The notes below the pieces were generated by a model. The model was not told the DNA's origin. It did not search any database and saw only the letters and a program-made list of their open reading frames with translations. A stretch of DNA of 64,000 nt, from the NCBI GenBank assembly GCA_024699715.1, contig JANPRD010000011.1, forward strand, positions 1-64,000, in the 5' to 3' direction. Position numbers and translations under genes: made by a program. Within the stretch, counting starts at the first letter, position 1. The number at the start of each line of letters is the position of its first letter. The stretch comes from Candidatus Methanophagales archaeon (GTDB lineage: Archaea; Halobacteriota; Syntropharchaeia; Alkanophagales; Methanospirareceae). Of the stretch, positions 1 through 64,000 are shown piece by piece.

Positions 1-46
1 AATTCCTACTTTTTCAAATGTAGAGCGGGAGAGTGAGGTGGTAAAG

Positions 47-56
47 TATTTATATA
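47..56 (+). promoter_or_regulatory. TATA box upstream of Hel308 leader
   Basis: A TATTTATATA stretch in an otherwise GC-richer setting fits an archaeal TATA box. A start about 25 bases downstream (near 75-85) would put the structured segment at 83-208 at the 5' end of the hel308 transcript. Based on base composition only. Confidence 0.5.
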
Positions 57-82
57 GCATCATTATATCTTTGCTCACATAG

Positions 83-208
83 CGAGCCTAGGGGGTGCCC
101 GCCAGGAGAGAAGCCATCGACATTCGAGTCTCTGTCCGGAAGGCTGAGAGAGCTGCCGGGCTCGGGTGGATGAAATAGGAACCTATGAGCCTCACTGCCC
201 AGGTGAGG
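83..208 (+). other. Structured 5' leader of hel308 (possible ncRNA or riboswitch-like)
   Basis: GC-rich segment between the TATA box and hel308. Visible pairings: CGAGCC (83-88) with GGCTCG (159-164); GGAGAGA (105-111) with TCTC (129-132) and TCC (135-137); an inner TCGA (117-120) with TCGA (124-127); and a separate hairpin CCTCAC (190-195) with GTGAGG (203-208) just before the preferred hel308 start. GGGGGTGCC and GGCTGAGAG resemble the first half of a TPP riboswitch, but the second conserved half is absent, so no known class is assigned. It may also be a coincidentally folded leader. Confidence 0.4.
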
Positions 209-219
209 AAGAAGGCGAG

Positions 220-2343
220 ATGGATTTCGCAGGCGTGGGTCTAACGGATGAAGAAGAGAGGATTTTCAACGCCGTTTTCGCTGACATCGCAGAGTTCTTC
301 CCTCCGCAGAAGGAGGCGTTGAAGGCGGGCATTCTTAAGGGCGGAAATTTCGTCATTTCTTCGCCTACTGCGAGCGGAAAGACGCTTCTTGCGGAGCTTG
401 TGATGCTGAAATCCGTTCTTAATGGCGGTAAATGCCTTTATGTTGTGCCTTTGAACGCCCTCGCTTATGAGAAGTTCAGCAATTTCAAGCGCAGGTTCTC
501 CTCTGTTCGTGTGAGTGCGAAAGAAGGATGGGAGATTAAGGTCGGCATCTCAACAGGCGATTACGAGAGTCCATCAAGATACCTTGCGAATTACGATATT
601 ATTGTGCTGACGCTTGAGAAGTTTGACGCTCTCACGAGGTTGATTCCTGCGTGGCTTCGCTCAATTTCAACAGTTGTCGTTGACGAAATTCACGAGGTCG
701 GCGACAGTAAGCGAGGAGCGAGGCTTGAGGGTGCCATCGCCCGCTTCAGAATATTCAATCCGAAGGCGAGAATAATTGCGCTTTCCGCAACAATCCCGAA
801 CGCAGAAGAGTTCGGGGCGTGGCTCTCCGCTACTGTCATTCGCTCTGACTGGCGTCCTGTGCCTTTGAGAGAAGAGGTGCTGCTCGCAAGAAATGACGAA
901 GAGATTGTGAGGCGAGTGCTTAAAGAGGTCGCAGCGGGCGGACAGGTGCTTGTCTTTGTGAACACGAAGCGAGGCGCAGCGGCATTCGCAAGAAAAATCG
1001 CAGAACGCATGAATGTGTGCGAAGAGCTTGAAGAAGTCGCAGAGCGGGTTGACCTCGGCATTGACGACCTTGCTGAAATTGTTCGGAGGGGCGTCGCATA
1101 CCACAATTCCTGGTTGCACCCTGAACAGCGAAGAGCGATTGAAGATGCATTCAGAAGCAGAAAACTTAAGGTGATATGTTGCACGCCTACGCTTGCGATG
1201 GGCGTTTCTCTGCCTGCGAAGGTCGTAATTATTCGTAATTACAAATTCTTTAGCGGCTTCTCTGCTGAAAAAATGCCTGTATTCTGGGTTAAACAAGTGT
1301 TTGGGAGGGCAGGTCGCCCCGAACATGACGATTTCGGCATCGGTTTGATTGTTGCTCGCAGCAAGAAAGAGCGAGAGGAGATTGAGGATTTCTACCTGCG
1401 AGGCTCGCCTGAGCGGATTGCGTCTTCATTCTCAACAGGCGAAATGAAGGAGCAGATTCTCGCCACAATCGTCAGCGGAGCAGAGCAGAAGGATGCCATT
1501 GAAGCATTTTTGAAGCGCACATTCTTCGCTGTCCAGCATAAAGAGGAGATTGAGTGCCTCCTGCGAGAAATAGACGAAATCCTCTGGGAGCTTGAAGCGG
1601 ATGGATTCGTTGAGATAGAGCGTGAGAGTGTGCGTGCAACTCCTTTCGGAAAACTCGCATCTTTGCTATACTTAAGCGTTGAATCTGCGAAGGTGCTGCG
1701 TGATGGCTTGAGAGAGTTGAGCGAGTTTGAGCGGTTTGAAGAGCGAAAGATTTCTGATTTTGACATCCTTATGCTGCTTTGCAGTTGCGAAGAAGTCCCT
1801 TCGCTGAATGTAAAAAGTGCAATTTCAATTGCGTTGAACCTCAGTGAGAATGCTGAATGGGTTTACCGTTGCTCTCATGCTCTCGGAACCGCAATCGTCT
1901 CGCATGCTTGGATAGAGGAGATGTCTTATGCGGAGATGAAAAAGCGTTTCGGCGCTTATCCCGGTGAAATCTACGCAGCGGTCTCAACGCTTGAGTGGAT
2001 TTCCTACGCAGCGTCAAGAATCGCTCACTACCTCTACAAAGAGAGCGAGGAGGAGAAAAGCTGGGCAAGCCCGCACTTCAAAGTTTTTGCTGAGAGGCTT
2101 CTCCTGCTTAAAGACCGCATTAAGCACGGCGTCCGCACAGAACTGCTCGCTCTCACCGCTCTGCGAGGCGTCGGCAGGTCGCTCGCAAGAAAACTATACA
2201 CGGCAGGCTTCAGAAGCGTCGCTGCGGTCGCAAACGCAGATGCGAAGAGGCTCGCCGAAATTCCTCAAATAGGAGAGAAAAGAGCAAGAAAAATAAAGGA
2301 AGCGGCGGAAAAGTTCGTAAGAGGCGCAGATGCATCCGAGTGA
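220..2343 (+). CDS. hel308: Hel308-type DNA repair helicase
   Basis: Superfamily 2 ATP-dependent 3'-5' DNA helicase, the archaeal HelQ/Hel308 family, which unwinds lagging strands at stalled replication forks. Walker A is SPTASGKT near residue 46 and the DExH box is DEIHEVG; motif III is SATIPN and motif VI is QVFGRAGRP. A winged-helix/ratchet region follows, then a C-terminal helix-hairpin-helix (GVGRSLARKLY and IGEKRARKI). A GTG at 166 gives 725 residues, but the extra N-terminus has no family counterpart and overlaps a structured leader. The ATG at 220 is preceded by a purine-rich stretch and gives the usual N-terminus. DNA polymerase B follows in the same direction, 69 bases on. Confidence 0.95.
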   Translation: MDFAGVGLTDEEERIFNAVFADIAEFFPPQKEALKAGILKGGNFVISSPTASGKTLLAELVMLKSVLNGGKCLYVVPLNALAYEKFSNFKRRFSSVRVSAKEGWEIKVGISTGDYESPSRYLANYDIIVLTLEKFDALTRLIPAWLRSISTVVVDEIHEVGDSKRGARLEGAIARFRIFNPKARIIALSATIPNAEEFGAWLSATVIRSDWRPVPLREEVLLARNDEEIVRRVLKEVAAGGQVLVFVNTKRGAAAFARKIAERMNVCEELEEVAERVDLGIDDLAEIVRRGVAYHNSWLHPEQRRAIEDAFRSRKLKVICCTPTLAMGVSLPAKVVIIRNYKFFSGFSAEKMPVFWVKQVFGRAGRPEHDDFGIGLIVARSKKEREEIEDFYLRGSPERIASSFSTGEMKEQILATIVSGAEQKDAIEAFLKRTFFAVQHKEEIECLLREIDEILWELEADGFVEIERESVRATPFGKLASLLYLSVESAKVLRDGLRELSEFERFEERKISDFDILMLLCSCEEVPSLNVKSAISIALNLSENAEWVYRCSHALGTAIVSHAWIEEMSYAEMKKRFGAYPGEIYAAVSTLEWISYAASRIAHYLYKESEEEKSWASPHFKVFAERLLLLKDRIKHGVRTELLALTALRGVGRSLARKLYTAGFRSVAAVANADAKRLAEIPQIGEKRARKIKEAAEKFVRGADASE

Positions 2344-2412
2344 GCGAGGGCAGAGTCAAAGCACGGAAGGGAGGTAATAATTAATTAAGAAGCAAGGGCG
2401 AGGTCGCAGGAA

Positions 2413-5182
2413 ATGCGAGAATCAGCGGATAAGGAGGTAAAGGAGGGATTTTTGATTGATGCTGACTACATTACGGTGCGAGATGCATCTGGAAAGAAGA
2501 AAGCAGTGATAAGATTATGGTGCAAAGACATAGCAGGTCGTGATTTTGTTGTGTTTGACGGGAATTTTGAGCCTTACTTTTATGTTTTTCCACGCCACCT
2601 TTTCAACAATGCGGGTAATACTGCCACTACGAAGGACGCTTGCGATTCCGCTTGGGATGTAGAGGAGAAGAAGCGGGAGTTGGAGCGGATTTGCGTGCGC
2701 AGTGGAGGCGAGCGGATTAGACCGAAGAGGGTGGAGGTTTGCACACGGAAGGTATTTGGAGTGCCTTGTCGTGGCTTGCGGGTCGTTGCGGAATACCCGA
2801 AGGATGTGCCTGTGCTGCGTGAGGAAATTCAGCGGAGGGACGAGAGCTGCGTTGCGTTGGAGGCGGACATCCTTTTCGCAATCCGCTACCTCGTGGATAA
2901 AGACCTGCGGCTTTTTGATGGTATTTGCGTTGAAGGCAAGCGTCTCTCTGCGGAGCAAGTGGCAGAAAAATTCAAAGTGGCGGCGTCGGTGTCGGTAGAG
3001 GAAGCTTTCCTCGCCGAGCGTGTTATGTGGAAGCACTTGAAGAGACCTCCACTGCGCATCCTTGCCTTCGATTGCGAAATGGCGTCCCCTTACGGAATGC
3101 CTTCGCCGAGGCGAGACCCCATAATCATCATTTCATGTGCGTTCAAAGAGGCGAGAAGCGGTGTTGAGGGCGGAGAAATACGCACAAAAATCTTCGCTCT
3201 TCGTGAAGATGAGGCAAAAACAAAAGATGACAGCCGAATAATTCGTGAATTTGTGCAATTCGTGAGGGATTTTCGCCCTGATGTGATTGTAGGATACAAC
3301 ACGGATGCTTTTGATTGGCATTATTTGAAGGAAAGGGCGAAAATTCACGGCATTAAATTGAACATAGGCAAGGACGGCTCTGAATTGAGCATTGAAAAGG
3401 GTGGAGTTTCGCCAGAAGTGAATATTGCAGGCGTTCTAAATGTTGATTTATACAAGATTGCGAGGCGAGATTTGTCTGAAGTGAAGGTGAAAACGCTTGA
3501 GAATGTCGCTGAATTTCTCGGAGCGATGCGAAAAATTGAGCGAGAGAGCCTTACGCCGAGAGAGATTTACGATTTTTCAAGAGGGAGCGAAGAAGAGCGT
3601 GGTAGGTTGCGAGCGTATGCGATTGCAGATGCGGTTTCGGCGTTGAAAATTGCGGAGCGTCTGCTACCGCTTCAGATTGAGCTTTCGCACATTCTGCGTT
3701 GCCCGCTTGACATACTTGCGAACATGGGCAGAGGTAGGCAAGTAGAGGCACTGCTTCTCTCCGAGGCGTTCAAGCGTGGCGAACTGGTGCCGCAGCGAAG
3801 AGAAGGGCGTGCAGAGTCTTACGAGGGCGGTTTCGTCCTGCCACCGAAGAAAGGACTGCATGAGAATGTCATTTCTCTTGACTTCTCATCCATGTATCCC
3901 TCAATAATGCTCTCTTTTAACATATCTCCCGACACATTTGTGCCTCCCGAAGCGGTTAAGAATAAGGATGACTTTTACATTGCACCTGAGGTGGGTCATG
4001 CATTTAGGAAGCATCCTGATGGCTTTTTCAAGCAAATATTGAGCGAGCTTGTGGAGAAGAGGCGAGAAATAAAGCGAAGAATGGAAGAAGTTGCGGAAAA
4101 GGAGGGGAAAGATAGCCAAGAAGCACGCATTTTGGATGTTCAGCAGCACTGCTTGAAGATTTTAACGAATGCGTTCTACGGCTACACAGGCTGGAGTGCA
4201 GCAAAGTTCTACCGAAAGGAGTGTGCGGAGGCGACGACCGCTTGGGGAAGATATTTCATAAAAAAGGCGATAAAAATGGCGGAATCGCTCGGTTTTGATG
4301 TGATTTACGGCGATACGGACAGCATTTTCGCAAAATTGAGCGGTGAAGCGACGAAAGAAGAGATAATTAAGAGGGCGAAGGAGCTTGCGGATGCAATATC
4401 TTCGGAATGGGAGCTCGCAAAACTTGAGATAAAGGAATTTTTCAAGACAATATTCTTCACAGGAAAGAAGAAGAGGTATGCTGCGCTGACTGAGGATGGC
4501 GAAATTGTCGTCAGAGGTTTAGAAGCGAGGCGAGGTGACTGGTGCGAGCTTGCGAAGGAAGTGCAAATGAAAGTGATTGAAATCATTTTGAGGCGTAAGG
4601 ATGCGAAATTAGCCGCTGAATATGTGCGAGATGTCATTGAAGATTTACGCTCTGGCAAAATACCAATAGAAAAACTCATCATTTACAAGACACTAACGAA
4701 GAAAATAGAAGGATATGAGACGAAGCAAGCGCATGTAGTTGCTGCAAAAGTGGCGAAAGATGCGAATGTCATATATGAAATAGGCTCAAAGATACCGTAT
4801 GTGATTGTATGTGAGACGGTTTTGGGAGCTGCAGGTGAGCGTGGAGAAAGGGGCGGGATAGGCGGAGATGGGGTTAAAAGAAGCGTTGTAAAAGGGAGGA
4901 GGGGTGGGTAAGGCGAAGGAGAGGAAGAAGAGGGCGAAAAGGAGCGGTATTGGTGGTGCGGGAGAGGATAAAACGAGTGAGCGGGCATTTCCGATTGAGA
5001 TAGCGGTTGATGTGCGTGGAAATGAAATAAGAGACGCAATGGGGCGTTCTTTCCACATAGACGCTGATTATTATGTGCAGAAGCAGATAATACCAGCAGC
5101 GGTGCGAATTCTTCAAATTTTCGGCTACGACGCTTCTTATTTCGCTGAATCACCGCAGAAGAATTTGAGTAGGTGGCTTTGA
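2413..5182 (+). CDS. polB: Family B DNA polymerase, interrupted by a +1 frame change near its C-terminus
   Basis: Replicative or repair DNA polymerase with 3'-5' exonuclease. Exo motifs are FDCE (near residue 218), GYNTDAFDWHY and YAIADAV. Polymerase motifs are DFSSMYPSI (near 490), KILTNAFYGY, YGDTDS (near 631) and KKRY. The first frame stops with TAA at 4909-4911 inside a Gly/Arg/Lys-rich insert absent from the family. The expected C-terminal block (IDADYYVQKQIIPAAV) is in the +1 frame from 4904 to 5182. That second frame has its own GTG at 4904 behind GGGAGGAGG, overlapping the stop, so a translationally coupled split subunit is possible. Split PolB is known in Methanothermobacter, though at a different site. 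A sequencing insertion is the main alternative. Confidence 0.9.
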
Positions 5183-5212
5183 CGCCTTCTCAACGAGCAA
5201 CTGACCGAAAAG

Positions 5213-5220
5213 CTTTTAAA
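5213..5220 (+). promoter_or_regulatory. TATA box and ribosome site of the histone gene
   Basis: CTTTTAAA lies 34 bases before the histone ATG at 5254, and GGTGAGGG sits just upstream of that start. Together they fit a short-leader archaeal promoter, as expected for an abundant protein. Confidence 0.5.
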
Positions 5221-5253
5221 GAGCGGTTCTTCACTTGAAATTGGTGAGGGAAA

Positions 5254-5460
5254 ATGGCGGAACTGCCCGTTGCTCCAATCACAAGAATAATAAAGCAGGC
5301 GGGCGCAGAGCGAGTGAGCGGTGACGCAAGCACAACACTCGTTGAGCTCGTTGAGCAGTATGCAAGGAAGGTCGCAGAGGAGGCTGTCGCACTCGCAAAG
5401 CACTCTGGCAGGAAAACCGTGAAGAAGGAGGACATTGAAGAGGCTGCAAAAAGAGTGTGA
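5254..5460 (+). CDS. Archaeal histone
   Basis: A 68-residue single histone-fold protein that wraps DNA as dimers or oligomers. The typical start (LPVAPITRIIKQAG) is followed by RVSGDA and the central helix, and it ends with KKEDIEEAAKRV, the standard family ending. Its own TATA box and ribosome site lie upstream, so it is probably transcribed separately from polB. The downstream Mut7-C gene begins within about 35 bases and may be cotranscribed. Confidence 0.97.
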   Translation: MAELPVAPITRIIKQAGAERVSGDASTTLVELVEQYARKVAEEAVALAKHSGRKTVKKEDIEEAAKRV

Positions 5461-5495
5461 AAAAATATTCCTCCTTTCTATTTTTTTCCGTTCAG

Positions 5496-6029
5496 ATGCG
5501 GTTCGTTGCGGACAGAATGCTCGGAAAACTCTGCACTTGGCTACGCATCCTCGGCTACGACACCGTTTATGCCGGTTCTTTATGCGAAGGAAGCGAGAGT
5601 AATGAGGACGAAGACCATCACATCCTCTCTTTCGCTCGCAAAGAAAGGAGAATTCTGCTCACGAGGGACAAAGAATTGGCGTTAAACGCAGAGCGAGCGG
5701 GTGTAAAAAGCATTTTAGTGCGTAGCGACGACTTGGACGGGCAGTTGTGCGAGCTTGTTTCATCACTAAATTTGAGGCTTGAGCCTGTTGCGGAGAGATG
5801 TAGCGAGTGCAACGCACCTATTCGCCTTGTTAAAAGGAGCGAGGAGGCGAAACTGCGTAGCATTGATTATGTGCCGAAGGCGCTCATCGGCAAAATTGAC
5901 TTCTGGATATGTGAGGCATGCGGCAGAATTTACTGGGAGGGAAGCCACTGGCGAGCCATTCGTGAAAGGTTGAAAAGAATAGAAAGCATAAGTAGAGAGG
6001 CGAATTTGAATGAGTGTCATCAGGAATGA
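5496..6029 (+). CDS. Mut7-C RNase-domain protein (DUF82/PF01927)
   Basis: About 177 residues. The N-terminal half is a PIN-like Mut7-C domain beginning FVADRMLGKLCTWLRILGYD, with ILLTRDKELA and the acidic residues of the predicted nuclease site. The C-terminal half is a zinc ribbon (CSECNAPI and CEACGRIYWEGSHW). The family is predicted to act on RNA; the substrate is unknown. A GTG at 5457 overlapping the histone stop would add 13 hydrophobic residues with no family match, so the ATG at 5496 is preferred. It overlaps queE by 20 bases, suggesting coupling. Confidence 0.85.
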   Translation: MRFVADRMLGKLCTWLRILGYDTVYAGSLCEGSESNEDEDHHILSFARKERRILLTRDKELALNAERAGVKSILVRSDDLDGQLCELVSSLNLRLEPVAERCSECNAPIRLVKRSEEAKLRSIDYVPKALIGKIDFWICEACGRIYWEGSHWRAIRERLKRIESISREANLNECHQE

Positions 6030-6807
6030 GAGCAGTCAGTCGTGTGGTCGCATTTTTGAGATTTTCAGCTCCTTTCAGGGCGAAGGAACGCTTGTTGGTC
6101 GCCGTCAAATATTCATACGATTTGCAGGATGCCCCCTGCGTTGCTCCTACTGCGACACGCCTGAAGCGAGAAATTTCAAAGCAGGCACCGAAATGAATGT
6201 TTCTGAGGTGCTTCGTTGCGTGAAAGCGCTTGCGACCGCTGACTTGCACAGCATCTCTTTCACAGGAGGCGAACCTCTCGCACAACCCTCATTTTTGAAG
6301 GAGCTCGCATCAAAAACGAAATCCGAAGGCTTCAAAAATTATATTGAAACGAGCGGATTCAACGCAAAAGCATTCGCATCCGTCGCAGATTTTTTTGATT
6401 TCGCATCCATAGACATAAAATTGAGTAATCATAATGCAATTTCACATGAAAAATACGATGAACTATACGGAAATGAGATTGAGACTGTGAGAATTTCCGC
6501 CAAGAAGGGATTGAAGACGATTGTAAAAGTCGTCGTTTTGAAGGGGACGAAAGCGGAGGAGATTGAGCGCATCTGCAAAGACATCGCTTCGTTTGATGTT
6601 GATTTTGTGCTTCAGCCTGTCTCGCCAGCGGAGCAAGCGAAGCAAGCGGAGCAAGCGGAGCAAACGGAGCAGGCGGGTGAGCGGCGAATGAGGCGTGTGG
6701 AACCTCCGAGTATTGAGGAGATGTTCAAACTTTCAGAGATTGCGGGGCAATTTATTGAAAATGTGCATGTTATACCGCAAATGCATAAGATTCTTGGAAT
6801 TTCTTAG
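6010..6807 (+). CDS. queE: 7-carboxy-7-deazaguanine synthase (QueE-like radical SAM)
   Basis: Radical SAM enzyme making CDG from carboxytetrahydropterin, an early step to archaeosine in tRNA. N-terminal FEIFSSFQGEG is the QueE signature; GCPLRCSYC gives the cluster-binding cysteines and FTGGEPL the SAM-binding Gly-rich motif. Near the C-terminus is an EQ/KQ-repeat insert (about 6628-6680) built from repeated GAGCAAGCG-like units, not expected in the family. arcS at 37.5-39.5 kb acts later in the same pathway. The 3' end converges on the minus-strand secreted-protein gene. Confidence 0.88.
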   Translation: MSVIRNESSQSCGRIFEIFSSFQGEGTLVGRRQIFIRFAGCPLRCSYCDTPEARNFKAGTEMNVSEVLRCVKALATADLHSISFTGGEPLAQPSFLKELASKTKSEGFKNYIETSGFNAKAFASVADFFDFASIDIKLSNHNAISHEKYDELYGNEIETVRISAKKGLKTIVKVVVLKGTKAEEIERICKDIASFDVDFVLQPVSPAEQAKQAEQAEQTEQAGERRMRRVEPPSIEEMFKLSEIAGQFIENVHVIPQMHKILGIS

Positions 6808-7061
6808 CGTAAAATGGCGCATATATTGAAGATTTTAAGGATAAAAGATAAGAAATTTGGCGCCTCTCATCATTACCACTGGAGTGAACATCAACTGTAT
6901 TGCTTCCGTTCACTGCAAAGCTCTCGTTCCACATCGTTTCCATCTCTCTTTCTTCTCCCTCTTCTTTCTTTACCTCTTCATTCACTTCGCTTCCGCCTCT
7001 TTCTGCGTTCTCGCCCCTGCTCTCACTCCTTACATTAACACATACTTCATCTGTGCGATGC

Positions 7062-7886
7062 TCATTTATTCCATTTTTGAATCTCTGCTACGAAGCAAAC
7101 TTCACCGTTTCCTCCTCCTTTTTCATTTATTTTGAATGATGCTGTTTTCATTTCACCCGCATCCATATCGCCTATGTATGCAATTTTGCTACATTCATCA
7201 ATTTCAACGCCATTCTCTCTTGAAACTTCAACGAAAACCGCTTGAACTCCGCCCGACCCTTCATTTACTACCGCCAACTCCACGCCTCCTTCCGAAACAT
7301 TATGCGGATAAATGCGTAAAGAATGGCTGACTGTCACTGGAATGTAGTATCTGATGCCCTTACAAATATTTCCATGCGCATCCTCAACATCAGCAATGAA
7401 CTTAAGCATGTAAATACCCGGCGATTGTGGCGCTTTTATTTTGAAAGCAAGCTCTATTTCGTCGCCAGGACCCACAAATCCCACAGAAGTATGCCTGTTA
7501 AATACCTTGAAATCCCGCTCAACGATGTATGCTTCGCTTATAAATGCGTCCATCGTGAATGTTGTTTCCGTTTCTACAACCGTCTTGCTCTTCTCCCCAG
7601 GCTCCTCAAGCTCAACAGACTTCTCAATAGGCTCTTCCTGCGTGTTCTTCAGCGTTACTTTCAAAATGCCGACATCTCCCGGCAGAAATACCTCAGGCGA
7701 GAGCTCGTAGCCTGTGACGTGCAGCGCAGGAACGGGATTAGGCGCAATCTCGCTCTTCTCCAAAAGCTCGTCAACGCTGCTCGCTCCTGCCGTCGCACTC
7801 GCAAAAACACAGAACAAAACTGCGAGAATGCTCAAATACTTAAACTTGGCAACACACCTTTTGAAGCATCGCCGCAGTAACTTCAT
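7062..7886 (-). CDS. Secreted COG1361/S-layer-type beta-sandwich protein, probably frameshifted at the C-terminus
   Basis: The N-terminus has a basic stretch then a hydrophobic signal segment (YLSILAVLFCVFASATAGA). The body has repeated Ig-like beta-sandwich features of COG1361 proteins (GDVGILKVTLKN, GDEIELAFKIKAP, SPGIYMLKFIADVED), so it is probably exported to the surface. The ATG at 7886 follows a GGTGGTGTG ribosome site; an upstream start at 7925 is less likely. The stop at 7062 falls mid-strand after FVAEIQKWNK. The +1 frame continues with EHRTDEVCVNV, which completes a plausible strand, then an acidic tail with N-glycosylation sequons open to 6770. Function unknown. Confidence 0.7.
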   Translation of the reverse strand: MKLLRRCFKRCVAKFKYLSILAVLFCVFASATAGASSVDELLEKSEIAPNPVPALHVTGYELSPEVFLPGDVGILKVTLKNTQEEPIEKSVELEEPGEKSKTVVETETTFTMDAFISEAYIVERDFKVFNRHTSVGFVGPGDEIELAFKIKAPQSPGIYMLKFIADVEDAHGNICKGIRYYIPVTVSHSLRIYPHNVSEGGVELAVVNEGSGGVQAVFVEVSRENGVEIDECSKIAYIGDMDAGEMKTASFKINEKGGGNGEVCFVAEIQKWNK

Positions 7887-7997
7887 GCTCACACCACCCT
7901 GCTGTTCTGAAGCGAAATTCAGCATATAAAGATTTCCATCTGAATGTGAGGGGAGATATTATGTGCGTAAAGCGTAAGGGAGGATGTGGAGGATGCG

Positions 7998-8763
7998 ATG
8001 GTGCTGAGGGAGCATTTCAGGATAAAGGAGACATCTGTTTGGATAACTGCTGATGAGAAGAAGCATATTGAGGTGGCGAAGGAAGAATTAATGAGGCAAA
8101 GGCGGGAGTTGGAGCGATTTATCAGGTGGCATCCTCTTTTCATGCTCACACTTGAGCGCTACGAATTCACAGAAAAGGAGTGGGAAGAGATGCCTGAGGT
8201 TGCCAGAAGAATGGTGAAAGCGACCGAAATATTCAACATCGGGCCGATGGCTGCGGTCGCAGGAACGCTTGCGGAGCTTGCAGTTGAGCGGATGAGAGAA
8301 GCAGGTGCTTCATTCGCAATCGTCGACAACGGCGGAGATATTGCAATCCTCGCAGACAGAGAAGTGTTTGTGGGCATATACGCAGGCGAAAGCCCCTTTT
8401 CTGGCAAAATTGCGATAAAAGTGAAGCCCACTAATGCCATCGTCGGTGTATGCACATCCTCCGCAACTGTCGGGCATTCCATCAGCTTCGGCTGTGCAGA
8501 TGCCGCAACTGTCATAAGTGATGAGCGCTGCACTCGCAGATGCAGCAGCAACAGCACTCTGTAACGCCGTTAAAGGCAGGAATTCGCTTGAAAATGCATT
8601 CAGCATCTTGAAGGACGCTCGCATTCACGGTGCTTTGGTGATTCTCGGCAAGTTCCTCGCCTCTTGGGGAAATGTTGAGATTGTTCCTTCTCGGTGGCGA
8701 GGGAGTAGCAGCAAACGAGGGAAAGAGAGAAATAAAGCGGTAGCGGAAGGTGTTAAGGCATGA
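7998..8763 (+). CDS. UPF0280 family protein, frameshifted
   Basis: Conserved family common in methanogens, function not established (ApbE-like fold relationships have been proposed). The first frame carries HFRIKETSVWITADE, the FAIVDNGGDIAI core and SISFGCADAATVISD, then loses homology. The +1 frame from about 8520 continues with AALADAAATALCNAVKGR, the expected family sequence, and runs to 8763. One extra base near 8520 (AGTGATGAGCG) explains the break. The ATG at 7998 follows GTGGAGG; an upstream GTG at 7986 is possible. The stop overlaps the serS ATG (ATGA), suggesting an operon. Confidence 0.8.
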
Positions 8764-10340
8764 CTCGTGCTACTGCTACGGAAGCGGGGGCGGAGAAGGA
8801 GAAAGAGGAAGAGAAAGTGGGAGAGAAAGGGAAGGGAGAGCCGTCAGCACTAAGATTTCGGCTCGTTGCGGTGCTGAAGTGCAGTGCAGATTTGAACGAA
8901 GATGCGGTCGCAGAGTTGCGGAAATTCGTGAGTGCGTGCAACGAGGGCTTGTTGAAGAGGGGGGCGCCTGCGGGCTGCGGTGCTGAGATTGTGTCTTTTA
9001 AAGTTCTCAATGGGAACATAGAATTGGAAATACACTCTGACCGCTTTGTCCGAGCTCACGACGCTCTTCTCCGTTTCAGAAAGAATTTGGCGCCAATTCT
9101 CGGCAAATATCGCATAGGTTTGCGAGGAATTGAAGTTAAAAAATATGAGATAGAGATGGAATCGCAAGGTTTGAAGCTAAAAACGCTTCCTTTCGTCAAA
9201 AGCATCTCTTATTCCGACGGAAATATTGTCATTTCGCTTGATTTGACCGAGAGCGATTTGGAGCGGAGGATTCCGGACAGGATTTTGAGGTTGCTTGAGG
9301 AGAAAAAGGAGGCTGCTCGCTGGGGCGGTAAGAAGGAGCACTGGGAACTGCTTTTTGAGAGCAGGCGTAAGGAGTTCTTCTTCAACAAAGACCCGACGGA
9401 AGAGATGCTTCGCAGGGGCTGGATAAGGCACGGCTCCGCAAGAGGTCAGTGGATTTACGGTCCGCAGGTAACACGCTTATTCAGAGCATTTGAGAAGATT
9501 CTCTTGGAGGAAGTGTGCTATCCTTTGGGATATGTGGAGATGATTTTCCCGAAGGTCGTTTCTTGGGATGTTTGGAAGCGTTCTGGGCATGCTCGTGCAA
9601 TTTACCCCGAAGCTTACTATGTGTGCGTGCCGAAGACGAGAGACCCTGAGTTCTGGGAGGACATCGCAGATTACTTCAAAGTCACGGGCGAGATTCCAAC
9701 TGAAAAAATAATGGAGCGCATAGAGAACATCGGTGGTCTCTGCTATGCGCAGTGTCCGCCATTTTGGGTGTTTTTGCAGCGAAGAGTGCTTGCTGATGAG
9801 TGCTTACCGATTTGCATTTTTGACCGTTCCGGCACTTCTCACAGATACGAGAGCGGAGGAATTCACGGAATTGAGCGAGTTGACGAGTTTCACCGTGTTG
9901 AACTCGTTTTCATCGGCACGAAAGAGCAAGTAATTGAGCATGCTCAACGATTGAGGGAGCGATACCGCATCGTTTTTGATAAGATTCTTGACATTGAGTG
10001 GCGAGAAGCGTGGGTAACGCCATGGTTCATGGCTCAGGAAGGTCGTGCAGGCGTCGCATCTCAAAAGGAAGTCGGCACAATTGACTTTGAGGGCTTTCTG
10101 CCTTACAACGGAAAGTGGCTTGAGTTCCAAAATGTGAGCATAAACGGCGACAAATACCCGAAGAGCTTCGGCGTGAAACTGCAAAGCGGCAGGGAACTCT
10201 GGTCAGGATGCTCTGGCGTCGGGCTTGAACGCTGGACCGCCGTTTTCCTCGCTCAAAAGGGTCTTGACCCTGAAAATTGGCCCGATGCGTTCAAAAAGTT
10301 CGTCGGCGAACTGCCTGAAGAAGTCTTTAAGTTCGTTTAA
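8760..10340 (+). CDS. serS: Seryl-tRNA synthetase, methanogen-type (type 2)
   Basis: Charges tRNA-Ser; the rare zinc-dependent class II SerRS of methanogens and relatives. Recognisable blocks are TRGAP-like KRGAPAGCGAE in the N-terminal tRNA domain, RGSARGQWIYGPQ, YYVCVPKTRDPEFW, the zinc-site context CYAQCPPFW, DRSGTSHRYESGGIHGIERV, and the C-terminal SGCSGVGLERWTAVFLAQ. The first 30 or so residues are a Glu/Lys/Gly-rich extension ahead of the usual start (RFRLVAVLKCSAD), so the true start may be later or the extension is one of the window's low-complexity additions. Length is otherwise normal. Confidence 0.96.
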   Translation: MTRATATEAGAEKEKEEEKVGEKGKGEPSALRFRLVAVLKCSADLNEDAVAELRKFVSACNEGLLKRGAPAGCGAEIVSFKVLNGNIELEIHSDRFVRAHDALLRFRKNLAPILGKYRIGLRGIEVKKYEIEMESQGLKLKTLPFVKSISYSDGNIVISLDLTESDLERRIPDRILRLLEEKKEAARWGGKKEHWELLFESRRKEFFFNKDPTEEMLRRGWIRHGSARGQWIYGPQVTRLFRAFEKILLEEVCYPLGYVEMIFPKVVSWDVWKRSGHARAIYPEAYYVCVPKTRDPEFWEDIADYFKVTGEIPTEKIMERIENIGGLCYAQCPPFWVFLQRRVLADECLPICIFDRSGTSHRYESGGIHGIERVDEFHRVELVFIGTKEQVIEHAQRLRERYRIVFDKILDIEWREAWVTPWFMAQEGRAGVASQKEVGTIDFEGFLPYNGKWLEFQNVSINGDKYPKSFGVKLQSGRELWSGCSGVGLERWTAVFLAQKGLDPENWPDAFKKFVGELPEEVFKFV

Positions 10341-10380
10341 TTCGGTCGGGAATGTGGGGCGTCAGGAGGCAGAGGAAGAA

Positions 10381-10884
10381 ATGGAGAATGCAATTGAAAG
10401 GAAGAGTGAGGAGATTTTGCGTATTTTAGAGGAGAATGCCCGTGCAAGCGAAGAAGAAATAGCGAAAATGGTAGGCATTTCGGCGGAAGAAGTGCGTCGC
10501 ATCATTCAAGAATTTGAGCGTAGAGGCGTGATTAAGGGCTACAAGGCGGTAATAGACTGGGAGAAGGCGGGAATTGAGAGCGTTAAGGCGGTAATAGATG
10601 TGAAAGTTAGCCCGGAGAGGAACGCAGGTTACGATGCAATCGCAGCGAGGATTGCGAGATTCCCAGAAGTGAAGACAGTTCGCTTGGTTTCAGGCGAATA
10701 CGACCTTTCTGTGCTTGTTGAGGGCAAAACAATGCGTGAGGTCGCATACTTCGTCGCTGCGAAAATCGCACCGCTTGAGCATGTCCGTGAGACTGTCACG
10801 CACTTCCTCCTCAAAACTTACAAGGAAGACGGCATCCTTTGCACAGAAGAGGAAGAAGACAAAAGGCTCACAATTTCACTTTGA
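10381..10884 (+). CDS. Lrp/AsnC-family transcription regulator
   Basis: 167 residues with an N-terminal winged helix-turn-helix (ASEEEIAKMVGISAEEVRR) and a C-terminal RAM/ACT-like ligand domain (VKTVRLVSGEYDLSVLVEG). The ATG at 10381 gives the normal length; an upstream in-frame start overlapping serS is unlikely. An aminotransferase follows about 90 bases downstream, an arrangement often seen for regulators sensing amino acids, so control of that gene is a reasonable guess. The spacer between them is almost pure purine-rich simple sequence. Confidence 0.88.
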   Translation: MENAIERKSEEILRILEENARASEEEIAKMVGISAEEVRRIIQEFERRGVIKGYKAVIDWEKAGIESVKAVIDVKVSPERNAGYDAIAARIARFPEVKTVRLVSGEYDLSVLVEGKTMREVAYFVAAKIAPLEHVRETVTHFLLKTYKEDGILCTEEEEDKRLTISL

Positions 10885-10977
10885 AGCGGGCGGATGCGAG
10901 CGGAGCGGAGGAGAGGCAGAAGTGGAAGCGTAGGCGAGGAAGCGAGGGAGAGGAAGTGGAGGAGGGGGGTGTGTTGA

Positions 10978-12177
10978 GTGAAAGAGAAGGAATCAGTTAA
11001 GGGTCTGAAAAGGAAGATTTCGGAGAGGGTGCGTCGGATTCGAGGCAGCGGAATCCGAGAGTTCTTTGACATTGCTCAACGCATGGAGGATGTGATTTCG
11101 CTTGGTGTCGGCGAGCCGGACTTCACGACGCCTTGGAGCGCAAGAGAGGCTTGCATTTACGCTCTTGAGAAGGGATACACATCATATACGAGCAATTGGG
11201 GTCTTCTTGAACTGCGGAAGGCAATTTCTGACATGCTTTACAAGGAAATAGGCGTTTTTTACGACCCTGAAAGCGAGATTATCGTCACTACTGGCGTCAG
11301 CGAGGCTGCTGATATTGCAATCCGTGCGATTGTTGACCCTGGTGATGAGGTTATTGTGCATGAACCCTCGTATGTTTCCTACAAGCCTTGCACGATTTTC
11401 GCAGGAGGCTCGCCTGTTTCTGTGAGAACGAGCGTTGAGGAGGATTTCAGGCTCACCGCAGACGCTTTAGAGGAAAGCATCTCGGAGAAAACGAAGGCGT
11501 TGGTGCTGAACTACCCGAACAATCCGACGGGAGCGATTCTCCGCAGGAAAGATTTGGAGGAGATTGCGGATGTCGTCGTTGAGCATGACCTCATCGTGAT
11601 TTCAGACGAAATCTACGGAAAACTGACATACGAGGGAAAGCATGTGAGCATCGCATCGCTTGACGATGATTTGAAGGAGCGGACAATTCTGCTCAACGGA
11701 TTCTCAAAAGCACACGCAATGACGGGTTTCCGCATCGGATTCGCAGCTGCTAATGCCGAAATCATTGAAGCGATGATGAAAATTCATCAATATGTGATGC
11801 TTTGTGCGCCTACACCCGCTCAAATCGCCGCTTTAGAAGCGATAAAGGACGAGAATTCCGTTGAGCGTATGATTTCTGAATACAACAGGCGTCGCAAACT
11901 CATGGTCGCAGGACTTCGTGAAATCGGCTTGGAATGCTTTGAGCCTAAGGGTGCTTTCTACGCATTTCCCTCAATCGCATCAACAGGCATGTCCTCGGAG
12001 GAGTTTGCACGCAGGCTCCTTTTTGAGGAGCGAGTTGTAGTTGTGCCTGGTAGCGTCTTCGGTGAGGCTGGCGAGGGCTTCGTCAGGTGTGCTTACGCCC
12101 TCTCTCAACAGAAAATCAGGGAGGCTCTCGCAAGAATTGAAAACTTTTTGCAGAGACACGGGGTCGCAAGAAACTGA
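10978..12177 (+). CDS. Class I/II PLP aminotransferase (aspartate/aromatic type)
   Basis: Fold-type I PLP enzyme, 399 residues. Visible motifs are SLGVGEPDFTTP at the N-terminus, YTSNWGLLELRKAI, LNYPNNPTGA, the PLP-contacting SDEIYGKL, and the catalytic-lysine block NGFSKAHAMTGFRIGF. Closest to archaeal aspartate/aromatic aminotransferases; exact substrate unresolved. It starts with GTG after GGAGGGGGG. It converges with the AT-rich STAND-like gene. Confidence 0.9.
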   Translation: MKEKESVKGLKRKISERVRRIRGSGIREFFDIAQRMEDVISLGVGEPDFTTPWSAREACIYALEKGYTSYTSNWGLLELRKAISDMLYKEIGVFYDPESEIIVTTGVSEAADIAIRAIVDPGDEVIVHEPSYVSYKPCTIFAGGSPVSVRTSVEEDFRLTADALEESISEKTKALVLNYPNNPTGAILRRKDLEEIADVVVEHDLIVISDEIYGKLTYEGKHVSIASLDDDLKERTILLNGFSKAHAMTGFRIGFAAANAEIIEAMMKIHQYVMLCAPTPAQIAALEAIKDENSVERMISEYNRRRKLMVAGLREIGLECFEPKGAFYAFPSIASTGMSSEEFARRLLFEERVVVVPGSVFGEAGEGFVRCAYALSQQKIREALARIENFLQRHGVARN

Positions 12178-12227
12178 GGCTTGAACAAAATTCTTACAAC
12201 CTCTATTTCCACTTTTTCGCCTATCTT

Positions 12228-14530
12228 TCACTCCATTTCAGTCAATTTTCCCAACAAACCTTTGAAAACCGCATCTTTTTCATCTCTTACTTCTATTTCT
12301 CCCTCTATCTCTCCATCAATCAGATATTTCAAAACTATTTTTGCCGAAGAACATATCTTATCTTTGTTTCTATTGCAATCAGCAACAATTTCATCATATT
12401 CTTCATTTCTCAGACAAAGCAGAGAAGCAAGAGCAACTCCACATTCGTAACATATAGGTATATTCAATCTCTTATCATAAACTTCTTTAAAAATCTCAAA
12501 GGCATCTATCATCCTGCCTTCCAAATAAAACAAAAAAGCTGCCTTCCCTTTTGATTCCACTGCTTCCTCATATCTTCCCAATTCATCTAATACATATCCT
12601 TTATTATACCATGCTCCAGCATAATTTGGATTTATTTCCAACGCCTTATCATAACATTCTATTGCTCTCGTCTTCTTACCAATGCATCCTTATTATCCAT
12701 GCAGCAAATTTGAATTTATTTCCAACCTTCATACATTCTATGCTACTCCTTTATTATCATCCATGCTTCAGCAAAATTTGGATTTATTTCCAACGCTCTA
12801 TCATAACATTCTATTGCCTTTTCATATTTCTTTCTCGCTTCTTCTGGCTCTTTCCCTTCTATTAATTTTGCCCAATCAGATAAAGCAGCTCCCAAGTTAT
12901 TTAGCGCTACTGCTTTCTCTCTTCCTTTTTTACTTACCTTAACGGCTTTTTCTAAAAATTCCACACTAATAGACATCAAATCTAAATTTTTTTCTATACC
13001 GATGTTAGTTCCTACCCTTAACAAATTCACAAAATTTTCCATATTTTTCAAATATTCTTCAAAATACATTTTAACAATTCCTATGGACAGTTCTTTTCTT
13101 TCCATAGCCATCTGCAAAAATTCTTTGCAAAGAAATGGATGATAAGTCTCAATATATTCATTGTAGATAATATGTCCTTTTCTTTCCAAGGAGTTAAGAC
13201 TTGATTGTATTTCTTCTAATTCTTCTAAACTTCCCATTTCTATAATGCTTTTAGGATAATCTCCTTCGTATGCTCTTATTGTAAATATTCTTCTGAGCAA
13301 TTTCTTTTCATATTCACTTAATCTTGATTCCTCAAAAATACTGACATATTTTCTTCTTATTATCTCTTTCCTCTCTCTTTGTTTTGAACCCATCATTAAC
13401 AAAAATATAAACTCTCCCTTTTTTCCAGCAAAATTCTCGGTAAAATAAGATGAAATTATTTCAAGCTCTTCTCCTTTTAGTCCGTATTTCTTTCCTAAAA
13501 AGTTTTTAATATCTTTTGGAGTAAGTTTTAATTCTTTAAGAACAACATCATTTTCCTTCAATTCATATTCACTCAATCCCCCTTCCGCCCATTTATCAAT
13601 CCTTTCTGCCATTAGTAGTTTAATATTTTCTATACCCATCCCATTGATTGCATTCAACAATTCTTTTATTTCGTCAGAATAATCTGAAGCATTATCAATG
13701 AGTATTATATAATTAGTATCATTTTCAAACGCTTTTAATATTCCGTTAATATTTATACTGCCTACTCTTTCAAAACACTTCCATCCCTGCTCATATAAAC
13801 TATATGCAACTCTTTTTATCAAAACAGATTTCCCACTTCCACTTTCTCCAATAATTAAAACTCCCGTTTTTTCTTTTAATTCCTTCTCTATTTCATCAGA
13901 AATTTCTCGCTTTATATCCCATCTCTCTATTATAGGAGCCCATCCCCTTATTTTAAAGCCCTCATAAAATCTCTCTTTCTCCTTTTCATTTCTTCTATTC
14001 TTCCACTTTTCTATAAACTCTTCTAAACTCACTAATCCTGACATTCTTAATTCTTTCAAAATTTCCAGATGCTCTTCATGTAATTTACCAATTTCTTCAG
14101 TAATTACATCCACTTTCCTCCCGATAATTTCCTCAAAAATTCTCTTCAATTCATCATCTTTCTTCAATTCTTCAAAAAATTCCCTCAATTCATCATGAAA
14201 TATTTTGCTAATTTTTTCTCCTAACTCTTTTGCTAACTCCGCAAACTCTTCTTTATTTAATCCAGCAATGTATTCTTCTCTCTTCTCTTTCCCTATACTC
14301 ATATTTTTCCTCTTACTAAACCATCTCCTGATAAACTCTTCAATTAAATTAGCTCCTAAACCCCCAACAATTGAAACGAGCAATTCAGGCACAGCAGATG
14401 CAGCAAGTAGCGTGCCTCCTATGACAACAGTTGAATGAGCCCTTTTCAAAATTTCCGCATATCCAGTCCGTTGCAAGAATTGCGCTATCTCCCCTCCATG
14501 ATTCTTTTCATTTACCCTCTCCACCTCCAC
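12228..14530 (-). pseudogene. AT-rich STAND-like P-loop NTPase with decayed TPR tail
   Basis: The main frame (14530 to 12743) encodes a hydrophobic N-terminal segment (VVIGGTLLAASAVPELLVSIVGGLG), a coiled region, a P-loop VLIIGESGSGKSVLIKRV, a Walker B-like YIILIDNASD, a helical middle and one clear TPR (KAIECYDRALEINPNFAEAW). That frame stops at 12743. A second TPR (EINPNYAGAWYNKGYVLDELGRYEE) plus tail lies in another frame (12641 to 12228). Between them a repeat copy (about 12660-12745) has several small deletions and stops. The gene is far richer in A/T than its neighbours, suggesting transfer. STAND NTPases with TPRs often act in signalling or antiviral defence; that role here is inference. 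Confidence 0.75.
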
Positions 14531-14809
14531 AAATCTTTAGAGGGGCGAACGGATTCCCGTTCTGGGAATTCGCCCCTCATGCCGGTAATCGGCTGAGCAA
14601 GCGCTCGTATCTGCCCCTCGGAGTTGCCATCACACGGACATCAGAGCAGGCAGGGCACTCCTCTACAGCGCCTGGGACTGGGGGAGCATCCCGAGGTGTT
14701 TCATCCGCATGAAGGCTGCTGCCTAAGCCCCATAGTAAACAACCTGCACCCGACGGCGCAAGCACTCCACCCCTGCCGTGGAATGCCACGCTCTTCAGAG
14801 AGAGATTGT
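14531..14809 (-). other. GC-rich structured non-coding element, possible IS200/IS605 right-end relic
   Basis: 279 bases between the mmp15 stop and the STAND gene, much richer in G/C than the latter. Read on the minus strand it ends in a nested hairpin at about 14540-14580: GAGGGGCGAA pairs with TTCGCCCCTC, enclosing TTCCC/GGGAA. IS200/IS605 right ends and associated guide RNAs often end this way. A short open frame (14577-14789) has a composition unlike the host proteins. No transposase or recognised RNA family was found, so identity is open. Confidence 0.35.
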
Positions 14810-16027
14810 TTACACGCCGGAAGCGAGTGTTGCGATTCCGACTGCGCCTGCGAACTGCGAGTGATGAGGCACAATGAGCTCGTATCCGAGGAGTTCTTCA
14901 AACGCCTTTTTAACGCCTTTAACGAGCGAAACGCCTCCTACAAATATAATTGGCGGGGATACATGCATCTCCCGTATTTGATTCTCGTAGACCTGCTCCG
15001 CAACGGAACGGCATGCTGCTGCTGCGACATCTTCCCTTTTAATGCCACTCGCCAACGCAACAACAAGACTCTGAATGCCGAAGACCATGCAGTAGCTTTG
15101 CAGTTCAAATTTCTGCGTGCTTTGTAGTGCGAGCTCGCCGAGCTCCTCAATGCTCGCATCCAAGCGGTGCGAGGCGACCTCCAAGAAGCGTCCTGAAGAG
15201 CCGCCGCAGATGCCTCCGAGGTTGAAAGTGTTGACGATGCCATCACGCATTAGAATGAGTTTGTTGTTCATTCCACCGATGTCAATGACGGTTGCCTCGC
15301 CTCTGTGCATTTCAGCGAGCATCGCAGCACCCTTCGCAACAACGCTGACCTCCTCCAAATTCAAATTTGCGTGGAAGAAGTCTGCGACGAGCTCTCTGCC
15401 GTAGCCTGTGACGCCGATTGCATCAAGCTTCTCATGCGATATTCCCGCATCTGCGAGTGCTTTTTTCGCAGCCTCATCCGCACTCCTCACTGGGTCTGTC
15501 GTCGGAAGCCACGCAGCACCTACAATCTCGTTCTCACGCATGACAACCGCTTTGGTCATTGAAGAGCCTGCATCTATGCCGAGAGTTGTGCCTTCCTGAC
15601 GCTCTCGCATGAGCAAACTCTTTCTTGTGATTATCGTGCTGAGCGCCTCAAGCCTTGCGAATATTTCAGCAGGCTTCGGCTTCTCCACATTTGAATATGT
15701 GATTACGGGCAAATCCCTGCGACGCTCATGCAAGAACCTCCGCACAACATCCTTCACAATTGTTCCTTCAGAACACTTGAAGCAAGTAAGGAGGATTGCT
15801 CCCCTTATCGTCGGGTCTTTCAATGCTGAGACCGCTCTCGCAATCATCATGTTCAACGACGGACTCTTCACCTTGAAGCCTACTTCCTCGCAGGCTTTTT
15901 CCACCTCCTCAACCGTCATTTCAGGATACACTAACTCAATCCCCGCACGCTCCGCCATCTCGTTCAAAACGGGCTGAACTCCGCTGTATTCCGTCCCGCA
16001 GGAAATCTGCGCCACCCTCGCCCTCAT
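14810..16027 (-). CDS. Methanogenesis marker protein 15 (BadF/HgdC-type ATPase)
   Basis: 405 residues, matching the family of proteins nearly restricted to Mcr-containing archaea. The N-terminal third is family specific (ISCGTEYSGVQPVLNEMA). The C-terminal two-thirds is an ASKHA ATPase related to 2-hydroxyglutaryl-CoA dehydratase activators, with phosphate-1 motif GIDAGSSMTKAVV, DIGGMNNKLI, NLGGICGGSSGRFLE and FVGGVSLVKG. Activators of this kind use ATP to drive reduction of Fe-S partners, so a role in methyl-coenzyme M reductase maturation is plausible but inferred. Its ATG abuts the mmp5 stop, so the two are translationally coupled. Confidence 0.88.
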   Translation of the reverse strand: MRARVAQISCGTEYSGVQPVLNEMAERAGIELVYPEMTVEEVEKACEEVGFKVKSPSLNMMIARAVSALKDPTIRGAILLTCFKCSEGTIVKDVVRRFLHERRRDLPVITYSNVEKPKPAEIFARLEALSTIITRKSLLMRERQEGTTLGIDAGSSMTKAVVMRENEIVGAAWLPTTDPVRSADEAAKKALADAGISHEKLDAIGVTGYGRELVADFFHANLNLEEVSVVAKGAAMLAEMHRGEATVIDIGGMNNKLILMRDGIVNTFNLGGICGGSSGRFLEVASHRLDASIEELGELALQSTQKFELQSYCMVFGIQSLVVALASGIKREDVAAAACRSVAEQVYENQIREMHVSPPIIFVGGVSLVKGVKKAFEELLGYELIVPHHSQFAGAVGIATLASGV

Positions 16028-16528
16028 TCACACCGCCTCCCTCTCGCCACTCTCTCCGATGCCTTCTTTCTTCGCTTCTTGTGCTTCTTGTTCCTGTTTC
16101 CGCAGGCGTTCCAAGAAATCCTTTATTTTTGCGACCATTTCCTCCATTTTCTCTCCGCCCTCGTAGCGCACCTCAAGCGTCGGTATGCCCTTCTTCCGAA
16201 TGAGGAATTTGAAAAGCTCGTTTGCGACCGCACAGCCCATGCATCCGTAAGTGGGTGGTGCATCCGTCAGAATAATTGACGCTTCGGCTTTCTCAAGCAA
16301 TGGTGCGAGCAGTCCAATACGACCTTTGAGACCCGCAGGCTCCTCCACAGAGACATATTTCAACGAGCGCTTTATGTCTTCCTCCGTGATGTTCAACGGC
16401 GGTGCATCTATTTCAGCATCCCTGACATGCTTCGCCACTTCTTTCATCAGCACCACTGGCTCATGCCCAAATCGTTCAACTAAATCCGCAAGAATCAGAC
16501 TGTTCGGCGGGTAAACTAAAACCTTCAT
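16028..16528 (-). CDS. Methanogenesis marker protein 5
   Basis: 166 residues, with blocks typical of the marker-5 family: MKVLVYPPNSLILADLVERF, LTDAPPTYGCMGCA and the two close cysteines there. The C-terminal 25 residues are a Gln/Glu/Lys-rich tail that looks like the other low-complexity additions in the window. Biochemical role unknown; co-occurs with Mcr. Directly precedes mmp15 with no gap. Confidence 0.85.
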   Translation of the reverse strand: MKVLVYPPNSLILADLVERFGHEPVVLMKEVAKHVRDAEIDAPPLNITEEDIKRSLKYVSVEEPAGLKGRIGLLAPLLEKAEASIILTDAPPTYGCMGCAVANELFKFLIRKKGIPTLEVRYEGGEKMEEMVAKIKDFLERLRKQEQEAQEAKKEGIGESGEREAV

Positions 16529-16607
16529 GCCTCCTCACCTCACATTCTCACGCTCACGACCTCACCCTCACACACATACGACACGCTCACGCCTCAGGCA
16601 GCGGATT

Positions 16608-16928
16608 TTATTCGGTGTCCCCATATCTGTGCGTCTCGTCCTCAAACGCAAAGCTCGCTTCCACAAGCTCACGAATGGAGTTTAGCATGGCGAGCGCACG
16701 CCTCCTGTCGCATGGGAAGTTTATTACTCTGCCAGCCCACTTGCTTTCCACAATTTCTTCGCCTTCCATCCTTTGAACCCAGTGCCGCTCTATTGAGAGA
16801 AATCTGCCGTATTCTCCCTCTTTTACGAAGCAACGCAGCACTTGACGAGGCGTCCCGTCGGCGTTCCGCATTAACACCCTGTAGCCAATCTCACGAACCA
16901 TCCGCACCCTCGGTCGCTCTCCGTCCAT
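16608..16928 (-). CDS. Small conserved-looking hypothetical protein
   Basis: 106 residues, charged, no signal or membrane segment. It begins MDGERPRVRMVREIGYRVL and looks like a small alpha/beta domain. I do not recognise a family. It lies upstream of mmp5 on the same strand with an 80-base gap, so cotranscription with the marker genes is possible. Confidence 0.55.
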   Translation of the reverse strand: MDGERPRVRMVREIGYRVLMRNADGTPRQVLRCFVKEGEYGRFLSIERHWVQRMEGEEIVESKWAGRVINFPCDRRRALAMLNSIRELVEASFAFEDETHRYGDTE

Positions 16929-17027
16929 GCATTTATTTTGTCATCCTTTCCCGTTAAACATATTCTATTTGACGAGCATGCGGGTGCGGTTGGAGGCTGC
17001 GGTAAAGAAAGCATGAATTAAGCCAAA

Positions 17028-18035
17028 TTATGCGAAAATTTTCAAAATGTCGGAAAGAATGGCACTCGCCGCCTCCTTAGGGCCTGCGCCTTTTCCAACG
17101 ATTGTGATGTCGCCGGCGATGTCTGTCTTCACGGTTGCGACATTCAGCGTGCCTTTCACATCCAGCGGGTCTCCCTTCGGGACGAGGCGAGGAGCGACCT
17201 CCAACCGCTCTCTTGAGACTTCGCCCACGAGTTTTATCGTGTATCCTGCGTCCTTCGCAAGAAGCAAAGCTTCAGGCGTTATTTCAGAGATGCCTTGCAC
17301 GGAGACATCCTTCGGTGATGCGTTCATGCCGAATATTGCATTTGCGAGAATCACAAGTTTCACAGCGGTGTCCTCGCCAGAGATGTCTTGCGATGGGTCG
17401 CTCTCTGCGATTCCGAGTGCTTGAGCCTCTCTGAGCGCATGCTCAAACGGAAGTTTCTCCTCCGACATTCTTGTGAGGATGTAATTGCAAGTGCCGTTCA
17501 GTATGCCTTTCACACTCAATATCTCCGAGCCTGCGAGGTTCTCAAGGCAGAGCGAAATCAGCGGCATCGCACCGCCCACCGTCGCTTCAAACCTCAACTG
17601 AACGCCGTTATCGGCTGCAAGTCGCATCAAACGCTCGTAATGCAAGGCAATCGGTCCTTTATTTGATGTGACGACATGCCTTCTCGCCTTCAGCGCCGTG
17701 AGAATGTGCGTTAAGCCAGGCTCACCGCTCTCAATATTCGTAGGAGTTGCCTCAACAACTAAGTCATGCTCCACCGCATCAATCATCTCAACCGCATTTA
17801 AATCCGTGTTCGGAGCGACTCGGTGCTTCGCCCTGAACTCTCTTAATTTCTCCGCAGGAATCCCGTCCTCTTCAACGAAAACGCCCTTCGCATCCGCAAC
17901 CCCTACAATTTTAATATCCAAGCCGAAGTCTCGCCACAACGCTGAACGCTTCGCAAAAATCAAATCCGCAACGCTACCGCCAACATTCCCGAAGCCCACA
18001 ATTGAGAGTTTTACCGTCTTCTTCTCGCCACGCAC
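17028..18035 (-). CDS. hom: Homoserine dehydrogenase
   Basis: NAD(P)-dependent reduction of aspartate semialdehyde to homoserine for threonine and methionine synthesis. The Rossmann motif SIVGFGNVGGSVADL is at the N-terminus; VVTSNKGPIA, ATVGGAMPLI and GILNGTCNYIL are the dehydrogenase signature, with catalytic Lys context SDPSQDISGEDTAVK. The frame is open 48 codons further upstream, but the GTG at 18035 behind GGAGGT gives the usual length of about 335 residues and avoids overlap with the ACT gene, which ends 52 bases upstream. No C-terminal ACT domain is present; the neighbouring ACT protein may supply regulation. Confidence 0.93.
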   Translation of the reverse strand: MRGEKKTVKLSIVGFGNVGGSVADLIFAKRSALWRDFGLDIKIVGVADAKGVFVEEDGIPAEKLREFRAKHRVAPNTDLNAVEMIDAVEHDLVVEATPTNIESGEPGLTHILTALKARRHVVTSNKGPIALHYERLMRLAADNGVQLRFEATVGGAMPLISLCLENLAGSEILSVKGILNGTCNYILTRMSEEKLPFEHALREAQALGIAESDPSQDISGEDTAVKLVILANAIFGMNASPKDVSVQGISEITPEALLLAKDAGYTIKLVGEVSRERLEVAPRLVPKGDPLDVKGTLNVATVKTDIAGDITIVGKGAGPKEAASAILSDILKIFA

Positions 18036-18087
18036 CCTCCTCAATGACCTCCACTCATCCCATCTATACTTCACCCAAACCACCTCA

Positions 18088-18579
18088 TCAAATAGGAGAT
18101 ATAAGAATAATTCCCTTTTCTCGCAGTTTTTCAGCCAAAATTCGCATCGCTTCCTCCAATTTCTCATCGCTAACCGCACTTATCTTCAAAGATGCGGAGG
18201 ATTTCTTCTCTATTGCGGGCATTTCAAGAGAAAGCTCAACAACTTCCGCAAATCCCGTCCTGTCTATGCTATCTATTATATCTCTAATGTCGGAATGGAC
18301 GATATGACCTATCAAAATAACACGCTTTGATGCCTTCAATCGCTCCTTTCCAACACGCAGGACATTCACGCCTCGCTCACGAAGTCGCTCAACAAGTGCA
18401 TCCACATTCCGCTCATCCATCTCAAATACGACCTGCACGGGAATATTTCCAAGCGGGGTCTTCTTCTCGTGGTGATGCATCACGCTTATTATGTTACCTC
18501 CAAGCTCCGAAATCGGCTCCAACGCACGCACAAGCTGCCCTGGAATGTCCTTCAATTCTATGTCCAGAGATATTTTCAT
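18088..18579 (-). CDS. ACT-domain protein, likely amino-acid sensor for homoserine dehydrogenase
   Basis: 163 residues. The N-terminal ACT domain reads MKISLDIELKDIPGQLVRAL with the ligand-site GGNI; a second ACT-like half follows. Such proteins are commonly encoded next to hom in methanogens and probably bind an amino acid. The ATG at 18579 follows GAGGGTGA; a GTG five codons upstream is possible. The gene sits directly between mmp9 and hom on the same strand. Confidence 0.8.
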   Translation of the reverse strand: MKISLDIELKDIPGQLVRALEPISELGGNIISVMHHHEKKTPLGNIPVQVVFEMDERNVDALVERLRERGVNVLRVGKERLKASKRVILIGHIVHSDIRDIIDSIDRTGFAEVVELSLEMPAIEKKSSASLKISAVSDEKLEEAMRILAEKLREKGIILISPI

Positions 18580-18602
18580 CGCTTTCACCCTCACTTGTGC
18601 GT

Positions 18603-19046
18603 TTATTCACACTCTACGCCGTTCTCCACGCTGCTTCCGCCACGCCTCCGCCTCGCTTCCTCCAATATGCGCTTGGCAAGCTCCTTCTTCCGGCGGAAAT
18701 ACTCGTAGTATGCACGCTCAGCGCCGTAGAGCTCGGAGAGAACGGCGTCCCTGAACGGGCAGCCATGCCGCCTCATGCAGCAGTATGCGAGTGAGCCGAA
18801 GCACACTCTCGGGTCATCCCAGCCGTTCTCCTTTGAGAATTCATCCTTTATGCGCACGAAATCTTCCGCAGAAAGCCCGATTTTCGCAAGCAGTTCATCT
18901 CGCCTGCAGTTGAATGGCATACCCACGAACGGAGAGCGAGGGTCGCAACAAAAAGTCAGCGAGCGCTCATCTCCGCCTAAACACGCAGGAACAGGGGCAT
19001 CCTCCCATCCAGGGACATTCCTCGTTTTCTTACCGCTCCTTTCCAT
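18603..19046 (-). CDS. Methanogenesis marker protein 9
   Basis: 147-residue Cys-rich protein. The blocks PGWEDAPVPACLGGDERSL, TFCCDPRSPF, RIKDEFSKE and CFGSLAYCCMRRHGCPFRD match marker 9. Conserved cysteines suggest a metal or Fe-S centre; function unknown. A TATA-like TTTAAA at about 19121-19131 lies upstream. It probably heads the transcript running through the ACT protein and hom. Confidence 0.8.
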   Translation of the reverse strand: MERSGKKTRNVPGWEDAPVPACLGGDERSLTFCCDPRSPFVGMPFNCRRDELLAKIGLSAEDFVRIKDEFSKENGWDDPRVCFGSLAYCCMRRHGCPFRDAVLSELYGAERAYYEYFRRKKELAKRILEEARRRRGGSSVENGVECE

Positions 19047-19379
19047 CCACGCCTTTTCGCCGATGCTTGCTCACCCCCTCCAAGCGTCCCCAAAAGCGTC
19101 CCAAAACCTTCTTCACCGCTCATTTAAAATGTTGCAGGTAGCAGCATCATGCGCACACGCTGACGCCTTGAGAGGATTTTTGTGAGGGACACAAGAGAGG
19201 GGACTGCGTATAGCCACATAGGCATCGCAAAGGGCTTTGTGCTGCCTTCACTTTATCTCCTGCTGGCTTTCAAATCCTGCTCCAAGCATGGCACGCATTA
19301 AACAATTAAACTGCTAACAGCGCTTTACACTTATCCTTGCGAGGGAACATAGATGAAGAACTGCATGCAAAAACAAAGA
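19047..19379. other. 333-base intergenic region with a long inverted pair
   Basis: Lies between the PEP carboxykinase stop and the mmp9 start. GCAGCA (19142-19147) can pair with TGCTGC (19241-19246), enclosing about 93 bases. A TATTTAAAA-like promoter stretch at 19119-19131 probably serves mmp9 on the minus strand. No gene or known RNA is recognised. Confidence 0.3.
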
Positions 19380-21173
19380 TTAAAAATCCATTGCGTTGTA
19401 TATCTCGGGAGGCAGCCCGGGACACTGCTTGTCGAGGTGCATCTTGCTGATTTTTATTTGCACACGCAGGAGGCTTCGCATCTCTTCCATCGTGCGGTAA
19501 GTGAATGGGTCAAGCTCCTTCAAGCGTTCTGCGGGAAGCCCTTCAACGCTGACAGGCACAAGCACCTTCTCGCCCCAAATCGGATGCGGCTTGTATTCTA
19601 CCGCTCCTCTTGCTGCTTGCAGTAGGAAAAGCTCGGTCTCCTCAATAGAGGGTCCTGTGCCTCCGACGGGCTTCACCCTCCCGTTCTCCTCTTTGAACTT
19701 CGGGCGAGGCACTTCCATTTTCTCACCATTAATCTCCGCGGTGACCCACTCGTATTCTGCGCCGACTCTTCCTGTGGTGTTAATCAGGTAGACCTCAACG
19801 GGGTTGCCTGAAGCCTCCCACTTCTTCAGGAACTCGTAAAAGCGAATGACATGCGCAGCGTTCCCGACGCCCATCGTGAAAGGCAGGCAATACCTGCTCG
19901 CATATTTTTCGGCGCCAACACCCTCCTTTCCCTGTGCGGGATGCCCTACGGTGCGACCATCCGCAAGCACTTTCGCAGCGAAAGCGGCATCCGCAATCCG
20001 AACCCAAGCGTAGTCTGTGAGGTAGCCCGGTGAAATGAAAACCGCCATGTTCAGCGGTCCTGAAGAGACGATGCTACCGTCAAAGTAGCCTGTGTCCTCA
20101 AGCATCAAGTTTGAGCGGGCATTCCTGTTCGGCTTTCCGTGGTATTGGAAGAGCTTTCCCTCAAAGCAGGGGTTTCCCTCCTCGTCAAACTCCGTGTTCT
20201 CGTGTAATGCTCTCGGTGAGAGCGCTGCTCGGTAAATTGCCACCTGCCTCTCGTCAACATCCTCAGTCTTCGTCCAAGAGCCCCGCTCAGGACAAATAAC
20301 GCAATCCTCAAAAATCGCAACGATGTCGTCATTCTTTATCACTTGATCCTTCACAAGCGAGAGGACATCCACGCCGAACTGCTCCTTGAATAGCGGTGCG
20401 TTCTGCTCGTTGAAAATGTAGAGACCATGCGTTGACTTACCGCTGCCTGTGAGACCCCAGACGCACATCCTCACCCTTTTCTCCGTCCCGTCAGCACGAA
20501 CGACCGTGAATTCCTTGAGCGATGCATGCTCTCCCGTTCCGCCCTTTTTGTAGACATGGAAAATCCAGTGCGAGAGAAAACCTTTCTTCGTCTCTCCCTG
20601 ATAAGAGCTGCAAGTAATAATTGTGTAATTGTGGTGAGGAAATCGCAGCACTTTGAGCAGTTCCCCGCCATTCAACGGAGGATTGTCCAAGTAGTGCGGA
20701 ATGTGAAATATCTCAACATCCGGCTCTTCGCCCTCAGCGGGCTCGTAAGGGAAGTTCAACTGCTGCCATCGGTAAGCAATATCCGGAAATTGAGGGTCGC
20801 AGAAGAGCCTGCATTTCATCTCCGCTCTCGTTCCCGCTGCAATCTTCGCATCTACTTGAATCAGCGGACCTTGTGCGAGAATATGTTCAAGCACTCTCAA
20901 CATTAAGACCTTGTGAACGGGCTTCAAGTCCTCCTCTCGCTCAATTACAACAGTTCCGCCCTCGCTGCGATGCCATATATTTGAAGTCCAGCCGAGACTG
21001 CCGTTTCGGTAGCGCACCGCATACAACTTCGCCCGCTCAAGCAGGTCTGGCGGATTCCTCTCAATCGCCTTCAGCCCTGCTTTCTCTTTTATGCGGACGA
21101 TGTCCCGGAATATCTCCCTGAAACTCTCTATGGAAATGTCATCCAGCGTGAACAGCACCACCTTCTCCTTCAC
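19380..21173 (-). CDS. pckA: Phosphoenolpyruvate carboxykinase, ATP-type family, divergent
   Basis: 597 residues. Interconverts oxaloacetate and phosphoenolpyruvate with a nucleotide. The kinase P-loop reads WGLTGSGKSTHG (usual ATP-type is GLSGTGKTT). NARSNLMLEDTGYFDG, FISPGYLTDYAW and GKEGVGAEKYASRYCLPF surround the active site. The N-terminal 100 residues and insertion pattern differ from bacterial PckA, so ATP as donor is inferred from the family. It starts with GTG. It is divergent from the lrp gene at 21314. Confidence 0.8.
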   Translation of the reverse strand: MKEKVVLFTLDDISIESFREIFRDIVRIKEKAGLKAIERNPPDLLERAKLYAVRYRNGSLGWTSNIWHRSEGGTVVIEREEDLKPVHKVLMLRVLEHILAQGPLIQVDAKIAAGTRAEMKCRLFCDPQFPDIAYRWQQLNFPYEPAEGEEPDVEIFHIPHYLDNPPLNGGELLKVLRFPHHNYTIITCSSYQGETKKGFLSHWIFHVYKKGGTGEHASLKEFTVVRADGTEKRVRMCVWGLTGSGKSTHGLYIFNEQNAPLFKEQFGVDVLSLVKDQVIKNDDIVAIFEDCVICPERGSWTKTEDVDERQVAIYRAALSPRALHENTEFDEEGNPCFEGKLFQYHGKPNRNARSNLMLEDTGYFDGSIVSSGPLNMAVFISPGYLTDYAWVRIADAAFAAKVLADGRTVGHPAQGKEGVGAEKYASRYCLPFTMGVGNAAHVIRFYEFLKKWEASGNPVEVYLINTTGRVGAEYEWVTAEINGEKMEVPRPKFKEENGRVKPVGGTGPSIEETELFLLQAARGAVEYKPHPIWGEKVLVPVSVEGLPAERLKELDPFTYRTMEEMRSLLRVQIKISKMHLDKQCPGLPPEIYNAMDF

Positions 21174-21272
21174 CCCCTTCGCTTTCCTGCCCTCGCCTCT
21201 TCTCGCCCAGCGACATTCACCTTCCTCCGCCTTTCAACAACCGTCCAACCCAGAGGCATAAATATCAGAGCA

Positions 21273-21284
21273 ATTTATAAATAT
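21273..21284 (+). promoter_or_regulatory. TATA box of the lrp-DHPS-like operon
   Basis: ATTTATAAATAT, 30 bases before the ATG at 21314, in the divergent spacer with the PEP carboxykinase gene. Fits a short-leader promoter. Confidence 0.5.
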
Positions 21285-21313
21285 TCCGCATTTCATTTTG
21301 ACAAACGACGGAA

Positions 21314-21910
21314 ATGAGGCTGAGAGAGAAGGACAAATGCATTCTACGCCTCTTGATTCAGAACGGCAGGCTTCCATTCGCTGAGATCGGGAGGAGATGC
21401 GATGTCAGCAGGCAGGTCGCTTTTGAGCGAGTAAAGCGGTTTCTTGAGGAGGGTCTTGCAGAAGGATTCACCATTCGCCTTAATGAAGAGAAGTTCGGAT
21501 TATCTTTCCGTGCTTATATCCTCATTATTGCGAAACCTTCAGAGAGTTTGCGTAAAGAACTCATTAATTTCCTTCAAAAAAGCAGGAATGTCCGCAGAAT
21601 TCAGCTACTTTTCGGCAGATACGACTTCTTCCTTGAACTTCTATTCAGAAATAAGGATGAAATGACTGATTTCATAAGGGAAATGCACGCTTTTGAAGCG
21701 GTTGAACGCACTGAAACTTTCATCGTTTACCAAACGCTGAAGGAGAAGCCTGAAGACCCCTTCCTCGCTCTGCTTGACGCCGACGCTCACACTGACACAA
21801 ACGCAGACACACACGCCGACACAAACGCTGACACAAACGCTGACGCTGACGCTCACGCCGACGCAAAAGACACGAATCGGCAGAAGAGCGGGAAGGGAGA
21901 AGAACAGTAG
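21314..21910 (+). CDS. Lrp/AsnC-family regulator with aspartate/alanine repeat tail
   Basis: N-terminal helix-turn-helix (RLPFAEIGRRCDVSRQVAFERV) followed by an effector domain (LFGRYDFFLELLF). After about residue 155 the protein becomes a run of DT/NA/DA repeats encoded by near-perfect ACGCTGACAC-like units (21778-21870), then ends in a basic tail. The tail is not a known part of the family and looks like a microsatellite expansion kept in frame. The next gene starts 12 bases on, so the two form an operon. Confidence 0.85.
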   Translation: MRLREKDKCILRLLIQNGRLPFAEIGRRCDVSRQVAFERVKRFLEEGLAEGFTIRLNEEKFGLSFRAYILIIAKPSESLRKELINFLQKSRNVRRIQLLFGRYDFFLELLFRNKDEMTDFIREMHAFEAVERTETFIVYQTLKEKPEDPFLALLDADAHTDTNADTHADTNADTNADADAHADAKDTNRQKSGKGEEQ

Positions 21911-21922
21911 AGAAGTGAGGAA

Positions 21923-23725
21923 ATGAGGATTCTTGCTGTGACTGGGAAGAGAGCGGAAAGCATCCTGAAGGAAGCGTTGCGTGAATGGGAGCGGGAGCAA
22001 AAAGGAAAAGGTGAGAGGCACGAGTGCGAGGTTCTCACGCAAAATATCGGAATTGCTGCGTTCACAACGCCGAGAACGCTCAAAAGGGCGCTTGAGCGCA
22101 GATTCACTGCGAACCCACACACATACACACGCACATACACACACACGCACACAAAAACACGCAACGCACACGCAAACGCACATGCCCGCTCGCAGTGCGA
22201 ATTGCGGAAGTGTCTCGCAGGCTACGACATGATTCTCGTTTCAGGACTCTGCAAGGCGGATTTCAGCGAGCTTGAGCGTGAGTTGGGCATTCCAATCCGC
22301 TTGGGTCCCAAGAATGCGAGGGACATCGGTGAGGTGCTGAAGCATGCATCAGAGATTGAATTCTCTGCGAGCGTTCCAGCGGATATTTTCCTGTCGGAGA
22401 AGCGTCGTGAGAACGCTTTGAAGGAAGTCGCCTCTTTTGAGCGTGCTGCGTCTGCGAGTTTCTCCGTGAAGGGCGTGAAAATCGGCGGCGACTCACGAAT
22501 GAAGGTCTGTGCTGAGATTGTGGATGCGACGCTTTTGAGCGAAGAAGAGGTTCAGAAGCGCATGCAATATTTCTTGGAGAGCGGTGCAGACTGGATTGAC
22601 ATCGGCGTGCATGTCTCAGCCAAAGAGAAGGATGTTGAGCGAGCGGTCTCTGCTGCTTTGAAATGTGATGCCTCCGTGCCAATCTCTGTGGACACGCTTG
22701 ACCCTGAACTCCTGCTCGCTGGCGTTTCTGCGGGTGCTGACATCGTTTTGAGCCTGAACAGCGAGAATATGCACATCGTAGAGAAAATTGCGGATGCTGG
22801 CGTCTCAGCAGCGGTCGTTGTGCCTGACTTTCAGGCGTTGCGGGAAGAGGAAGTGGGAGAGAGAGGGAGAGAGGAGAAAGGGACGAGAGAGGCTCGGATT
22901 TTGAATAGTTTATTTGCGAACTTACGCTCTGCTGCGGATGCGGGCATAAAAAATTTGATTGCTGACCCTGTTTTGAATGCTCTCGGCTACGGCTTCACCG
23001 CATCCCTCAAAAACTACATACTTTTCAGGGAGCGGGACAAGAAAACCCCTCTCTTCTTCGGTGTCGGAAATGTAACCGAGCTTTTGGATGCGGATTCCAT
23101 CGGTGTGAATGCCCTCCTTGCAGGCATCGCATCAGAGTTGAACGCATCTGTGCTTTTCACGCCTGAACACAGCGATAAATGCGTCGGTTGCGTTTCAGAG
23201 CTGAGAAGGGCGGCGGAAATGATGCTACTCGCAAAAAAGCGTAAGACAACGCCGAAAGACCTCGGTATTGACCTCCTTGTTCTGAAGGAGAAGCGTAGGA
23301 GAAGACCTCGCATTCTTAAGACGGCAGCAGAGGAAGCGATGAAAGCAGAGGACGCAAATGTGGTCGTTGCGAAAGAAAGCGAGACTTGGCGACCTGACCC
23401 CCTCGGCAGTTTCAGAATAGAGCTCTGCGAGACCCCCGCAGGCTCAAGAATACTCGCCACGCACTCTTCACTGACGAAACAGGCGGAACAGACGAAACAG
23501 ACGAAACAGACGAAAGAGGGAAAAGAGGGGAAAGAGCGGAAGGAGACGAAAATCGTCGGTAGGAATGCGAAGGAGGTGCTTGACACCATTCTTCGTTTGG
23601 GTCTCGTATCCTCGCTTGAGCATGCCGCTTACTTGGGTAGAGAGCTCGCAAAGGCGGAAATCGCACTCTCCCTGAAAAAAAGCTACGAGCAGGACGAGCC
23701 ACTGTTCAAGAGCCTCCTTCATTAA
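21923..23725 (+). CDS. Dihydropteroate synthase-like protein with three low-complexity inserts
   Basis: Archaeal DHPS-related family (TIGR00284 type), proposed in pterin biosynthesis but not shown to be classical FolP. The TIM-barrel part begins near KIGGDSRMKVCAEIVDA, with SGADWIDIGVHVS, ISVDTLDPELLLAGVSAGAD and LIADPVLNALGYG. About 600 residues, roughly 100 more than usual. The excess is three inserts: a His/Thr/Arg run from a (CA)n-rich stretch (22098-22195), a Glu/Gly/Arg run (22845-22895) and a KQT/KEG run (23475-23555). The core motifs are intact around each insert. Confidence 0.82.
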   Translation: MRILAVTGKRAESILKEALREWEREQKGKGERHECEVLTQNIGIAAFTTPRTLKRALERRFTANPHTYTRTYTHTHTKTRNAHANAHARSQCELRKCLAGYDMILVSGLCKADFSELERELGIPIRLGPKNARDIGEVLKHASEIEFSASVPADIFLSEKRRENALKEVASFERAASASFSVKGVKIGGDSRMKVCAEIVDATLLSEEEVQKRMQYFLESGADWIDIGVHVSAKEKDVERAVSAALKCDASVPISVDTLDPELLLAGVSAGADIVLSLNSENMHIVEKIADAGVSAAVVVPDFQALREEEVGERGREEKGTREARILNSLFANLRSAADAGIKNLIADPVLNALGYGFTASLKNYILFRERDKKTPLFFGVGNVTELLDADSIGVNALLAGIASELNASVLFTPEHSDKCVGCVSELRRAAEMMLLAKKRKTTPKDLGIDLLVLKEKRRRRPRILKTAAEEAMKAEDANVVVAKESETWRPDPLGSFRIELCETPAGSRILATHSSLTKQAEQTKQTKQTKEGKEGKERKETKIVGRNAKEVLDTILRLGLVSSLEHAAYLGRELAKAEIALSLKKSYEQDEPLFKSLLH

Positions 23726-23753
23726 AGCGGGCAAAAGTAATATGAATAGGAAA

Positions 23754-23764
23754 TTTTATATTAT
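23754..23764 (+). promoter_or_regulatory. TATA box of the secreted propeller gene
   Basis: TTTTATATTAT about 32 bases before the ATG at 23796, followed by a purine-rich AGAAAGGGGG ribosome site. Suggests the gene was expressed from its own promoter. Confidence 0.45.
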
Positions 23765-23795
23765 AGCAAGATAAGTTAGAAAGGGGGCGATTGAA

Positions 23796-26700
23796 ATGGA
23801 TGATATAAAACATCTCGCTGGCGTCTGCATAGCCTTCGTGCTTTGTGCTTTCGTGTGTGTTGCTTCTGCATGGCATGTGGGAGAAGGGAAATTGCTTCAG
23901 GCGGGGGATGAAGCGGTGATGCCTTTTTACCGTGAAAACATGTCTCATCATCTTTTTCCATTTGACCATCCGCAGATAAAAGAAGAGAGGAATTTTCATT
24001 CACCTCTCGCTCAGGGAATTGGAGGAGAGCGTGTTGCTCATTTAGCAAATCCACCCGAAGAAGAATGGAACAAGACTTTTGGCGGTTCACGTTCTGATGG
24101 AGGCTACTCAGTCCAGCAGACGATCAGATGGCGGATATATCATCACTGGCTGGACAGCCTCTTACGGTGCTGGCTATGGGATGTCTGGCTGATAAAGACG
24201 GATTCAGAAGGTAATGAAGAATGGAATAAGACTTTTGGCGGTTCACATGATGATTGGGGCTACTCAGTCCAGCAGACATCTGATGGCGGATATGTCATCG
24301 CTGGCTGCACAGACTCTTACGGTGCTGGTGGTACTGATGTCTGGCTGATAAAGACGGAATTCAGAAGGTAATGAACACTGGAACAAGACATTTGGCGGTT
24401 CAGAGTAGGGATTGGGGCAACTCAGTCCAGCAGACATCGGACGGCGGATATATCATCGCTGGTCAGCACAGTCTCTTACGGTGCAGGCTACTCGCCTGAT
24501 GTCTGGCTGATAAAGACGGATTCCAAAGGGTAATGAAGAATGGAACAGGACATTTGGCGGTCCAGATAGGGATTATGGCGAGTCAGTCCAGCAGACATCT
24601 GATGGCGGATACATCATCGTTGGCAGGACAGGGTCTTACGGCGCTGGCGGTGAAGATGTCTGGCTGATAAGGACAGATTCTTATGGGAATCAAGAATGGG
24701 ATAAGACATTTGGTGGGTCACATGAGGATCATGGATGGTCAGTCCAGCAGACATCTGATGGCGGATATATTATTGCTGGGCGAGACATACTCTGACGGTG
24801 CTGGCCGCTATGATGTTTGGCTGATAAAGACGGATTCAGAAGGCAATGAAGAATGGAATAAGACTTTTGGTGGTTCACATGTGATTGTGGCTACTCAGTC
24901 CAGCAGACATCGGATGGCGGATACATCATCGCTGGCTCCACAGAGTCTTACGGCGCAGGTGTGATGATGTCTGGCTGATAAAAGTGAAAGGGGAAGGAAT
25001 CCCGAACCAGCCTCCTAAGGCATCATTTACTTTCTCACCGAAAAATCCTTTAGTTAACGAGGAGATAACCTTCGATGCATCCGCTTCTACTGACCCTGAT
25101 GGTTCAATAGTCTCATACGAATGGGACTTCGGTGATGGAGAAACCGCTTCGGGAAAAGTAGTAACGCATGCTTATTCAGATGCTGGTAGCTACACGGTAA
25201 CGCTAACAGTAACGGATGATGAGCAGCTACGCATAGTATAAGTAAGAAGGTGAATGTTACTACGAATTGGTCGTTTGCGATAATAACGGACTTGCACATT
25301 GGCTACGGGCTTCCTGACTACGGTAGGGAGGGGTTCAAGAGTGGCGAAGGCGGTCAGGAATACTATCTCACTGAGAGGCTGGTAGAATAGTGAATTGGAT
25401 AAACAAGCACAAAGACGTAGTATAACCTGAGATTCGTTGCTGTTCTCGGTGACATCAGCGACACTGCGGAACGAGAGGAACTTGTGAAGGCGAGAGAAAT
25501 TTTGGAGGATTTGAGTGTCCTTACATTCCGATAATAGGAAACCATGAAGTCTGGCCTTACACGCAGAGAGTCATGGAAGCTGGCGAGTTAATCCCGATGA
25601 TAGAAGTCATCCGGAAGCGCTTGCATATCCTAGAATAGGAGAGAATCTAGGGGACGAATATTTTGAGGAAGTATTTAGCGAGCAGTTTGAGGAGTTAAGC
25701 AAGTTCTTCGGCAATAGCTGGGAAAACAGGAACACTACGAGCCACCATACTTACAGAATTACAGGTTTGAATATCAGGGGATGCCATTCGTTTGTTTGGA
25801 TTTCGCATGGAGGGTGAGACCCGGAGATCCTCATGGTGCCCTTGCATACTGCTATTATGACACTCTTCAATGGTTTGACGAAGTGCTGGAAGAGAACGAA
25901 GGAGAGACAGTTATTGTGCTGACTCACTACCCTCTTTACATGAAGGGAGGATTTACTCTCTCTGATCTACAGATGATAAGAGAAAGAATCCAAAACTCTG
26001 GGTGCAGGGTTTATTGGTTTGGCGGGCACACCCATGGAAACTACACTGATGTTACTCCCTTCGGTTTTAACTACGATCTGATAGTAACGGACCCTGTATG
26101 CACAGAGCCAGAAATGTGGTTTGCATCACACGGATTCAATATGATAAGAATCGTGACTATAAACGGCGAAAATGTTGATTATAACACAACAATAGACATA
26201 ACTGAGGAAGGGTTAGAGCCAGATAATTGGCAACCAGTGGCTTATTTCGAGTTCTCGCCTGAATACCCTGTGGTTGGAGAGGAAATAAGATTTTATGCTG
26301 CACCTTACGACCCTGATGGCACTATTGTTTCTTATGAGTGGGACTTCGGCGACGGCTCTACGGCGTCTGGAGCTGAGGTATCGCATTCCTATACCTCTGC
26401 AACAAGCTATAAGGTGACGCTAACGGTTACTGACGATGACGGTGAAGAAGCTTCTTTCTCAACTGATGTCCATGTGAACGAGATAAAACCCTTCGTTAAG
26501 ATAAGAACAGATAAAAGCGAATATAAAACAGGAGAGGTAATGAGGACGAGTATAACGTTAAGAAATCCGACTTCGGAGAATAAAAACGTTTATTTCCTCT
26601 GGAAGTTCGAGATTCCTGAGCGTAACTGGGAATCGTGGGTTATGCGTGAGCATTTTTCACTTCCTGCAGGCTTTGAGCAGACTTACATCGATTATGGAGA

Positions 26701-26941
26701 GTTTCCGGATATCGGATTTTCCTTTGATGCAAAGTGGCATGTATTGCTCTACAATGCAACGACTTTAGAATTGATTTCTGAAGATACTGCGGATTGGAGA
26801 TATGTCAGTGCAACAAAGAAGGAGGGAAAAAGAGAGATTGCGAGAGAGATGGCGGAAGATGCGTTGAGAGAAATAGAGAGAAGCGTCTTGCAAAGTGCGA
26901 AGCTCATTAAATCGCAAATTAAAACCACATTTTCAGCGTGA
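23796..26941 (+). pseudogene. Secreted beta-propeller / PKD / metallophosphoesterase / PKD protein, many frameshifts
   Basis: The N-terminus has a signal peptide (GVCIAFVLCAFVCVASA). Six propeller-like repeats follow, then a PKD domain (25000-25220). A calcineurin-like phosphoesterase comes next, with motifs in different frames: TDLHIGYG, VLGDISD, IIGNHEVW, VLTHYPLY, GGHTHGN. A second PKD (ASYDP-like PYDPDGTIVSYEWDFGDG) and a beta-rich C-terminus lie in the intact frame from 25781. At least ten single-base indels occur between 24120 and 25780; most look like insertions, a few like deletions. If repaired it would be one surface protein of about 1,040 residues. It could be a pseudogene or poorly determined sequence. 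Confidence 0.8.
24077..25000 (+). repeat. Six tandem ~157-base propeller-type repeats
   Basis: The marker string TTTTGGCGG or ATTTGGCGG begins at 24077, 24233, 24390, 24552, 24708 and 24865, with spacings of 156, 157, 162, 156 and 157. The consensus unit of 52 residues reads EWNKTFGGS, then [20 protein letters not shown] and DVWLIKTDS. Spacings not divisible by three show where the frame breaks. The family is common in archaeal surface proteins. Confidence 0.9.
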
Positions 26942-29759
26942 CAATTTCAAAAGGCTTCACTTCTAACTCAATTTCATTCCCATTCACGCTCAAATTTCTT
27001 CTTTTCGCTGCTTCTTCGCACTTCTCCTCTTCCTCTTCAAGCAAATTCACCTCCTTCACCTCTCTCGGCGCCTTGAAAAGCGTGATTTTTGCTTTTGTTG
27101 CTTCTCCTTTTGCCTCGTAGAAGCGGAGAACGACCGCATCGCCGTCGTGGTCTTCCGCTCGCTTTAAAGCAGTAAGGATGACGCTCGCAGGCTCTATTTT
27201 CAAGAACGAGAATGCGTTTGGAAGCGAGGAAGCACTGCTCATTATTCCCTCGTCTTCTTCGTTATCTTGCATCTGCGAAGCGACAAGCTCGTAGTTGAAC
27301 TCGTATGCATGTCTGAATGACTCCGCTTCTCGCCAGTCCCCTCGGTGAGGGTAAAGAGCATACATAAATGTGTATTTACGCAACTCACGAGCCTCAGGCA
27401 CGGGAATCGCAGGTCCCGTCTTACCGTCTGAAGAGAGCATGAAAACGCTGCGTAGAAGCGTCAAGTATATGCAGCCGTCCCTGACTTCGTTCTCAGGAAT
27501 GCCCTTATTTATCACCGTCAGCCCCTTCTTGCCGTCAGAGTAGTCAATCCAGCGCAGCGAGGGGAAAATTCCTGTAGGTTCTTCCACCCACTCCTCCTCG
27601 CCTTCCTTCTCCTCCCCTGTTGCCCCTGCTGCCCCTGCTTCCGCTCCTTCTTGCGAACATGCAGCCTTCCGCCGCTTCGCTGCGTAGAACAAGTTTGTTT
27701 CTCTTGCGACCGCACCGAACTGACATTCGCAAGTGTATTCCCGCTCATTTATGCAAGTTGGAAAGCGCACCCTCAATCTCGCCCTCGGATGCCTGTCCTC
27801 AACAACCGTAACGAAGTCAATGCGTGGAATATCCTTGTAAATCACTATCTTTTTTATGCAAGTGAGGAAATTATGCCGCCAAAGCACAGGCTCAAACTTG
27901 TGCGTTAGCTTGTAAGGCCAGCGAAGCGAGTAGTAGCGGGATTCAAAATTGACGACACGCCTCAAAGGACTCTTCTGAATGCGGAAGTTTTCAACCCTGA
28001 ACGAGCCGAACTCAAGACCTTCTCCGCTCTCCGTCTTCAAAGGCGTGTCTGAACTCTGCCTGTGGTAGTATAGGTCGCCAGCCTCCTCCTCAAGCACCAA
28101 ATCATTCCCCCAGAGGCACACTATCTCCTCGTCAGGCATGAAAACATCTATTAAAGCACGCTCAGGGTCTATCCTCACCTTGAAAAATCTCGTTTCTATC
28201 GTGTTTCCGACAATTCTGATGAAATTTTCATCATTTTCCCGCCTTCCCTTCCTCTCTTTCGGCTCTCTCTCCATTATTTCGTAGATTTTATACCCCAAAG
28301 GAGGCACTGTCGCCACAAACCCTATCTTCGCATACCTTAAAGTGTCGTCTTCATACCGAGAAAATTTTATAACCTCAACTTCTATTTCCTCATCACCGCT
28401 CCTTAAACCTCCAATTCGTAAGATTTCTCCTCGCTTGAAGTTCAGCTCTACCTCCACCCAGTTCTTCACTTCCCACGAAAGCGGGTTGAAAACTATTATT
28501 CGGTTCCCCCGCTTCTTCCCTCCCTCCTCTCTCTCTTCTCTCCCCTCCCCCACGCTTTCCTGCCCTTCTCCCTCGCCACCGCCTGCTCAGCCTGCTCGCC
28601 CGCTGCCGTGTTGCTCTTGCAGTTCCCTGATGATTTCACGATGCATCGCCGCACCGATGTCAGCGAGTTTAGTTTCCAAGTAAGAGAATATCCTTCGCAC
28701 TTCCTTGTAGCCTTCGTCCATCCCAGTCCCAGGAACGACATCGTGGAACGCCGTGAACAAAATCTTTCGCCAGCAGTCGTTCAACTCGTCTGAAGGGTAG
28801 TAGCCGTTCAGCAGAAACAGGAGCGTCGCCCATCTCTCACAGCATAAAAGCATGCTCTCATACTTACGAAGACCCAACTTTAGCCACATTCGGCTCGAAG
28901 AGCAGCTCGGAAACACCATTGAATACTTTCCAGAATACATTTCCCCCTTTCTGACATCAAGTTTAATGCCATTTTCCTCAACATAACGCTCAACCGCTCT
29001 GAAAAATTCTGAAGGCGTCGCAATCTTCATCTCCGATGAATGCTTCTCATTCCAAGCATGCACAACTTCAACCGTTTCTGGCTGCGGAGGCATTCCACCG
29101 CTTCCTGAAGGCATTAAAATGTTCGGCGTCGCTGCGAGCTCTCTCAAAATTTCATAGCTCTCGTGCAATTTCGTGAGGTCAAGACCCGCTCGGTAGCCGA
29201 GAGGCATCCAATGGGCGAGAATGCGTGTGCCGTCAAGACCTTCCCAAAGGAACTCTGAAGGGCTTCGGCGAGGCGAGCCCCTCCTGAACGCCACATACTT
29301 ATACCCTGATTTTCTGTATATTTGAGGCAGTTGAGCATTCAGCCCGAAGGAATCCGCCTGCCACATCACATCCACATCAACGCCAAACTTCTCCTTCACA
29401 TACCTCTTCCCAAACAGAATCTCACGAACAAGCGTCTCTTCCTGCGGAAGCATCGTGTCAGGCATCAAATACTCGCCATCTGCAATCTCTATGCGACCTT
29501 CACGGATGAACTTCCTCAATTCCTCAAACAATTTCGGGTAGCGACGCTCTACTTCCTCAAGTAAAAACGCCTGCTCAAGCATAAACTTGTATTCTGGCGA
29601 CCTTTTTAGTATGTCTGCGACCTCACGCAGAATAATTACAATATTAATGTAGAAGTAGTCCTCCTTCGTAAGCACCCATATGGCATCATAATGCGTGTGC
29701 GGAACAAGGAAAATCGTTTCTTTCCCCTTCCACGCTCTCCTACCATCGCCGTCAGACAT
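26919..29759 (-). CDS. Glycoside hydrolase 38 alpha-mannosidase, split by an in-frame TGA
   Basis: Upstream part (29759 to 28587) is the catalytic domain: VPHTHYDAIW metal site, WQADSFGLNAQLPQI with the nucleophile Asp, and FTAFHDVVPGTG. Downstream part (28553 to 26919) is the beta-rich GH38 C-terminal domain from NRIIVFNPLSWEV. Both are in the same frame, separated only by TGA (28587-28589) inside a Gly/Glu/Arg-rich linker. Read through, the product is about 946 residues, normal for the family. A second low-complexity run (27595-27660) sits in the C-terminal domain. The neighbouring mpgP and mpgS suggest a role in mannosylglycerate or mannan turnover. Confidence 0.85.
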
Positions 29760-30612
29760 GTCTCTCGTTGAAATACTGCGTTAATATAAACTTTTTGACG
29801 ATTTCAATCCAGCCCTCAGCACCAAAGCCCGACGCCTTGTAGAAATTCATGCTGCGAACTGCTGCACCACCGCTACTACTGCGACTGCGGACGAGAGCAG
29901 GACAGTCAACAGAGCGAAGCATCGGTATGTCGTTCTCGCTGTCGCCTATGCCGAATGTCCTCACGACGCCGAACTCCCGCCTGAAAATGTTTGTGAGGAT
30001 GCGAACCGCCTTTCCCTTGTCCGCATTCTTTTCCTGAATGCTGTAAAATCTACCGCCGTGAGAAATGCGGAAGCCTCTCTTCTCCGCAGCAGCGAAAAAT
30101 CTCTCAATCTCCTCACTCAACTTACGCACCGCAGCAGCACCCCCCTCTGAAGCATGCTCAAAGAAGAATGTTTCGGTGTATTCCCTGCGTTTTGCGAGTT
30201 TTGCGAGTTCAACGGGCATCGCAGCAATTTCAGCCACCTGCTCCGCTGTCAAGTCCCCGAAGCCCTTCACACGCACACCCGCTTCTGCGGAAATCTCTGC
30301 GAGAGCTCTCACTGCGTCCTCATATTTCACACGCACACATTCTAAAACGCAGAAATTACCACGACGCTCACATCTCAGTTGCGTGAAATAACCCACAGGA
30401 ATGAATATTGCACTCCCATTTTCAACAATGAAAGGGTCATTTATGCGAAGTTCTCGCCTGTAATACTCGCATTCCGCCCTCGTTTTCGTCGTGCAGAACA
30501 CAATTGGAACTCCCTTACGCTTCAACTCCTCAACAACAGGCTTCACAAGCTCACAAGAATAATTCGCATCCAAAAGCGTCCCGTCAAGGTCTGTGAAGAG
30601 CACAAATTTCAT
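29752..30612 (-). CDS. mpgP: Mannosyl-3-phosphoglycerate phosphatase
   Basis: HAD-superfamily phosphatase that removes phosphate from mannosyl-3-phosphoglycerate to give the compatible solute mannosylglycerate. Motif I is FTDLDGTLLD, then FCTTKTRAECEYY, ENGSAIFIP and the motif IV region GIGDSENDIPML. The preferred ATG at 30612 gives the normal N-terminus; the frame is open to 30642. It overlaps the mannosidase start by 8 bases and follows mpgS in the same direction, forming an operon. Confidence 0.93.
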   Translation of the reverse strand: MKFVLFTDLDGTLLDANYSCELVKPVVEELKRKGVPIVFCTTKTRAECEYYRRELRINDPFIVENGSAIFIPVGYFTQLRCERRGNFCVLECVRVKYEDAVRALAEISAEAGVRVKGFGDLTAEQVAEIAAMPVELAKLAKRREYTETFFFEHASEGGAAAVRKLSEEIERFFAAAEKRGFRISHGGRFYSIQEKNADKGKAVRILTNIFRREFGVVRTFGIGDSENDIPMLRSVDCPALVRSRSSSGGAAVRSMNFYKASGFGAEGWIEIVKKFILTQYFNERHV

Positions 30613-30675
30613 CCGCTCACGCCCCTCAATTCTTACGCACAAATTCGCCGCAAAACCACGCTCACGCCCGACTGC

Positions 30676-31923
30676 TCACTTTTCCAAAGCGTCGTAGAAT
30701 CCATTTTCTTCTTCCTCCGCTGCTGTTGAAGCGGATGTTGCGTGCTCATGCGAGTGATAGCCGAAGCGTTCAAATGTCTCAGATGCACTCTCAAGCACCT
30801 TTAAGAAGCGTTCAGCGTCTATTCCTTGAATGGGGGGCATCTTCAAGTTTTCAGGCGGTTCTCCCCGCTTCCCCGTCATTTCCTCAATCTCACGACGAAG
30901 CACATCTCTCACGAAATCAGTGCATAGTTTGCTGTGGTAAATTGTTGAGAGGGATGCGATAAGCATCGCATTGATGTGTTCTTCGCCTTTCTCTTCGTGA
31001 ATATGCGGGTTCAATGTCTCTATTTGGAATATTTCAATGCCTTCACGAGCCGCATCTGTGAATGGAGTTTCTGCTGCACACGCTCCAAATTCCTCCATCA
31101 GATATACAAAATGGTAAGGCTCTATTGAATAACCCGTTGAAAACTCCAAAATCTCCGCAAGTTTCATCGTCATCGCATGCTCTCCCGCATTTCCCGTTTT
31201 TATGACACCCGTTTCAAAGTTTGTGCATGCAGAAAGGAGCATGTTCAAGTATTTGTTTGTGCTTTCGCTCACTCTACCCCACTTTCTGAAGTATAAACGC
31301 TCTTCCATCACCTTCGGTTTGTATCTCCAAGCGAGACGAACCATGCAGTAAGGACTCTCTGAGAGGCAGAAACCCGCAGCATAGTCCATGACATACTCAT
31401 TTACCGAGCCTGGTATGTAATTATCAGCATCAACAAAGCCAACAAACTCCTTTCCCATGCTCTTCGCAAGCAGTATGCCGATGAGCATTCCCTCTGCTTT
31501 CCCATCCCTGACGGAATCGCCTTGAAGTATATGCTCGTAGCGCACATCGTTGAAAGCGACTGCGAGACCCGCATCCTTCTGATGAATCATCATTATCGGC
31601 TGACCCGTGAGATTTGCGATATGTTCAACCGCCTCTCTCTCCATTTTATACCTGTCCTGAGGCTCTCTCGCACTGTTTGAAACGACTATTACTGATGTAT
31701 CATGCGGAATCGCCCTCAAAACACCGTCCAATAAATGAATTTTCTCATTTTTTATGGGTATAATCATTGCAGAACGCTTCAAAACATCCCTTATTGCCTC
31801 TCTTGGAATGCTGTTCGCAAGCGGACTCTCAAAATCGCCAGAGTCCAACTTTATGACTCGCTGCAATTCATGGATTTTCAGCGAGCCGAATATCTCCGTG
31901 TGTCTCGGTATCTCAAGCAACAT
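30676..31923 (-). CDS. mpgS: Mannosyl-3-phosphoglycerate synthase
   Basis: GT55 glycosyltransferase that transfers mannose from GDP-mannose to 3-phosphoglycerate. LLEIPRHTEIFGSLKIHELQ is the family start; GFVDADNYIPGSVNEY carries the metal-binding DxD, and RLAWRYKPK and NAGEHAMTMKLAEIL are conserved. The ATG at 31923 is preferred to a GTG seven codons upstream; an AT-rich TATA stretch (31945-31962) puts the transcript start close to it. The last 25 residues are a Ser/Ala/Glu-rich tail. With mpgP this is the complete two-step route. Confidence 0.95.
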   Translation of the reverse strand: MLLEIPRHTEIFGSLKIHELQRVIKLDSGDFESPLANSIPREAIRDVLKRSAMIIPIKNEKIHLLDGVLRAIPHDTSVIVVSNSAREPQDRYKMEREAVEHIANLTGQPIMMIHQKDAGLAVAFNDVRYEHILQGDSVRDGKAEGMLIGILLAKSMGKEFVGFVDADNYIPGSVNEYVMDYAAGFCLSESPYCMVRLAWRYKPKVMEERLYFRKWGRVSESTNKYLNMLLSACTNFETGVIKTGNAGEHAMTMKLAEILEFSTGYSIEPYHFVYLMEEFGACAAETPFTDAAREGIEIFQIETLNPHIHEEKGEEHINAMLIASLSTIYHSKLCTDFVRDVLRREIEEMTGKRGEPPENLKMPPIQGIDAERFLKVLESASETFERFGYHSHEHATSASTAAEEEENGFYDALEK

Positions 31924-31990
31924 CGGTGGAATATTGACAAACACTTTAAATAAATTATAATATAAGCATTGGCGTCTGGGGTTTCAAACT

Positions 31991-33106
31991 TCAGACTTCA
32001 GCAACGACATCCTGCATCGCAGCGAGGAGCTTTTCGTTCTGCTCCCTCTTTCCGACGGTTATGCGGATGAAGGAATCGCCTGCGCCCCTGAAAGAGGAGC
32101 AGTCCCTCACGAGAACGCCCTTCGCTGCGAGAGCATCGCACACCGCCTTCGCTTTCAGCGGAGAAACATCAACGAGCAGGAAATTTGCCTCCGAAGGGAA
32201 GACCTTGAATGTTTTTGAGAGGTGCTTTCGCAGGAATTCCCGCTCTTTCCTCACGAGTTCAACAGTTCTTCGGAGATGCTCTTCGTCTTGCAGTGCGAGA
32301 ATTGCCGCCTCTAATGCGACGCTGTTCACGCTGAAAGGCAGGGAAGCCTTTCTGAATGCGGTAACGAGCCAATCGGGGAGGATTGCGTAGCCGATGCGCA
32401 AGCCAGCGAGTCCGAAAGCCTTTGAGAATGTCCGTGTGACGACGACATTCTCTCTGTTCAGCGCTTCTTCCAAGAATGAGTGAGAGGCGAATTCTGCGTA
32501 TGCCTCGTCAACGACGACAACTGCATCGCAAGCATCTGCAATGCAGCGCATTTCCTCCTTTGTCACGGCATTTCCAGTGGGATTGTTCGGCGAGCATAGG
32601 AAGAGCATTTTAGTCTTGTTGCATTCAAGCAATTCAAGCAAAATGTCAGAGGGAACGCTGAAATCTGCGCTGCGATGCACAAATCTCGGAACGCCACCTG
32701 CAAGCAGGACAAGCGTCTCGTAGAGCGAGAATGTCGGTATTGGAATGAGTGCCTCGCAGTTCCGCTCCAAAAGCATCCTTGTGAGCGTGTCCAGAATGCC
32801 GTCGGAGCCAGCTCCCAAGACGATATTTTCCGTCGGGACTGAAACGCCGTGAAAGCGGTGCAAGAACGCTGAAATCTCCTCACGCAGCGCCTCCTCACGC
32901 TCAGCCCACGGATATTTGCTTATGTCTAAATCTCCGCTTTTCAGCATGCTCGCAATTTGCTCCACCACTTTCGGACTCGCACCCAGCGGGTTCTCGTTTG
33001 AACTCAACTTCACCGCTCCTCTCACAGTCTTACCAGGCACATACTCTCGCAACTCGCTCAAACACGCCCTCAACCGCATTCCCTCATTTCTTGCTTCTCC
33101 TTTCAT
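31991..33106 (-). CDS. hisC: Histidinol-phosphate aminotransferase
   Basis: PLP enzyme of histidine biosynthesis, 371 residues. KLSSNENPLGASPKVVE, LCSPNNPTGN, VVDEAYAEFA and the lysine block RTFSKAFGLAGLRIGYA are typical HisC motifs. It is not clustered with other his genes here; hisF is about 28 kb away. The preceding spacer (33107-33188) is C/T-rich simple sequence on the + strand. Confidence 0.92.
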   Translation of the reverse strand: MKGEARNEGMRLRACLSELREYVPGKTVRGAVKLSSNENPLGASPKVVEQIASMLKSGDLDISKYPWAEREEALREEISAFLHRFHGVSVPTENIVLGAGSDGILDTLTRMLLERNCEALIPIPTFSLYETLVLLAGGVPRFVHRSADFSVPSDILLELLECNKTKMLFLCSPNNPTGNAVTKEEMRCIADACDAVVVVDEAYAEFASHSFLEEALNRENVVVTRTFSKAFGLAGLRIGYAILPDWLVTAFRKASLPFSVNSVALEAAILALQDEEHLRRTVELVRKEREFLRKHLSKTFKVFPSEANFLLVDVSPLKAKAVCDALAAKGVLVRDCSSFRGAGDSFIRITVGKREQNEKLLAAMQDVVAEV

Positions 33107-33188
33107 TCTTCCACGCCTCCTCGCCCTCCTCGCCCCTTGCCCCTCGCTCTTGTTCTCTCATTCTCCCGTTCTTCCCGTTCTCTCGTCC

Positions 33189-33917
33189 TTAACGCTCACG
33201 CCCCACGCTGCGTCTGCGGACGGTTGAGCGAGAAGCCGCCGAGTAAGTCTCTTTCATTTCCTCTTCAGAGGTGATGCCAACGCTCACCGCATCCGCATAC
33301 ATGAATATGAAATCAAAGACTTCCTTCTTTGGCGTCAATTTACCCGCTGCGAGCGGCTTTATCGCTATTATTCCCTTCTCCGTGTTTTCCAACGCTCTCA
33401 GCGTGCTCTCAAAATCAGGAAGCATCGCATATCCCACAGGATTCAGCGGCGCTAAATAGAAATCAAAATCATAGCCAATATCGTCAATCTCCGGTATAGT
33501 TTCACCTGGTATGTGCGTTGCAGCTGCTGGCGACGCTCCCATTTCCCTTATTTTTCTCGCCCAACGCCCTATTCTCTCGTCAAGAGCATCGCAGAACATC
33601 GCATGAATCGCAATTATTTCGGGTTGAATGCCCTCTAACATACTCAAGCACCGCTCAAATTTCACGGGTATTGTTGCAGCGATGAAAAAATCCTCACCTG
33701 TCTCCTCTTCCGCCTTCTTCAAAGCACGCACAAGTGGCTCGTATGCAATAAGTTGAACAGCTTTAACCCCTAATTCTGCGGATTTTATGAACAATTCCTT
33801 CATGTTCTCCTCGTTGTAAAAGAATTTCATGCGGTATTCATGTGATTTTCTGCCGAATTGTGCCGCTCCTATGAAAGGAGAAGTGCCGAGCATCAGCCTT
33901 GGTATCCTACGACGCAT
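33189..33917 (-). CDS. Uncharacterised TIM-barrel-like protein
   Basis: 242 residues. Alternating strands and helices, with LGTSPFIGAAQFG at the start, KAVQLIAYEPLVRALK, IIAIHAMFCDALDE and a phosphate-loop-like DAVSVGITSEEEM near the end. It resembles uncharacterised barrel proteins of methanogens and, loosely, aldo-keto reductases, but I cannot assign a reaction. The last residues are Arg/Ser-rich. Confidence 0.7.
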   Translation of the reverse strand: MRRRIPRLMLGTSPFIGAAQFGRKSHEYRMKFFYNEENMKELFIKSAELGVKAVQLIAYEPLVRALKKAEEETGEDFFIAATIPVKFERCLSMLEGIQPEIIAIHAMFCDALDERIGRWARKIREMGASPAAATHIPGETIPEIDDIGYDFDFYLAPLNPVGYAMLPDFESTLRALENTEKGIIAIKPLAAGKLTPKKEVFDFIFMYADAVSVGITSEEEMKETYSAASRSTVRRRSVGRER

Positions 33918-34007
33918 CTTAACTTTTTGGCAACTCTATTTATCATCATTTCGCTTCTAACGAGTCAGCATCAGCAAGTGCGAACAAAAGAGTGGAGGCA
34001 TGAAGAG

Positions 34008-34514
34008 TTAGAAATAAATTCCCATCTCACGCTTCATTTGCTCCCATCTCTCTTCTGATATTTTGAAGAACGCCTTGCGTTCTGCGTTCTCATCGAGGGC
34101 TTCGCCGATTTTCAAAGCGAAAGCGGTTGCGGAGAAGAATATGAGGAGGAAAGCCTCTGGCGTGAGCAATTGATAGCCATTAATGATAAAAAATGCGTTG
34201 TTCAGCGCAGCTGCAGAGCCGCCGAATATGAAAACGATGAAAAATAGAGCGGAAGTCCAGCGCATTTCACGACATAGGGCGAGAGGAAAAAATAAAAGAA
34301 GCGCTGCAGTCGCCACCTTGAATGTCAGGAAGCACTCGCAACCTCCAAGCATGAAAATCTCACGAAGAAACGGGTTGAACTCCGCAGAAGCGCCGAATTT
34401 CTCCATCATCAGCATCGCTGTGAAGCCGTCTGCAAAGCCAAACGCCGAAACACTCGCAAAATACAACGCAAAATGTGATAAAATGCCCGAATTCTCGTCG
34501 CTTCTTCTCTTCAT
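34008..34514 (-). CDS. Small multi-pass membrane protein (DUF5658-like)
   Basis: 168 residues with about four hydrophobic helices: FALYFASVSAFGFADGFTA, ATAALLLFFPLAL, ALFFIVFIFGGSAAAL and AFLLIFFSATAFAL. The spacing and the GAxxEFNPF-like motif (FGASAEFNPFLREIF) recall the DUF5658 group. C-terminal 35 residues are charged and cytosolic. Function unknown. Confidence 0.6.
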   Translation of the reverse strand: MKRRSDENSGILSHFALYFASVSAFGFADGFTAMLMMEKFGASAEFNPFLREIFMLGGCECFLTFKVATAALLLFFPLALCREMRWTSALFFIVFIFGGSAAALNNAFFIINGYQLLTPEAFLLIFFSATAFALKIGEALDENAERKAFFKISEERWEQMKREMGIYF

Positions 34515-34639
34515 CTCCCTTAATAATCTCTAATACAGATTTAAAGACATTCTATATTTCAGAAAAATTTGCAGAACATCTCCAAAAATATTTTCGTTAT
34601 TTGCAATTTAGCATCAATTTCTTGAAAGTTGAGCAATAT

Positions 34640-34906
34640 GCTAAAGGTTTCTGAGCCGAGAATGCGGAAGCCTGTCGGTCAGGCAGAGAGACGGCTACGA
34701 GCAGCTACAACAACACACAATGTCACTTAAGCCGCTAAGCTCGGAGAAAATGGGGGATGCATCACTGAAAGAAATGAGGCTGCGGCTATAAGCTGTCAGG
34801 AGCCGAGCTGTGGTGAGCCCTTGTAGGGGTGAGGGGTGTTGCCCTGAACTTGAGCGGAGAGTTGAGCGGGGTGAATTGGAATTGTGGAATAGCTCACACT
34901 TCCACA
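34640..34906 (+). other. Structured GC-rich intergenic element of unknown identity
   Basis: Within the 392-base gap 34515-34906. Visible pairings: GCCGAG (34655-34660) with the GCTCGG region (34739-34744) and GCGG (34664-34667) with CCGC (34732-34735), enclosing hairpin GCCTG/CAGGC (34670-34684). TGTGGAA (34883-34889) pairs with TTCCACA (34900-34906) next to the following gene. TTGAGCGG occurs twice near 34850-34870. Frames are broken by stops. It could be a non-coding RNA or a relic of an IS605-type element with its guide RNA; neither is proven. 34515-34639 is AT-rich with no gene. Confidence 0.35.
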
Positions 34907-35239
34907 TTACAGGATTTCACTGAGAACGAAGAGGTCAATCTCTTCTGCAAGCTCTTTGAAGCGCTCCTTGAACTCTTCCAACTTCTCCACCTTCTCCTTC
35001 TCAACACCTATTCGCTCTATTTTGTCTGAAACCTCCTCAGGTTTGTGGAAAATGTCGTAAATCAGGTTGAAAATGCTCGGTCTCTCTTCCCTGAACTTAC
35101 GCAGTTCCTCTTGAATGCTCTTACCCTCGTTGAAATGCTCAAGCACGATGTCAAAGTAAGCGAAAATTTCAACCGCATCCTTGAAGAACTCGTCTACCGC
35201 CGTCTTGAATGCTTTAGGCTCCACTTCCTCCCATGTCAT
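34907..35239 (-). CDS. Small acidic helical protein of unknown function
   Basis: 110 residues from ATG at 35239 (MTWEEVEPKAFKTAVDEFF). Almost all helical and Glu/Lys-rich, with a probable coiled coil (VEKEKVEKLEEFKERFKEL). An ATG at 35278 is in frame but would lie upstream of the shared TTTAAA promoter. I recognise no family. Divergent from the DUF1638 gene, with which it shares a promoter. Confidence 0.6.
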   Translation of the reverse strand: MTWEEVEPKAFKTAVDEFFKDAVEIFAYFDIVLEHFNEGKSIQEELRKFREERPSIFNLIYDIFHKPEEVSDKIERIGVEKEKVEKLEEFKERFKELAEEIDLFVLSEIL

Positions 35240-35261
35240 GTTTTCGCCTTGAAACGCCTTT

Positions 35262-35267
35262 TTTAAA
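35262..35267. promoter_or_regulatory. Shared palindromic TATA box for divergent leaderless genes
   Basis: TTTAAA is self-complementary and lies 22 bases from each ATG (35239 on minus, 35289 on plus). That spacing puts both transcription starts at or next to the start codons, as in leaderless archaeal mRNAs. Confidence 0.5.
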
Positions 35268-35288
35268 TCATTTCCCATTTTTTTCAAG

Positions 35289-36176
35289 ATGCGTGTCGGC
35301 GTCCTCGCTTGCGAGATGCTTTGCAGGGAACTGCGTGAAACGCTTAAATCAGCAGGCATTCGCAGGATATTCATAATAAGCGGCGAAGAATCCACCGAAA
35401 GAAGGAGCGTGGGGAATTTTGAAGAATTGAAGAAGCGGTTTTTGTGCATTCGTTTCAGAAATCTCTTAAATAACTCTTTCGCAGTGGAAATTGTGAAATC
35501 TTCTGAATTAAAGAAAGTGCAAGCATCGGATGAAAATGTTGCTGTAATTCGCATTACGGAGTTGAAAATGCATGACAATCCCCATTTATTGATTGAAGAG
35601 ATTGAGAAAGGGATATTAGAAATCAAGGATTTTGTTGATTTTATTCTTCTCGGTTACGGGTTGTGCGGTTGCAGTGCGAAGGAAGTGAGGGATGTGATTC
35701 GCAGAGCGGAAGAGTGTTATGGAATTCCTGTTGAGATGCCTTCGGATGAAGAGGGTTTTTTTAACAATTGCATAGAGATTGCTCTCGGAAGGGATAAAGT
35801 GCGTTCCATTTTGGCTGAAGAGAAAGGAACTTTCTTCATGACGCCCGCAGGAGCATATATTGCTGGCGAACCTCATGTTGTAATATCTGAAGATAGCATT
35901 CTAACCACAGAAGACACCGCAAACATCATTAAAATATTGCAAAAGCACTACAAACAGGTTGTAAAAATATTTTATTCTGAGGAAGACCTCGCAGACAAGC
36001 GGTATTCGGCGATTGTTGAGCGTTTCGCAAGGCGTTTCCGCCTCCGTGTGCGTTCAGAGCGAGGCTCTGCAGATGCACTTAAGGATGCGTTTGAGCGTGC
36101 TTTGAGGCGTTGGCAGCAGAAAGCGGAAGCAGGGAGAGGCGAGCGAAGGCAGCAAGGCGAGTGCGAGGGTAAGTGA
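35289..36176 (+). CDS. DUF1638-domain protein
   Basis: 295 residues. Family hallmarks are RVGVLACEMLCRELRETL at the N-terminus and ILLGYGLCGCSAKEV in the middle, then GTFFMTPAGA. DUF1638 proteins are frequent in methanogens and often occur near corrinoid methyltransferases; their activity is unknown. Here no methyltransferase is adjacent. The last 30 residues are an Arg/Gln/Gly-rich low-complexity tail. Confidence 0.8.
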   Translation: MRVGVLACEMLCRELRETLKSAGIRRIFIISGEESTERRSVGNFEELKKRFLCIRFRNLLNNSFAVEIVKSSELKKVQASDENVAVIRITELKMHDNPHLLIEEIEKGILEIKDFVDFILLGYGLCGCSAKEVRDVIRRAEECYGIPVEMPSDEEGFFNNCIEIALGRDKVRSILAEEKGTFFMTPAGAYIAGEPHVVISEDSILTTEDTANIIKILQKHYKQVVKIFYSEEDLADKRYSAIVERFARRFRLRVRSERGSADALKDAFERALRRWQQKAEAGRGERRQQGECEGK

Positions 36177-36223
36177 GGCAAGGTGGCGTCAGGCATTTTT
36201 CCTCTCACACCATAAATAAGCGA

Positions 36224-37495
36224 GTGAGCGAAGTGAGAAGAGAGAGGGGGATTTTTGCGATTCTTCTGCTGCTAATCGCATCTCACGGCTTGGTTCACGG
36301 CATTTCGGCAGCACTACCTGCGGTTCTTCCCATAATAAAGAGCGAATTTGGGCTGAATTACACGGAAGTGGGGATGATTTCGTTCTCTATGGGCGCTTCT
36401 CTTGGCATAATGGGCGTTTTCGCAGGTCTTCTATCTGACAAATCTGGCGATAAACTGCTTGAAATATTGGGATGGAGCATATTTTCATCTGCCGTAATAT
36501 CTATTTTTGCGATTTTCGCATGCAATTTCCTCGCCGTTCTGCTATTCTTCACGCTTCTCGGCATATTTCTGAGCTTCTACCATCCTTTCTCGCTCTCATT
36601 CATTGCGATGGCTTTCAAGGAGCGTCGTGGAAGAGCCTTCGGAACGCATGAAATCGGCGCAAATCTCGGACTTGCAGCCGCACCAGCGCTCGCAGGCGCC
36701 CTCGCACCCTCACTCGGCTGGCGCACATTCTTCGCATTTCTCGCTGTTCCTGCATTCCTCGCTGCAATACTCATTTTGCGAACTGCGAGTAGAGCAAGAA
36801 TGACGGAAAGGGTGGGTGAGCGGGAGAGAGCGGGCGTGAGAAGAGCGGGAGAGCGTGGCGTTTTTGACCCTCCGCCGACGCAGAGGAACTGCTGTTGCTG
36901 GTGGTGCGAGTTTAAGGTTTTTCTGGCGAGATTGCGTGAGCAGCGCTCACTGCTTCGCCTTTACCTTGCGGAATGCACTTTCGGCTTCGTCGTCGGAGGT
37001 GCTTCAACATTCATCCCCCTCTATCTCGTGGCAAAGGGCTTCAGCGTCGCACTCGCAGGCGCTCTCACAGGTGCTTTCCTCGCAGCAGGCGCAGTCGGCA
37101 AGTATTTAGGCGGCGTTCTCTCCGACGCTCTCGGCGGAAAAGCAATCTCACTCGGCTTCCTCTTTGCGACGCCTCTGTTTTTTGTCGTTCCGCTTTTTCC
37201 AAATGCGCTTGCAGTCCCCGTCTTAATCCTCGCAGGAATGACATTCCCGATGTCGCTCTCCGCAATAATCACAGGAATCGGCGAGCAGAACACTCAAAGA
37301 GGCTTATCCTTCGGATTCCTCATGCTCGCTGGCTTCGGCTTCGGCTCAATCTCAAGACCCATTCTCGGAATCGCAAGCGACATCCTCGGCATACACTCCA
37401 TTTTCTTCATTCTCGCCCTCGCTTCATTGCTCGGTGGATTACTGAACCTCAGCGACATTTCTGCGAAAATTCACAAAAACCGAACTTTACAGTAA
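36224..37495 (+). CDS. Major facilitator superfamily transporter
   Basis: About 423 residues with 12 predicted membrane helices in two halves. The first half contains GVFAGLLSDKSGDK, the MFS A-motif between helices 2 and 3; the second half has the matching GKYLGGVLSDALGGK. The central cytoplasmic loop carries an Arg/Gly/Glu-rich insert plus a Cys/Trp-rich NCCCWWCEF (36790-36910). GTG at 36224 is the likely start, since earlier codons overlap the DUF1638 gene. Substrate unknown. Confidence 0.85.
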   Translation: MSEVRRERGIFAILLLLIASHGLVHGISAALPAVLPIIKSEFGLNYTEVGMISFSMGASLGIMGVFAGLLSDKSGDKLLEILGWSIFSSAVISIFAIFACNFLAVLLFFTLLGIFLSFYHPFSLSFIAMAFKERRGRAFGTHEIGANLGLAAAPALAGALAPSLGWRTFFAFLAVPAFLAAILILRTASRARMTERVGERERAGVRRAGERGVFDPPPTQRNCCCWWCEFKVFLARLREQRSLLRLYLAECTFGFVVGGASTFIPLYLVAKGFSVALAGALTGAFLAAGAVGKYLGGVLSDALGGKAISLGFLFATPLFFVVPLFPNALAVPVLILAGMTFPMSLSAIITGIGEQNTQRGLSFGFLMLAGFGFGSISRPILGIASDILGIHSIFFILALASLLGGLLNLSDISAKIHKNRTLQ

Positions 37496-37534
37496 TTGCA
37501 GAATTCTTGCTATATGACTTTCACCTTCAACTAA

Positions 37535-39473
37535 CTATTTCTCTGTTGAAAATTCTCTCACACGGACAGCGACGCCTTTTCTCGCCTCAGTCATTTCCCA
37601 ACCGCTCATTTTCGCCCTTCCAACGCCGAGAGTCGTGCTGTTTCTGAAAATAACCTCGTCATTCACACGAATCTGCGGGTCTGCGTTCAGGACGCCACCT
37701 GCGAAAATCGCTCCCTTCGCTTTCAGCGGGAAATCGCCGATTTCAACCTTGTAAGCGTCGCCGAGAATCCTCTCTAATTTCCTCGCACCGCTCACTGAAA
37801 GAGCAAGCAAGCCGTAAGCAGGCACAACCCTCGCAAGCTCACAACGCTCACAACGCCCACAACGCTCTCCACTGCTTCCTTCCGCCAGAGAGATTTGAGG
37901 ATATTTACCGCTCACGCAGACAGAGCCTTCAACAAGCTTTTCGCCGACGCCCTTTCCGAACTGGAAGTCAGCAAGAGCCTTCACAACGAATAATGCTCGC
38001 TCAGTTGCGGAGAGATGGCGTTTTTCCAGACCTTCGGCGGTGCAGAAATCCTCAATTTCCGAACGCAAGCGATTTAGTGCGTCCTTTGAGACCGCTCGCT
38101 CGCCTTCCTCGCATGTGAATTGAATTTCCAAGCCGAGCTCGTCCGCAACTTCCCTGCAAATTTCCTCGTATGCACTACCACCGTCAAAATGAGCGAAAAT
38201 CGCATTGAACTTCTTTGCGTTCTTCTCAAGATATGAACGAAGACATGCAGAGACCCAAGAACGCTCCTCCGCATCCCAGTAGCCAGTGACAGGCACATCG
38301 TAAAACGCAGCAGGGTAAGCGACCTCAAGCTCACGAGGCACGACGCCGAGAGGCGAAGTCAAAATGATTTCGTGTATGTGAGCCTGAAAGCCCGACGCTG
38401 CGACCGCACTTTCAAATAGTCGGTGCGACTTTGAGAGCGAGTAGGGTTTCTTCGCCGAGCATGGAAGAATGAGAAGCACGCTCCTTGAGGGAGGCTCAAA
38501 ACGCTCAAGCACACGAGCAGCGAACCTCCTCACTTCAACTCTACGAAGCGATTCCATCGTGTTTGCACGCATCACACTGCGACGGGCAACAGGCGTCCGC
38601 TTCTCAAAAAAATCGTAATTTGCGTCGAGCAAACGCAGAACCGCCGTCAGAAATGGCGAGGAACGCACTTTCATCTCAACATACTCTCGCAACTCGCCTC
38701 GCTGAATGAGCGAACGCACCTTACGAACCTCCTTCGCAAGAAGTAGCGAGTTGTGCCTCGCAACCTTCCTCTGACGCTCCTCAACGGGCAGCTCTCGCAA
38801 GCGCTCTGCGGAGAAATCAAGCGAAGCACACACTTCACACGCACATGGCAGTTCTCCTCTCAATTCGCTGACCCTTATTTTGCCTTCCTCAAGCATGTAA
38901 AAGCCCTCGTAGCCTTCCAAAAGCGGTAGAGCATTATCTACAATATCCACACCGCAGTATGCGAGTAGCGAGAAATTTTCGGGCGTCGCAACCGCTGGAA
39001 GCCAAAGTGCAACATCCGCAGGAACGCTCTCACGAGCAGAAATCAAAATTGAGGCGAAATCCCTCGCACTCTTTAAAATGCGTGATGCGTAAGCAAGCAC
39101 AATAAAATCCACATCCAAATTCTTCTGACGAACAGCGAGCGGATGCTCCTCAGGAAGCAAGAGCGCTCCACGAGGAACTTCCCAATTATCCTCTGAGCCC
39201 TCGCTTCCCTCTGAAAAAATCAGCATCTCTCCAAACTCAAATGAAAAACGACGCTCTCCACACACGCTCCCCACTTCTCCCGCCTTATTCGCCTTTTCCG
39301 CTTTTCCCGCCGACTCCTTTACCGCTGACTCCTTTATCCTCCGACTCTTTTTCCTCCGACGAAAAACGCTCCAAATCAAGCATGAAGGGTGTGAGCAATT
39401 TTCCATTCCGCAAGGAGAGCTCGCCGAGCCTCGCTGCACCGTCCCGCTCACGCACCTCGTAAAATTTGCTCAT
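37535..39473 (-). CDS. arcS: Archaeosine synthase ArcS, frame interrupted in an N-terminal insert
   Basis: Modifies preQ0 at position 15 of tRNA towards archaeosine. The N-terminus (MSKFYEVRERDGAARLGEL, start 39473) is in one frame; after LDLERF it enters a Lys/Ser/Glu-rich insert, and the remaining domains continue in the +1 frame from about 39300. The body has LPCSAKKPYSLSKSH, the ArcS hallmark, TSPLGVVPRELE, and a C-terminal PUA domain (GAIFAGGVLNADPQIRVNDE). A second insert (37830-37880) contains CGRCERC. It is in the same pathway as queE at 6 kb. Confidence 0.88.
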
Positions 39474-39503
39474 TTCATTGCTCTCATTTGCAATTTCTCT
39501 TTC

Positions 39504-39513
39504 AAATATATAT
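39504..39513. promoter_or_regulatory. TATA box in the arcS/pilus divergent spacer
   Basis: AAATATATAT lies about 31-40 bases before the arcS ATG on the minus strand and about 60 before the pilus ATPase ATG on the plus strand. Probably serves arcS; it may also serve the divergent gene. Confidence 0.4.
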
Positions 39514-39571
39514 CGTAAAATCAAAAATTTGGCAAACTATTTGAATGTGAGAGCGAGATTAAGTAAAAGAA

Positions 39572-41296
39572 ATGGCAGAAATTTTAAAGAAAAGACAGAA
39601 GAGTGGCATGCATTCATGCTCCTTTTCTCCTACTACTTTATCCTCCATACTCGCCATTTCTCACAAAATCAAAATACTGAAAGGAAGAAGGGGAAAATCT
39701 CTGCCAAATGCGGATGAGAAAGAGCGTGAAAGCGGAGTGGCAGAGCAAGGGCGTGCAGAGAAAGAAAAGGAGGCGGAAGAATCTGCGTCAGAGGAGGGCG
39801 AGGTTTTGCATAGATTCCAAATACCGGAAGGATACAAAGAAGAGGAGCGGTATTTTGTGAATGAGCCTTTCGCATTTGTCAGTATTTTGTATAATGAGGA
39901 GAAGAATTCATATTTGTATTATGCGGTTGAGCCATATTTGAATGAAATTGAGAGATTTTTCCTTGCAGAAATATCTGAAAAGCTGCGAAACATCCTTCTT
40001 TTCACGGATATTGAGAGCGAGAGGAAGAGCAAGGAGGAAATACTGAAAGAGAAGATTTCTGAGGTTGTTAAGAGGCATCACATTAAAATCGGTGAAAAAT
40101 CTCTCGGAAAAATAAGATATTACATCATAAGAGACTTCATTCACTTCGGTAAGATAGATGTGCTTATGCGAGATAGGTTCGTTGAAGACATATCTTGCAA
40201 CGGTTATGACATTCCAGTATATATCTACCACTGGAAATATGGTAACATAGAGACAAATATTGCGTTCAATAACATTGAATTGGATTCATTTGTTGTTAAG
40301 ATAGCGCAGAAAGGCGGAAAACATCTCTCGCTTGCTGACCCGATGCTTGATGTGACGATGGAAGACGGCTCAAGGGCGCAGCTCACACTCGGCACTGAAA
40401 TAACGACAAGGGGAAGCACATTCACAATCAGAAGGTTCAGGGAGGTGCTTATTACGCCTGTTGACCTTGTTCGTTGGAACACTTTCAGTGCGGAGGCGAT
40501 GGCTTATTTATGGTTGTGCGTGGAAAATGGTAAAAGTATTCTTTTCGTCGGAGGAACTGCATCAGGAAAGACAACATCAATGAACGCAGTCGCACTTTTC
40601 ATACCGCAGAATGCGAAAATCGTGACCATTGAGGACACTCGTGAGATAAGATTGCCTCACAAGAACTGGATTCCCGGCGTAACGAGGGTCTCATTCATGG
40701 GAACGGAGCGAGGCTCAATTGACATGTATGATTTATTGAGAGCAGCATTGAGACAGCGTCCAGAATACATTTTGGTTGGCGAAGTCAGAGGAAAGGAGGC
40801 ACAAACGCTATTTCAAGCGATGTCCGTCGGTCATACTTCTTTCTCAACTTTCCATGCGGACAGCGTTGATGCTGCCATTCATCGCCTTGAATATCCTCCT
40901 TTAAGCGTGCCTCGTTCAATGATTCAGTCGTTGGATGTGTTCTCTATTCAGGCACAAGTCTTCATCGGTCACAAAAGAGTGCGTAGAAATGTTGAAATCA
41001 CCGAAAATTTAGGGATTGACCCCACCACAAGAACAATAAAAACGGTGAAAGTCTTCGAGTGGATTCCATCCGAAGATGCTTTCCGCATGCTTCGCCTCAC
41101 TTCCTCAAAGGTTATTCGTGAAATCATGCGAATGAAGGCATGGAGCAGGGAAGAAGCCGAGGAAGAGTTTGAAAGCAGGGCATCCTTGCTCAAAATACTC
41201 GCAGAGAAGGGCATGTCTCACGAAGAGTTCATATCTTTTGTGAAAGCATTTCAGGCGAATCCTGAAAAGGTGAAGCGACTTTATGGCGTTTTATGA
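39572..41296 (+). CDS. Type II/IV secretion (archaeal pilus) ATPase, ArlI/TadA-like
   Basis: Hexameric ATPase powering assembly of type IV pilus-like filaments at the cytoplasmic membrane. The core has Walker A GGTASGKTTSMNAV (near residue 327), the Asp box VTIEDTREIRLPH, Walker B PEYILVGEVRG and the His box GHTSFSTFHADS. The first 80 residues include a Glu/Ala/Arg-rich stretch (39715-39800) absent from relatives, so the start could lie at a later ATG. The membrane platform gene overlaps its end by 14 bases. Confidence 0.92.
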   Translation: MAEILKKRQKSGMHSCSFSPTTLSSILAISHKIKILKGRRGKSLPNADEKERESGVAEQGRAEKEKEAEESASEEGEVLHRFQIPEGYKEEERYFVNEPFAFVSILYNEEKNSYLYYAVEPYLNEIERFFLAEISEKLRNILLFTDIESERKSKEEILKEKISEVVKRHHIKIGEKSLGKIRYYIIRDFIHFGKIDVLMRDRFVEDISCNGYDIPVYIYHWKYGNIETNIAFNNIELDSFVVKIAQKGGKHLSLADPMLDVTMEDGSRAQLTLGTEITTRGSTFTIRRFREVLITPVDLVRWNTFSAEAMAYLWLCVENGKSILFVGGTASGKTTSMNAVALFIPQNAKIVTIEDTREIRLPHKNWIPGVTRVSFMGTERGSIDMYDLLRAALRQRPEYILVGEVRGKEAQTLFQAMSVGHTSFSTFHADSVDAAIHRLEYPPLSVPRSMIQSLDVFSIQAQVFIGHKRVRRNVEITENLGIDPTTRTIKTVKVFEWIPSEDAFRMLRLTSSKVIREIMRMKAWSREEAEEEFESRASLLKILAEKGMSHEEFISFVKAFQANPEKVKRLYGVL

Positions 41297-43324
41297 TTTC
41301 GCAAGGAAATTGCATGCCACTAAAAAGCGTCGCAGTGATGGCGAAACGCCGAAAGAGGAGGAAAAAAGTGCGGAGAGCGTGGAGAATGGCGGCAGTAAAG
41401 CGAAAGGAGAAGCGAAAGTAGGAACAAAAAAGGAAGCAGAAAGTCAAGAAAAAAGTCGGAAGCGTTGAAGAGCTCGCATATTCGCTCTTCGGAAAGTATT
41501 ACAGAGGTAAGCGAGAGAAGTATTTGGAGTTGGAGAAGGCGTTGCTTGCTGCGAGGTATCCCGTTACTTACGACATTTACCTCTCTACTGCATTCTTCTA
41601 CGCATTAATTGCGGGCGTTGTGGGCTTAATTCTCGGATTTGTATGCGGGAAATTGTTTGAGGTTGCGGGATTCTTCCATTGGAGGTATGCAGTTCCTCCT
41701 ATTTTATACGCATACAAGGAAGTTTTCATATCTATTCTTTTCGCAGGACTCGGTTTTATTGCATTATTCGGCACAACTTACTTGATTTTCTACTTCACAC
41801 CATTCTCAAAGGCGGGGGACAGGCGCAGGGAAATAGAGCGAATGATGCCTCATGCCATACATTTTATGTATGCGTTAAGCAAGAGTGGCATCGGAATTCT
41901 TCAAATATTTGAGGCTTTGGCGAGGCACAGCGATGTTTACGGCGAAATCTCACGAGAAATAGATTTTGTGTTGCGGAACATTCGCTATTTCGGTAAGGAT
42001 TTGCGTCGCAGTTTGGTGGAGTTGAGCGAGACGACGCCATCTCAAACGCTTCGTGATTTCGTGAGTGGCATCCTCACAGTCATTGAAAGCGGAGGCAACC
42101 TCCAAATATTCCTTGCGGAGAAGGCTGAACAATACAGAGAGCGAGCAAAAGTGGAGCAGAAGGGATTTCTTGAGACGCTCGGTCTTTTCGCAGAAGTATA
42201 TATAACTTTGCTTGTTGCCGCTCCAATTTTCTTCCTAATCGTTGAAATAATAATGCTTGCGATAGGTTCAGGTAGCATGATGATGATTTATGGCGTTGTT
42301 TATCTGATGATTCCGCTGGGTTCTGCATGCTTCATCGCTCTTATACAGATGATTACGCCTTCAGATGTGCGAAGATTCGCATTTTTACGCACAGAATACG
42401 ATGTAAAAGAGGCTTTAGAGGAATCGCCTGCGGTGCGAGAGAGCGAAGCTTACAAGCACTACAAACGCATTCAAGCGAGGTTAAAAATGCGAGAGTATGC
42501 GAAGAAGCCTTTTCAAAAGATGCGTGAGAATCCGCTGCTTTCACTTGCGTTGGGAATTCCACCCGCCCTGTTCCTATTCACGCTCGGCGAGGATTTTCTG
42601 ATTCCTGCGATTTTAGTTGCGATTGCTCCACTCTCTTTCTTCCATGAATTGAAGGAGAAATATGAACGAAGGGTGAGAAATCAGACACCTGACATACTTA
42701 ACGGTCTATCTTCGTCGGTTGCGAGCGGATTAACGCTAATGAAAAGCATAGAAGTGGAGGCGAAAGCGGGGAAAGGTGGCATCTACAAAGAGATAAAGAA
42801 GATGCACCGCAACATTGAATGGGGTGCGGAGGTCAGTGATGCTTTCAAAATGTTTGCGAATGCCGTGAAAGTGCCAGCTCTCACGAGGGTCGTAACGATG
42901 CTTTCAGAGGTCTTGCGAGCAGGCGGAAACCTCACAGAAGCGCTGAGTATTTCGGCAAAAGATGCGGAAATGGAGAGGAATCTTGCGAAGGAACGCTCAG
43001 TAAACATGCTTATTTATGTCATTATCGTGTATATTGCGTTCTTCGTTTTCATCGGTATTGTTTATATGCTTTTCAAAAACCTATTTCCACCTCTTTTTGA
43101 GGCTTTCTCAACGAGTGGCGGTGTCGGAATTGGGCGTAGCGGGATTAGGAGGAGGACTGAACAAGGAAGAAATAACGGGCATTCTCACGCAGGCAGCGGT
43201 GTTTCAGTCAATCTTCTGCGGTCTGATGGCGGGTCAAATGGAAGCAGGTAACATCCTCGCAGGTTTAAAACACACGCTCGTTATGCTGCTTGCCACATGG
43301 ATTCTCTTTTACTTCGTCATTTGA
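41283..43324 (+). CDS. Archaeal pilus membrane platform protein (ArlJ/TadC-like), two frame breaks
   Basis: Duplicated T2SSF membrane domains, the platform partner of the upstream ATPase. The frame from 41283 (MAFYDFARKLHATKKRR) runs into a Lys/Glu/Ser insert and stops at 41468; the +1 frame resumes VGSVEELAYSLFGKYYRGK and carries most of the protein, with HFMYALSKSGIGI and NGLSSSVASGLTL as the two family motifs. Near 43120 a further +1 shift leads to ELGVAGLGGGLNKEEITGI and the last membrane helix ending at 43324. No start codon lies before 41524 in the main frame, supporting a single frameshifted gene. Confidence 0.85.
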
Positions 43325-43470
43325 GCAGGGGCGTGGCAGAGAGAAAAAAGAAAAGAGCGGAGGGCAGCGGAGAGCAGTAGGCAAGTGAGTGTGCGAGAGT
43401 GTGGGAGTGTGCGTGGAAGATGGATTTAGAAGTTGCGTGTTGCAAGACGACGAGAGGGAGCGTGTGAGGG

Positions 43471-44070
43471 ATGCGTTTGAAAAAAACAGGTTCAATATTT
43501 GACGAAATATTGGGAGGAGGCATACCCGCAGGTAGCATCATATTCTTTTCGGCTGACCCTTCATTGCCTTCGGAGCAGATTTTGTATAATTTGTGTGCAT
43601 CACGCAAGACTTACTATTTAGTGACGGAGAGGCACCCAAAAAGGGTGGAGGAGGAGATTTCAGCAGCAGGATTCTCAAACATAGAGGTAATAGACCTAAG
43701 AGATTGCAATACTTTCAAGATACTTGAGGTATTAGATGTGGCAGATGACGCAAATATCGTGATAGATACATTTCTTCCGTTCATTAATGATACTGCTTTG
43801 CTTGAAAATATTGTTGAGGTGAGCGGTTCAGATAAAGACATCCTTCTTTATTTATGCATACCGAAGGGTTCTTGCGAAGAGACCGCATTGAGTCGCCTTA
43901 TTTATATCTGTGATGTTTTCATGGACATCAGAGCGGAACGAACGGGCGATGAAATCATCGTGAAGTTTGCTGCGCCGAAAATAAGGGGTGCAACGCCTCT
44001 CACAAAATATGTGCGACTGAAAATTTCACCTAACAGTGTTGAAATTGACACATCAAGGGACATCGTTTGA
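43471..44070 (+). CDS. KaiC/ArlH-like RecA-fold protein with degraded Walker A
   Basis: 199 residues. Begins LKKTGSIFDEILGGGIPAGS, the KaiC/ArlH start, but the P-loop position reads FSADPSLPSEQI, lacking GxxGxGKT. The following strand-helix pattern and NIVIDTFLPFIND fit the Walker B strand. ATP hydrolysis is unlikely; binding is possible. ArlH works with ArlI in archaella, so this may be a regulator of the adjacent pilus machine. The spacer before it (43325-43470) is purine-rich simple sequence. Confidence 0.7.
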   Translation: MRLKKTGSIFDEILGGGIPAGSIIFFSADPSLPSEQILYNLCASRKTYYLVTERHPKRVEEEISAAGFSNIEVIDLRDCNTFKILEVLDVADDANIVIDTFLPFINDTALLENIVEVSGSDKDILLYLCIPKGSCEETALSRLIYICDVFMDIRAERTGDEIIVKFAAPKIRGATPLTKYVRLKISPNSVEIDTSRDIV

Positions 44071-44337
44071 CCAAAAGGGAATAAGCCGATCATGAGCAAC
44101 CAGAAGCGACAGAGTGAAATCCCCTTTTCCCCTTTGCGACCCTCATTTTTCTAATTTCATTACAATTGTTTTCAAATTTGCAATCAATAACTGCCAAATT
44201 TCCCCATATTTATCCCATTTTTACGCTCAAATGAGCGTTTAATTTTTCTAATTATCTGTAAAATTTCTGATTAATGTCTATATTCCCCTTCCATTCAGGA
44301 TAAGTCTTTTAAATTCAGCATCCTTATTGTATATGAA
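44071..44337. other. AT-rich intergenic region with promoter-like sequence
   Basis: 267 bases without an open frame. A TTTTAAATTC stretch at about 44307-44316 lies some 22-30 bases before the surface-protein ATG at 44338 and could be its TATA box. Nothing else recognised. Confidence 0.35.
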
Positions 44338-47300
44338 ATGAAAGGGGAGTCGGTAATTAGGGGCATGGCAGTTTTTCTTTGTGTGAGTATTGCCGTAGCG
44401 GTGCTTTTGCTTCCTGTTTCCGCAGAAATAATCGGAATAGGCTACGGAATATGGGCGAACAGCACATCCACAACGCAAACAATTCACTTGTCAGGCAGCA
44501 AAAATGTAGTAAATGGGAATGTGCATTCAAACGGCGATTTTAAAATGAGTGGCTCTCATAACAATATAAATGGAACAATAGAATATGTCACATCTCTTGA
44601 CATCTCCGGAGGAAACAATAAATATCTGAACGCACTAAAAGTTTCACCGAAGAAATTTCTTGTTTTTAACATAAATGACTACAAGCCTGATGGCATAAAA
44701 GCGGAATTTGCAGGCAGTCATTACCATTACATTGAGGGCGATTTGCATATTTCAGGCACCGAGGAGCTGAGTGGTCTGTATTATGTCACGGGATATGCGA
44801 AAATTAGCGGGCATGTTCGTGGAAAATTCACGATTGTGGCGGAAGGAGATATACATATTAGTGGTTCAGGATGCAACTGCAGTGCGTTTTCGGAAGGTTT
44901 GCTTTTCTTCTCTGCGGGAAATCTGAAAATATCGGGTAGCAAAAACAAATTTAACGGCATAATTTATGCTCCTAATGGGGAAATTGATGTTTCTGGCTCG
45001 AATAATACGATAAAAGGATGTCTTTTGGGAGATACTGTCAAATTAACTGGCTCGGAAACATATATAGAGACGGATTCTGACGGCGATGGAATCCCAGACG
45101 CAGAGGAAATTCAACTTGGAACGGACCCGCAGCACTGGACGAACACAGATGGCGTGATTTTCACGGAGAATTCCGCAAATGTTAGTGTTACTCCTAACGG
45201 CTCTACCGTGAGAATTTCGTTGAAAGTTGTGAGTAATGTTTCAATTGAGCGTTCTCCTGTGGATGTCATGCTCGTAATTGACCGTTCTTGGAGCATGCGT
45301 CAGAGCGGTTGGATGCTAATTAAGAACGGAACACCTGCATTCTTCTTTAATCTCACCGTTCCAAAGGGGGCATGGTCGGAATTAAAGGAATTTAAAGTTC
45401 CTGAAGGGGTGAAAAAGCTTGCTGCGCAGGTGACTTGGAGCGGTGTTGAGGGATACGAAGGCTCAGAAGCATCAGAAGTTGTCATAAATTTGCGAAGACC
45501 TGACGGAACATGGGTGTTCAGTTATCCATCAAAGCCAAGCGAGGCGGGTGGAAGAGTTGACCCACCTGATTCCGTAGGTCGCTCAAATGAATATTTCAGC
45601 GGTATTTGCACAAAACCGCAGACTTTGCTTGTTGAACATCCGCAAGAGGGGACATGGGCGGTCGCAGTCTACGGCTGGAATTTAAGACCGAAGGGAAATC
45701 CGCCGTCAAGCGTGAACGCAACCGTCAGCATTTACCTGGACTTTGAGAGCAATCCGAACGACGACTTGAACCGCACGGAAACAACAATTTCGATAGATGC
45801 TGCGAAAGAGGCTGCGAAGACGTTCATTGAAAAATTCAACGAGAACGACAGGATTGGATTTGTGAAGTTTGGAAGCTATGCTGTGCTGGCGCATGGCTTA
45901 ACGAACATGGATGAAGCGGGTAAGGCAAGTTTGAAAAAAGCAATTGACGACATCGGTCTTGAGGGCGGAACTGCAATACACACAGGAATAAACGAGGCGA
46001 GAGAGGAGCTTCTGAGAAATGGCAGGGAGGATGTGCCGAAAGTGATTGTTCTGCTCACGGATGGTCAGAATGATTATGGGAATGAGGAGGTGTTGAGGAG
46101 CGCTAAGGCTGCGAAAGATGCGAACATAACGATATTTACAGTGGGTCTCACGGCATTTGTGAATGAGGAAATGCTGAAAGAGGTTGCAACATGCCCGGAT
46201 TATTACTACAAATCGCCGACTGGTGCGCAACTAAATGAGATTTACGAGGAGATTTCGGAGGAAGTGCGGAAACTTGCACAGGATATTGTGGTGAAGTATG
46301 TGCTATCTGATGGTGTGGAATACGCAGGGAATGCAAGCGAACCGCCAGACACTCAAGGGAATGTCTTGGAGTGGCGGGTCGGCGATATGGAGCCGAAGAC
46401 GCCTTGGGTAGTTGAGTTTGATGTGCGGGTGTGGAGGCGTGGGAACATTTCTCTGAATGTCGTGCCAGCGTCAAATGTGTCTTACACTTATGGTGGAAAG
46501 TTAGGGAGCGTTCCTTTCCCAGAATTTCATGTGAGAGTGCTGAACAGAGCGCCTGTTATTGAAAGAATAGGCTGGAGCAGCTATACTACTTGCATATACC
46601 ATAACGATACAGAGAAAAAATATGTGTTCATGGCGAACGAGAGTGAAGGTCTGAACGAGAGAGGGACAGTTGTCAAGCTCGCAATTGCTGCGAGAGACCC
46701 TGACGGCGACCCACTTTCGTATTCTAAGGATTCAAACATCGGCACACTTGAGACAAACGACTTCTACTGGAGTCCAGGTTACGATTTCGTGAGGCATCCT
46801 GAAAGGAGAAAGAATGTAACAATCACATTCACGGTGAGCGATGGCGAGCTCAGCGATAATGCAACCGTCACTATTATTGTGAATGATGTGAACAGACCTC
46901 CCAAGCTTGCTCCTATCGGCTCAAAAAATGTGAATGAAGGCGAAACGCTCACTATTGTCCTAAATGCGACGGACCCTGATGAAGAGGATGCTCTGATATT
47001 CAGCAGCAATGTCTCATTTGGAGCGTTTATCTCGGATGAAAACACGACATTCTGGAGATGGACGCCAGATTACGATGATGCTGGCGTTTACTATGTGGAA
47101 TTCACGGTTTCTGATGGAATGGGAGGCATTGATAACGAAACTGTGAGAATTACGGTCGAAGATGTGCCTTATCCACCTGTTGCGATGTTTTCCGTAAGTA
47201 ACGAAACGCCTACAACGAACCAGACGGTGATTTTTGATGCCTCCGCAAGTTATGACCCTGATGGAGAAATTGTAGCATACAGATGGGACTTTGACGGCGA

Positions 47301-48035
47301 TGGCATTTGGGATATTGAGGGCAATGTCGTTAAAGTTACACACAATTACAATAAAAGTGGCATCTATAATGTGATACTTGAAGTTGAGGACGATGATGGA
47401 GCAAAGAACCGCACAACAAAAGAAATAAATGTGAGCAGGAATACCTATTTAGTGTCCAAAAAAGAGTTGGAAAGATAGTGAAGGAATTAGATAATGGTAG
47501 TATTTCCACGATAAGAGAGGAATTCGAGAACAACAATATTTCGCTTTCCGAGAATGCAAGTGTTACGGAGGGGAGGATGAATGGGTGATAAAAGACGGAG
47601 AAGGAGCGAGTGAAAAGGAATTTATCGTTAAAAGAGAGCGAGGAAATTGAGCATTTACTTGAATGGAGCTATGATATGGATCAGCGGAAATGTCACTGGA
47701 ACGGCAAACATACATTTGAGGGACATTAAGAATGCAACAACCATAGGCAGTCCTCTGACAATAACTGCGACTGCATACGAAATCAAAAACGAATTGAATG
47801 AAAGTGTCAATGTCACGGCAGAACTTCATGTTGATGGCGTATGTCTGAATAAGAACACAACAAAAATTAAGGGAAATGAACAAATGGCACTGTCAGTGTT
47901 TCAGCCACATGGATTCCAGTGTCAAGTGGTGTGCATTTCATCTCTCTGCATGTATATGACGGGCCCCATTGGGTTGGACCGACAAATGACCCCACTGCAA
48001 AAGTGGAAGTGTTCATAGAAAAAGTGGAACAATAG
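44338..48035 (+). CDS. Large surface protein: beta-helix, VWA, cadherin-like and PKD domains; C-terminus frameshifted
   Basis: Signal peptide (GMAVFLCVSIAVAVLLLPVSA), then a Ser/Gly/Asn-rich repeat region like a beta-helix (residues about 45-230). A calcium-type DSDGDGIPDAEE motif follows, then a von Willebrand A domain with MIDAS DRSWSM, two cadherin-like repeats (IAARDPDGDPLSY, NATDPDEEDALIF) and a PKD domain. The intact frame stops at 47478; coding-like sequence continues in shifting frames (KRVGKIVKELDNGSIS, EDEWVIKDGEG, LSIYLNGAMIWISGNVTG, ending FIEKVEQ at 48035). Many N-glycosylation sequons. It follows the pilus genes, so adhesion or a filament-associated role is plausible. Confidence 0.82.
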
Positions 48036-48080
48036 CAGGATAAGGAAATAAAAGAGTTTCCCCTTTTTAATTCATTTTTG

Positions 48081-49338
48081 ATGCGACATTTAAAGGAGCG
48101 ATTGGCGAGAGCGGGTAGGCTTGTTGAAATAGAGAGAGAGGTGTCCTCAAAATACGAAGCGGCGGAGATTTGTGCGGAGGTTGAGCGGGAAGGGAAAGCG
48201 GTCTTCTTCCATGCGGTTGACGGCTCTCACCGTGTTTTAATGAATGCTCTCTGCGGCAGAGAAGTCGTTGCTGAGCTGTTTAATGTCAAACCGCAAGAGC
48301 TCACGCCTTTCCTCGCTTCTCTCCTGCGTCGCTTCTCTGCGAGCTGCTCTGTTGAAGATGCGGTGAAAATTGTTGAGCATTCGCCGACGAAAGAGGTCGT
48401 AGCCTCAGATTTGGGTGCGCTTCCCATTTTAACGCACTTCAAGGGCGACGGTGGCGCTTACATCACCGCAGGCGTCCTTGTTGCGGAGCATGAAGGCATC
48501 GTGAATGCATCTTTCCACCGAATGATGCTTCTCGACAGCAATAGGCTCGCAGTCAGGGTAGTTCCATCTCGCCACCTCTTCAGGATGCACAGGGATGCGA
48601 TTGAGCATGGCTCTGAACTGAAAGTCGGCGTTGTCATCGGTGCATCTCCTTTCTTTCTGCTTTCGGCTGCGACTCGTGTCCCCTTGGGATTTGAATTTGC
48701 TCTCGCAAGCGCACTTCAAGGAAAGCCTCTTGAGGTCTTCAAGTTGAAGAATGGCATCGCCGTTCCGCATGCGGAATTCGCTATTGAGGGCGTTTTAACG
48801 GCGGAGAGAGCGAGAGAAGGACCTTTTAAAGACATTACAGGTCACTACGATAAAGTGAGAGAGGAGCCTGTGCTTGAAGTTACGAGAATTTACCACCGAA
48901 AAGAGCCGATTTACCATGCAATTCTACCCGCATCAATTGAACATAAAACACTAATGGGCTTACCTTACGAACCTCTTAATATTTAATGCGGTTGAAAATG
49001 TCGCAGCAGTGAAGAATGTTGTCCTTACGGAAGGGGGATGTTGCTATCTTCATGCGGTTGTTCAGATTGAGAAAACTGCGGAAGGGGAGGCGAAGAATGC
49101 GATTCTCGCAGCGTTTGCAGCGCATCAGAGCCTAAAATCAGTTGTTGTCGTTGATGCTGACATAAATCCGTTTGACGCCTCTTCGGTGGAATATGCGATT
49201 GCGACCCGTGTCCGCTGGGACGAGGATGTCGTTTTCGTGAGGAATGCTCGTGGCTCCACGCTTGACCCCTCCTCTGACGACGGCATACTCACTAAATTCG
49301 GCATAGATGCGACGGCACCACTCAAACTCAAACGCTGA
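48081..49338 (+). CDS. UbiD-family decarboxylase, frameshifted; likely anhydromevalonate phosphate decarboxylase
   Basis: First frame (to 48986) has the UbiD core: LKERLARAGRLVEIERE, DGGAYITAGVL, HRMMLLDSNRLAVRV and EFAIEGVL. It stops after GLPYEPLNI, and the +1 frame continues ENVAAVKNVVLTEGGCCYLH to the usual C-terminus at 49338. One extra A in CTTAATATTTAATG (48976-48989) explains the break. Repaired, it has about 419 residues, usual for archaeal members, which need prenylated FMN. With mevalonate kinase 1.4 kb away, the archaeal modified mevalonate pathway enzyme is the best guess. Confidence 0.8.
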
Positions 49339-49421
49339 CACTGAAATGCGACGACATCATGCGAAGTTGCGTGTGAAGTAAAAGCGAAAAGAATGTTGAG
49401 AAGGCGAAGAAGAGGAAAGAG

Positions 49422-50720
49422 ATGGAAGAAACGGCTTTGAACGCATGTTTCCAGTGTGGAGAATGCACGGCGGTGTGTCCCATGCGCAGGGTCTCAAAAT
49501 TCGCTCCACGCAGCATCATACAAGAGATTCAAGCGGAGAGCAGAACCGACGCTATGCGTGCCGTTGAAGGAGCGGAGGCGGGTGCAGTGGCAGCAGGAGA
49601 CAGCAGAGACAGTAGGGACGGCAGGGGTAGCAGGGGCAGCAGGGACAGCAGGGCAGAAAGCAAAGAATGGCTTTGGATGTGTCTTCTTTGCGGTTCTTGC
49701 TTGATGAAGTGTCCTCAAGGCGTAGATTTTCCGCAGTTCATTCTGCATGCGAGGGAAGAGCAAGGGGGCGCCCCCGAAGAGCTTCTTCCGCACAGGGAAC
49801 TCTCTCAAATCACAGAGATAATGAGCATTCTTGAGCGAGGCGTCCCGACAGATTTTGAGGGCGAGACCGACGAGAGCAGTGAAATCGGATTCTTCCCGGG
49901 ATGCTTGGCTTATTTTGACCTCTTCATGGATGTAAGTGGCGTGAATTACAAGGAAATCGGCGATTATTCTCTCAAATTGCTCAATAAAATAGGCATAAAG
50001 CCTCGCATCCTGCCGCTCAAATGCTGCGGTCATGACATTCTCTTTCAGGGCAAAAGAGAGACTTTTGAGCGTCTCATGGCTTTCAATAAGCGGAAAATAA
50101 AGGAAAGTGGCATTAAAATGCTCATTTTGAACTGTGCAGAGTGCTATTTCACCTTCAAAAAATACTATAAATTGGAGGAAGAGGGGGTTAAAGTCGTGCA
50201 TTTAGCCGAAATTCTTGCTGAAAATGTGCATTTCATTCGCAAAGCGATGAAGGAAGCAAGCGAAGCAAGCGTGAAGAGCAGCGGGACAAAGGCAGTAAGA
50301 GTGGCTTACCACGACCCTTGTGCGTTGAAGATGCTCGGCGTTTACGAGGCGCCTCGTGAAGTTTTGCGTGCTGTGGCGGGCGTTGAATTTGTTGAGCTTC
50401 CGCATGCTCGTGAGAACGCTCTTTGCTGCGGTGTCAGCGGAATGCTCCTCTGCAACGACGCTACGAAGGCGTTGCGTGCTTTTCGGCTGGGCGAAGTGCG
50501 TGAGGTCAAAGCAGATGTCCTCGTGACGACTTGCGTGAAGTGCCTCTCACATTTCAACTGCTTGAAGCGTGAGCAAGAACGCTTACAACAAAAGCAAGGG
50601 CAGGCGGAAGAGCAGGCGGCAGAAGAGGAGGTGAGAAGTAGTGGAGGAAGCAGTGAATACGAGTTTGAAATTTGCGACCTCGCAGTTTTCTTGGGTCGCT
50701 TGCTCGCAGAATCAGATTAA
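49422..50720 (+). CDS. HdrD-like Fe-S/CCG-domain oxidoreductase subunit
   Basis: 432 residues fusing an HdrC-like ferredoxin part (CFQCGECTAVCP and CLLCGSCLMKCPQGVDF) to two HdrB-like CCG domains (FFPGCLAYFD, KCCGHD, CAEC; HDPCALK, LCCGVSG, TCVKC). All cluster-ligand cysteines are present. Family members (HdrD, GlpC, LutA) pass electrons to or from disulfides, quinones or hydroxyacids; the substrate cannot be read from sequence. Two low-complexity inserts occur: Ser/Arg/Asp/Gly between the ferredoxin motifs (49545-49665) and Gln/Glu/Ala near the end (50575-50660). Confidence 0.85.
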   Translation: MEETALNACFQCGECTAVCPMRRVSKFAPRSIIQEIQAESRTDAMRAVEGAEAGAVAAGDSRDSRDGRGSRGSRDSRAESKEWLWMCLLCGSCLMKCPQGVDFPQFILHAREEQGGAPEELLPHRELSQITEIMSILERGVPTDFEGETDESSEIGFFPGCLAYFDLFMDVSGVNYKEIGDYSLKLLNKIGIKPRILPLKCCGHDILFQGKRETFERLMAFNKRKIKESGIKMLILNCAECYFTFKKYYKLEEEGVKVVHLAEILAENVHFIRKAMKEASEASVKSSGTKAVRVAYHDPCALKMLGVYEAPREVLRAVAGVEFVELPHARENALCCGVSGMLLCNDATKALRAFRLGEVREVKADVLVTTCVKCLSHFNCLKREQERLQQKQGQAEEQAAEEEVRSSGGSSEYEFEICDLAVFLGRLLAESD

Positions 50721-51850
50721 ATTCGCTCGCTCCTTAACCCTTCTACACCCGCTTTCACACGCATAACTCTCGCTCCTTCCGCCTTTAGAGCGCCTTCTAT
50801 TAAACATGCATCCTCAGGAGTTTGAGGAAGCACCAAAACAGAACCCACGGAGATTTCATCTGTGCTGCCTGCGCCTGTTACTTTTGCGCCGAGAGCGCCC
50901 AAGCGTTTCGCAGTCGCAACGAAAGCACCCAAATTCTTCGGAACAACACCAACGGCATTTAGCAAGCCATGATTCATGTTTAAGAGCATTCCGAATGTGC
51001 GAAAGTCCCGATTTTTCAACGCTTTCACGCCTTCTTCCGTTATTTCCGAAGCCGCTTTGAGAAAATGTGAGAAAATTGAGGGGAACTTCTCTTTTTTCGC
51101 CTTCACTCGCTCAACAAGATGCTTCGTTTTCAATTTTAAAGAGGCGTCAAAAGGGAAACAATGCGAAGAGGCTACAAGCATTTCAAACGAAGGAAGCTCC
51201 AAATTTTTCACGCTCTCGCCCTCAACAAGCACGAAGCCACCATGCGACGCAACTGCGGTGTCCGTCGGTGAGGCTGCACCCTGAACTAAACGCTCAACCT
51301 CCCTCGCATCTCTGCTGACTTCCTGCCTGAAATCCTCTGAATTTGCGGATGAGATGCCAAAATATTCATTTAATGCGGCAATCATCGCAACACATGTCGC
51401 TGCTGAAGAGCCTAATCCCGCAGAAATCGGAATCTCTGATGTTATTTTTATCCTCAATCCCTCCATTTCTTCCGCTGGAATGTCGTATTTCTCCTGAAAA
51501 TACTGCAACGCAGCTCGGACATAAATAAATGATTCTTCCTTTTTTTCGCCTCTCCACTTCTCCGCACTTTTCTCCGCCCTCCGCTCAGCACTCTCCGCCT
51601 CACTCTCCTTCGCACACTCTTCCACACGCTCTCCTCCGCTACTCAAATGGAAAAAAGCTCGCTGCGAGAAGTGCAAAGAAGGAAAATTTTCCGCCTCAAC
51701 GAGAACACATTTCTGATTAAGCGGTGAAATCTCCACCGTAAGATACCTATTTATTGCGGTTGCGAGTGCTTTCGCACCGTAAACGACGAAATGCTCACCG
51801 AACAATATCAATTTTGCGGGTGCAGTCGCACGAACAACCCCTCTTTTCAC
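50717..51850 (-). CDS. mvk: Mevalonate kinase
   Basis: GHMP kinase phosphorylating mevalonate for isoprenoid lipid synthesis. APAKLILFGEHFVVYG opens the protein, ISAGLGSSAATCVA is the ATP loop, and PTDTAVASHGGF follows. A Glu/Ala/Ser/Arg-rich insert (51540-51645) splits the N-terminal domain. The third GHMP motif, normally a run of glycines, reads TGAGSTDEISVGS, an unusual change at the active-site loop. The start overlaps the HAD gene stop (ATGA). Confidence 0.9.
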   Translation of the reverse strand: MKRGVVRATAPAKLILFGEHFVVYGAKALATAINRYLTVEISPLNQKCVLVEAENFPSLHFSQRAFFHLSSGGERVEECAKESEAESAERRAEKSAEKWRGEKKEESFIYVRAALQYFQEKYDIPAEEMEGLRIKITSEIPISAGLGSSAATCVAMIAALNEYFGISSANSEDFRQEVSRDAREVERLVQGAASPTDTAVASHGGFVLVEGESVKNLELPSFEMLVASSHCFPFDASLKLKTKHLVERVKAKKEKFPSIFSHFLKAASEITEEGVKALKNRDFRTFGMLLNMNHGLLNAVGVVPKNLGAFVATAKRLGALGAKVTGAGSTDEISVGSVLVLPQTPEDACLIEGALKAEGARVMRVKAGVEGLRSERI

Positions 51851-52476
51851 CCTTCCTCTCCACCTCCCTTCCGCTTATTGCAGTTCAAAATGCGAAGCAA
51901 ATCCTCCAAACGCTCTATTTTCAAATCTCCGCCGTTTGCGTTGAACGCAACGGTTAAGCAGCCCGCATTCTTGCCTGCGAGGAAGTCGCTCTCTGTGTCG
52001 CCCACAAGAATCGCATTTTCAGGTCGCAGTGAGAGCTTTTTGCATGCCGAAAGCACCATTTCCGCATTCGGCTTACCAGCACGCACATCGTCCCTCGTCA
52101 CAACAACATCAAAATGCAGTTTGAAATGTGCGAGTATTTTCAGCGTGTTCTCTCTCGGCGTGTTCGTCACGAGACCGAGTTTGAAGCCGCATTCTCGCAA
52201 TGAACGCAGAACTTCCCGCACCTTTGGGAAAAGTTTCACATCTTCAATGTGCTTCAACTGCTCCTTCAAGCAAAATTCTCCCGCAGATGCATCTAAACCG
52301 AATTTTTTCAGGTTCTCATGCAACTCCGGTCCCCAACACTTCTCCCGAAACTCCTCAACACTCAACTCCTTCCTGCGATATTTTCTCAGCATGGCGTTGA
52401 ACGCCGACCTCCAAGATTCAAATGAGTCAACAAGCACGCCGTCCAAGTCAAACAGAACCGCTTTCACTTCTCGCAT
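51847..52476 (-). CDS. HAD-superfamily hydrolase, phosphoglycolate-phosphatase-like
   Basis: HAD class IA fold: motif I LFDLDGVLVDS, a helical cap, motif II LVTNTPREN, motif III Lys in RAGKPNAEMV and motif IV VGDTESDFLAGKNAG. Dephosphorylates small phosphorylated metabolites; substrate unknown. The ATG at 52476 is preferred, as upstream codons run into (CACTCA)n sequence. The end overlaps mvk by 4 bases, so they form an operon. Confidence 0.85.
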   Translation of the reverse strand: MREVKAVLFDLDGVLVDSFESWRSAFNAMLRKYRRKELSVEEFREKCWGPELHENLKKFGLDASAGEFCLKEQLKHIEDVKLFPKVREVLRSLRECGFKLGLVTNTPRENTLKILAHFKLHFDVVVTRDDVRAGKPNAEMVLSACKKLSLRPENAILVGDTESDFLAGKNAGCLTVAFNANGGDLKIERLEDLLRILNCNKRKGGGEEG

Positions 52477-52499
52477 CTTCGCACACATCGCCACTCGCC

Positions 52500-52592
52500 C
52501 TTCGCCACACTCACACACGCTCACATGCACACTCGCTCACGCTCACACTCGCTCTCACACTCACACACGCATTCACGCACACTCACGCACTT
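52500..52592. repeat. Simple-sequence spacer rich in CACTCA/CGCTCA units
   Basis: About 90 bases made of degenerate CACTCA, CACACA and CGCTCA hexamers on the plus strand, between the divergent HAD and rnp3 genes. The same kind of repeat occurs inside genes in this window (22098-22195). No promoter element is obvious within it. Confidence 0.8.
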
Positions 52593-52618
52593 TATTCTTT
52601 TGTTGTAAATTAGAATGA

Positions 52619-53392
52619 ATGTTCTACGATTTGGGAGTGCGAGCATTTCAGAGAGGCGTGCTTGAAGTCGCAAAGCGGTTCGGCTACGCAGGAATAGCAG
52701 TGCTGCTCAGGGATGAGGATGCGGAAGTCCTGCTCAAGGACGCTGTTACGAGAGAGCGAGGCGTTTTTTATGGTGTTGAGATTTTTGCCGATTCCATTTC
52801 AGAAATGAAGGATAAGGTGCGTGCTTTCAGCGGAAAAGTGGATGTGCTTGCCGTTCATTCTCGCAAAGATGAGAAGTTCAACAGGGCTGTTTTGAGTGAT
52901 TTTCGTGTTGACATGCTCACGAAAGCGGTTGAAGCGGAGTTGAGTGCTGTTTGTGTCAGATATGCTGCTGAAAATGCCGTCGCTTTGGAGTTCAACATGG
53001 ATGCAATTTTCAAGCAACGCAGGAAGGAGCGAGCAATAGCGTTGAGCAGATTTCGTGAGATGCTCACTCTTGTGAGGAAGTTCAAGGCGATGGTTGTGCT
53101 GACGAGCAACGCACTCTCGCCTTACGACCTGCGGGCGCCTCGTGAAATGCTCGCTCTCTCCTCTCTCTTCGGAATGAACACTGCGGAGGCAAAAGCCGCA
53201 CTCTCTGAAATACCCGAAGGCATCCTGAACAAGCGCTGGAAGCGGGAGCGGGAGAAAGGCGTTGAAATTCTCACCGTGGAAGAGCTGGAAGAACAGGAAG
53301 AACAGGAAGAGCAGGAAGAGCGAAAGAGCAGAAGAAGGAATAAGAGGCGAAGAAGCGGAAGAAGGAGAGAAAAGAAGAAGCGGAAAGCATAA
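52619..53392 (+). CDS. rnp3: RNase P protein component 3 (Rpp30)
   Basis: Archaeal Rpp30 TIM-barrel subunit of RNase P, which matures tRNA 5' ends. MFYDLGVRAFQ at the start, DVLAVHSRKDEKFNRAVLS, RVDML and ALEFNMDAIF are family blocks, and SSLFGMNTAEAKAALSE is the usual C-terminal region. After residue about 218 it continues as EEQEEQEEQ then an Arg/Lys-rich tail, an extra low-complexity extension that could contact RNA. rnp2 follows in the usual archaeal order. Confidence 0.93.
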   Translation: MFYDLGVRAFQRGVLEVAKRFGYAGIAVLLRDEDAEVLLKDAVTRERGVFYGVEIFADSISEMKDKVRAFSGKVDVLAVHSRKDEKFNRAVLSDFRVDMLTKAVEAELSAVCVRYAAENAVALEFNMDAIFKQRRKERAIALSRFREMLTLVRKFKAMVVLTSNALSPYDLRAPREMLALSSLFGMNTAEAKAALSEIPEGILNKRWKREREKGVEILTVEELEEQEEQEEQEERKSRRRNKRRRSGRRREKKKRKA

Positions 53393-53430
53393 AAGCAAAA
53401 GGAAAGGGAAGAGGGAGGGACGGAATTGCC

Positions 53431-53841
53431 TTGAAGCCTCGCATACCCGCATCGTTGAGGGAGCGTAAGAGGTATCTCGTCTTTGAAATCATCGCTCCTC
53501 AAAACGAGGAAGAAAAGGAGGAAAGTTGTTGTAGTAATTGTGAGAGTTATGTTGTGAATGAGCGTGATTTGTTACGAGCAATATGGGAAGCGTTGTATTC
53601 GCTCTTCGGTGATGTCGGCGTCGCAGCGTGCAACATTTGGCTCATTGATTTTGATGAGAAGAAGGGCGTTGGCATACTGCGCTGCTCTCACAGGAAAGTT
53701 GAGGAAGTTCGTGCAGCACTCGCATGCATAAAAATCGGCGGGAGACCGCTCTGCATTCGTGTCGTGAGAACCACAGGCACCGTGAAAGCAGCGAGGAGCA
53801 TTGCAAGAAGGATTCAGCCCCTCAACATCTCAACGAAGTGA
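53431..53841 (+). CDS. rnp2: RNase P protein component 2 (Pop5)
   Basis: Pop5-like subunit that pairs with Rpp30. Starts with TTG: KPRIPASLRERKRYLVFEI, then GVAACNIWLIDFDEKKGVGI, ILRCSHRKVEEVRAAL and GTVKAARSI, all typical. A Glu/Cys/Ser insert (EEEKEESCCSNCES, about 53505-53550) sits in the loop after strand 1. Its 3' end overlaps the convergent S2P gene by 28 bases. Confidence 0.92.
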   Translation: MKPRIPASLRERKRYLVFEIIAPQNEEEKEESCCSNCESYVVNERDLLRAIWEALYSLFGDVGVAACNIWLIDFDEKKGVGILRCSHRKVEEVRAALACIKIGGRPLCIRVVRTTGTVKAARSIARRIQPLNISTK

Positions 53842-54986
53842 GCGATGTCCTTCTTTGTGATGATGCCTTTGAATTTCCCCTCATCGTCAACGACTGCGAG
53901 AATGCTCTTTCGCTCACGCAGCATCCGCTTCAAAGCGGCAACCGCATCCTCAGACGCAGAGACGGCGTTCGCAGTGAGCAGTTCCTTCGCTTCCTCCGCT
54001 GTGCTTTGCAGTGCATCTTCAGCCCGCAGGAACTCTCGCTTCTCCGCAGGCATCTCCTTCAATTCTCTGAAGTGCAGGAAACCCAAGACACGCCCCTCTT
54101 CGCTCACTACCGCAAATTCCGTGCAACGCTCAGAAAGCATACGCTTGAAGACATCCTCAACCGTCGCAGATGCGGGAACGCCACCAGCAGAGCCAGCACG
54201 CATGACATCCGCCACTTTAACGCCCTCAAGCGTCGCAAATATTTCTGTTGCTCGCTCCTCTTCAGAAGCGGCGATGAATAGGAAAATGGCAATGAGCGTG
54301 AGCCAAGGACTCAATATCTCAATCCTGCCGTCGTGAGCGAGTGCAAATGGGTTCGGCATTATTCCTGCGATGCCCATCAGCACCGCAAACACTTTTCCGA
54401 CGAGAACCGCCTTCTTCGTTGCGTCCAGAAAAGACATGCGCTCTGCGAGGAATGCTCTGAGCATGCGACCGCCGTCCATCGGGAACGCAGGCATCAAGTT
54501 GAACGCCGCAAGGAAAATGTTGAGCAAGCCGATGCTCTCTGCGAGGGCGGAAAGCGGTTTCAGCACCTGCGCATTGAAAACGGGACTCGCAAGCAAGAAT
54601 GAGATGCCGATGAAGGTAGTGCCGATGGCGATGCTCATCGCAGGTCCGGCAATCGCAACCCTCCATTCTTTAGAAGGCTCACGAGGCATGTCTTCCATCA
54701 TTGCGACACCTCCGAAAAGGAAAAGCGTGATGCCCTGTATTTTCGTGCCGTATCTCATCGCAAGTAGCGAGTGCGAGAGCTCGTGCATGAGCAGCGAAGC
54801 GAAGAGCAGGAATGTCGCAGCGGCAGCGAGTCCGAGCCGAGTTTGCGTATTGAAATTACCGCCGAAGCCGAATGGGGGTTCCGCCTCCATGAAAACGAAG
54901 AAGATTAGCGGAAGGAGGAATAGAAATGAGAAATGAAGCCTTATCGGAATGCCTCTTATTTGACATACCTGAAGAGATGCCTCCAT
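53814..54986 (-). CDS. Site-2-protease family membrane metalloprotease with CBS domains
   Basis: 390 residues. Membrane helices flank HELSH (near residue 67), the zinc-binding motif, and NLMPAFPMDGGRML, the third ligand. The C-terminal 150 residues are a CBS pair (VKVADVMRAG; ILAVVDDEGKFKGIITKKDI), which usually binds adenine nucleotides. Cleaves substrates within the membrane; targets unknown. Divergent from the PRC-barrel gene. Confidence 0.93.
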   Translation of the reverse strand: MEASLQVCQIRGIPIRLHFSFLFLLPLIFFVFMEAEPPFGFGGNFNTQTRLGLAAAATFLLFASLLMHELSHSLLAMRYGTKIQGITLFLFGGVAMMEDMPREPSKEWRVAIAGPAMSIAIGTTFIGISFLLASPVFNAQVLKPLSALAESIGLLNIFLAAFNLMPAFPMDGGRMLRAFLAERMSFLDATKKAVLVGKVFAVLMGIAGIMPNPFALAHDGRIEILSPWLTLIAIFLFIAASEEERATEIFATLEGVKVADVMRAGSAGGVPASATVEDVFKRMLSERCTEFAVVSEEGRVLGFLHFRELKEMPAEKREFLRAEDALQSTAEEAKELLTANAVSASEDAVAALKRMLRERKSILAVVDDEGKFKGIITKKDIAHFVEMLRG

Positions 54987-55053
54987 TTTCTTCCCGCTCT
55001 CTCCTCCCCTCCTCTCTTCCTCCCTCTTGCTTTCTTCTGCTTATTGAGCGTGT

Positions 55054-55065
55054 CAATATATATTG
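55054..55065 (+). promoter_or_regulatory. Palindromic TATA box upstream of the PRC-barrel gene
   Basis: CAATATATATTG is a perfect palindrome ending 19 bases before the ATG at 55085, consistent with a leaderless or near-leaderless transcript. It could also serve the divergent protease gene, whose start is 68 bases away. Confidence 0.5.
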
Positions 55066-55084
55066 AGGTAGAGAATAAAAAAGC

Positions 55085-55375
55085 ATGGAGATTGAGCTCT
55101 CATCGCTCTACGGAATGGATTTGTATACGGACAAAGGCGTGTTCGTCGGTAAGATAGAGGATGTGAGCATAGACATCAGGGAGAAGCGCATCTCAGGCAT
55201 CGTCGTCAGGAATGTGAATCCTCAACTCTTCAACATCGGCGATAAAAAGGGCGTCATTATACCATACCGTTGGGTCACTGCCGTCGGCGATATTGTTCTC
55301 ATAAAGCATGTGCGAAGAAGGGTGAAAAAAGCGGAGAAAGCGGAAGAAGGTGGCAGTGCCTTCGGCGAAGAATGA
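55085..55375 (+). CDS. PRC-barrel domain protein
   Basis: 96 residues, a single PRC barrel: LYGMDLYTDKGVFVGKIEDV and GIVVRN, then IIPYRWVTAVGDIVLI. These small archaeal proteins are widespread and are linked in some lineages to cell division or RNA processing; the role here is not known. Its end overlaps the thg1 start by 26 bases. Confidence 0.85.
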   Translation: MEIELSSLYGMDLYTDKGVFVGKIEDVSIDIREKRISGIVVRNVNPQLFNIGDKKGVIIPYRWVTAVGDIVLIKHVRRRVKKAEKAEEGGSAFGEE

Positions 55376-56114
55376 GGCTCACGAAAGAAGGAGCAGCAGT
55401 AGAGAGATTTACGCAGACATAAGGGCGATTCCCCCTCTCGTCATCCGAGCGGATGGCAGGAACTTCCACCGCATCCTTCGCAATTTCAAGAAGCCTTTTG
55501 ACCGCAGATTTGCGGAGAGCATGGCGAAAGCCACTGAAATTTTCTTCACAGCAAGCGGCTTCAACCCCAAATTCGCCTTCCTATTCTCAGACGAGGTCAA
55601 TTTCTTCTTCACCGAAGTCCCTTTCAACGGCAGGATTGAGAAATTGGATTCTGTTGTCGCAAGTTTCCTCGCAAGCGCACTCACACTCACAGCGGGGTTC
55701 AAAGAGCCTATTTCTTTTGATGCGAGGGTCATTCCGCTTTGCAAAGATGCCGTCTTTGATTATTTTGCGGAGCGTCAGGCGGAGGCATGGCGAAATCACA
55801 TAAACTCTTACGCTTTTTACACGCTAATCGCAGAAGGATTCAGCGAAAGGGACGCTCAAGAACGCTTGAAAGGAATGAAATCGCATCAAATTCACGAACT
55901 CCTCTTCAAAAAAGGCATAAATCTCGGAAAAACTCCCGCATGGCAGCGAAGAGGCATATTAATTGCGAGAGTTCCTTATGAGAAAGAGGGTTTCAATCCC
56001 AAAACAGGCGAAAAGGTCGTCGCTGAACGACGAAAAATCGCTCAATTCTGGGAACTTCCACTCTTCAAAACAGAAGAGGGTAGGAAATTTTTGGAGCGTT
56101 TCGTGCATTCGTGA
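55350..56114 (+). CDS. thg1: tRNA-His guanylyltransferase family (Thg1-like)
   Basis: Adds nucleotides to tRNA 5' ends in the 3'-5' direction; archaeal members act in tRNA-His maturation or tRNA repair. IRADGRNFHRIL and LFSDEVNFFF hold the two-metal aspartates; RQAEAWRNHINSYAFY and GMKSHQIHELLFKKGINL are family blocks. A GTG start overlaps the PRC gene; a later start is possible. Complete length, about 254 residues. Confidence 0.93.
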   Translation: MAVPSAKNEAHERRSSSREIYADIRAIPPLVIRADGRNFHRILRNFKKPFDRRFAESMAKATEIFFTASGFNPKFAFLFSDEVNFFFTEVPFNGRIEKLDSVVASFLASALTLTAGFKEPISFDARVIPLCKDAVFDYFAERQAEAWRNHINSYAFYTLIAEGFSERDAQERLKGMKSHQIHELLFKKGINLGKTPAWQRRGILIARVPYEKEGFNPKTGEKVVAERRKIAQFWELPLFKTEEGRKFLERFVHS

Positions 56115-56187
56115 ATTTAACAAGCGGAGCAACGCAAGTTGAAAATATCGTAATCCTTTTTACGCAAGCGGAGGGAAGCGAGAGGGA

Positions 56188-57354
56188 ATGCAGAAGAGGG
56201 GCAAGCAAAACGAGGGGCAAGCGGGGCATTCGGAAGGAGAAAAGCCGAGCAAGTTCGTCCCTCGCATTATCTCGTGGAACATGACTTTCAGGTGCAATCT
56301 ACGATGCGCTCACTGCTACATTGATGCGGAGAGCGAGCCTCAGAGGGAACGAAGAGAGCTGAGCACGGAAGAGGGGAAACGACTAATTGAGCAGATTTCT
56401 GAAGTGAGCCATCCGATTTTAGTTTTGAGCGGTGGCGAGCCTCTGCTACGCAAAGACATCTTCATTCTCGCAGAATACGCAAACGAGCGTGGCTTGACCG
56501 TCGCACTCGGAACAAACGGCACGCTTATTTCCGAAGAAGTTGCTCGCAGATTGAGGGAATGCGGCGTCAAACGAGTGGCAATCAGCATAGATTCAATAAG
56601 CGAAGAGAAGCACGACGCCTTCAGAGGCGTGAGAGGTGCGTGGCGGAAGGCAGTTGAGGGCATTAACGCTTGCGTGAATAACGATGTGGAAGTGCAAATC
56701 AACACAACAGTCACGCATCAAAATTACGACGAGATTGAGCGGATTCTGAATTTTGCGGTTGATATTGGTGCTGTTGCGATGCACCTTTTTTTCCTTGTTC
56801 CGACGGGGCGAGGAAAGCGTATTGAGGACATTTCCGCTGAGATGTATGAGCGTATGCTGAACGATGTTTTGGAGTGGAGCAGGCACAGTGAAATAGAATT
56901 CAGACCCGTTTGTGCGCCTCAATTCATGCGAATAGCAATTCAAAAGGGCATGAGTGTGCGAAAATGGACGAAAGGGTGCATCGCAGGCATGTATTATTGC
57001 AGGATTTATCCTTCTGGTGAGGTTACGCCTTGCCCTTATTTACCGATAAATGTGGGAAGTGTGCGAGAGCGGACATTCTCTGAAATCTGGTTCGGCTCTG
57101 AAGTGCTTCAAGCATTGAGGAATCCCGCTAATTTGAAGGGTAAATGTGGCGTCTGCGAGTTTCGTGATGTCTGCGGGGGCTGCAGGGCTCGTGCTTACGG
57201 TCTTTCATCATTTGTGGATGTCTGTGGCGGTCTGCAAGAGCCTTCTTCGCTCAGCGGAGACTTCTTGGCGGAAGAGCCTTGGTGTCCCTACATCCCTCGC
57301 AAGCTGCGTGAGCAATCCGCTATGCAAGAGAGTAAAGGCGGAAAAGCGGAGTGA
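56188..57354 (+). CDS. ahbD: Radical SAM haem synthase, AhbD-like
   Basis: Last step of the siroheme-dependent haem pathway: oxidative decarboxylation of Fe-coproporphyrin III to haem. CNLRCAHC gives the radical SAM cluster; VLSGGEPLLR is the SAM motif. The C-terminal SPASM/Twitch part has CIAGMYYC, VTPCPYLPI and CGVCEFRDVCGGC for auxiliary clusters. Assigned as AhbD rather than AhbC by comparison with its neighbour at 58531, which has the NirJ/AhbC-type C-terminus. First of three haem genes in a row. Confidence 0.78.
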   Translation: MQKRGKQNEGQAGHSEGEKPSKFVPRIISWNMTFRCNLRCAHCYIDAESEPQRERRELSTEEGKRLIEQISEVSHPILVLSGGEPLLRKDIFILAEYANERGLTVALGTNGTLISEEVARRLRECGVKRVAISIDSISEEKHDAFRGVRGAWRKAVEGINACVNNDVEVQINTTVTHQNYDEIERILNFAVDIGAVAMHLFFLVPTGRGKRIEDISAEMYERMLNDVLEWSRHSEIEFRPVCAPQFMRIAIQKGMSVRKWTKGCIAGMYYCRIYPSGEVTPCPYLPINVGSVRERTFSEIWFGSEVLQALRNPANLKGKCGVCEFRDVCGGCRARAYGLSSFVDVCGGLQEPSSLSGDFLAEEPWCPYIPRKLREQSAMQESKGGKAE

Positions 57355-57381
57355 GGTTAGGGTGTTAGGAGGTGTGTTTGC

Positions 57382-58480
57382 GTGTCGTCGGAAAAAACGA
57401 AGCTGGACGAGATGGACAGGCGTCTGATGCAGACTGCTTCAGGATGAGTTTCCGTTGGATGAGCGACCTTGGGAGATTCTCGCCGCTCGCCTCGGCATCT
57501 CTGCGGAAGAAGTGCTTTCTCGCACAAAAAGGCTACTCAAGGAAGGCATAGTTCGGAAGATTTTTCCGGTTTTGAATGCTTATCGGCTCGGCACTTGCGA
57601 TTCCACGCTGATTGCGATGCGAGTTCCCCCTGAAAGAATGGAAGAGGTCGCCTCAATCGTGAATGAATACAAGACAGTAACGCATAACTACGAGAGAGAA
57701 CACGACTTCAACCTCTGGTTCACAATCACTGCTTGCGGAGAAGGAAAGTTGCAGGAGACAATTGAAGAAATAAAGCGTAGAACTCGCATACCTGACAAGG
57801 ACATTCTTGACCTCAGAACGACGAGAGTGTTCAAAATAGATGTGCGTTTTCAATTCATCTCTGAAGGGGGAGAATTGAAAATCTCGGAGGCTTCACCGCC
57901 TTTCCCGAATGCGTTCGCAGAAGCAGCGGAAGGAGCGAGGGGCTTAAGTGCAGGAATGGGAGAGAAAGGAGGAGGCACGAAGTCTTCAAGCGAGCCTGCT
58001 GAGGCTGTGGAAATGGACGAGCAAGAGAAGAGAATTCTGCATGCTCTTCAGGACGGAATTCCCGCTGAAGAGAGACCTTTTGACGCTGTTGCGAGTCGTC
58101 TCGGCATCTCAACAGCGGAACTGCTCGCAAGGTTGCGTCGCCTCATTCAGAAAGGCATCGTTAAGCGGTTCGGCGCTTCTTTCGACCAACGAAAGATTGG
58201 GATTGTCGCAAATGCGGTGATTGCTTGGAAAGTTCCGCCAGAGCGGACTGTGGAAGTCGGCGTCAAACTCTCTCAATTCAGGGGCGTCACGCACTGCTAC
58301 GAGCGGAAGACCGCACCTCCTCAATGGGAATACAATTTGTTCACGGTTGTTCACGGCTACGACCGCTCATCTGTTGAGGAATATGCGAAAATGCTCGCTG
58401 AAGCAGTCGGCATTAAAGAATATGTGGTGCTTTTCAGCAGTCAGCAGTTCAAAAGAGCGAGCATCGGCGCACCTCACTGA
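57382..58480 (+). CDS. ahbAB: Fused siroheme decarboxylase AhbA-AhbB, with one-base frame break
   Basis: Converts siroheme to 12,18-didecarboxysiroheme. Two Lrp-like halves that are usually separate subunits are joined here by a Gly/Ser/Ala linker (57880-58010). The first half has VTHNYEREHDFNLWFT and the second VTHCYERKTAPPQWEYN, both substrate-pocket motifs. The N-terminus (LDEMDRRLMQ, GTG 57382) is out of frame; removing one A at 57433 restores LLQDEFPLDERPW, which matches the second half (ALQDGIPAEERPF). It lies between ahbD and ahbC. Confidence 0.88.
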
Positions 58481-58500
58481 GAATTTCCGCTTCCGAAGGC

Positions 58501-58512
58501 ATTAAATAAAAT
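58501..58512 (+). promoter_or_regulatory. TATA-like sequence before ahbC
   Basis: ATTAAATAAAAT lies 19-30 bases before the GTG at 58531, enough for a leaderless transcript. Suggests ahbC can be expressed separately from the upstream ahb genes. Confidence 0.4.
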
Positions 58513-58530
58513 GTATGTTGCATTTTCATT

Positions 58531-59772
58531 GTGATTCGCATCTCACAGCTCGTCTGCGGAAGGGGAACAGTTAGCGAGGCGTTGAAGCACCGCAGTAAGC
58601 CCGTTGAAGAGATTCCGAGCGGATTCATTGCGTTCTCCGAAATAAAGCGACCTGTCGTTTTCTGGAATGTGACGAGGAAGTGCAATTTGCGTTGCGTTCA
58701 CTGCTACATTTCCGCTTCTCCCTCTCCTGCCACCACATCAGTATTCGCAGCAGGCAAAAGCGGAACAGCAGAGGCGGGAAAAGAAGTGGAGGAGGAACTT
58801 TCAACGGAGGAGGCGAAGGTGTTCATTGAAGACCTTGCTGCGATGAGGATTCCGTTGCTCATGTTCACGGGAGGCGAGCCTTTGGTGAGGAAGGATTTCT
58901 TTGAGATTGCGGAATACGCAAATGCTCTGCGATTGAAGACCGCATTAAGCACGAATGGCACACTGATTTCTGAAAGTGTTGCTTCTCGCCTCAGAGAATG
59001 CGGTATTGAGTATGTCGGCATTTCTTTGGACGGCGCATCCGAGCAGACACACGACGAATTCAGAGCGCAGCGAGGAAGCTTCAAAAAGGCTCTGCAGGGA
59101 CTGAAAAACTGCGTTGAAGCAGGTCTGAAAACAGGCATACGCTTCACCGTCACTCGCTTCAATTACAAGGAACTTCCCGCTCTTATTGAGCTTGCACTCT
59201 CGCTGAAAGTGCCTCGTTTCTGCGTTTACTGGCTTGTTCCGAGCGGAAGAGGGAGCGAAATTTACGAGCAGCAGTTGAAACATGCGGAAGTGCTGGAAAT
59301 TCTGAACTTTCTTTACCGAAAGGCATTGGAATTGAGCGGAAAAATGGAGATTTTGACCGTTGACGCACCGCAAGATGCGGTATTCTTTCTACAAAAATTG
59401 AAAGAGGATGGGCTGGAGGAAGCATACGAGAGCGGTTTGAAACTGCTTGAGTTCATGGGAGATGCGTGCAGTGCTGGCGAAAGAGTTGCGAATGTAGACC
59501 CTGCTGGGAATATTTACCCGTGCCAGTTCGCCCAGATGCCTGCGCTTAAAGTGGGAAATGTGCGAGAGCGGAAGTTCAGTGAAATCTGGAACGACCCCAA
59601 GAACGAAATCCTGCGAGCGTTCAGGGAGAAGCGGAAGCATTTGAAAGGTGCGTGTCGCACTTGCGAGTTCAAGCAAATCTGCGGTGGCGGTTGCAGGATA
59701 AGAGCGCTTTCTGCATTTGGGGACATCTGGGCGGAAGACCCACTTTGCCCTCTCACCGAGCAAGCGAAGTGA
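58531..59772 (+). CDS. ahbC: Radical SAM 12,18-didecarboxysiroheme deacetylase, AhbC/NirJ-like
   Basis: Removes acetate side chains to give Fe-coproporphyrin III. Cluster motif CNLRCVHC, SAM motif FTGGEPLVR, and a C-terminus with NVDPAGNIYPCQF, NVRERKFSEIWND and CRTCEFKQICGGGCR, closely like NirJ/AhbC. A Ser/Ala/Thr/Glu-rich insert (about 58710-58800) lies just after the cluster motif, an unusual position. It starts with GTG. With ahbD and ahbAB it gives the complete route from siroheme to haem. Confidence 0.82.
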   Translation: MIRISQLVCGRGTVSEALKHRSKPVEEIPSGFIAFSEIKRPVVFWNVTRKCNLRCVHCYISASPSPATTSVFAAGKSGTAEAGKEVEEELSTEEAKVFIEDLAAMRIPLLMFTGGEPLVRKDFFEIAEYANALRLKTALSTNGTLISESVASRLRECGIEYVGISLDGASEQTHDEFRAQRGSFKKALQGLKNCVEAGLKTGIRFTVTRFNYKELPALIELALSLKVPRFCVYWLVPSGRGSEIYEQQLKHAEVLEILNFLYRKALELSGKMEILTVDAPQDAVFFLQKLKEDGLEEAYESGLKLLEFMGDACSAGERVANVDPAGNIYPCQFAQMPALKVGNVRERKFSEIWNDPKNEILRAFREKRKHLKGACRTCEFKQICGGGCRIRALSAFGDIWAEDPLCPLTEQAK

Positions 59773-59822
59773 AATAAAAAAGCAGTCAGCCGTGAAAAGC
59801 CGTGAAAGGCGTGAAGCAGCGC

Positions 59823-60543
59823 TCACTCCTCAATCACAAATTCAAAAGTTAAAGACATTACGAGGAAAATCAAGAGCAGAAATGCGATGAGAAGCTCAAT
59901 CGCAGGCATAATTTCGCCTAAAGTTGAGCCTCCGAGCATCTTTGCAGTCGCAGCAGAGCCTGAAATCAGCACAGGAAGACTCACGGGGAAGAGCAGAAAC
60001 GAAAGGAGCAAAGTCTTCCCTTCTGAAAACATTACGAGTGCTGAGATGAAAGAGCCTGCGGATGCGAGAGAGAGAGCGCCGAGGAAGAACACAAAGAGAA
60101 TTTCAGCTCTGAACGCAGCGTTCAAGAAACACGACTGCGCATGCCAAAAGGACGATTTCAACAAGAAAAAGCAGCGCAGCACCGTAGAAGATTTTTCCGA
60201 GAAGGATTGCGAGGGCGTTGCACGGTATTGTCTTCAGACCGAGAAGAGTGCCTTTGTCCGCCTCTCTCGTGAACGAAGTGGTGAAAACGAGGATTGAGGC
60301 GAAAAAGAGGATTACCCAGAGGAAAGCAGCAGAGACGACAGGCGTCGCACTCGCACCAGAGACGAAACTGCAGACGAGAATTGATGCCAAAGAGAAAGTC
60401 AGCACGGAGAGAAGCTCGTAAGAGCGGCGAAACTCAACCCTCAAATCCTTCTCCGCTATCTTTAACGCTGTGTGCAGGGTCGCAAACGCAGCAGTAGTGG
60501 CTCCTGTGCTTGCGTCCCACTTCTCAATTTTTGTTAAAGGCAT
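59823..60543 (-). CDS. ccmB: Cytochrome c maturation permease CcmB, frameshifted
   Basis: Membrane subunit of the CcmAB transporter that releases haem-loaded CcmE. First frame (from 60543) has TREADKGTLLGLKTIPC, the CcmB signature, and two to three helices; it stops at 60103. The +1 frame continues ILFVFFLGALSLASAGSFISALVM and the last helices to 59823. A single extra base near 60140-60150 explains this. It overlaps ccmA by 10 bases. ccmC, ccmE and ccmF are not in the window. Confidence 0.85.
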
Positions 60544-61313
60544 ATTTCTTGCTTCACCTCGCCACGCTCAAGCAGTATGCCTCTTTCGCAGACTCGCTTC
60601 GCCCACTCGTAGGAATGTGAGGAGAGAATCAGCGTCTTACCCTTGAAGCACTTGAAATATTCAGCGAGCAGTTCCCTCGAGCTCTCGTCAAGCCCACCGA
60701 AAGGCTCGTCCAAGAGGACAAGCGAAGGACGGTGAATCAAAGCCCTTGCGATGTCCGCTCGCTTCCTTAAGCCGTAGGAGAGATGCTTCGCCTTCACATC
60801 CAGCCAACGACCTAAATTCAAAAATTCCACCAACTCCGAAAGCGTTTCCTCCCAAGAACTCCCACAACCCTCACAACTCTCATAACTCCCACAAAAACGC
60901 TCACGAGCTTTGTTTAAAGAGAAGAGTTTTGCGTAGAACGCCAAATTCTCACGCACCGTCAATTCGTCGTAGAGGAAGCTTTCATGCGCTACAAGACCTA
61001 TTTCACGCCTTAATTCAGCGGTTTTTGAGCTGTTTTGGAAGGCGTTCTCGCCAAAAATCTTTACAGTTCCAGCAGTTGGCTTCATTTGTGTCGCTATTAT
61101 CTTTATTAATGTTGTTTTACCCGCACCATTTGGACCGAGAAGTGCGACGAATTCGCCAACTTTCACCGAAAGTGAGACTGATTTGAGGGCGAAGAAGTAG
61201 CCAAATCGCTTTGACACGCCCTCCAACTGCACTGCCGTCTTGATGTTTTCACCTCTTTCGCTTCCTTTTCCGCTTTCGCCTCTGCCACTACTGTCTCCGC
61301 CTGCTGCCGCCAT
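60534..61313 (-). CDS. ccmA: ABC transporter ATPase, CcmA
   Basis: Haem-exporter-type ABC ATPase. Walker A LLGPNGAGKTTLIKII, signature HLSYGLRKRADIARAL (Y/G variant of LSGGQ), Walker B SLVLLDEPFGGLDE and switch His in LILSSHSYEWAKR. A Cys/Ser/Gly insert (RFCGSYESCEGCGSS, 60850-60905) lies before the signature motif, and the first 25 residues are Gly/Ser/Glu-rich. The coupling to ccmB and the neighbouring haem genes supports CcmA over a generic ABC-2 ATPase. Confidence 0.87.
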   Translation of the reverse strand: MAAAGGDSSGRGESGKGSERGENIKTAVQLEGVSKRFGYFFALKSVSLSVKVGEFVALLGPNGAGKTTLIKIIATQMKPTAGTVKIFGENAFQNSSKTAELRREIGLVAHESFLYDELTVRENLAFYAKLFSLNKARERFCGSYESCEGCGSSWEETLSELVEFLNLGRWLDVKAKHLSYGLRKRADIARALIHRPSLVLLDEPFGGLDESSRELLAEYFKCFKGKTLILSSHSYEWAKRVCERGILLERGEVKQEICL

Positions 61314-61471
61314 TTTTTCTTGCTCCTTTCCTCGTTCTTCCTCTTCCTCTCTCTCATCCTCTCTCGCTCCTCTTTTGCTTCACTTCTTCCTTTCCCTTTC
61401 AGAAAGGAAAATTAAGTAATGGGAGAAATAAGTGCGTAGGTGCGGTAGTGCGGTAGGAAAGGTGCGTAAAG

Positions 61472-62308
61472 ATGCTGGCGAAGCGGATAATTCCGTGTTT
61501 GGACTGCGACTTGGGAGTGCCTTCGGGCAGGGTAGTGAAGGGAATAGAATTTCAGCAAATAAGGTATGCGGGCATCCCTTGGGAGCTCGCAGCGAAATAC
61601 GAGGAGCAGGGCGCCGACGAGATTGTATTTTTAGACATTACCGCATCTGCGGAGCGCAGAGAAACGATGGTTCATGTGATTGAGCGCACAGCAGAGCGAG
61701 TTTTCGTTCCCTTGACGGTCGGAGGAGGCATAAAAAGTGTAGAAGATGCGGCAAAAATATTCAGAGCGGGTGCGGACAAGGTCTCTGTGAACACTGCTGC
61801 GATACTAAATCCGAGCATAGTGAGCGAGATCGCATCAAAGTTCGGCTCTCAAGCGTGTGTCGTAGCGATAGATGCGAAGCGCAGGTATTTGAGCGATGAT
61901 GAGATAGAGCGAGCGGAAGCGGAAGGAAAAACAGTCGTCATGACGGATGAAGGTGCGTGTTGGTTTGAATGCTCAATCTTCGGCGGAAGGAAATTCACAG
62001 GCAAAGATGCAATCGCATGGGCGAAGGAGGTTGAGGAGCTCGGTGCTGGCGAGATTCTGCTCACGAGCATGGACAGGGACGGCACAAAGGACGGCTACGA
62101 CATTGCACTCACGAAAGCGGTCTGCGACGCCGTCAGAATTCCAGTGATCGCATCAGGCGGTTGCGGCTCGCCTGAACATATCGCAGAAGTATTCAAAAAA
62201 ACAGATGCAAGTGCAGCACTCGCAGCCTCTATATTCCACTTCAACGAGTTCACTGTGCGAGATGTGAAGGAATTCCTGAAAAAGCAAGGCATACCCGTGA
62301 GACTTTAA
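61472..62308 (+). CDS. hisF: Imidazole glycerol phosphate synthase subunit HisF
   Basis: Cyclase of histidine biosynthesis, a beta/alpha barrel of 278 residues. [19 protein letters not shown] contains the first catalytic Asp; [11 protein letters not shown] and [13 protein letters not shown] are the phosphate loops; [17 protein letters not shown] contains the second catalytic Asp. Slightly longer at the N-terminus than usual (LGVPS insert). The spacer upstream (61314-61471) is simple, purine/pyrimidine-skewed sequence. Confidence 0.95.
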
Positions 62309-62440
62309 ATGCATCTGAACTTCATTTGCAACTTCCTCACACTTAAATATGCTTTTTCATTCCCTTTATCAAACACCTTCTCCTCTTATTCACATATCAC
62401 AAGGAATTTTTACGCTCATAACTAATAATAACACTAGAAG

Positions 62441-64000
62441 ATGGCGACAGAAGTGGAGGAGGAGCGTCGCAGATACGAGGAGGCTTGCAAGGAAATAGCG
62501 AGGCTCGCATTGAGCAAGCGAGCAGAAGAGCTGAACCTGAACAGGCTGAAGAAGGAAGTGAGCAGGAAATATGGATTGAGCAGCATTCCGAAGAACTCGG
62601 ATGTGCTGAACATCGGCATTTCAATGCTACGAGGCGAGGAGGGTGCTGGTAGTGGTGGCGTTGCAGTCGCAAGCGTCGCTGAAGAGCTGCGAGAGCGTTT
62701 GAGGAGGAAGCCGATGCGGACTGCTTCAGGAGTTGCGCCTGTTGCAGTGATGACTTCTCCGCATCCTTGCCCGCATGGTCGTTGCGTGATGTGTCCTGGC
62801 GGTCCTTACTCCGAGTTCAAATCTCCGCAGAGTTATGTCGGCAGAGAACCCGCAGCAGCAAGAGCATCTCAGCATCATTTTGACCCTTACGAGCAGGTGC
62901 TTGCTCGCCTTCGCCAGTTGGAAGAAATAGGGCATGACTACGACAAAGTAGAGCTCATTTTAATGGGAGGAACGCTCACAGCGAGGAGCGAAGCATACCA
63001 GCGATGGTTCGTTAAGCGATGCCTTGACGCCCTCAACGACTTCGGCGCAGCAAGAAAGCGAGCAGTGAGGAACACGGGCATCACATTTGAAACCCGTCCT
63101 GACTACGCAAGAGAACCTCAGATTGACCTTATGCTTGAGCTCGGAGCGACGAAGGTTGAAATCGGCGTCCAGCATGTCAGAGACGAAATACTTCAAAAAA
63201 TCAAGCGGGGACACACAGTCGCAGACACCGTCGCAGCGAATCAAAAACTGAGGGACTCCGCCCTGAAGGTCGGCTTCCATGTCATGCTCGGTCTTCCCGG
63301 AAGCTCTGTGGAGACTGACAAAGAAATGTTTGAGCAGATTTTCAACGACGAGAGGTTCAAGCCTGACTTCCTCAAAATATACCCGACGCTTGTCGTTAAA
63401 GGCACTGAACTATATGAAATGTGGAAGCGTGGCGAATACGAGCCTCTTGATGTTGAAGATGCTGTTGAAATCATTGCTTATGCGAAGAAGATAGTGCCTC
63501 GTTGGGTTCGCATTCAGCGAATTCAGCGAGATATTCCCGCAAAATTCATAGAAGCAGGCGTTAAGAAGAGCAATTTGCGTCAATTAGTGCATGAAAGACT
63601 TGCGAAGGAAGGTCGTAAATGCATGTGTGTGCGGTGTCGTGAGGCGGGTTTGAGGGCTTTGCGAGGAGAAATGCCTGACGCTGAAAATGTGAGATTGTGT
63701 TGCGAGTCTTACGAGGCTTGCGGCGGCACAGAGTTCTTCCTGTCTTACGAGGACACCGCAAATGACATTCTTGTCGCTCTGCTGCGACTCCGTCTGCCTT
63801 GCGAGCCTCACAGAGCGGAGCTTAAGGGCGCTGCTTTGGTGCGAGAGCTGCATGTTTACGGCGAGCTCGTCCCTCTCGGAGAGCGTAAAGAGAGAAGTTG
63901 GCAGCATCGTGGCTACGGCGCTAAATTGCTTGCGAAAGCAGAGGAAATTGCGTCTGCGGAGGGATGCAAAAAAGTTGCGATAATGAGCGGAATAGGCGTC
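62441..64000 (+). CDS. elp3: Elongator-like tRNA acetyltransferase Elp3 (partial, runs off the end)
   Basis: 520 codons are present and the frame is still open at the window edge. Radical SAM domain: CPHGRCVMCPGG cluster motif, ILMGGTLTAR, TFETRPDYAR, EIGVQHVRDEIL and HVMLGLPGSS. The zinc-region cysteines CMCVRCREAG follow, and then the start of the GNAT domain with acetyl-CoA loop RGYGAKLL. Makes cm5U-type modification at tRNA wobble uridine. A Gly/Ala/Val-rich insert is at about 62640-62675. AT-rich CTTAAATATG at 62342 may be its promoter. Confidence 0.95.
   Translation, partial: MATEVEEERRRYEEACKEIARLALSKRAEELNLNRLKKEVSRKYGLSSIPKNSDVLNIGISMLRGEEGAGSGGVAVASVAEELRERLRRKPMRTASGVAPVAVMTSPHPCPHGRCVMCPGGPYSEFKSPQSYVGREPAAARASQHHFDPYEQVLARLRQLEEIGHDYDKVELILMGGTLTARSEAYQRWFVKRCLDALNDFGAARKRAVRNTGITFETRPDYAREPQIDLMLELGATKVEIGVQHVRDEILQKIKRGHTVADTVAANQKLRDSALKVGFHVMLGLPGSSVETDKEMFEQIFNDERFKPDFLKIYPTLVVKGTELYEMWKRGEYEPLDVEDAVEIIAYAKKIVPRWVRIQRIQRDIPAKFIEAGVKKSNLRQLVHERLAKEGRKCMCVRCREAGLRALRGEMPDAENVRLCCESYEACGGTEFFLSYEDTANDILVALLRLRLPCEPHRAELKGAALVRELHVYGELVPLGERKERSWQHRGYGAKLLAKAEEIASAEGCKKVAIMSGIGV

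Follow-up and report, generated by a model that had tools for sequence, protein, structure and literature searches.

Low-complexity inserts in conserved proteins of an ANME-1c archaeon and their probable origin by genome-wide short tandem duplication

Conserved enzymes encoded in a 64,000-nucleotide stretch of Candidatus Methanophagales DNA (the window) are interrupted or extended by low-complexity blocks, which were very probably left by a genome-wide process of short tandem duplication acting on the ANME-1c chromosome and, separately, in at least one other ANME-1 lineage (genome G008). The window belongs to an archaeal MAG of 1.49 Mb in 16 contigs with 48% GC, labelled G000, whose assembly encodes an ANME-1 McrA, FEN1 and MutL, the last of these on the window's own contig (C13). 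The MAG agrees with the published ANME-1c genome of a thermophile from a 70 °C Guaymas enrichment culture and was built from PacBio reads with Flye (PMC9539880).

Within the window, 875 low-complexity residues occur in the ORFs against 335 ± 63 when each protein is shuffled, and 13 tandem arrays (TRF score of at least 50) were counted against a mean of 0.42 and a maximum of 3 in 60 third-order Markov copies. These counts confirm the initial annotation, which had described extra low-complexity blocks in conserved enzymes across the window. Among the blocks that it named, those of QueE, the SerS N-terminus, the Lrp tail, the DHPS-like protein (three), the HdrD-like protein (two), mevalonate kinase, the Rnp3 tail and CcmA were found, and those of mannosidase, ArcS, the pilus ATPase, Rnp2, AhbAB and Elp3 were seen in the window sequence (Table 1). 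No Rfam family had a match within the 64-kb window.

Table 1. Repeat-bearing and associated features, in positions of the window.
Feature	Position	Strand	Remark
PolB up to palm, running into insert	2413..4908	+	Pfam DNA_pol_B 436-802
PolB palm-thumb insert, ~50 aa, G/E/R/K-rich, with frame change	4822..4975	+	
PolB thumb and PIP-like C-terminus, second frame	4892..5180 (end approximate)	+	
QueE insert, 9-bp unit x5.6, AEQAKQAEQAEQTEQ	6627..6676	+	absent in all relatives aligned
SerS N-terminal EK-rich extension, ahead of tRNA-binding domain	8766..8846	+	Pfam boundary
Intergenic 14-bp repeat, G/A-rich	10924..10964	.	
Lrp C-terminal tail, 12-bp unit x4.4, TNADTHAD	21776..21877	+	Pfam boundary
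DHPS-like insert 1, HTYTRTYTHTHT	22115..22186 (block also given as 22115-22165)	+	
DHPS-like insert 2	22838..22891	+	
DHPS-like insert 3, KQTKQTKQTKEGKEGKERKE	23471..23554	+	absent even in G010
Alpha-mannosidase C-terminal half, A/G/E-rich block	27570..27665	-	
Alpha-mannosidase low-complexity linker, in-frame stop between two ORFs	28500..28600	-	
Intergenic 8-bp repeat, pyrimidine-rich on + strand	33152..33186	.	
MFS loop block, ERVGERERAGVRRAGERGV	36806..36862	+	
ArcS block 2	37823..37867	-	
ArcS block 1, 15-bp unit x3.8	39303..39360	-	
Pilus ATPase N-terminal EK-rich block	39749..39808	+	
Pilus platform block; C-terminal membrane helix continues in other frame (ORF 43016-43324)	43111..43158	+	
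HdrD-like insert, 35 aa, between two 4Fe-4S motifs, 9-bp unit x6.9, SRDSRDGRGSRGSRDSR	49551..49655	+	
HdrD-like C-terminal EQ-rich block	50571..50633	+	site length-variable in all relatives
Mevalonate kinase insert	51557..51622	-	alignment to relatives
CACACTCG-type repeat, called intergenic; at or just beyond 5' end of minus-strand ORF 51847-52530	52506..52570	.	
Rnp3 C-terminal tail, EEQEEQEEQEE then RK-rich, outside Pfam domain	53258..53389	+	
AhbC stretch containing insert PATTSVFAAGKSGTAEAG	58593..58800 (approximate)	+	ortholog alignment
CcmA insert, 9-bp unit x4.2	60857..60894	-	ortholog alignment

When aligned to relatives, the inserts of QueE, the DHPS-like and HdrD-like proteins, mevalonate kinase, PolB, AhbC and CcmA proved lineage-specific, the relatives examined being without them, and the extensions of SerS, Lrp and Rnp3 are consistent with Pfam boundaries. 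The inserts are rich in E, K, R, G, A and S and are placed at loops and ends in the alignments. The proposal that they are later additions at length-tolerant sites is supported; judging from the alignments, these sites would be surface loops. In the MFS protein, most low-entropy stretches are ordinary membrane segments, and 36806-36862 alone resembles an inserted loop. Relatives likewise vary in their charged loops at the C-terminus of the HdrD-like protein; some tracts may therefore be older than the process.

In PolB, the block initially annotated at 4840-4975 is present but is not a tail: it separates the palm from the thumb, whose sequence (AVRILQIFGY ... QKNLSRWL) continues in a different frame from 4892 onwards. 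Most relatives have a tight loop at this site, where G010 and G008 carry different, independent inserts; the position of the first DHPS-like insert is likewise occupied by an unrelated insert in G010. All three repeat-rich genomes have an insert in this PolB loop, which was considered as the cause of a mutator state and set aside: at a density of roughly 15 inserts in 10,000 aligned residues, chance would lead one to expect an insert in a protein of 830 residues. In the mannosidase, the stop in the linker splits the gene into two ORFs. Frame breaks number five in about 74 homologous genes of G000, and none was found in the small samples of G010 and G008 tested. As four of the five lie away from repeats, they were rejected as a sign of repeat-driven pseudogenes; the broken frames at some inserts are possibly assembly errors.

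The pattern is confirmed as genuine and genome-wide. Sampling covered 502 kb of G000 (about one third of the genome), 133 kb of G010, 160 kb of G008 and 16-110 kb of each of the other ANME-1 genomes, with 50 other prokaryotic loci (731 kb, mostly archaea and rich in thermophiles) as controls; genes were assigned by a simple longest-ORF rule. Loci gathered through PEPCK were moved to this control set, as this marker matched mostly Thermoproteota and unrelated MAGs and was uninformative on placement. Array density per 100 kb was 25.5 in G000, 52.6 in G010 and 69.4 in G008, against 0-13.7 in 15 other ANME-1 genomes, 1.6 in the control loci and about zero in Markov controls. Insertions of at least 8 aa numbered 38 in G000 and 3 in the relative over 82 ortholog pairs, 13 against 1 for G008, and 0-1 in repeat-poor genomes. 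In a five-protein tree, the repeat-rich genomes fall in two separate lineages, with G010 as sister of G000 and G008 apart, apparently as a separate gain within a repeat-poor clade.

Several properties of the repeats show that they arose by copying of DNA. Within protein-level repeats of G000, the same codon is reused at a frequency of 0.60, about 11 standard deviations above the 0.327 ± 0.024 expected from codon usage (0.79 against 0.37 in G008, 0.74 against 0.36 in G010, and 0.31 against 0.29 in control loci), which points to DNA copying rather than amino-acid selection. Identity between copies is equal at the three codon positions (0.78/0.79/0.77). Genes act as a frame filter: unit lengths are multiples of three in 61 of 72 coding arrays of G000 but in 19 of 43 intergenic ones (p = 8e-6), with ratios of multiples to other lengths of 66:6 in coding and 18:14 in non-coding DNA of G008, and of 19:8 and 13:26 in G010. 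The intergenic arrays have a purine skew of 0.27 against 0.12 (p = 9e-14), and the purine-rich strand of intergenic repeats in G000 holds A at 0.355 and G at 0.374, a bias towards purines and not towards A. These data support the earlier suggestion of a single DNA-level process behind coding and intergenic repeats. Protein-level selection for charged, disordered linkers, favoured by growth at 70 °C or by protein-protein contacts and leaving repetitive DNA as a by-product of amino-acid bias, would suit the composition and placement of the inserts and the thermophilic host (PMC9539880). This explanation is quite improbable, since codon reuse speaks against it, array content is higher in intergenic DNA (32 bp/kb) than in genes (9 bp/kb) of G000, and the thermophile-rich control loci are repeat-poor. 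Several repeat-poor ANME-1 genomes moreover have an equal or higher composition-predicted growth temperature; this predictor fails to separate repeat-rich from repeat-poor ANME-1, and thermophily was rejected as sole cause.

Of the processes initially suggested, template-free repair is not supported, given the resemblance of adjacent copies, about 78% identical in G000 and 87% in G010 and G008, which implies copying from a neighbouring template. Nor are the repeats microsatellites: units are mostly 8-18 bp, reaching about 30 bp, and exact 9-bp duplications occur at 13.5-20 per 100 kb in repeat-rich genomes against 1.5-2.2 in others, whereas runs of mono-, tri- and tetranucleotides show no enrichment relative to other ANME-1 (homopolymers of at least 9 per 100 kb: 0.2 in G000, 0.0 in G010, 3.7 in G008 and 2.2 in other ANME-1). 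Slippage is plausible for the expansion of arrays; boundary homology of the seed duplications in G000, however, averages 0.63 bp, near chance, so that classical slippage between pre-existing direct repeats fails to account for their start. Mean values are 1.56 in G010 and 3.1 in G008, the latter inflated by multicopy arrays, and slippage between repeats of 1-7 bp may contribute in these two genomes. We infer an order of events in which a stretch of DNA, mostly in purine/pyrimidine-skewed sequence, would be duplicated beside itself with at most slight homology at its flanks; once two copies are present, slippage by whole units could expand some arrays to 3-7 copies. Genes would retain only frame-preserving additions at length-tolerant loops or ends, with intergenic arrays free to take any length, and point mutations would then degrade the arrays into low-complexity stretches of E, K, R, G, A, S, T and Q.

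With regard to the cause, an assembly or basecalling artefact of the PacBio/Flye MAG (PMC9539880) could account for the frame breaks of G000, which may well be artefacts themselves, and for its scarcity of long homopolymers (0.8 per 100 kb, where many ANME-1 have about 10-15), which suggests contraction. As a source of the repeats it is very improbable, given that 85% of coding arrays respect the reading frame and that the separate assemblies G010 and G008 show the pattern more strongly. A mobile short element of the kind represented by Rickettsia palindromic elements would explain why many unrelated genes are hit, but is scarcely credible when unit sequences vary from array to array in the window and copies resemble their own neighbours. 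Classical repeat instability arising once a mismatch-repair or flap-processing gene has been lost is improbable as well, even though small duplications are a known trait of yeast deficient in FEN1, MutL had no match in G010 and one MutS copy of G000 is split across two frames. MutS is present in all three repeat-rich genomes, MutL in G000 and G008, and FEN1, its catalytic motifs conserved, again in all three, which makes simple repair loss an unlikely cause; the lack of enrichment in homopolymers and tri- and tetranucleotides argues likewise. Explanations by lost mismatch repair, NucS or FEN1 were rejected, the genes being present in repeat-rich genomes or their matches not following the trait.

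Among five repair families tried, a correlation emerged post hoc for the Y-family polymerase (IMS family), which was undetected in G000, G008 and G010 and occurred in 12 of the 14 other ANME-1 tested. An IMS match was missing from each of the seven genomes above 12 arrays per 100 kb, and the 15 with a match lay at or below 11.1 (Fisher p = 0.0009 for a threshold set post hoc; p = 0.02 in a rank test; p = 0.007 within ANME-1). Its absence is a suggestive correlate only. As a cause nested within the tandem-duplication process, the lack of this lesion-bypass polymerase would leave stalled forks or breaks to be resolved by misaligned restart or fill-in, yielding small tandem duplications; worms that lose lesion-bypass polymerases acquire genome scars, mainly deletions with some tandem duplications (PMC7202663). 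Such causation is unlikely, as G024, G025, G020 and G004 have no match yet are repeat-poor, the first three, which are outgroups, indicating that absence is insufficient. The association is also inflated by shared ancestry, and incomplete MAGs may partly explain the absences. Many hyperthermophiles lack a Y-family polymerase and are not known to carry such repeats. Stalled forks restarting out of register are a candidate trigger for the duplications, put forward because the polymerase was undetected in all three repeat-rich genomes, and held with similarly low confidence. More broadly, it is conceivable, although we hold this only tentatively, that two or more ANME-1 lineages turned independently into tandem-duplication mutators, in which a homology-independent process, exposed once the Y-family polymerase or another fork-protection step was lost, is still adding disordered segments to essential enzymes of a free-living archaeon.

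Archaeal chromosomes are generally regarded as poor in tandem repeats. In Plasmodium falciparum, which has an AT-rich genome, conserved globular enzymes carry repetitive lineage-specific loops that are largely Asn-rich and built of short units; the interruption of conserved enzymes is common to both, although here the units are of 8-18 bp and purine-rich, in an archaeon with 48% GC. A survey of prokaryotic short tandem repeats with units of 1-9 bp found them in coding and non-coding DNA, as here, and concluded against a repeat expansion in archaea or bacteria (PMC12699852); the repeat-rich ANME-1 genomes are an exception, with mostly larger units that this range would only partly capture. The occurrence of repeat-rich and repeat-poor genomes within one family makes the genetic cause searchable by comparison, and an enrichment culture growing at 70 °C makes direct tests feasible (PMC9539880). 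The inserts also form a natural record of positions that accept new disordered segments in PolB, QueE, RNase P subunits and enzymes of heme and isoprenoid synthesis.

The closest precedent is the tandem repeats of Borgs, extrachromosomal elements of Methanoperedens in which coding units are all divisible by three against 14-38% of intergenic ones (PMC9879509). In both systems, repeats pervade genes and intergenic DNA, coding units are mostly multiples of three (44% of intergenic ones here), disorder-promoting residues are encoded, each site has an independent origin and strand composition is biased (PMC9879509). Borg-like repeats are virtually absent from Methanoperedens chromosomes (PMC9879509), whereas the repeats described here sit on the ANME-1 chromosome, genes of core enzymes (PolB, QueE and RNase P) included, and parallel at chromosomal level the puzzling repeats of Borgs from another group of methane-oxidising archaea. 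Borg repeats are A-rich and those described here purine-biased, and the copies in G000 are degenerate (78% alike). Under the strict Borg criterion (perfect arrays of at least 50 nt and at least 3 units), none was counted in G000 (502 kb) or G010 (133 kb), and G008 has 5 in 160 kb.

Low-complexity blocks, at least 20 of which the initial annotation had placed within or at the ends of conserved enzymes, are a real feature of the window, amounting to 875 residues compared with 335 ± 63 in shuffled proteins, and 13 tandem arrays (TRF score at least 50) were detected against 0.42 in Markov copies. The repeat units are chiefly 9, 12, 15 and 18 bp long in coding sequence and 8, 13, 14, 15, 16 and 22 bp, among others, between genes. 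Alignments located several of the inserts precisely (see the table), and at DHPS-like residues 65–98 the sister genome G010 also carries an insert, with a sequence different from that of the window's own genome, G000. As had been suspected, the blocks occur genome-wide in G000, with 25.5 arrays per 100 kb over 502 kb sampled, against 1.6 in controls (731 kb, 50 other loci, mostly from thermophilic archaea). Densities reach 52.6 in G010 and 69.4 in G008, a phylogenetically separate ANME-1, and range from 0 to 13.7 in 15 other ANME-1 genomes. Across 82 ortholog pairs, each matching G000 to a repeat-poor ANME-1 genome, insertions of 8 or more residues numbered 38 on the G000 side, 24 of them low-entropy, and 3 in the relative; the counts were 13 versus 1 for G008, 5 versus 2 for G010, and 0–1 for the repeat-poor genomes put through this test.

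Locations of inserts and other features
Feature	Location	Observation
QueE insert	residues 215-230	missing from most relatives, flanks conserved (alignment)
DHPS-like inserts	residues 65-98, 307-323, 461-470, 520-542	missing from most relatives, flanks conserved (alignment)
HdrD-like insert	residues 48-82	missing from most relatives, flanks conserved (alignment)
MVK insert	residues 75-88	missing from most relatives, flanks conserved (alignment)
Hel308-like helicase with PolB immediately downstream	window 166-4975	
GTP-type PEPCK	window 19380-21173	
156-bp-unit array	window 24060-24982	5.9 copies
CcmB-like membrane protein	window 60101-60124 (ORFs 59823-60182, 60103-60543)	frame break, not near repeats
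G000 MutS	L232:8013-11123 (C10)	
G010 MutS	L234:8147-11428 (C9)	
G008 MutS	L233:6168-10322	1385 aa, tail EEEEKEEEE
Second, canonical G000 MutS	L230:8980-11617 (C7)	two overlapping frames, 452 + 447 aa; no repeats at split
Moderately repeat-rich non-ANME-1 loci	G023: L169, L360-L363; G021: L366, L367; G019: L239, L369	

The repeats originate at the DNA level, not at the protein level. Unit lengths in G000 are divisible by three in 61 of 72 coding arrays and in 19 of 43 outside genes (p=8e-6), a contrast also observed in G010 and G008, and the three codon positions are conserved alike between copies of coding arrays. As these arrays had been picked by DNA similarity, the codon test was redone on repeats picked at the protein level only: identical residues reused the same codon in 60% of cases in G000 (33 ± 2.4% expected), 79% in G008 (37%), 74% in G010 (36%) and 31% in control loci (29%). 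Intergenic arrays resemble coding arrays in sequence kind, with a strong purine/pyrimidine skew of 0.27 against a background of 0.12 (p=9e-14).

The PolB block is a low-complexity addition, but not the tail it had been taken for: it lies inside the protein, at the palm-thumb site in alignments, and shifts the frame, the thumb resuming in a different one from window position 4892 onward. It spans about 50 aa in G000, about 18 aa in G010 (GRGIGGRRKGGG) and about 22 aa in G008 (GARGAGGARGTGGARGG), the three being unrelated in sequence, and the loop is short in the 13 other relatives with aligned sequence across the site. In G000, about 74 homologous genes contained five frame breaks, of which only that in PolB coincides with an insert; smaller samples from G010, G008 and a further genome, G013, showed none. 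Given that the G000 breaks lie mostly away from inserts and that long homopolymers are scarce, assembly error may account for the frame breaks at the PolB insert and in the pilus platform, and likewise for the mannosidase linker's stop. Such an origin is unlikely for the inserts themselves, considering the multiple-of-three pattern and the two further independent assemblies.

The window covers positions 1-64000 of contig C13 in an archaeal MAG with 16 contigs and 1,492,685 bases. The closest solved structure to this MAG's McrA is 3SQG, the ANME-1 enzyme. Its identification is based on three figures, size, contig number and GC, all of which match the ANME-1c MAG from the 70°C Guaymas enrichment AOM70 (1.493 Mbp, 47.8% GC, 16 contigs), assembled with Flye from PacBio long reads (PMC9539880). 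In a five-protein tree, G000 and G010, its nearest relative among the genomes compared, though not of the same genus, form the base of ANME-1; the remainder is one clade (support 100), weakly resolved in its internal branching order, with G008 nested amid repeat-poor genomes (support 92). The trait arose on two or more occasions, or else was present in the ancestor and then lost several times. Outside ANME-1, small samples gave moderate densities per 100 kb in G023 (33, chiefly intergenic), G021 (20) and G019 (17).

Five gene families were tried against the trait. FEN1 is intact and MutS present in all three repeat-rich ANME-1, MutL was found in G000 and G008, and NucS matches do not follow the trait. 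No Y-family polymerase was detected in these three genomes, nor in G023, G021 or G019; 12 of the 14 further ANME-1 genomes examined have one. Among 27 genomes, all seven above 12 arrays per 100 kb lack it (a post hoc threshold, kinship ignored), and several genomes with none detected are repeat-poor; its absence is a lead as to cause. In vitro, archaeal PolB and PolD undergo slippage when copying hairpin templates that contain direct repeats (PMC4134008), and genome scars are left behind in worms losing lesion-bypass polymerases (PMC7202663). The ANME-1c MutS proteins of G000 and G010 share a C-terminal extension past the ATPase domain, RYGYRPDVIALTDEELVIIEAER, that resembles a fused nuclease-type domain; MutS is shorter in repeat-poor ANME-1. 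The G008 MutS looks to contain an intein in its ATP-binding motif (GPNMSGK^C).

Exact adjacent copies of 8–9 bp are about 3–13 times, and those of 12 bp about 4–60 times, as frequent as in comparison sets, and runs of 1-, 3- and 4-base units showed no enrichment over other ANME-1. Exact two-copy duplications have a median unit of 12 bp in G000 and G010 and 15 bp in G008. Their boundary homology is 1.56 bp in G010 and 0.63 bp in G000, the latter near chance (about 0.7 by our estimate), so that seed duplications seem to arise where the flanks share few or no bases. Expansion into multi-copy arrays would most simply involve slippage between units. Identity between copies is 78% in G000 and 85–88% in the other two, indicating that many arrays are not recent.

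The nearest precedent is found in Borg tandem repeats, which likewise differ in unit length between coding and intergenic regions, but which, unlike those of G000, are close to perfect and A-rich and lie on extrachromosomal elements, with almost none in the chromosome of the host (PMC9879509). A complete-genome survey came to the conclusion that archaea and bacteria have undergone no expansion of short tandem repeats (PMC12699852), and our literature search found no account of such inserts in ANME-1. They amount to repeat insertion of the Borg-like and Plasmodium-like kind, here in a chromosome of thermophilic archaea.

Two other window features were observed. Species-collection matches of the PEPCK belong nearly all to Thermoproteota and other distant lineages, suggesting acquisition by horizontal transfer. 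The 156-bp-unit array, with PKD-like sequence downstream and a broken frame, is another kind of repeat than the inserts.
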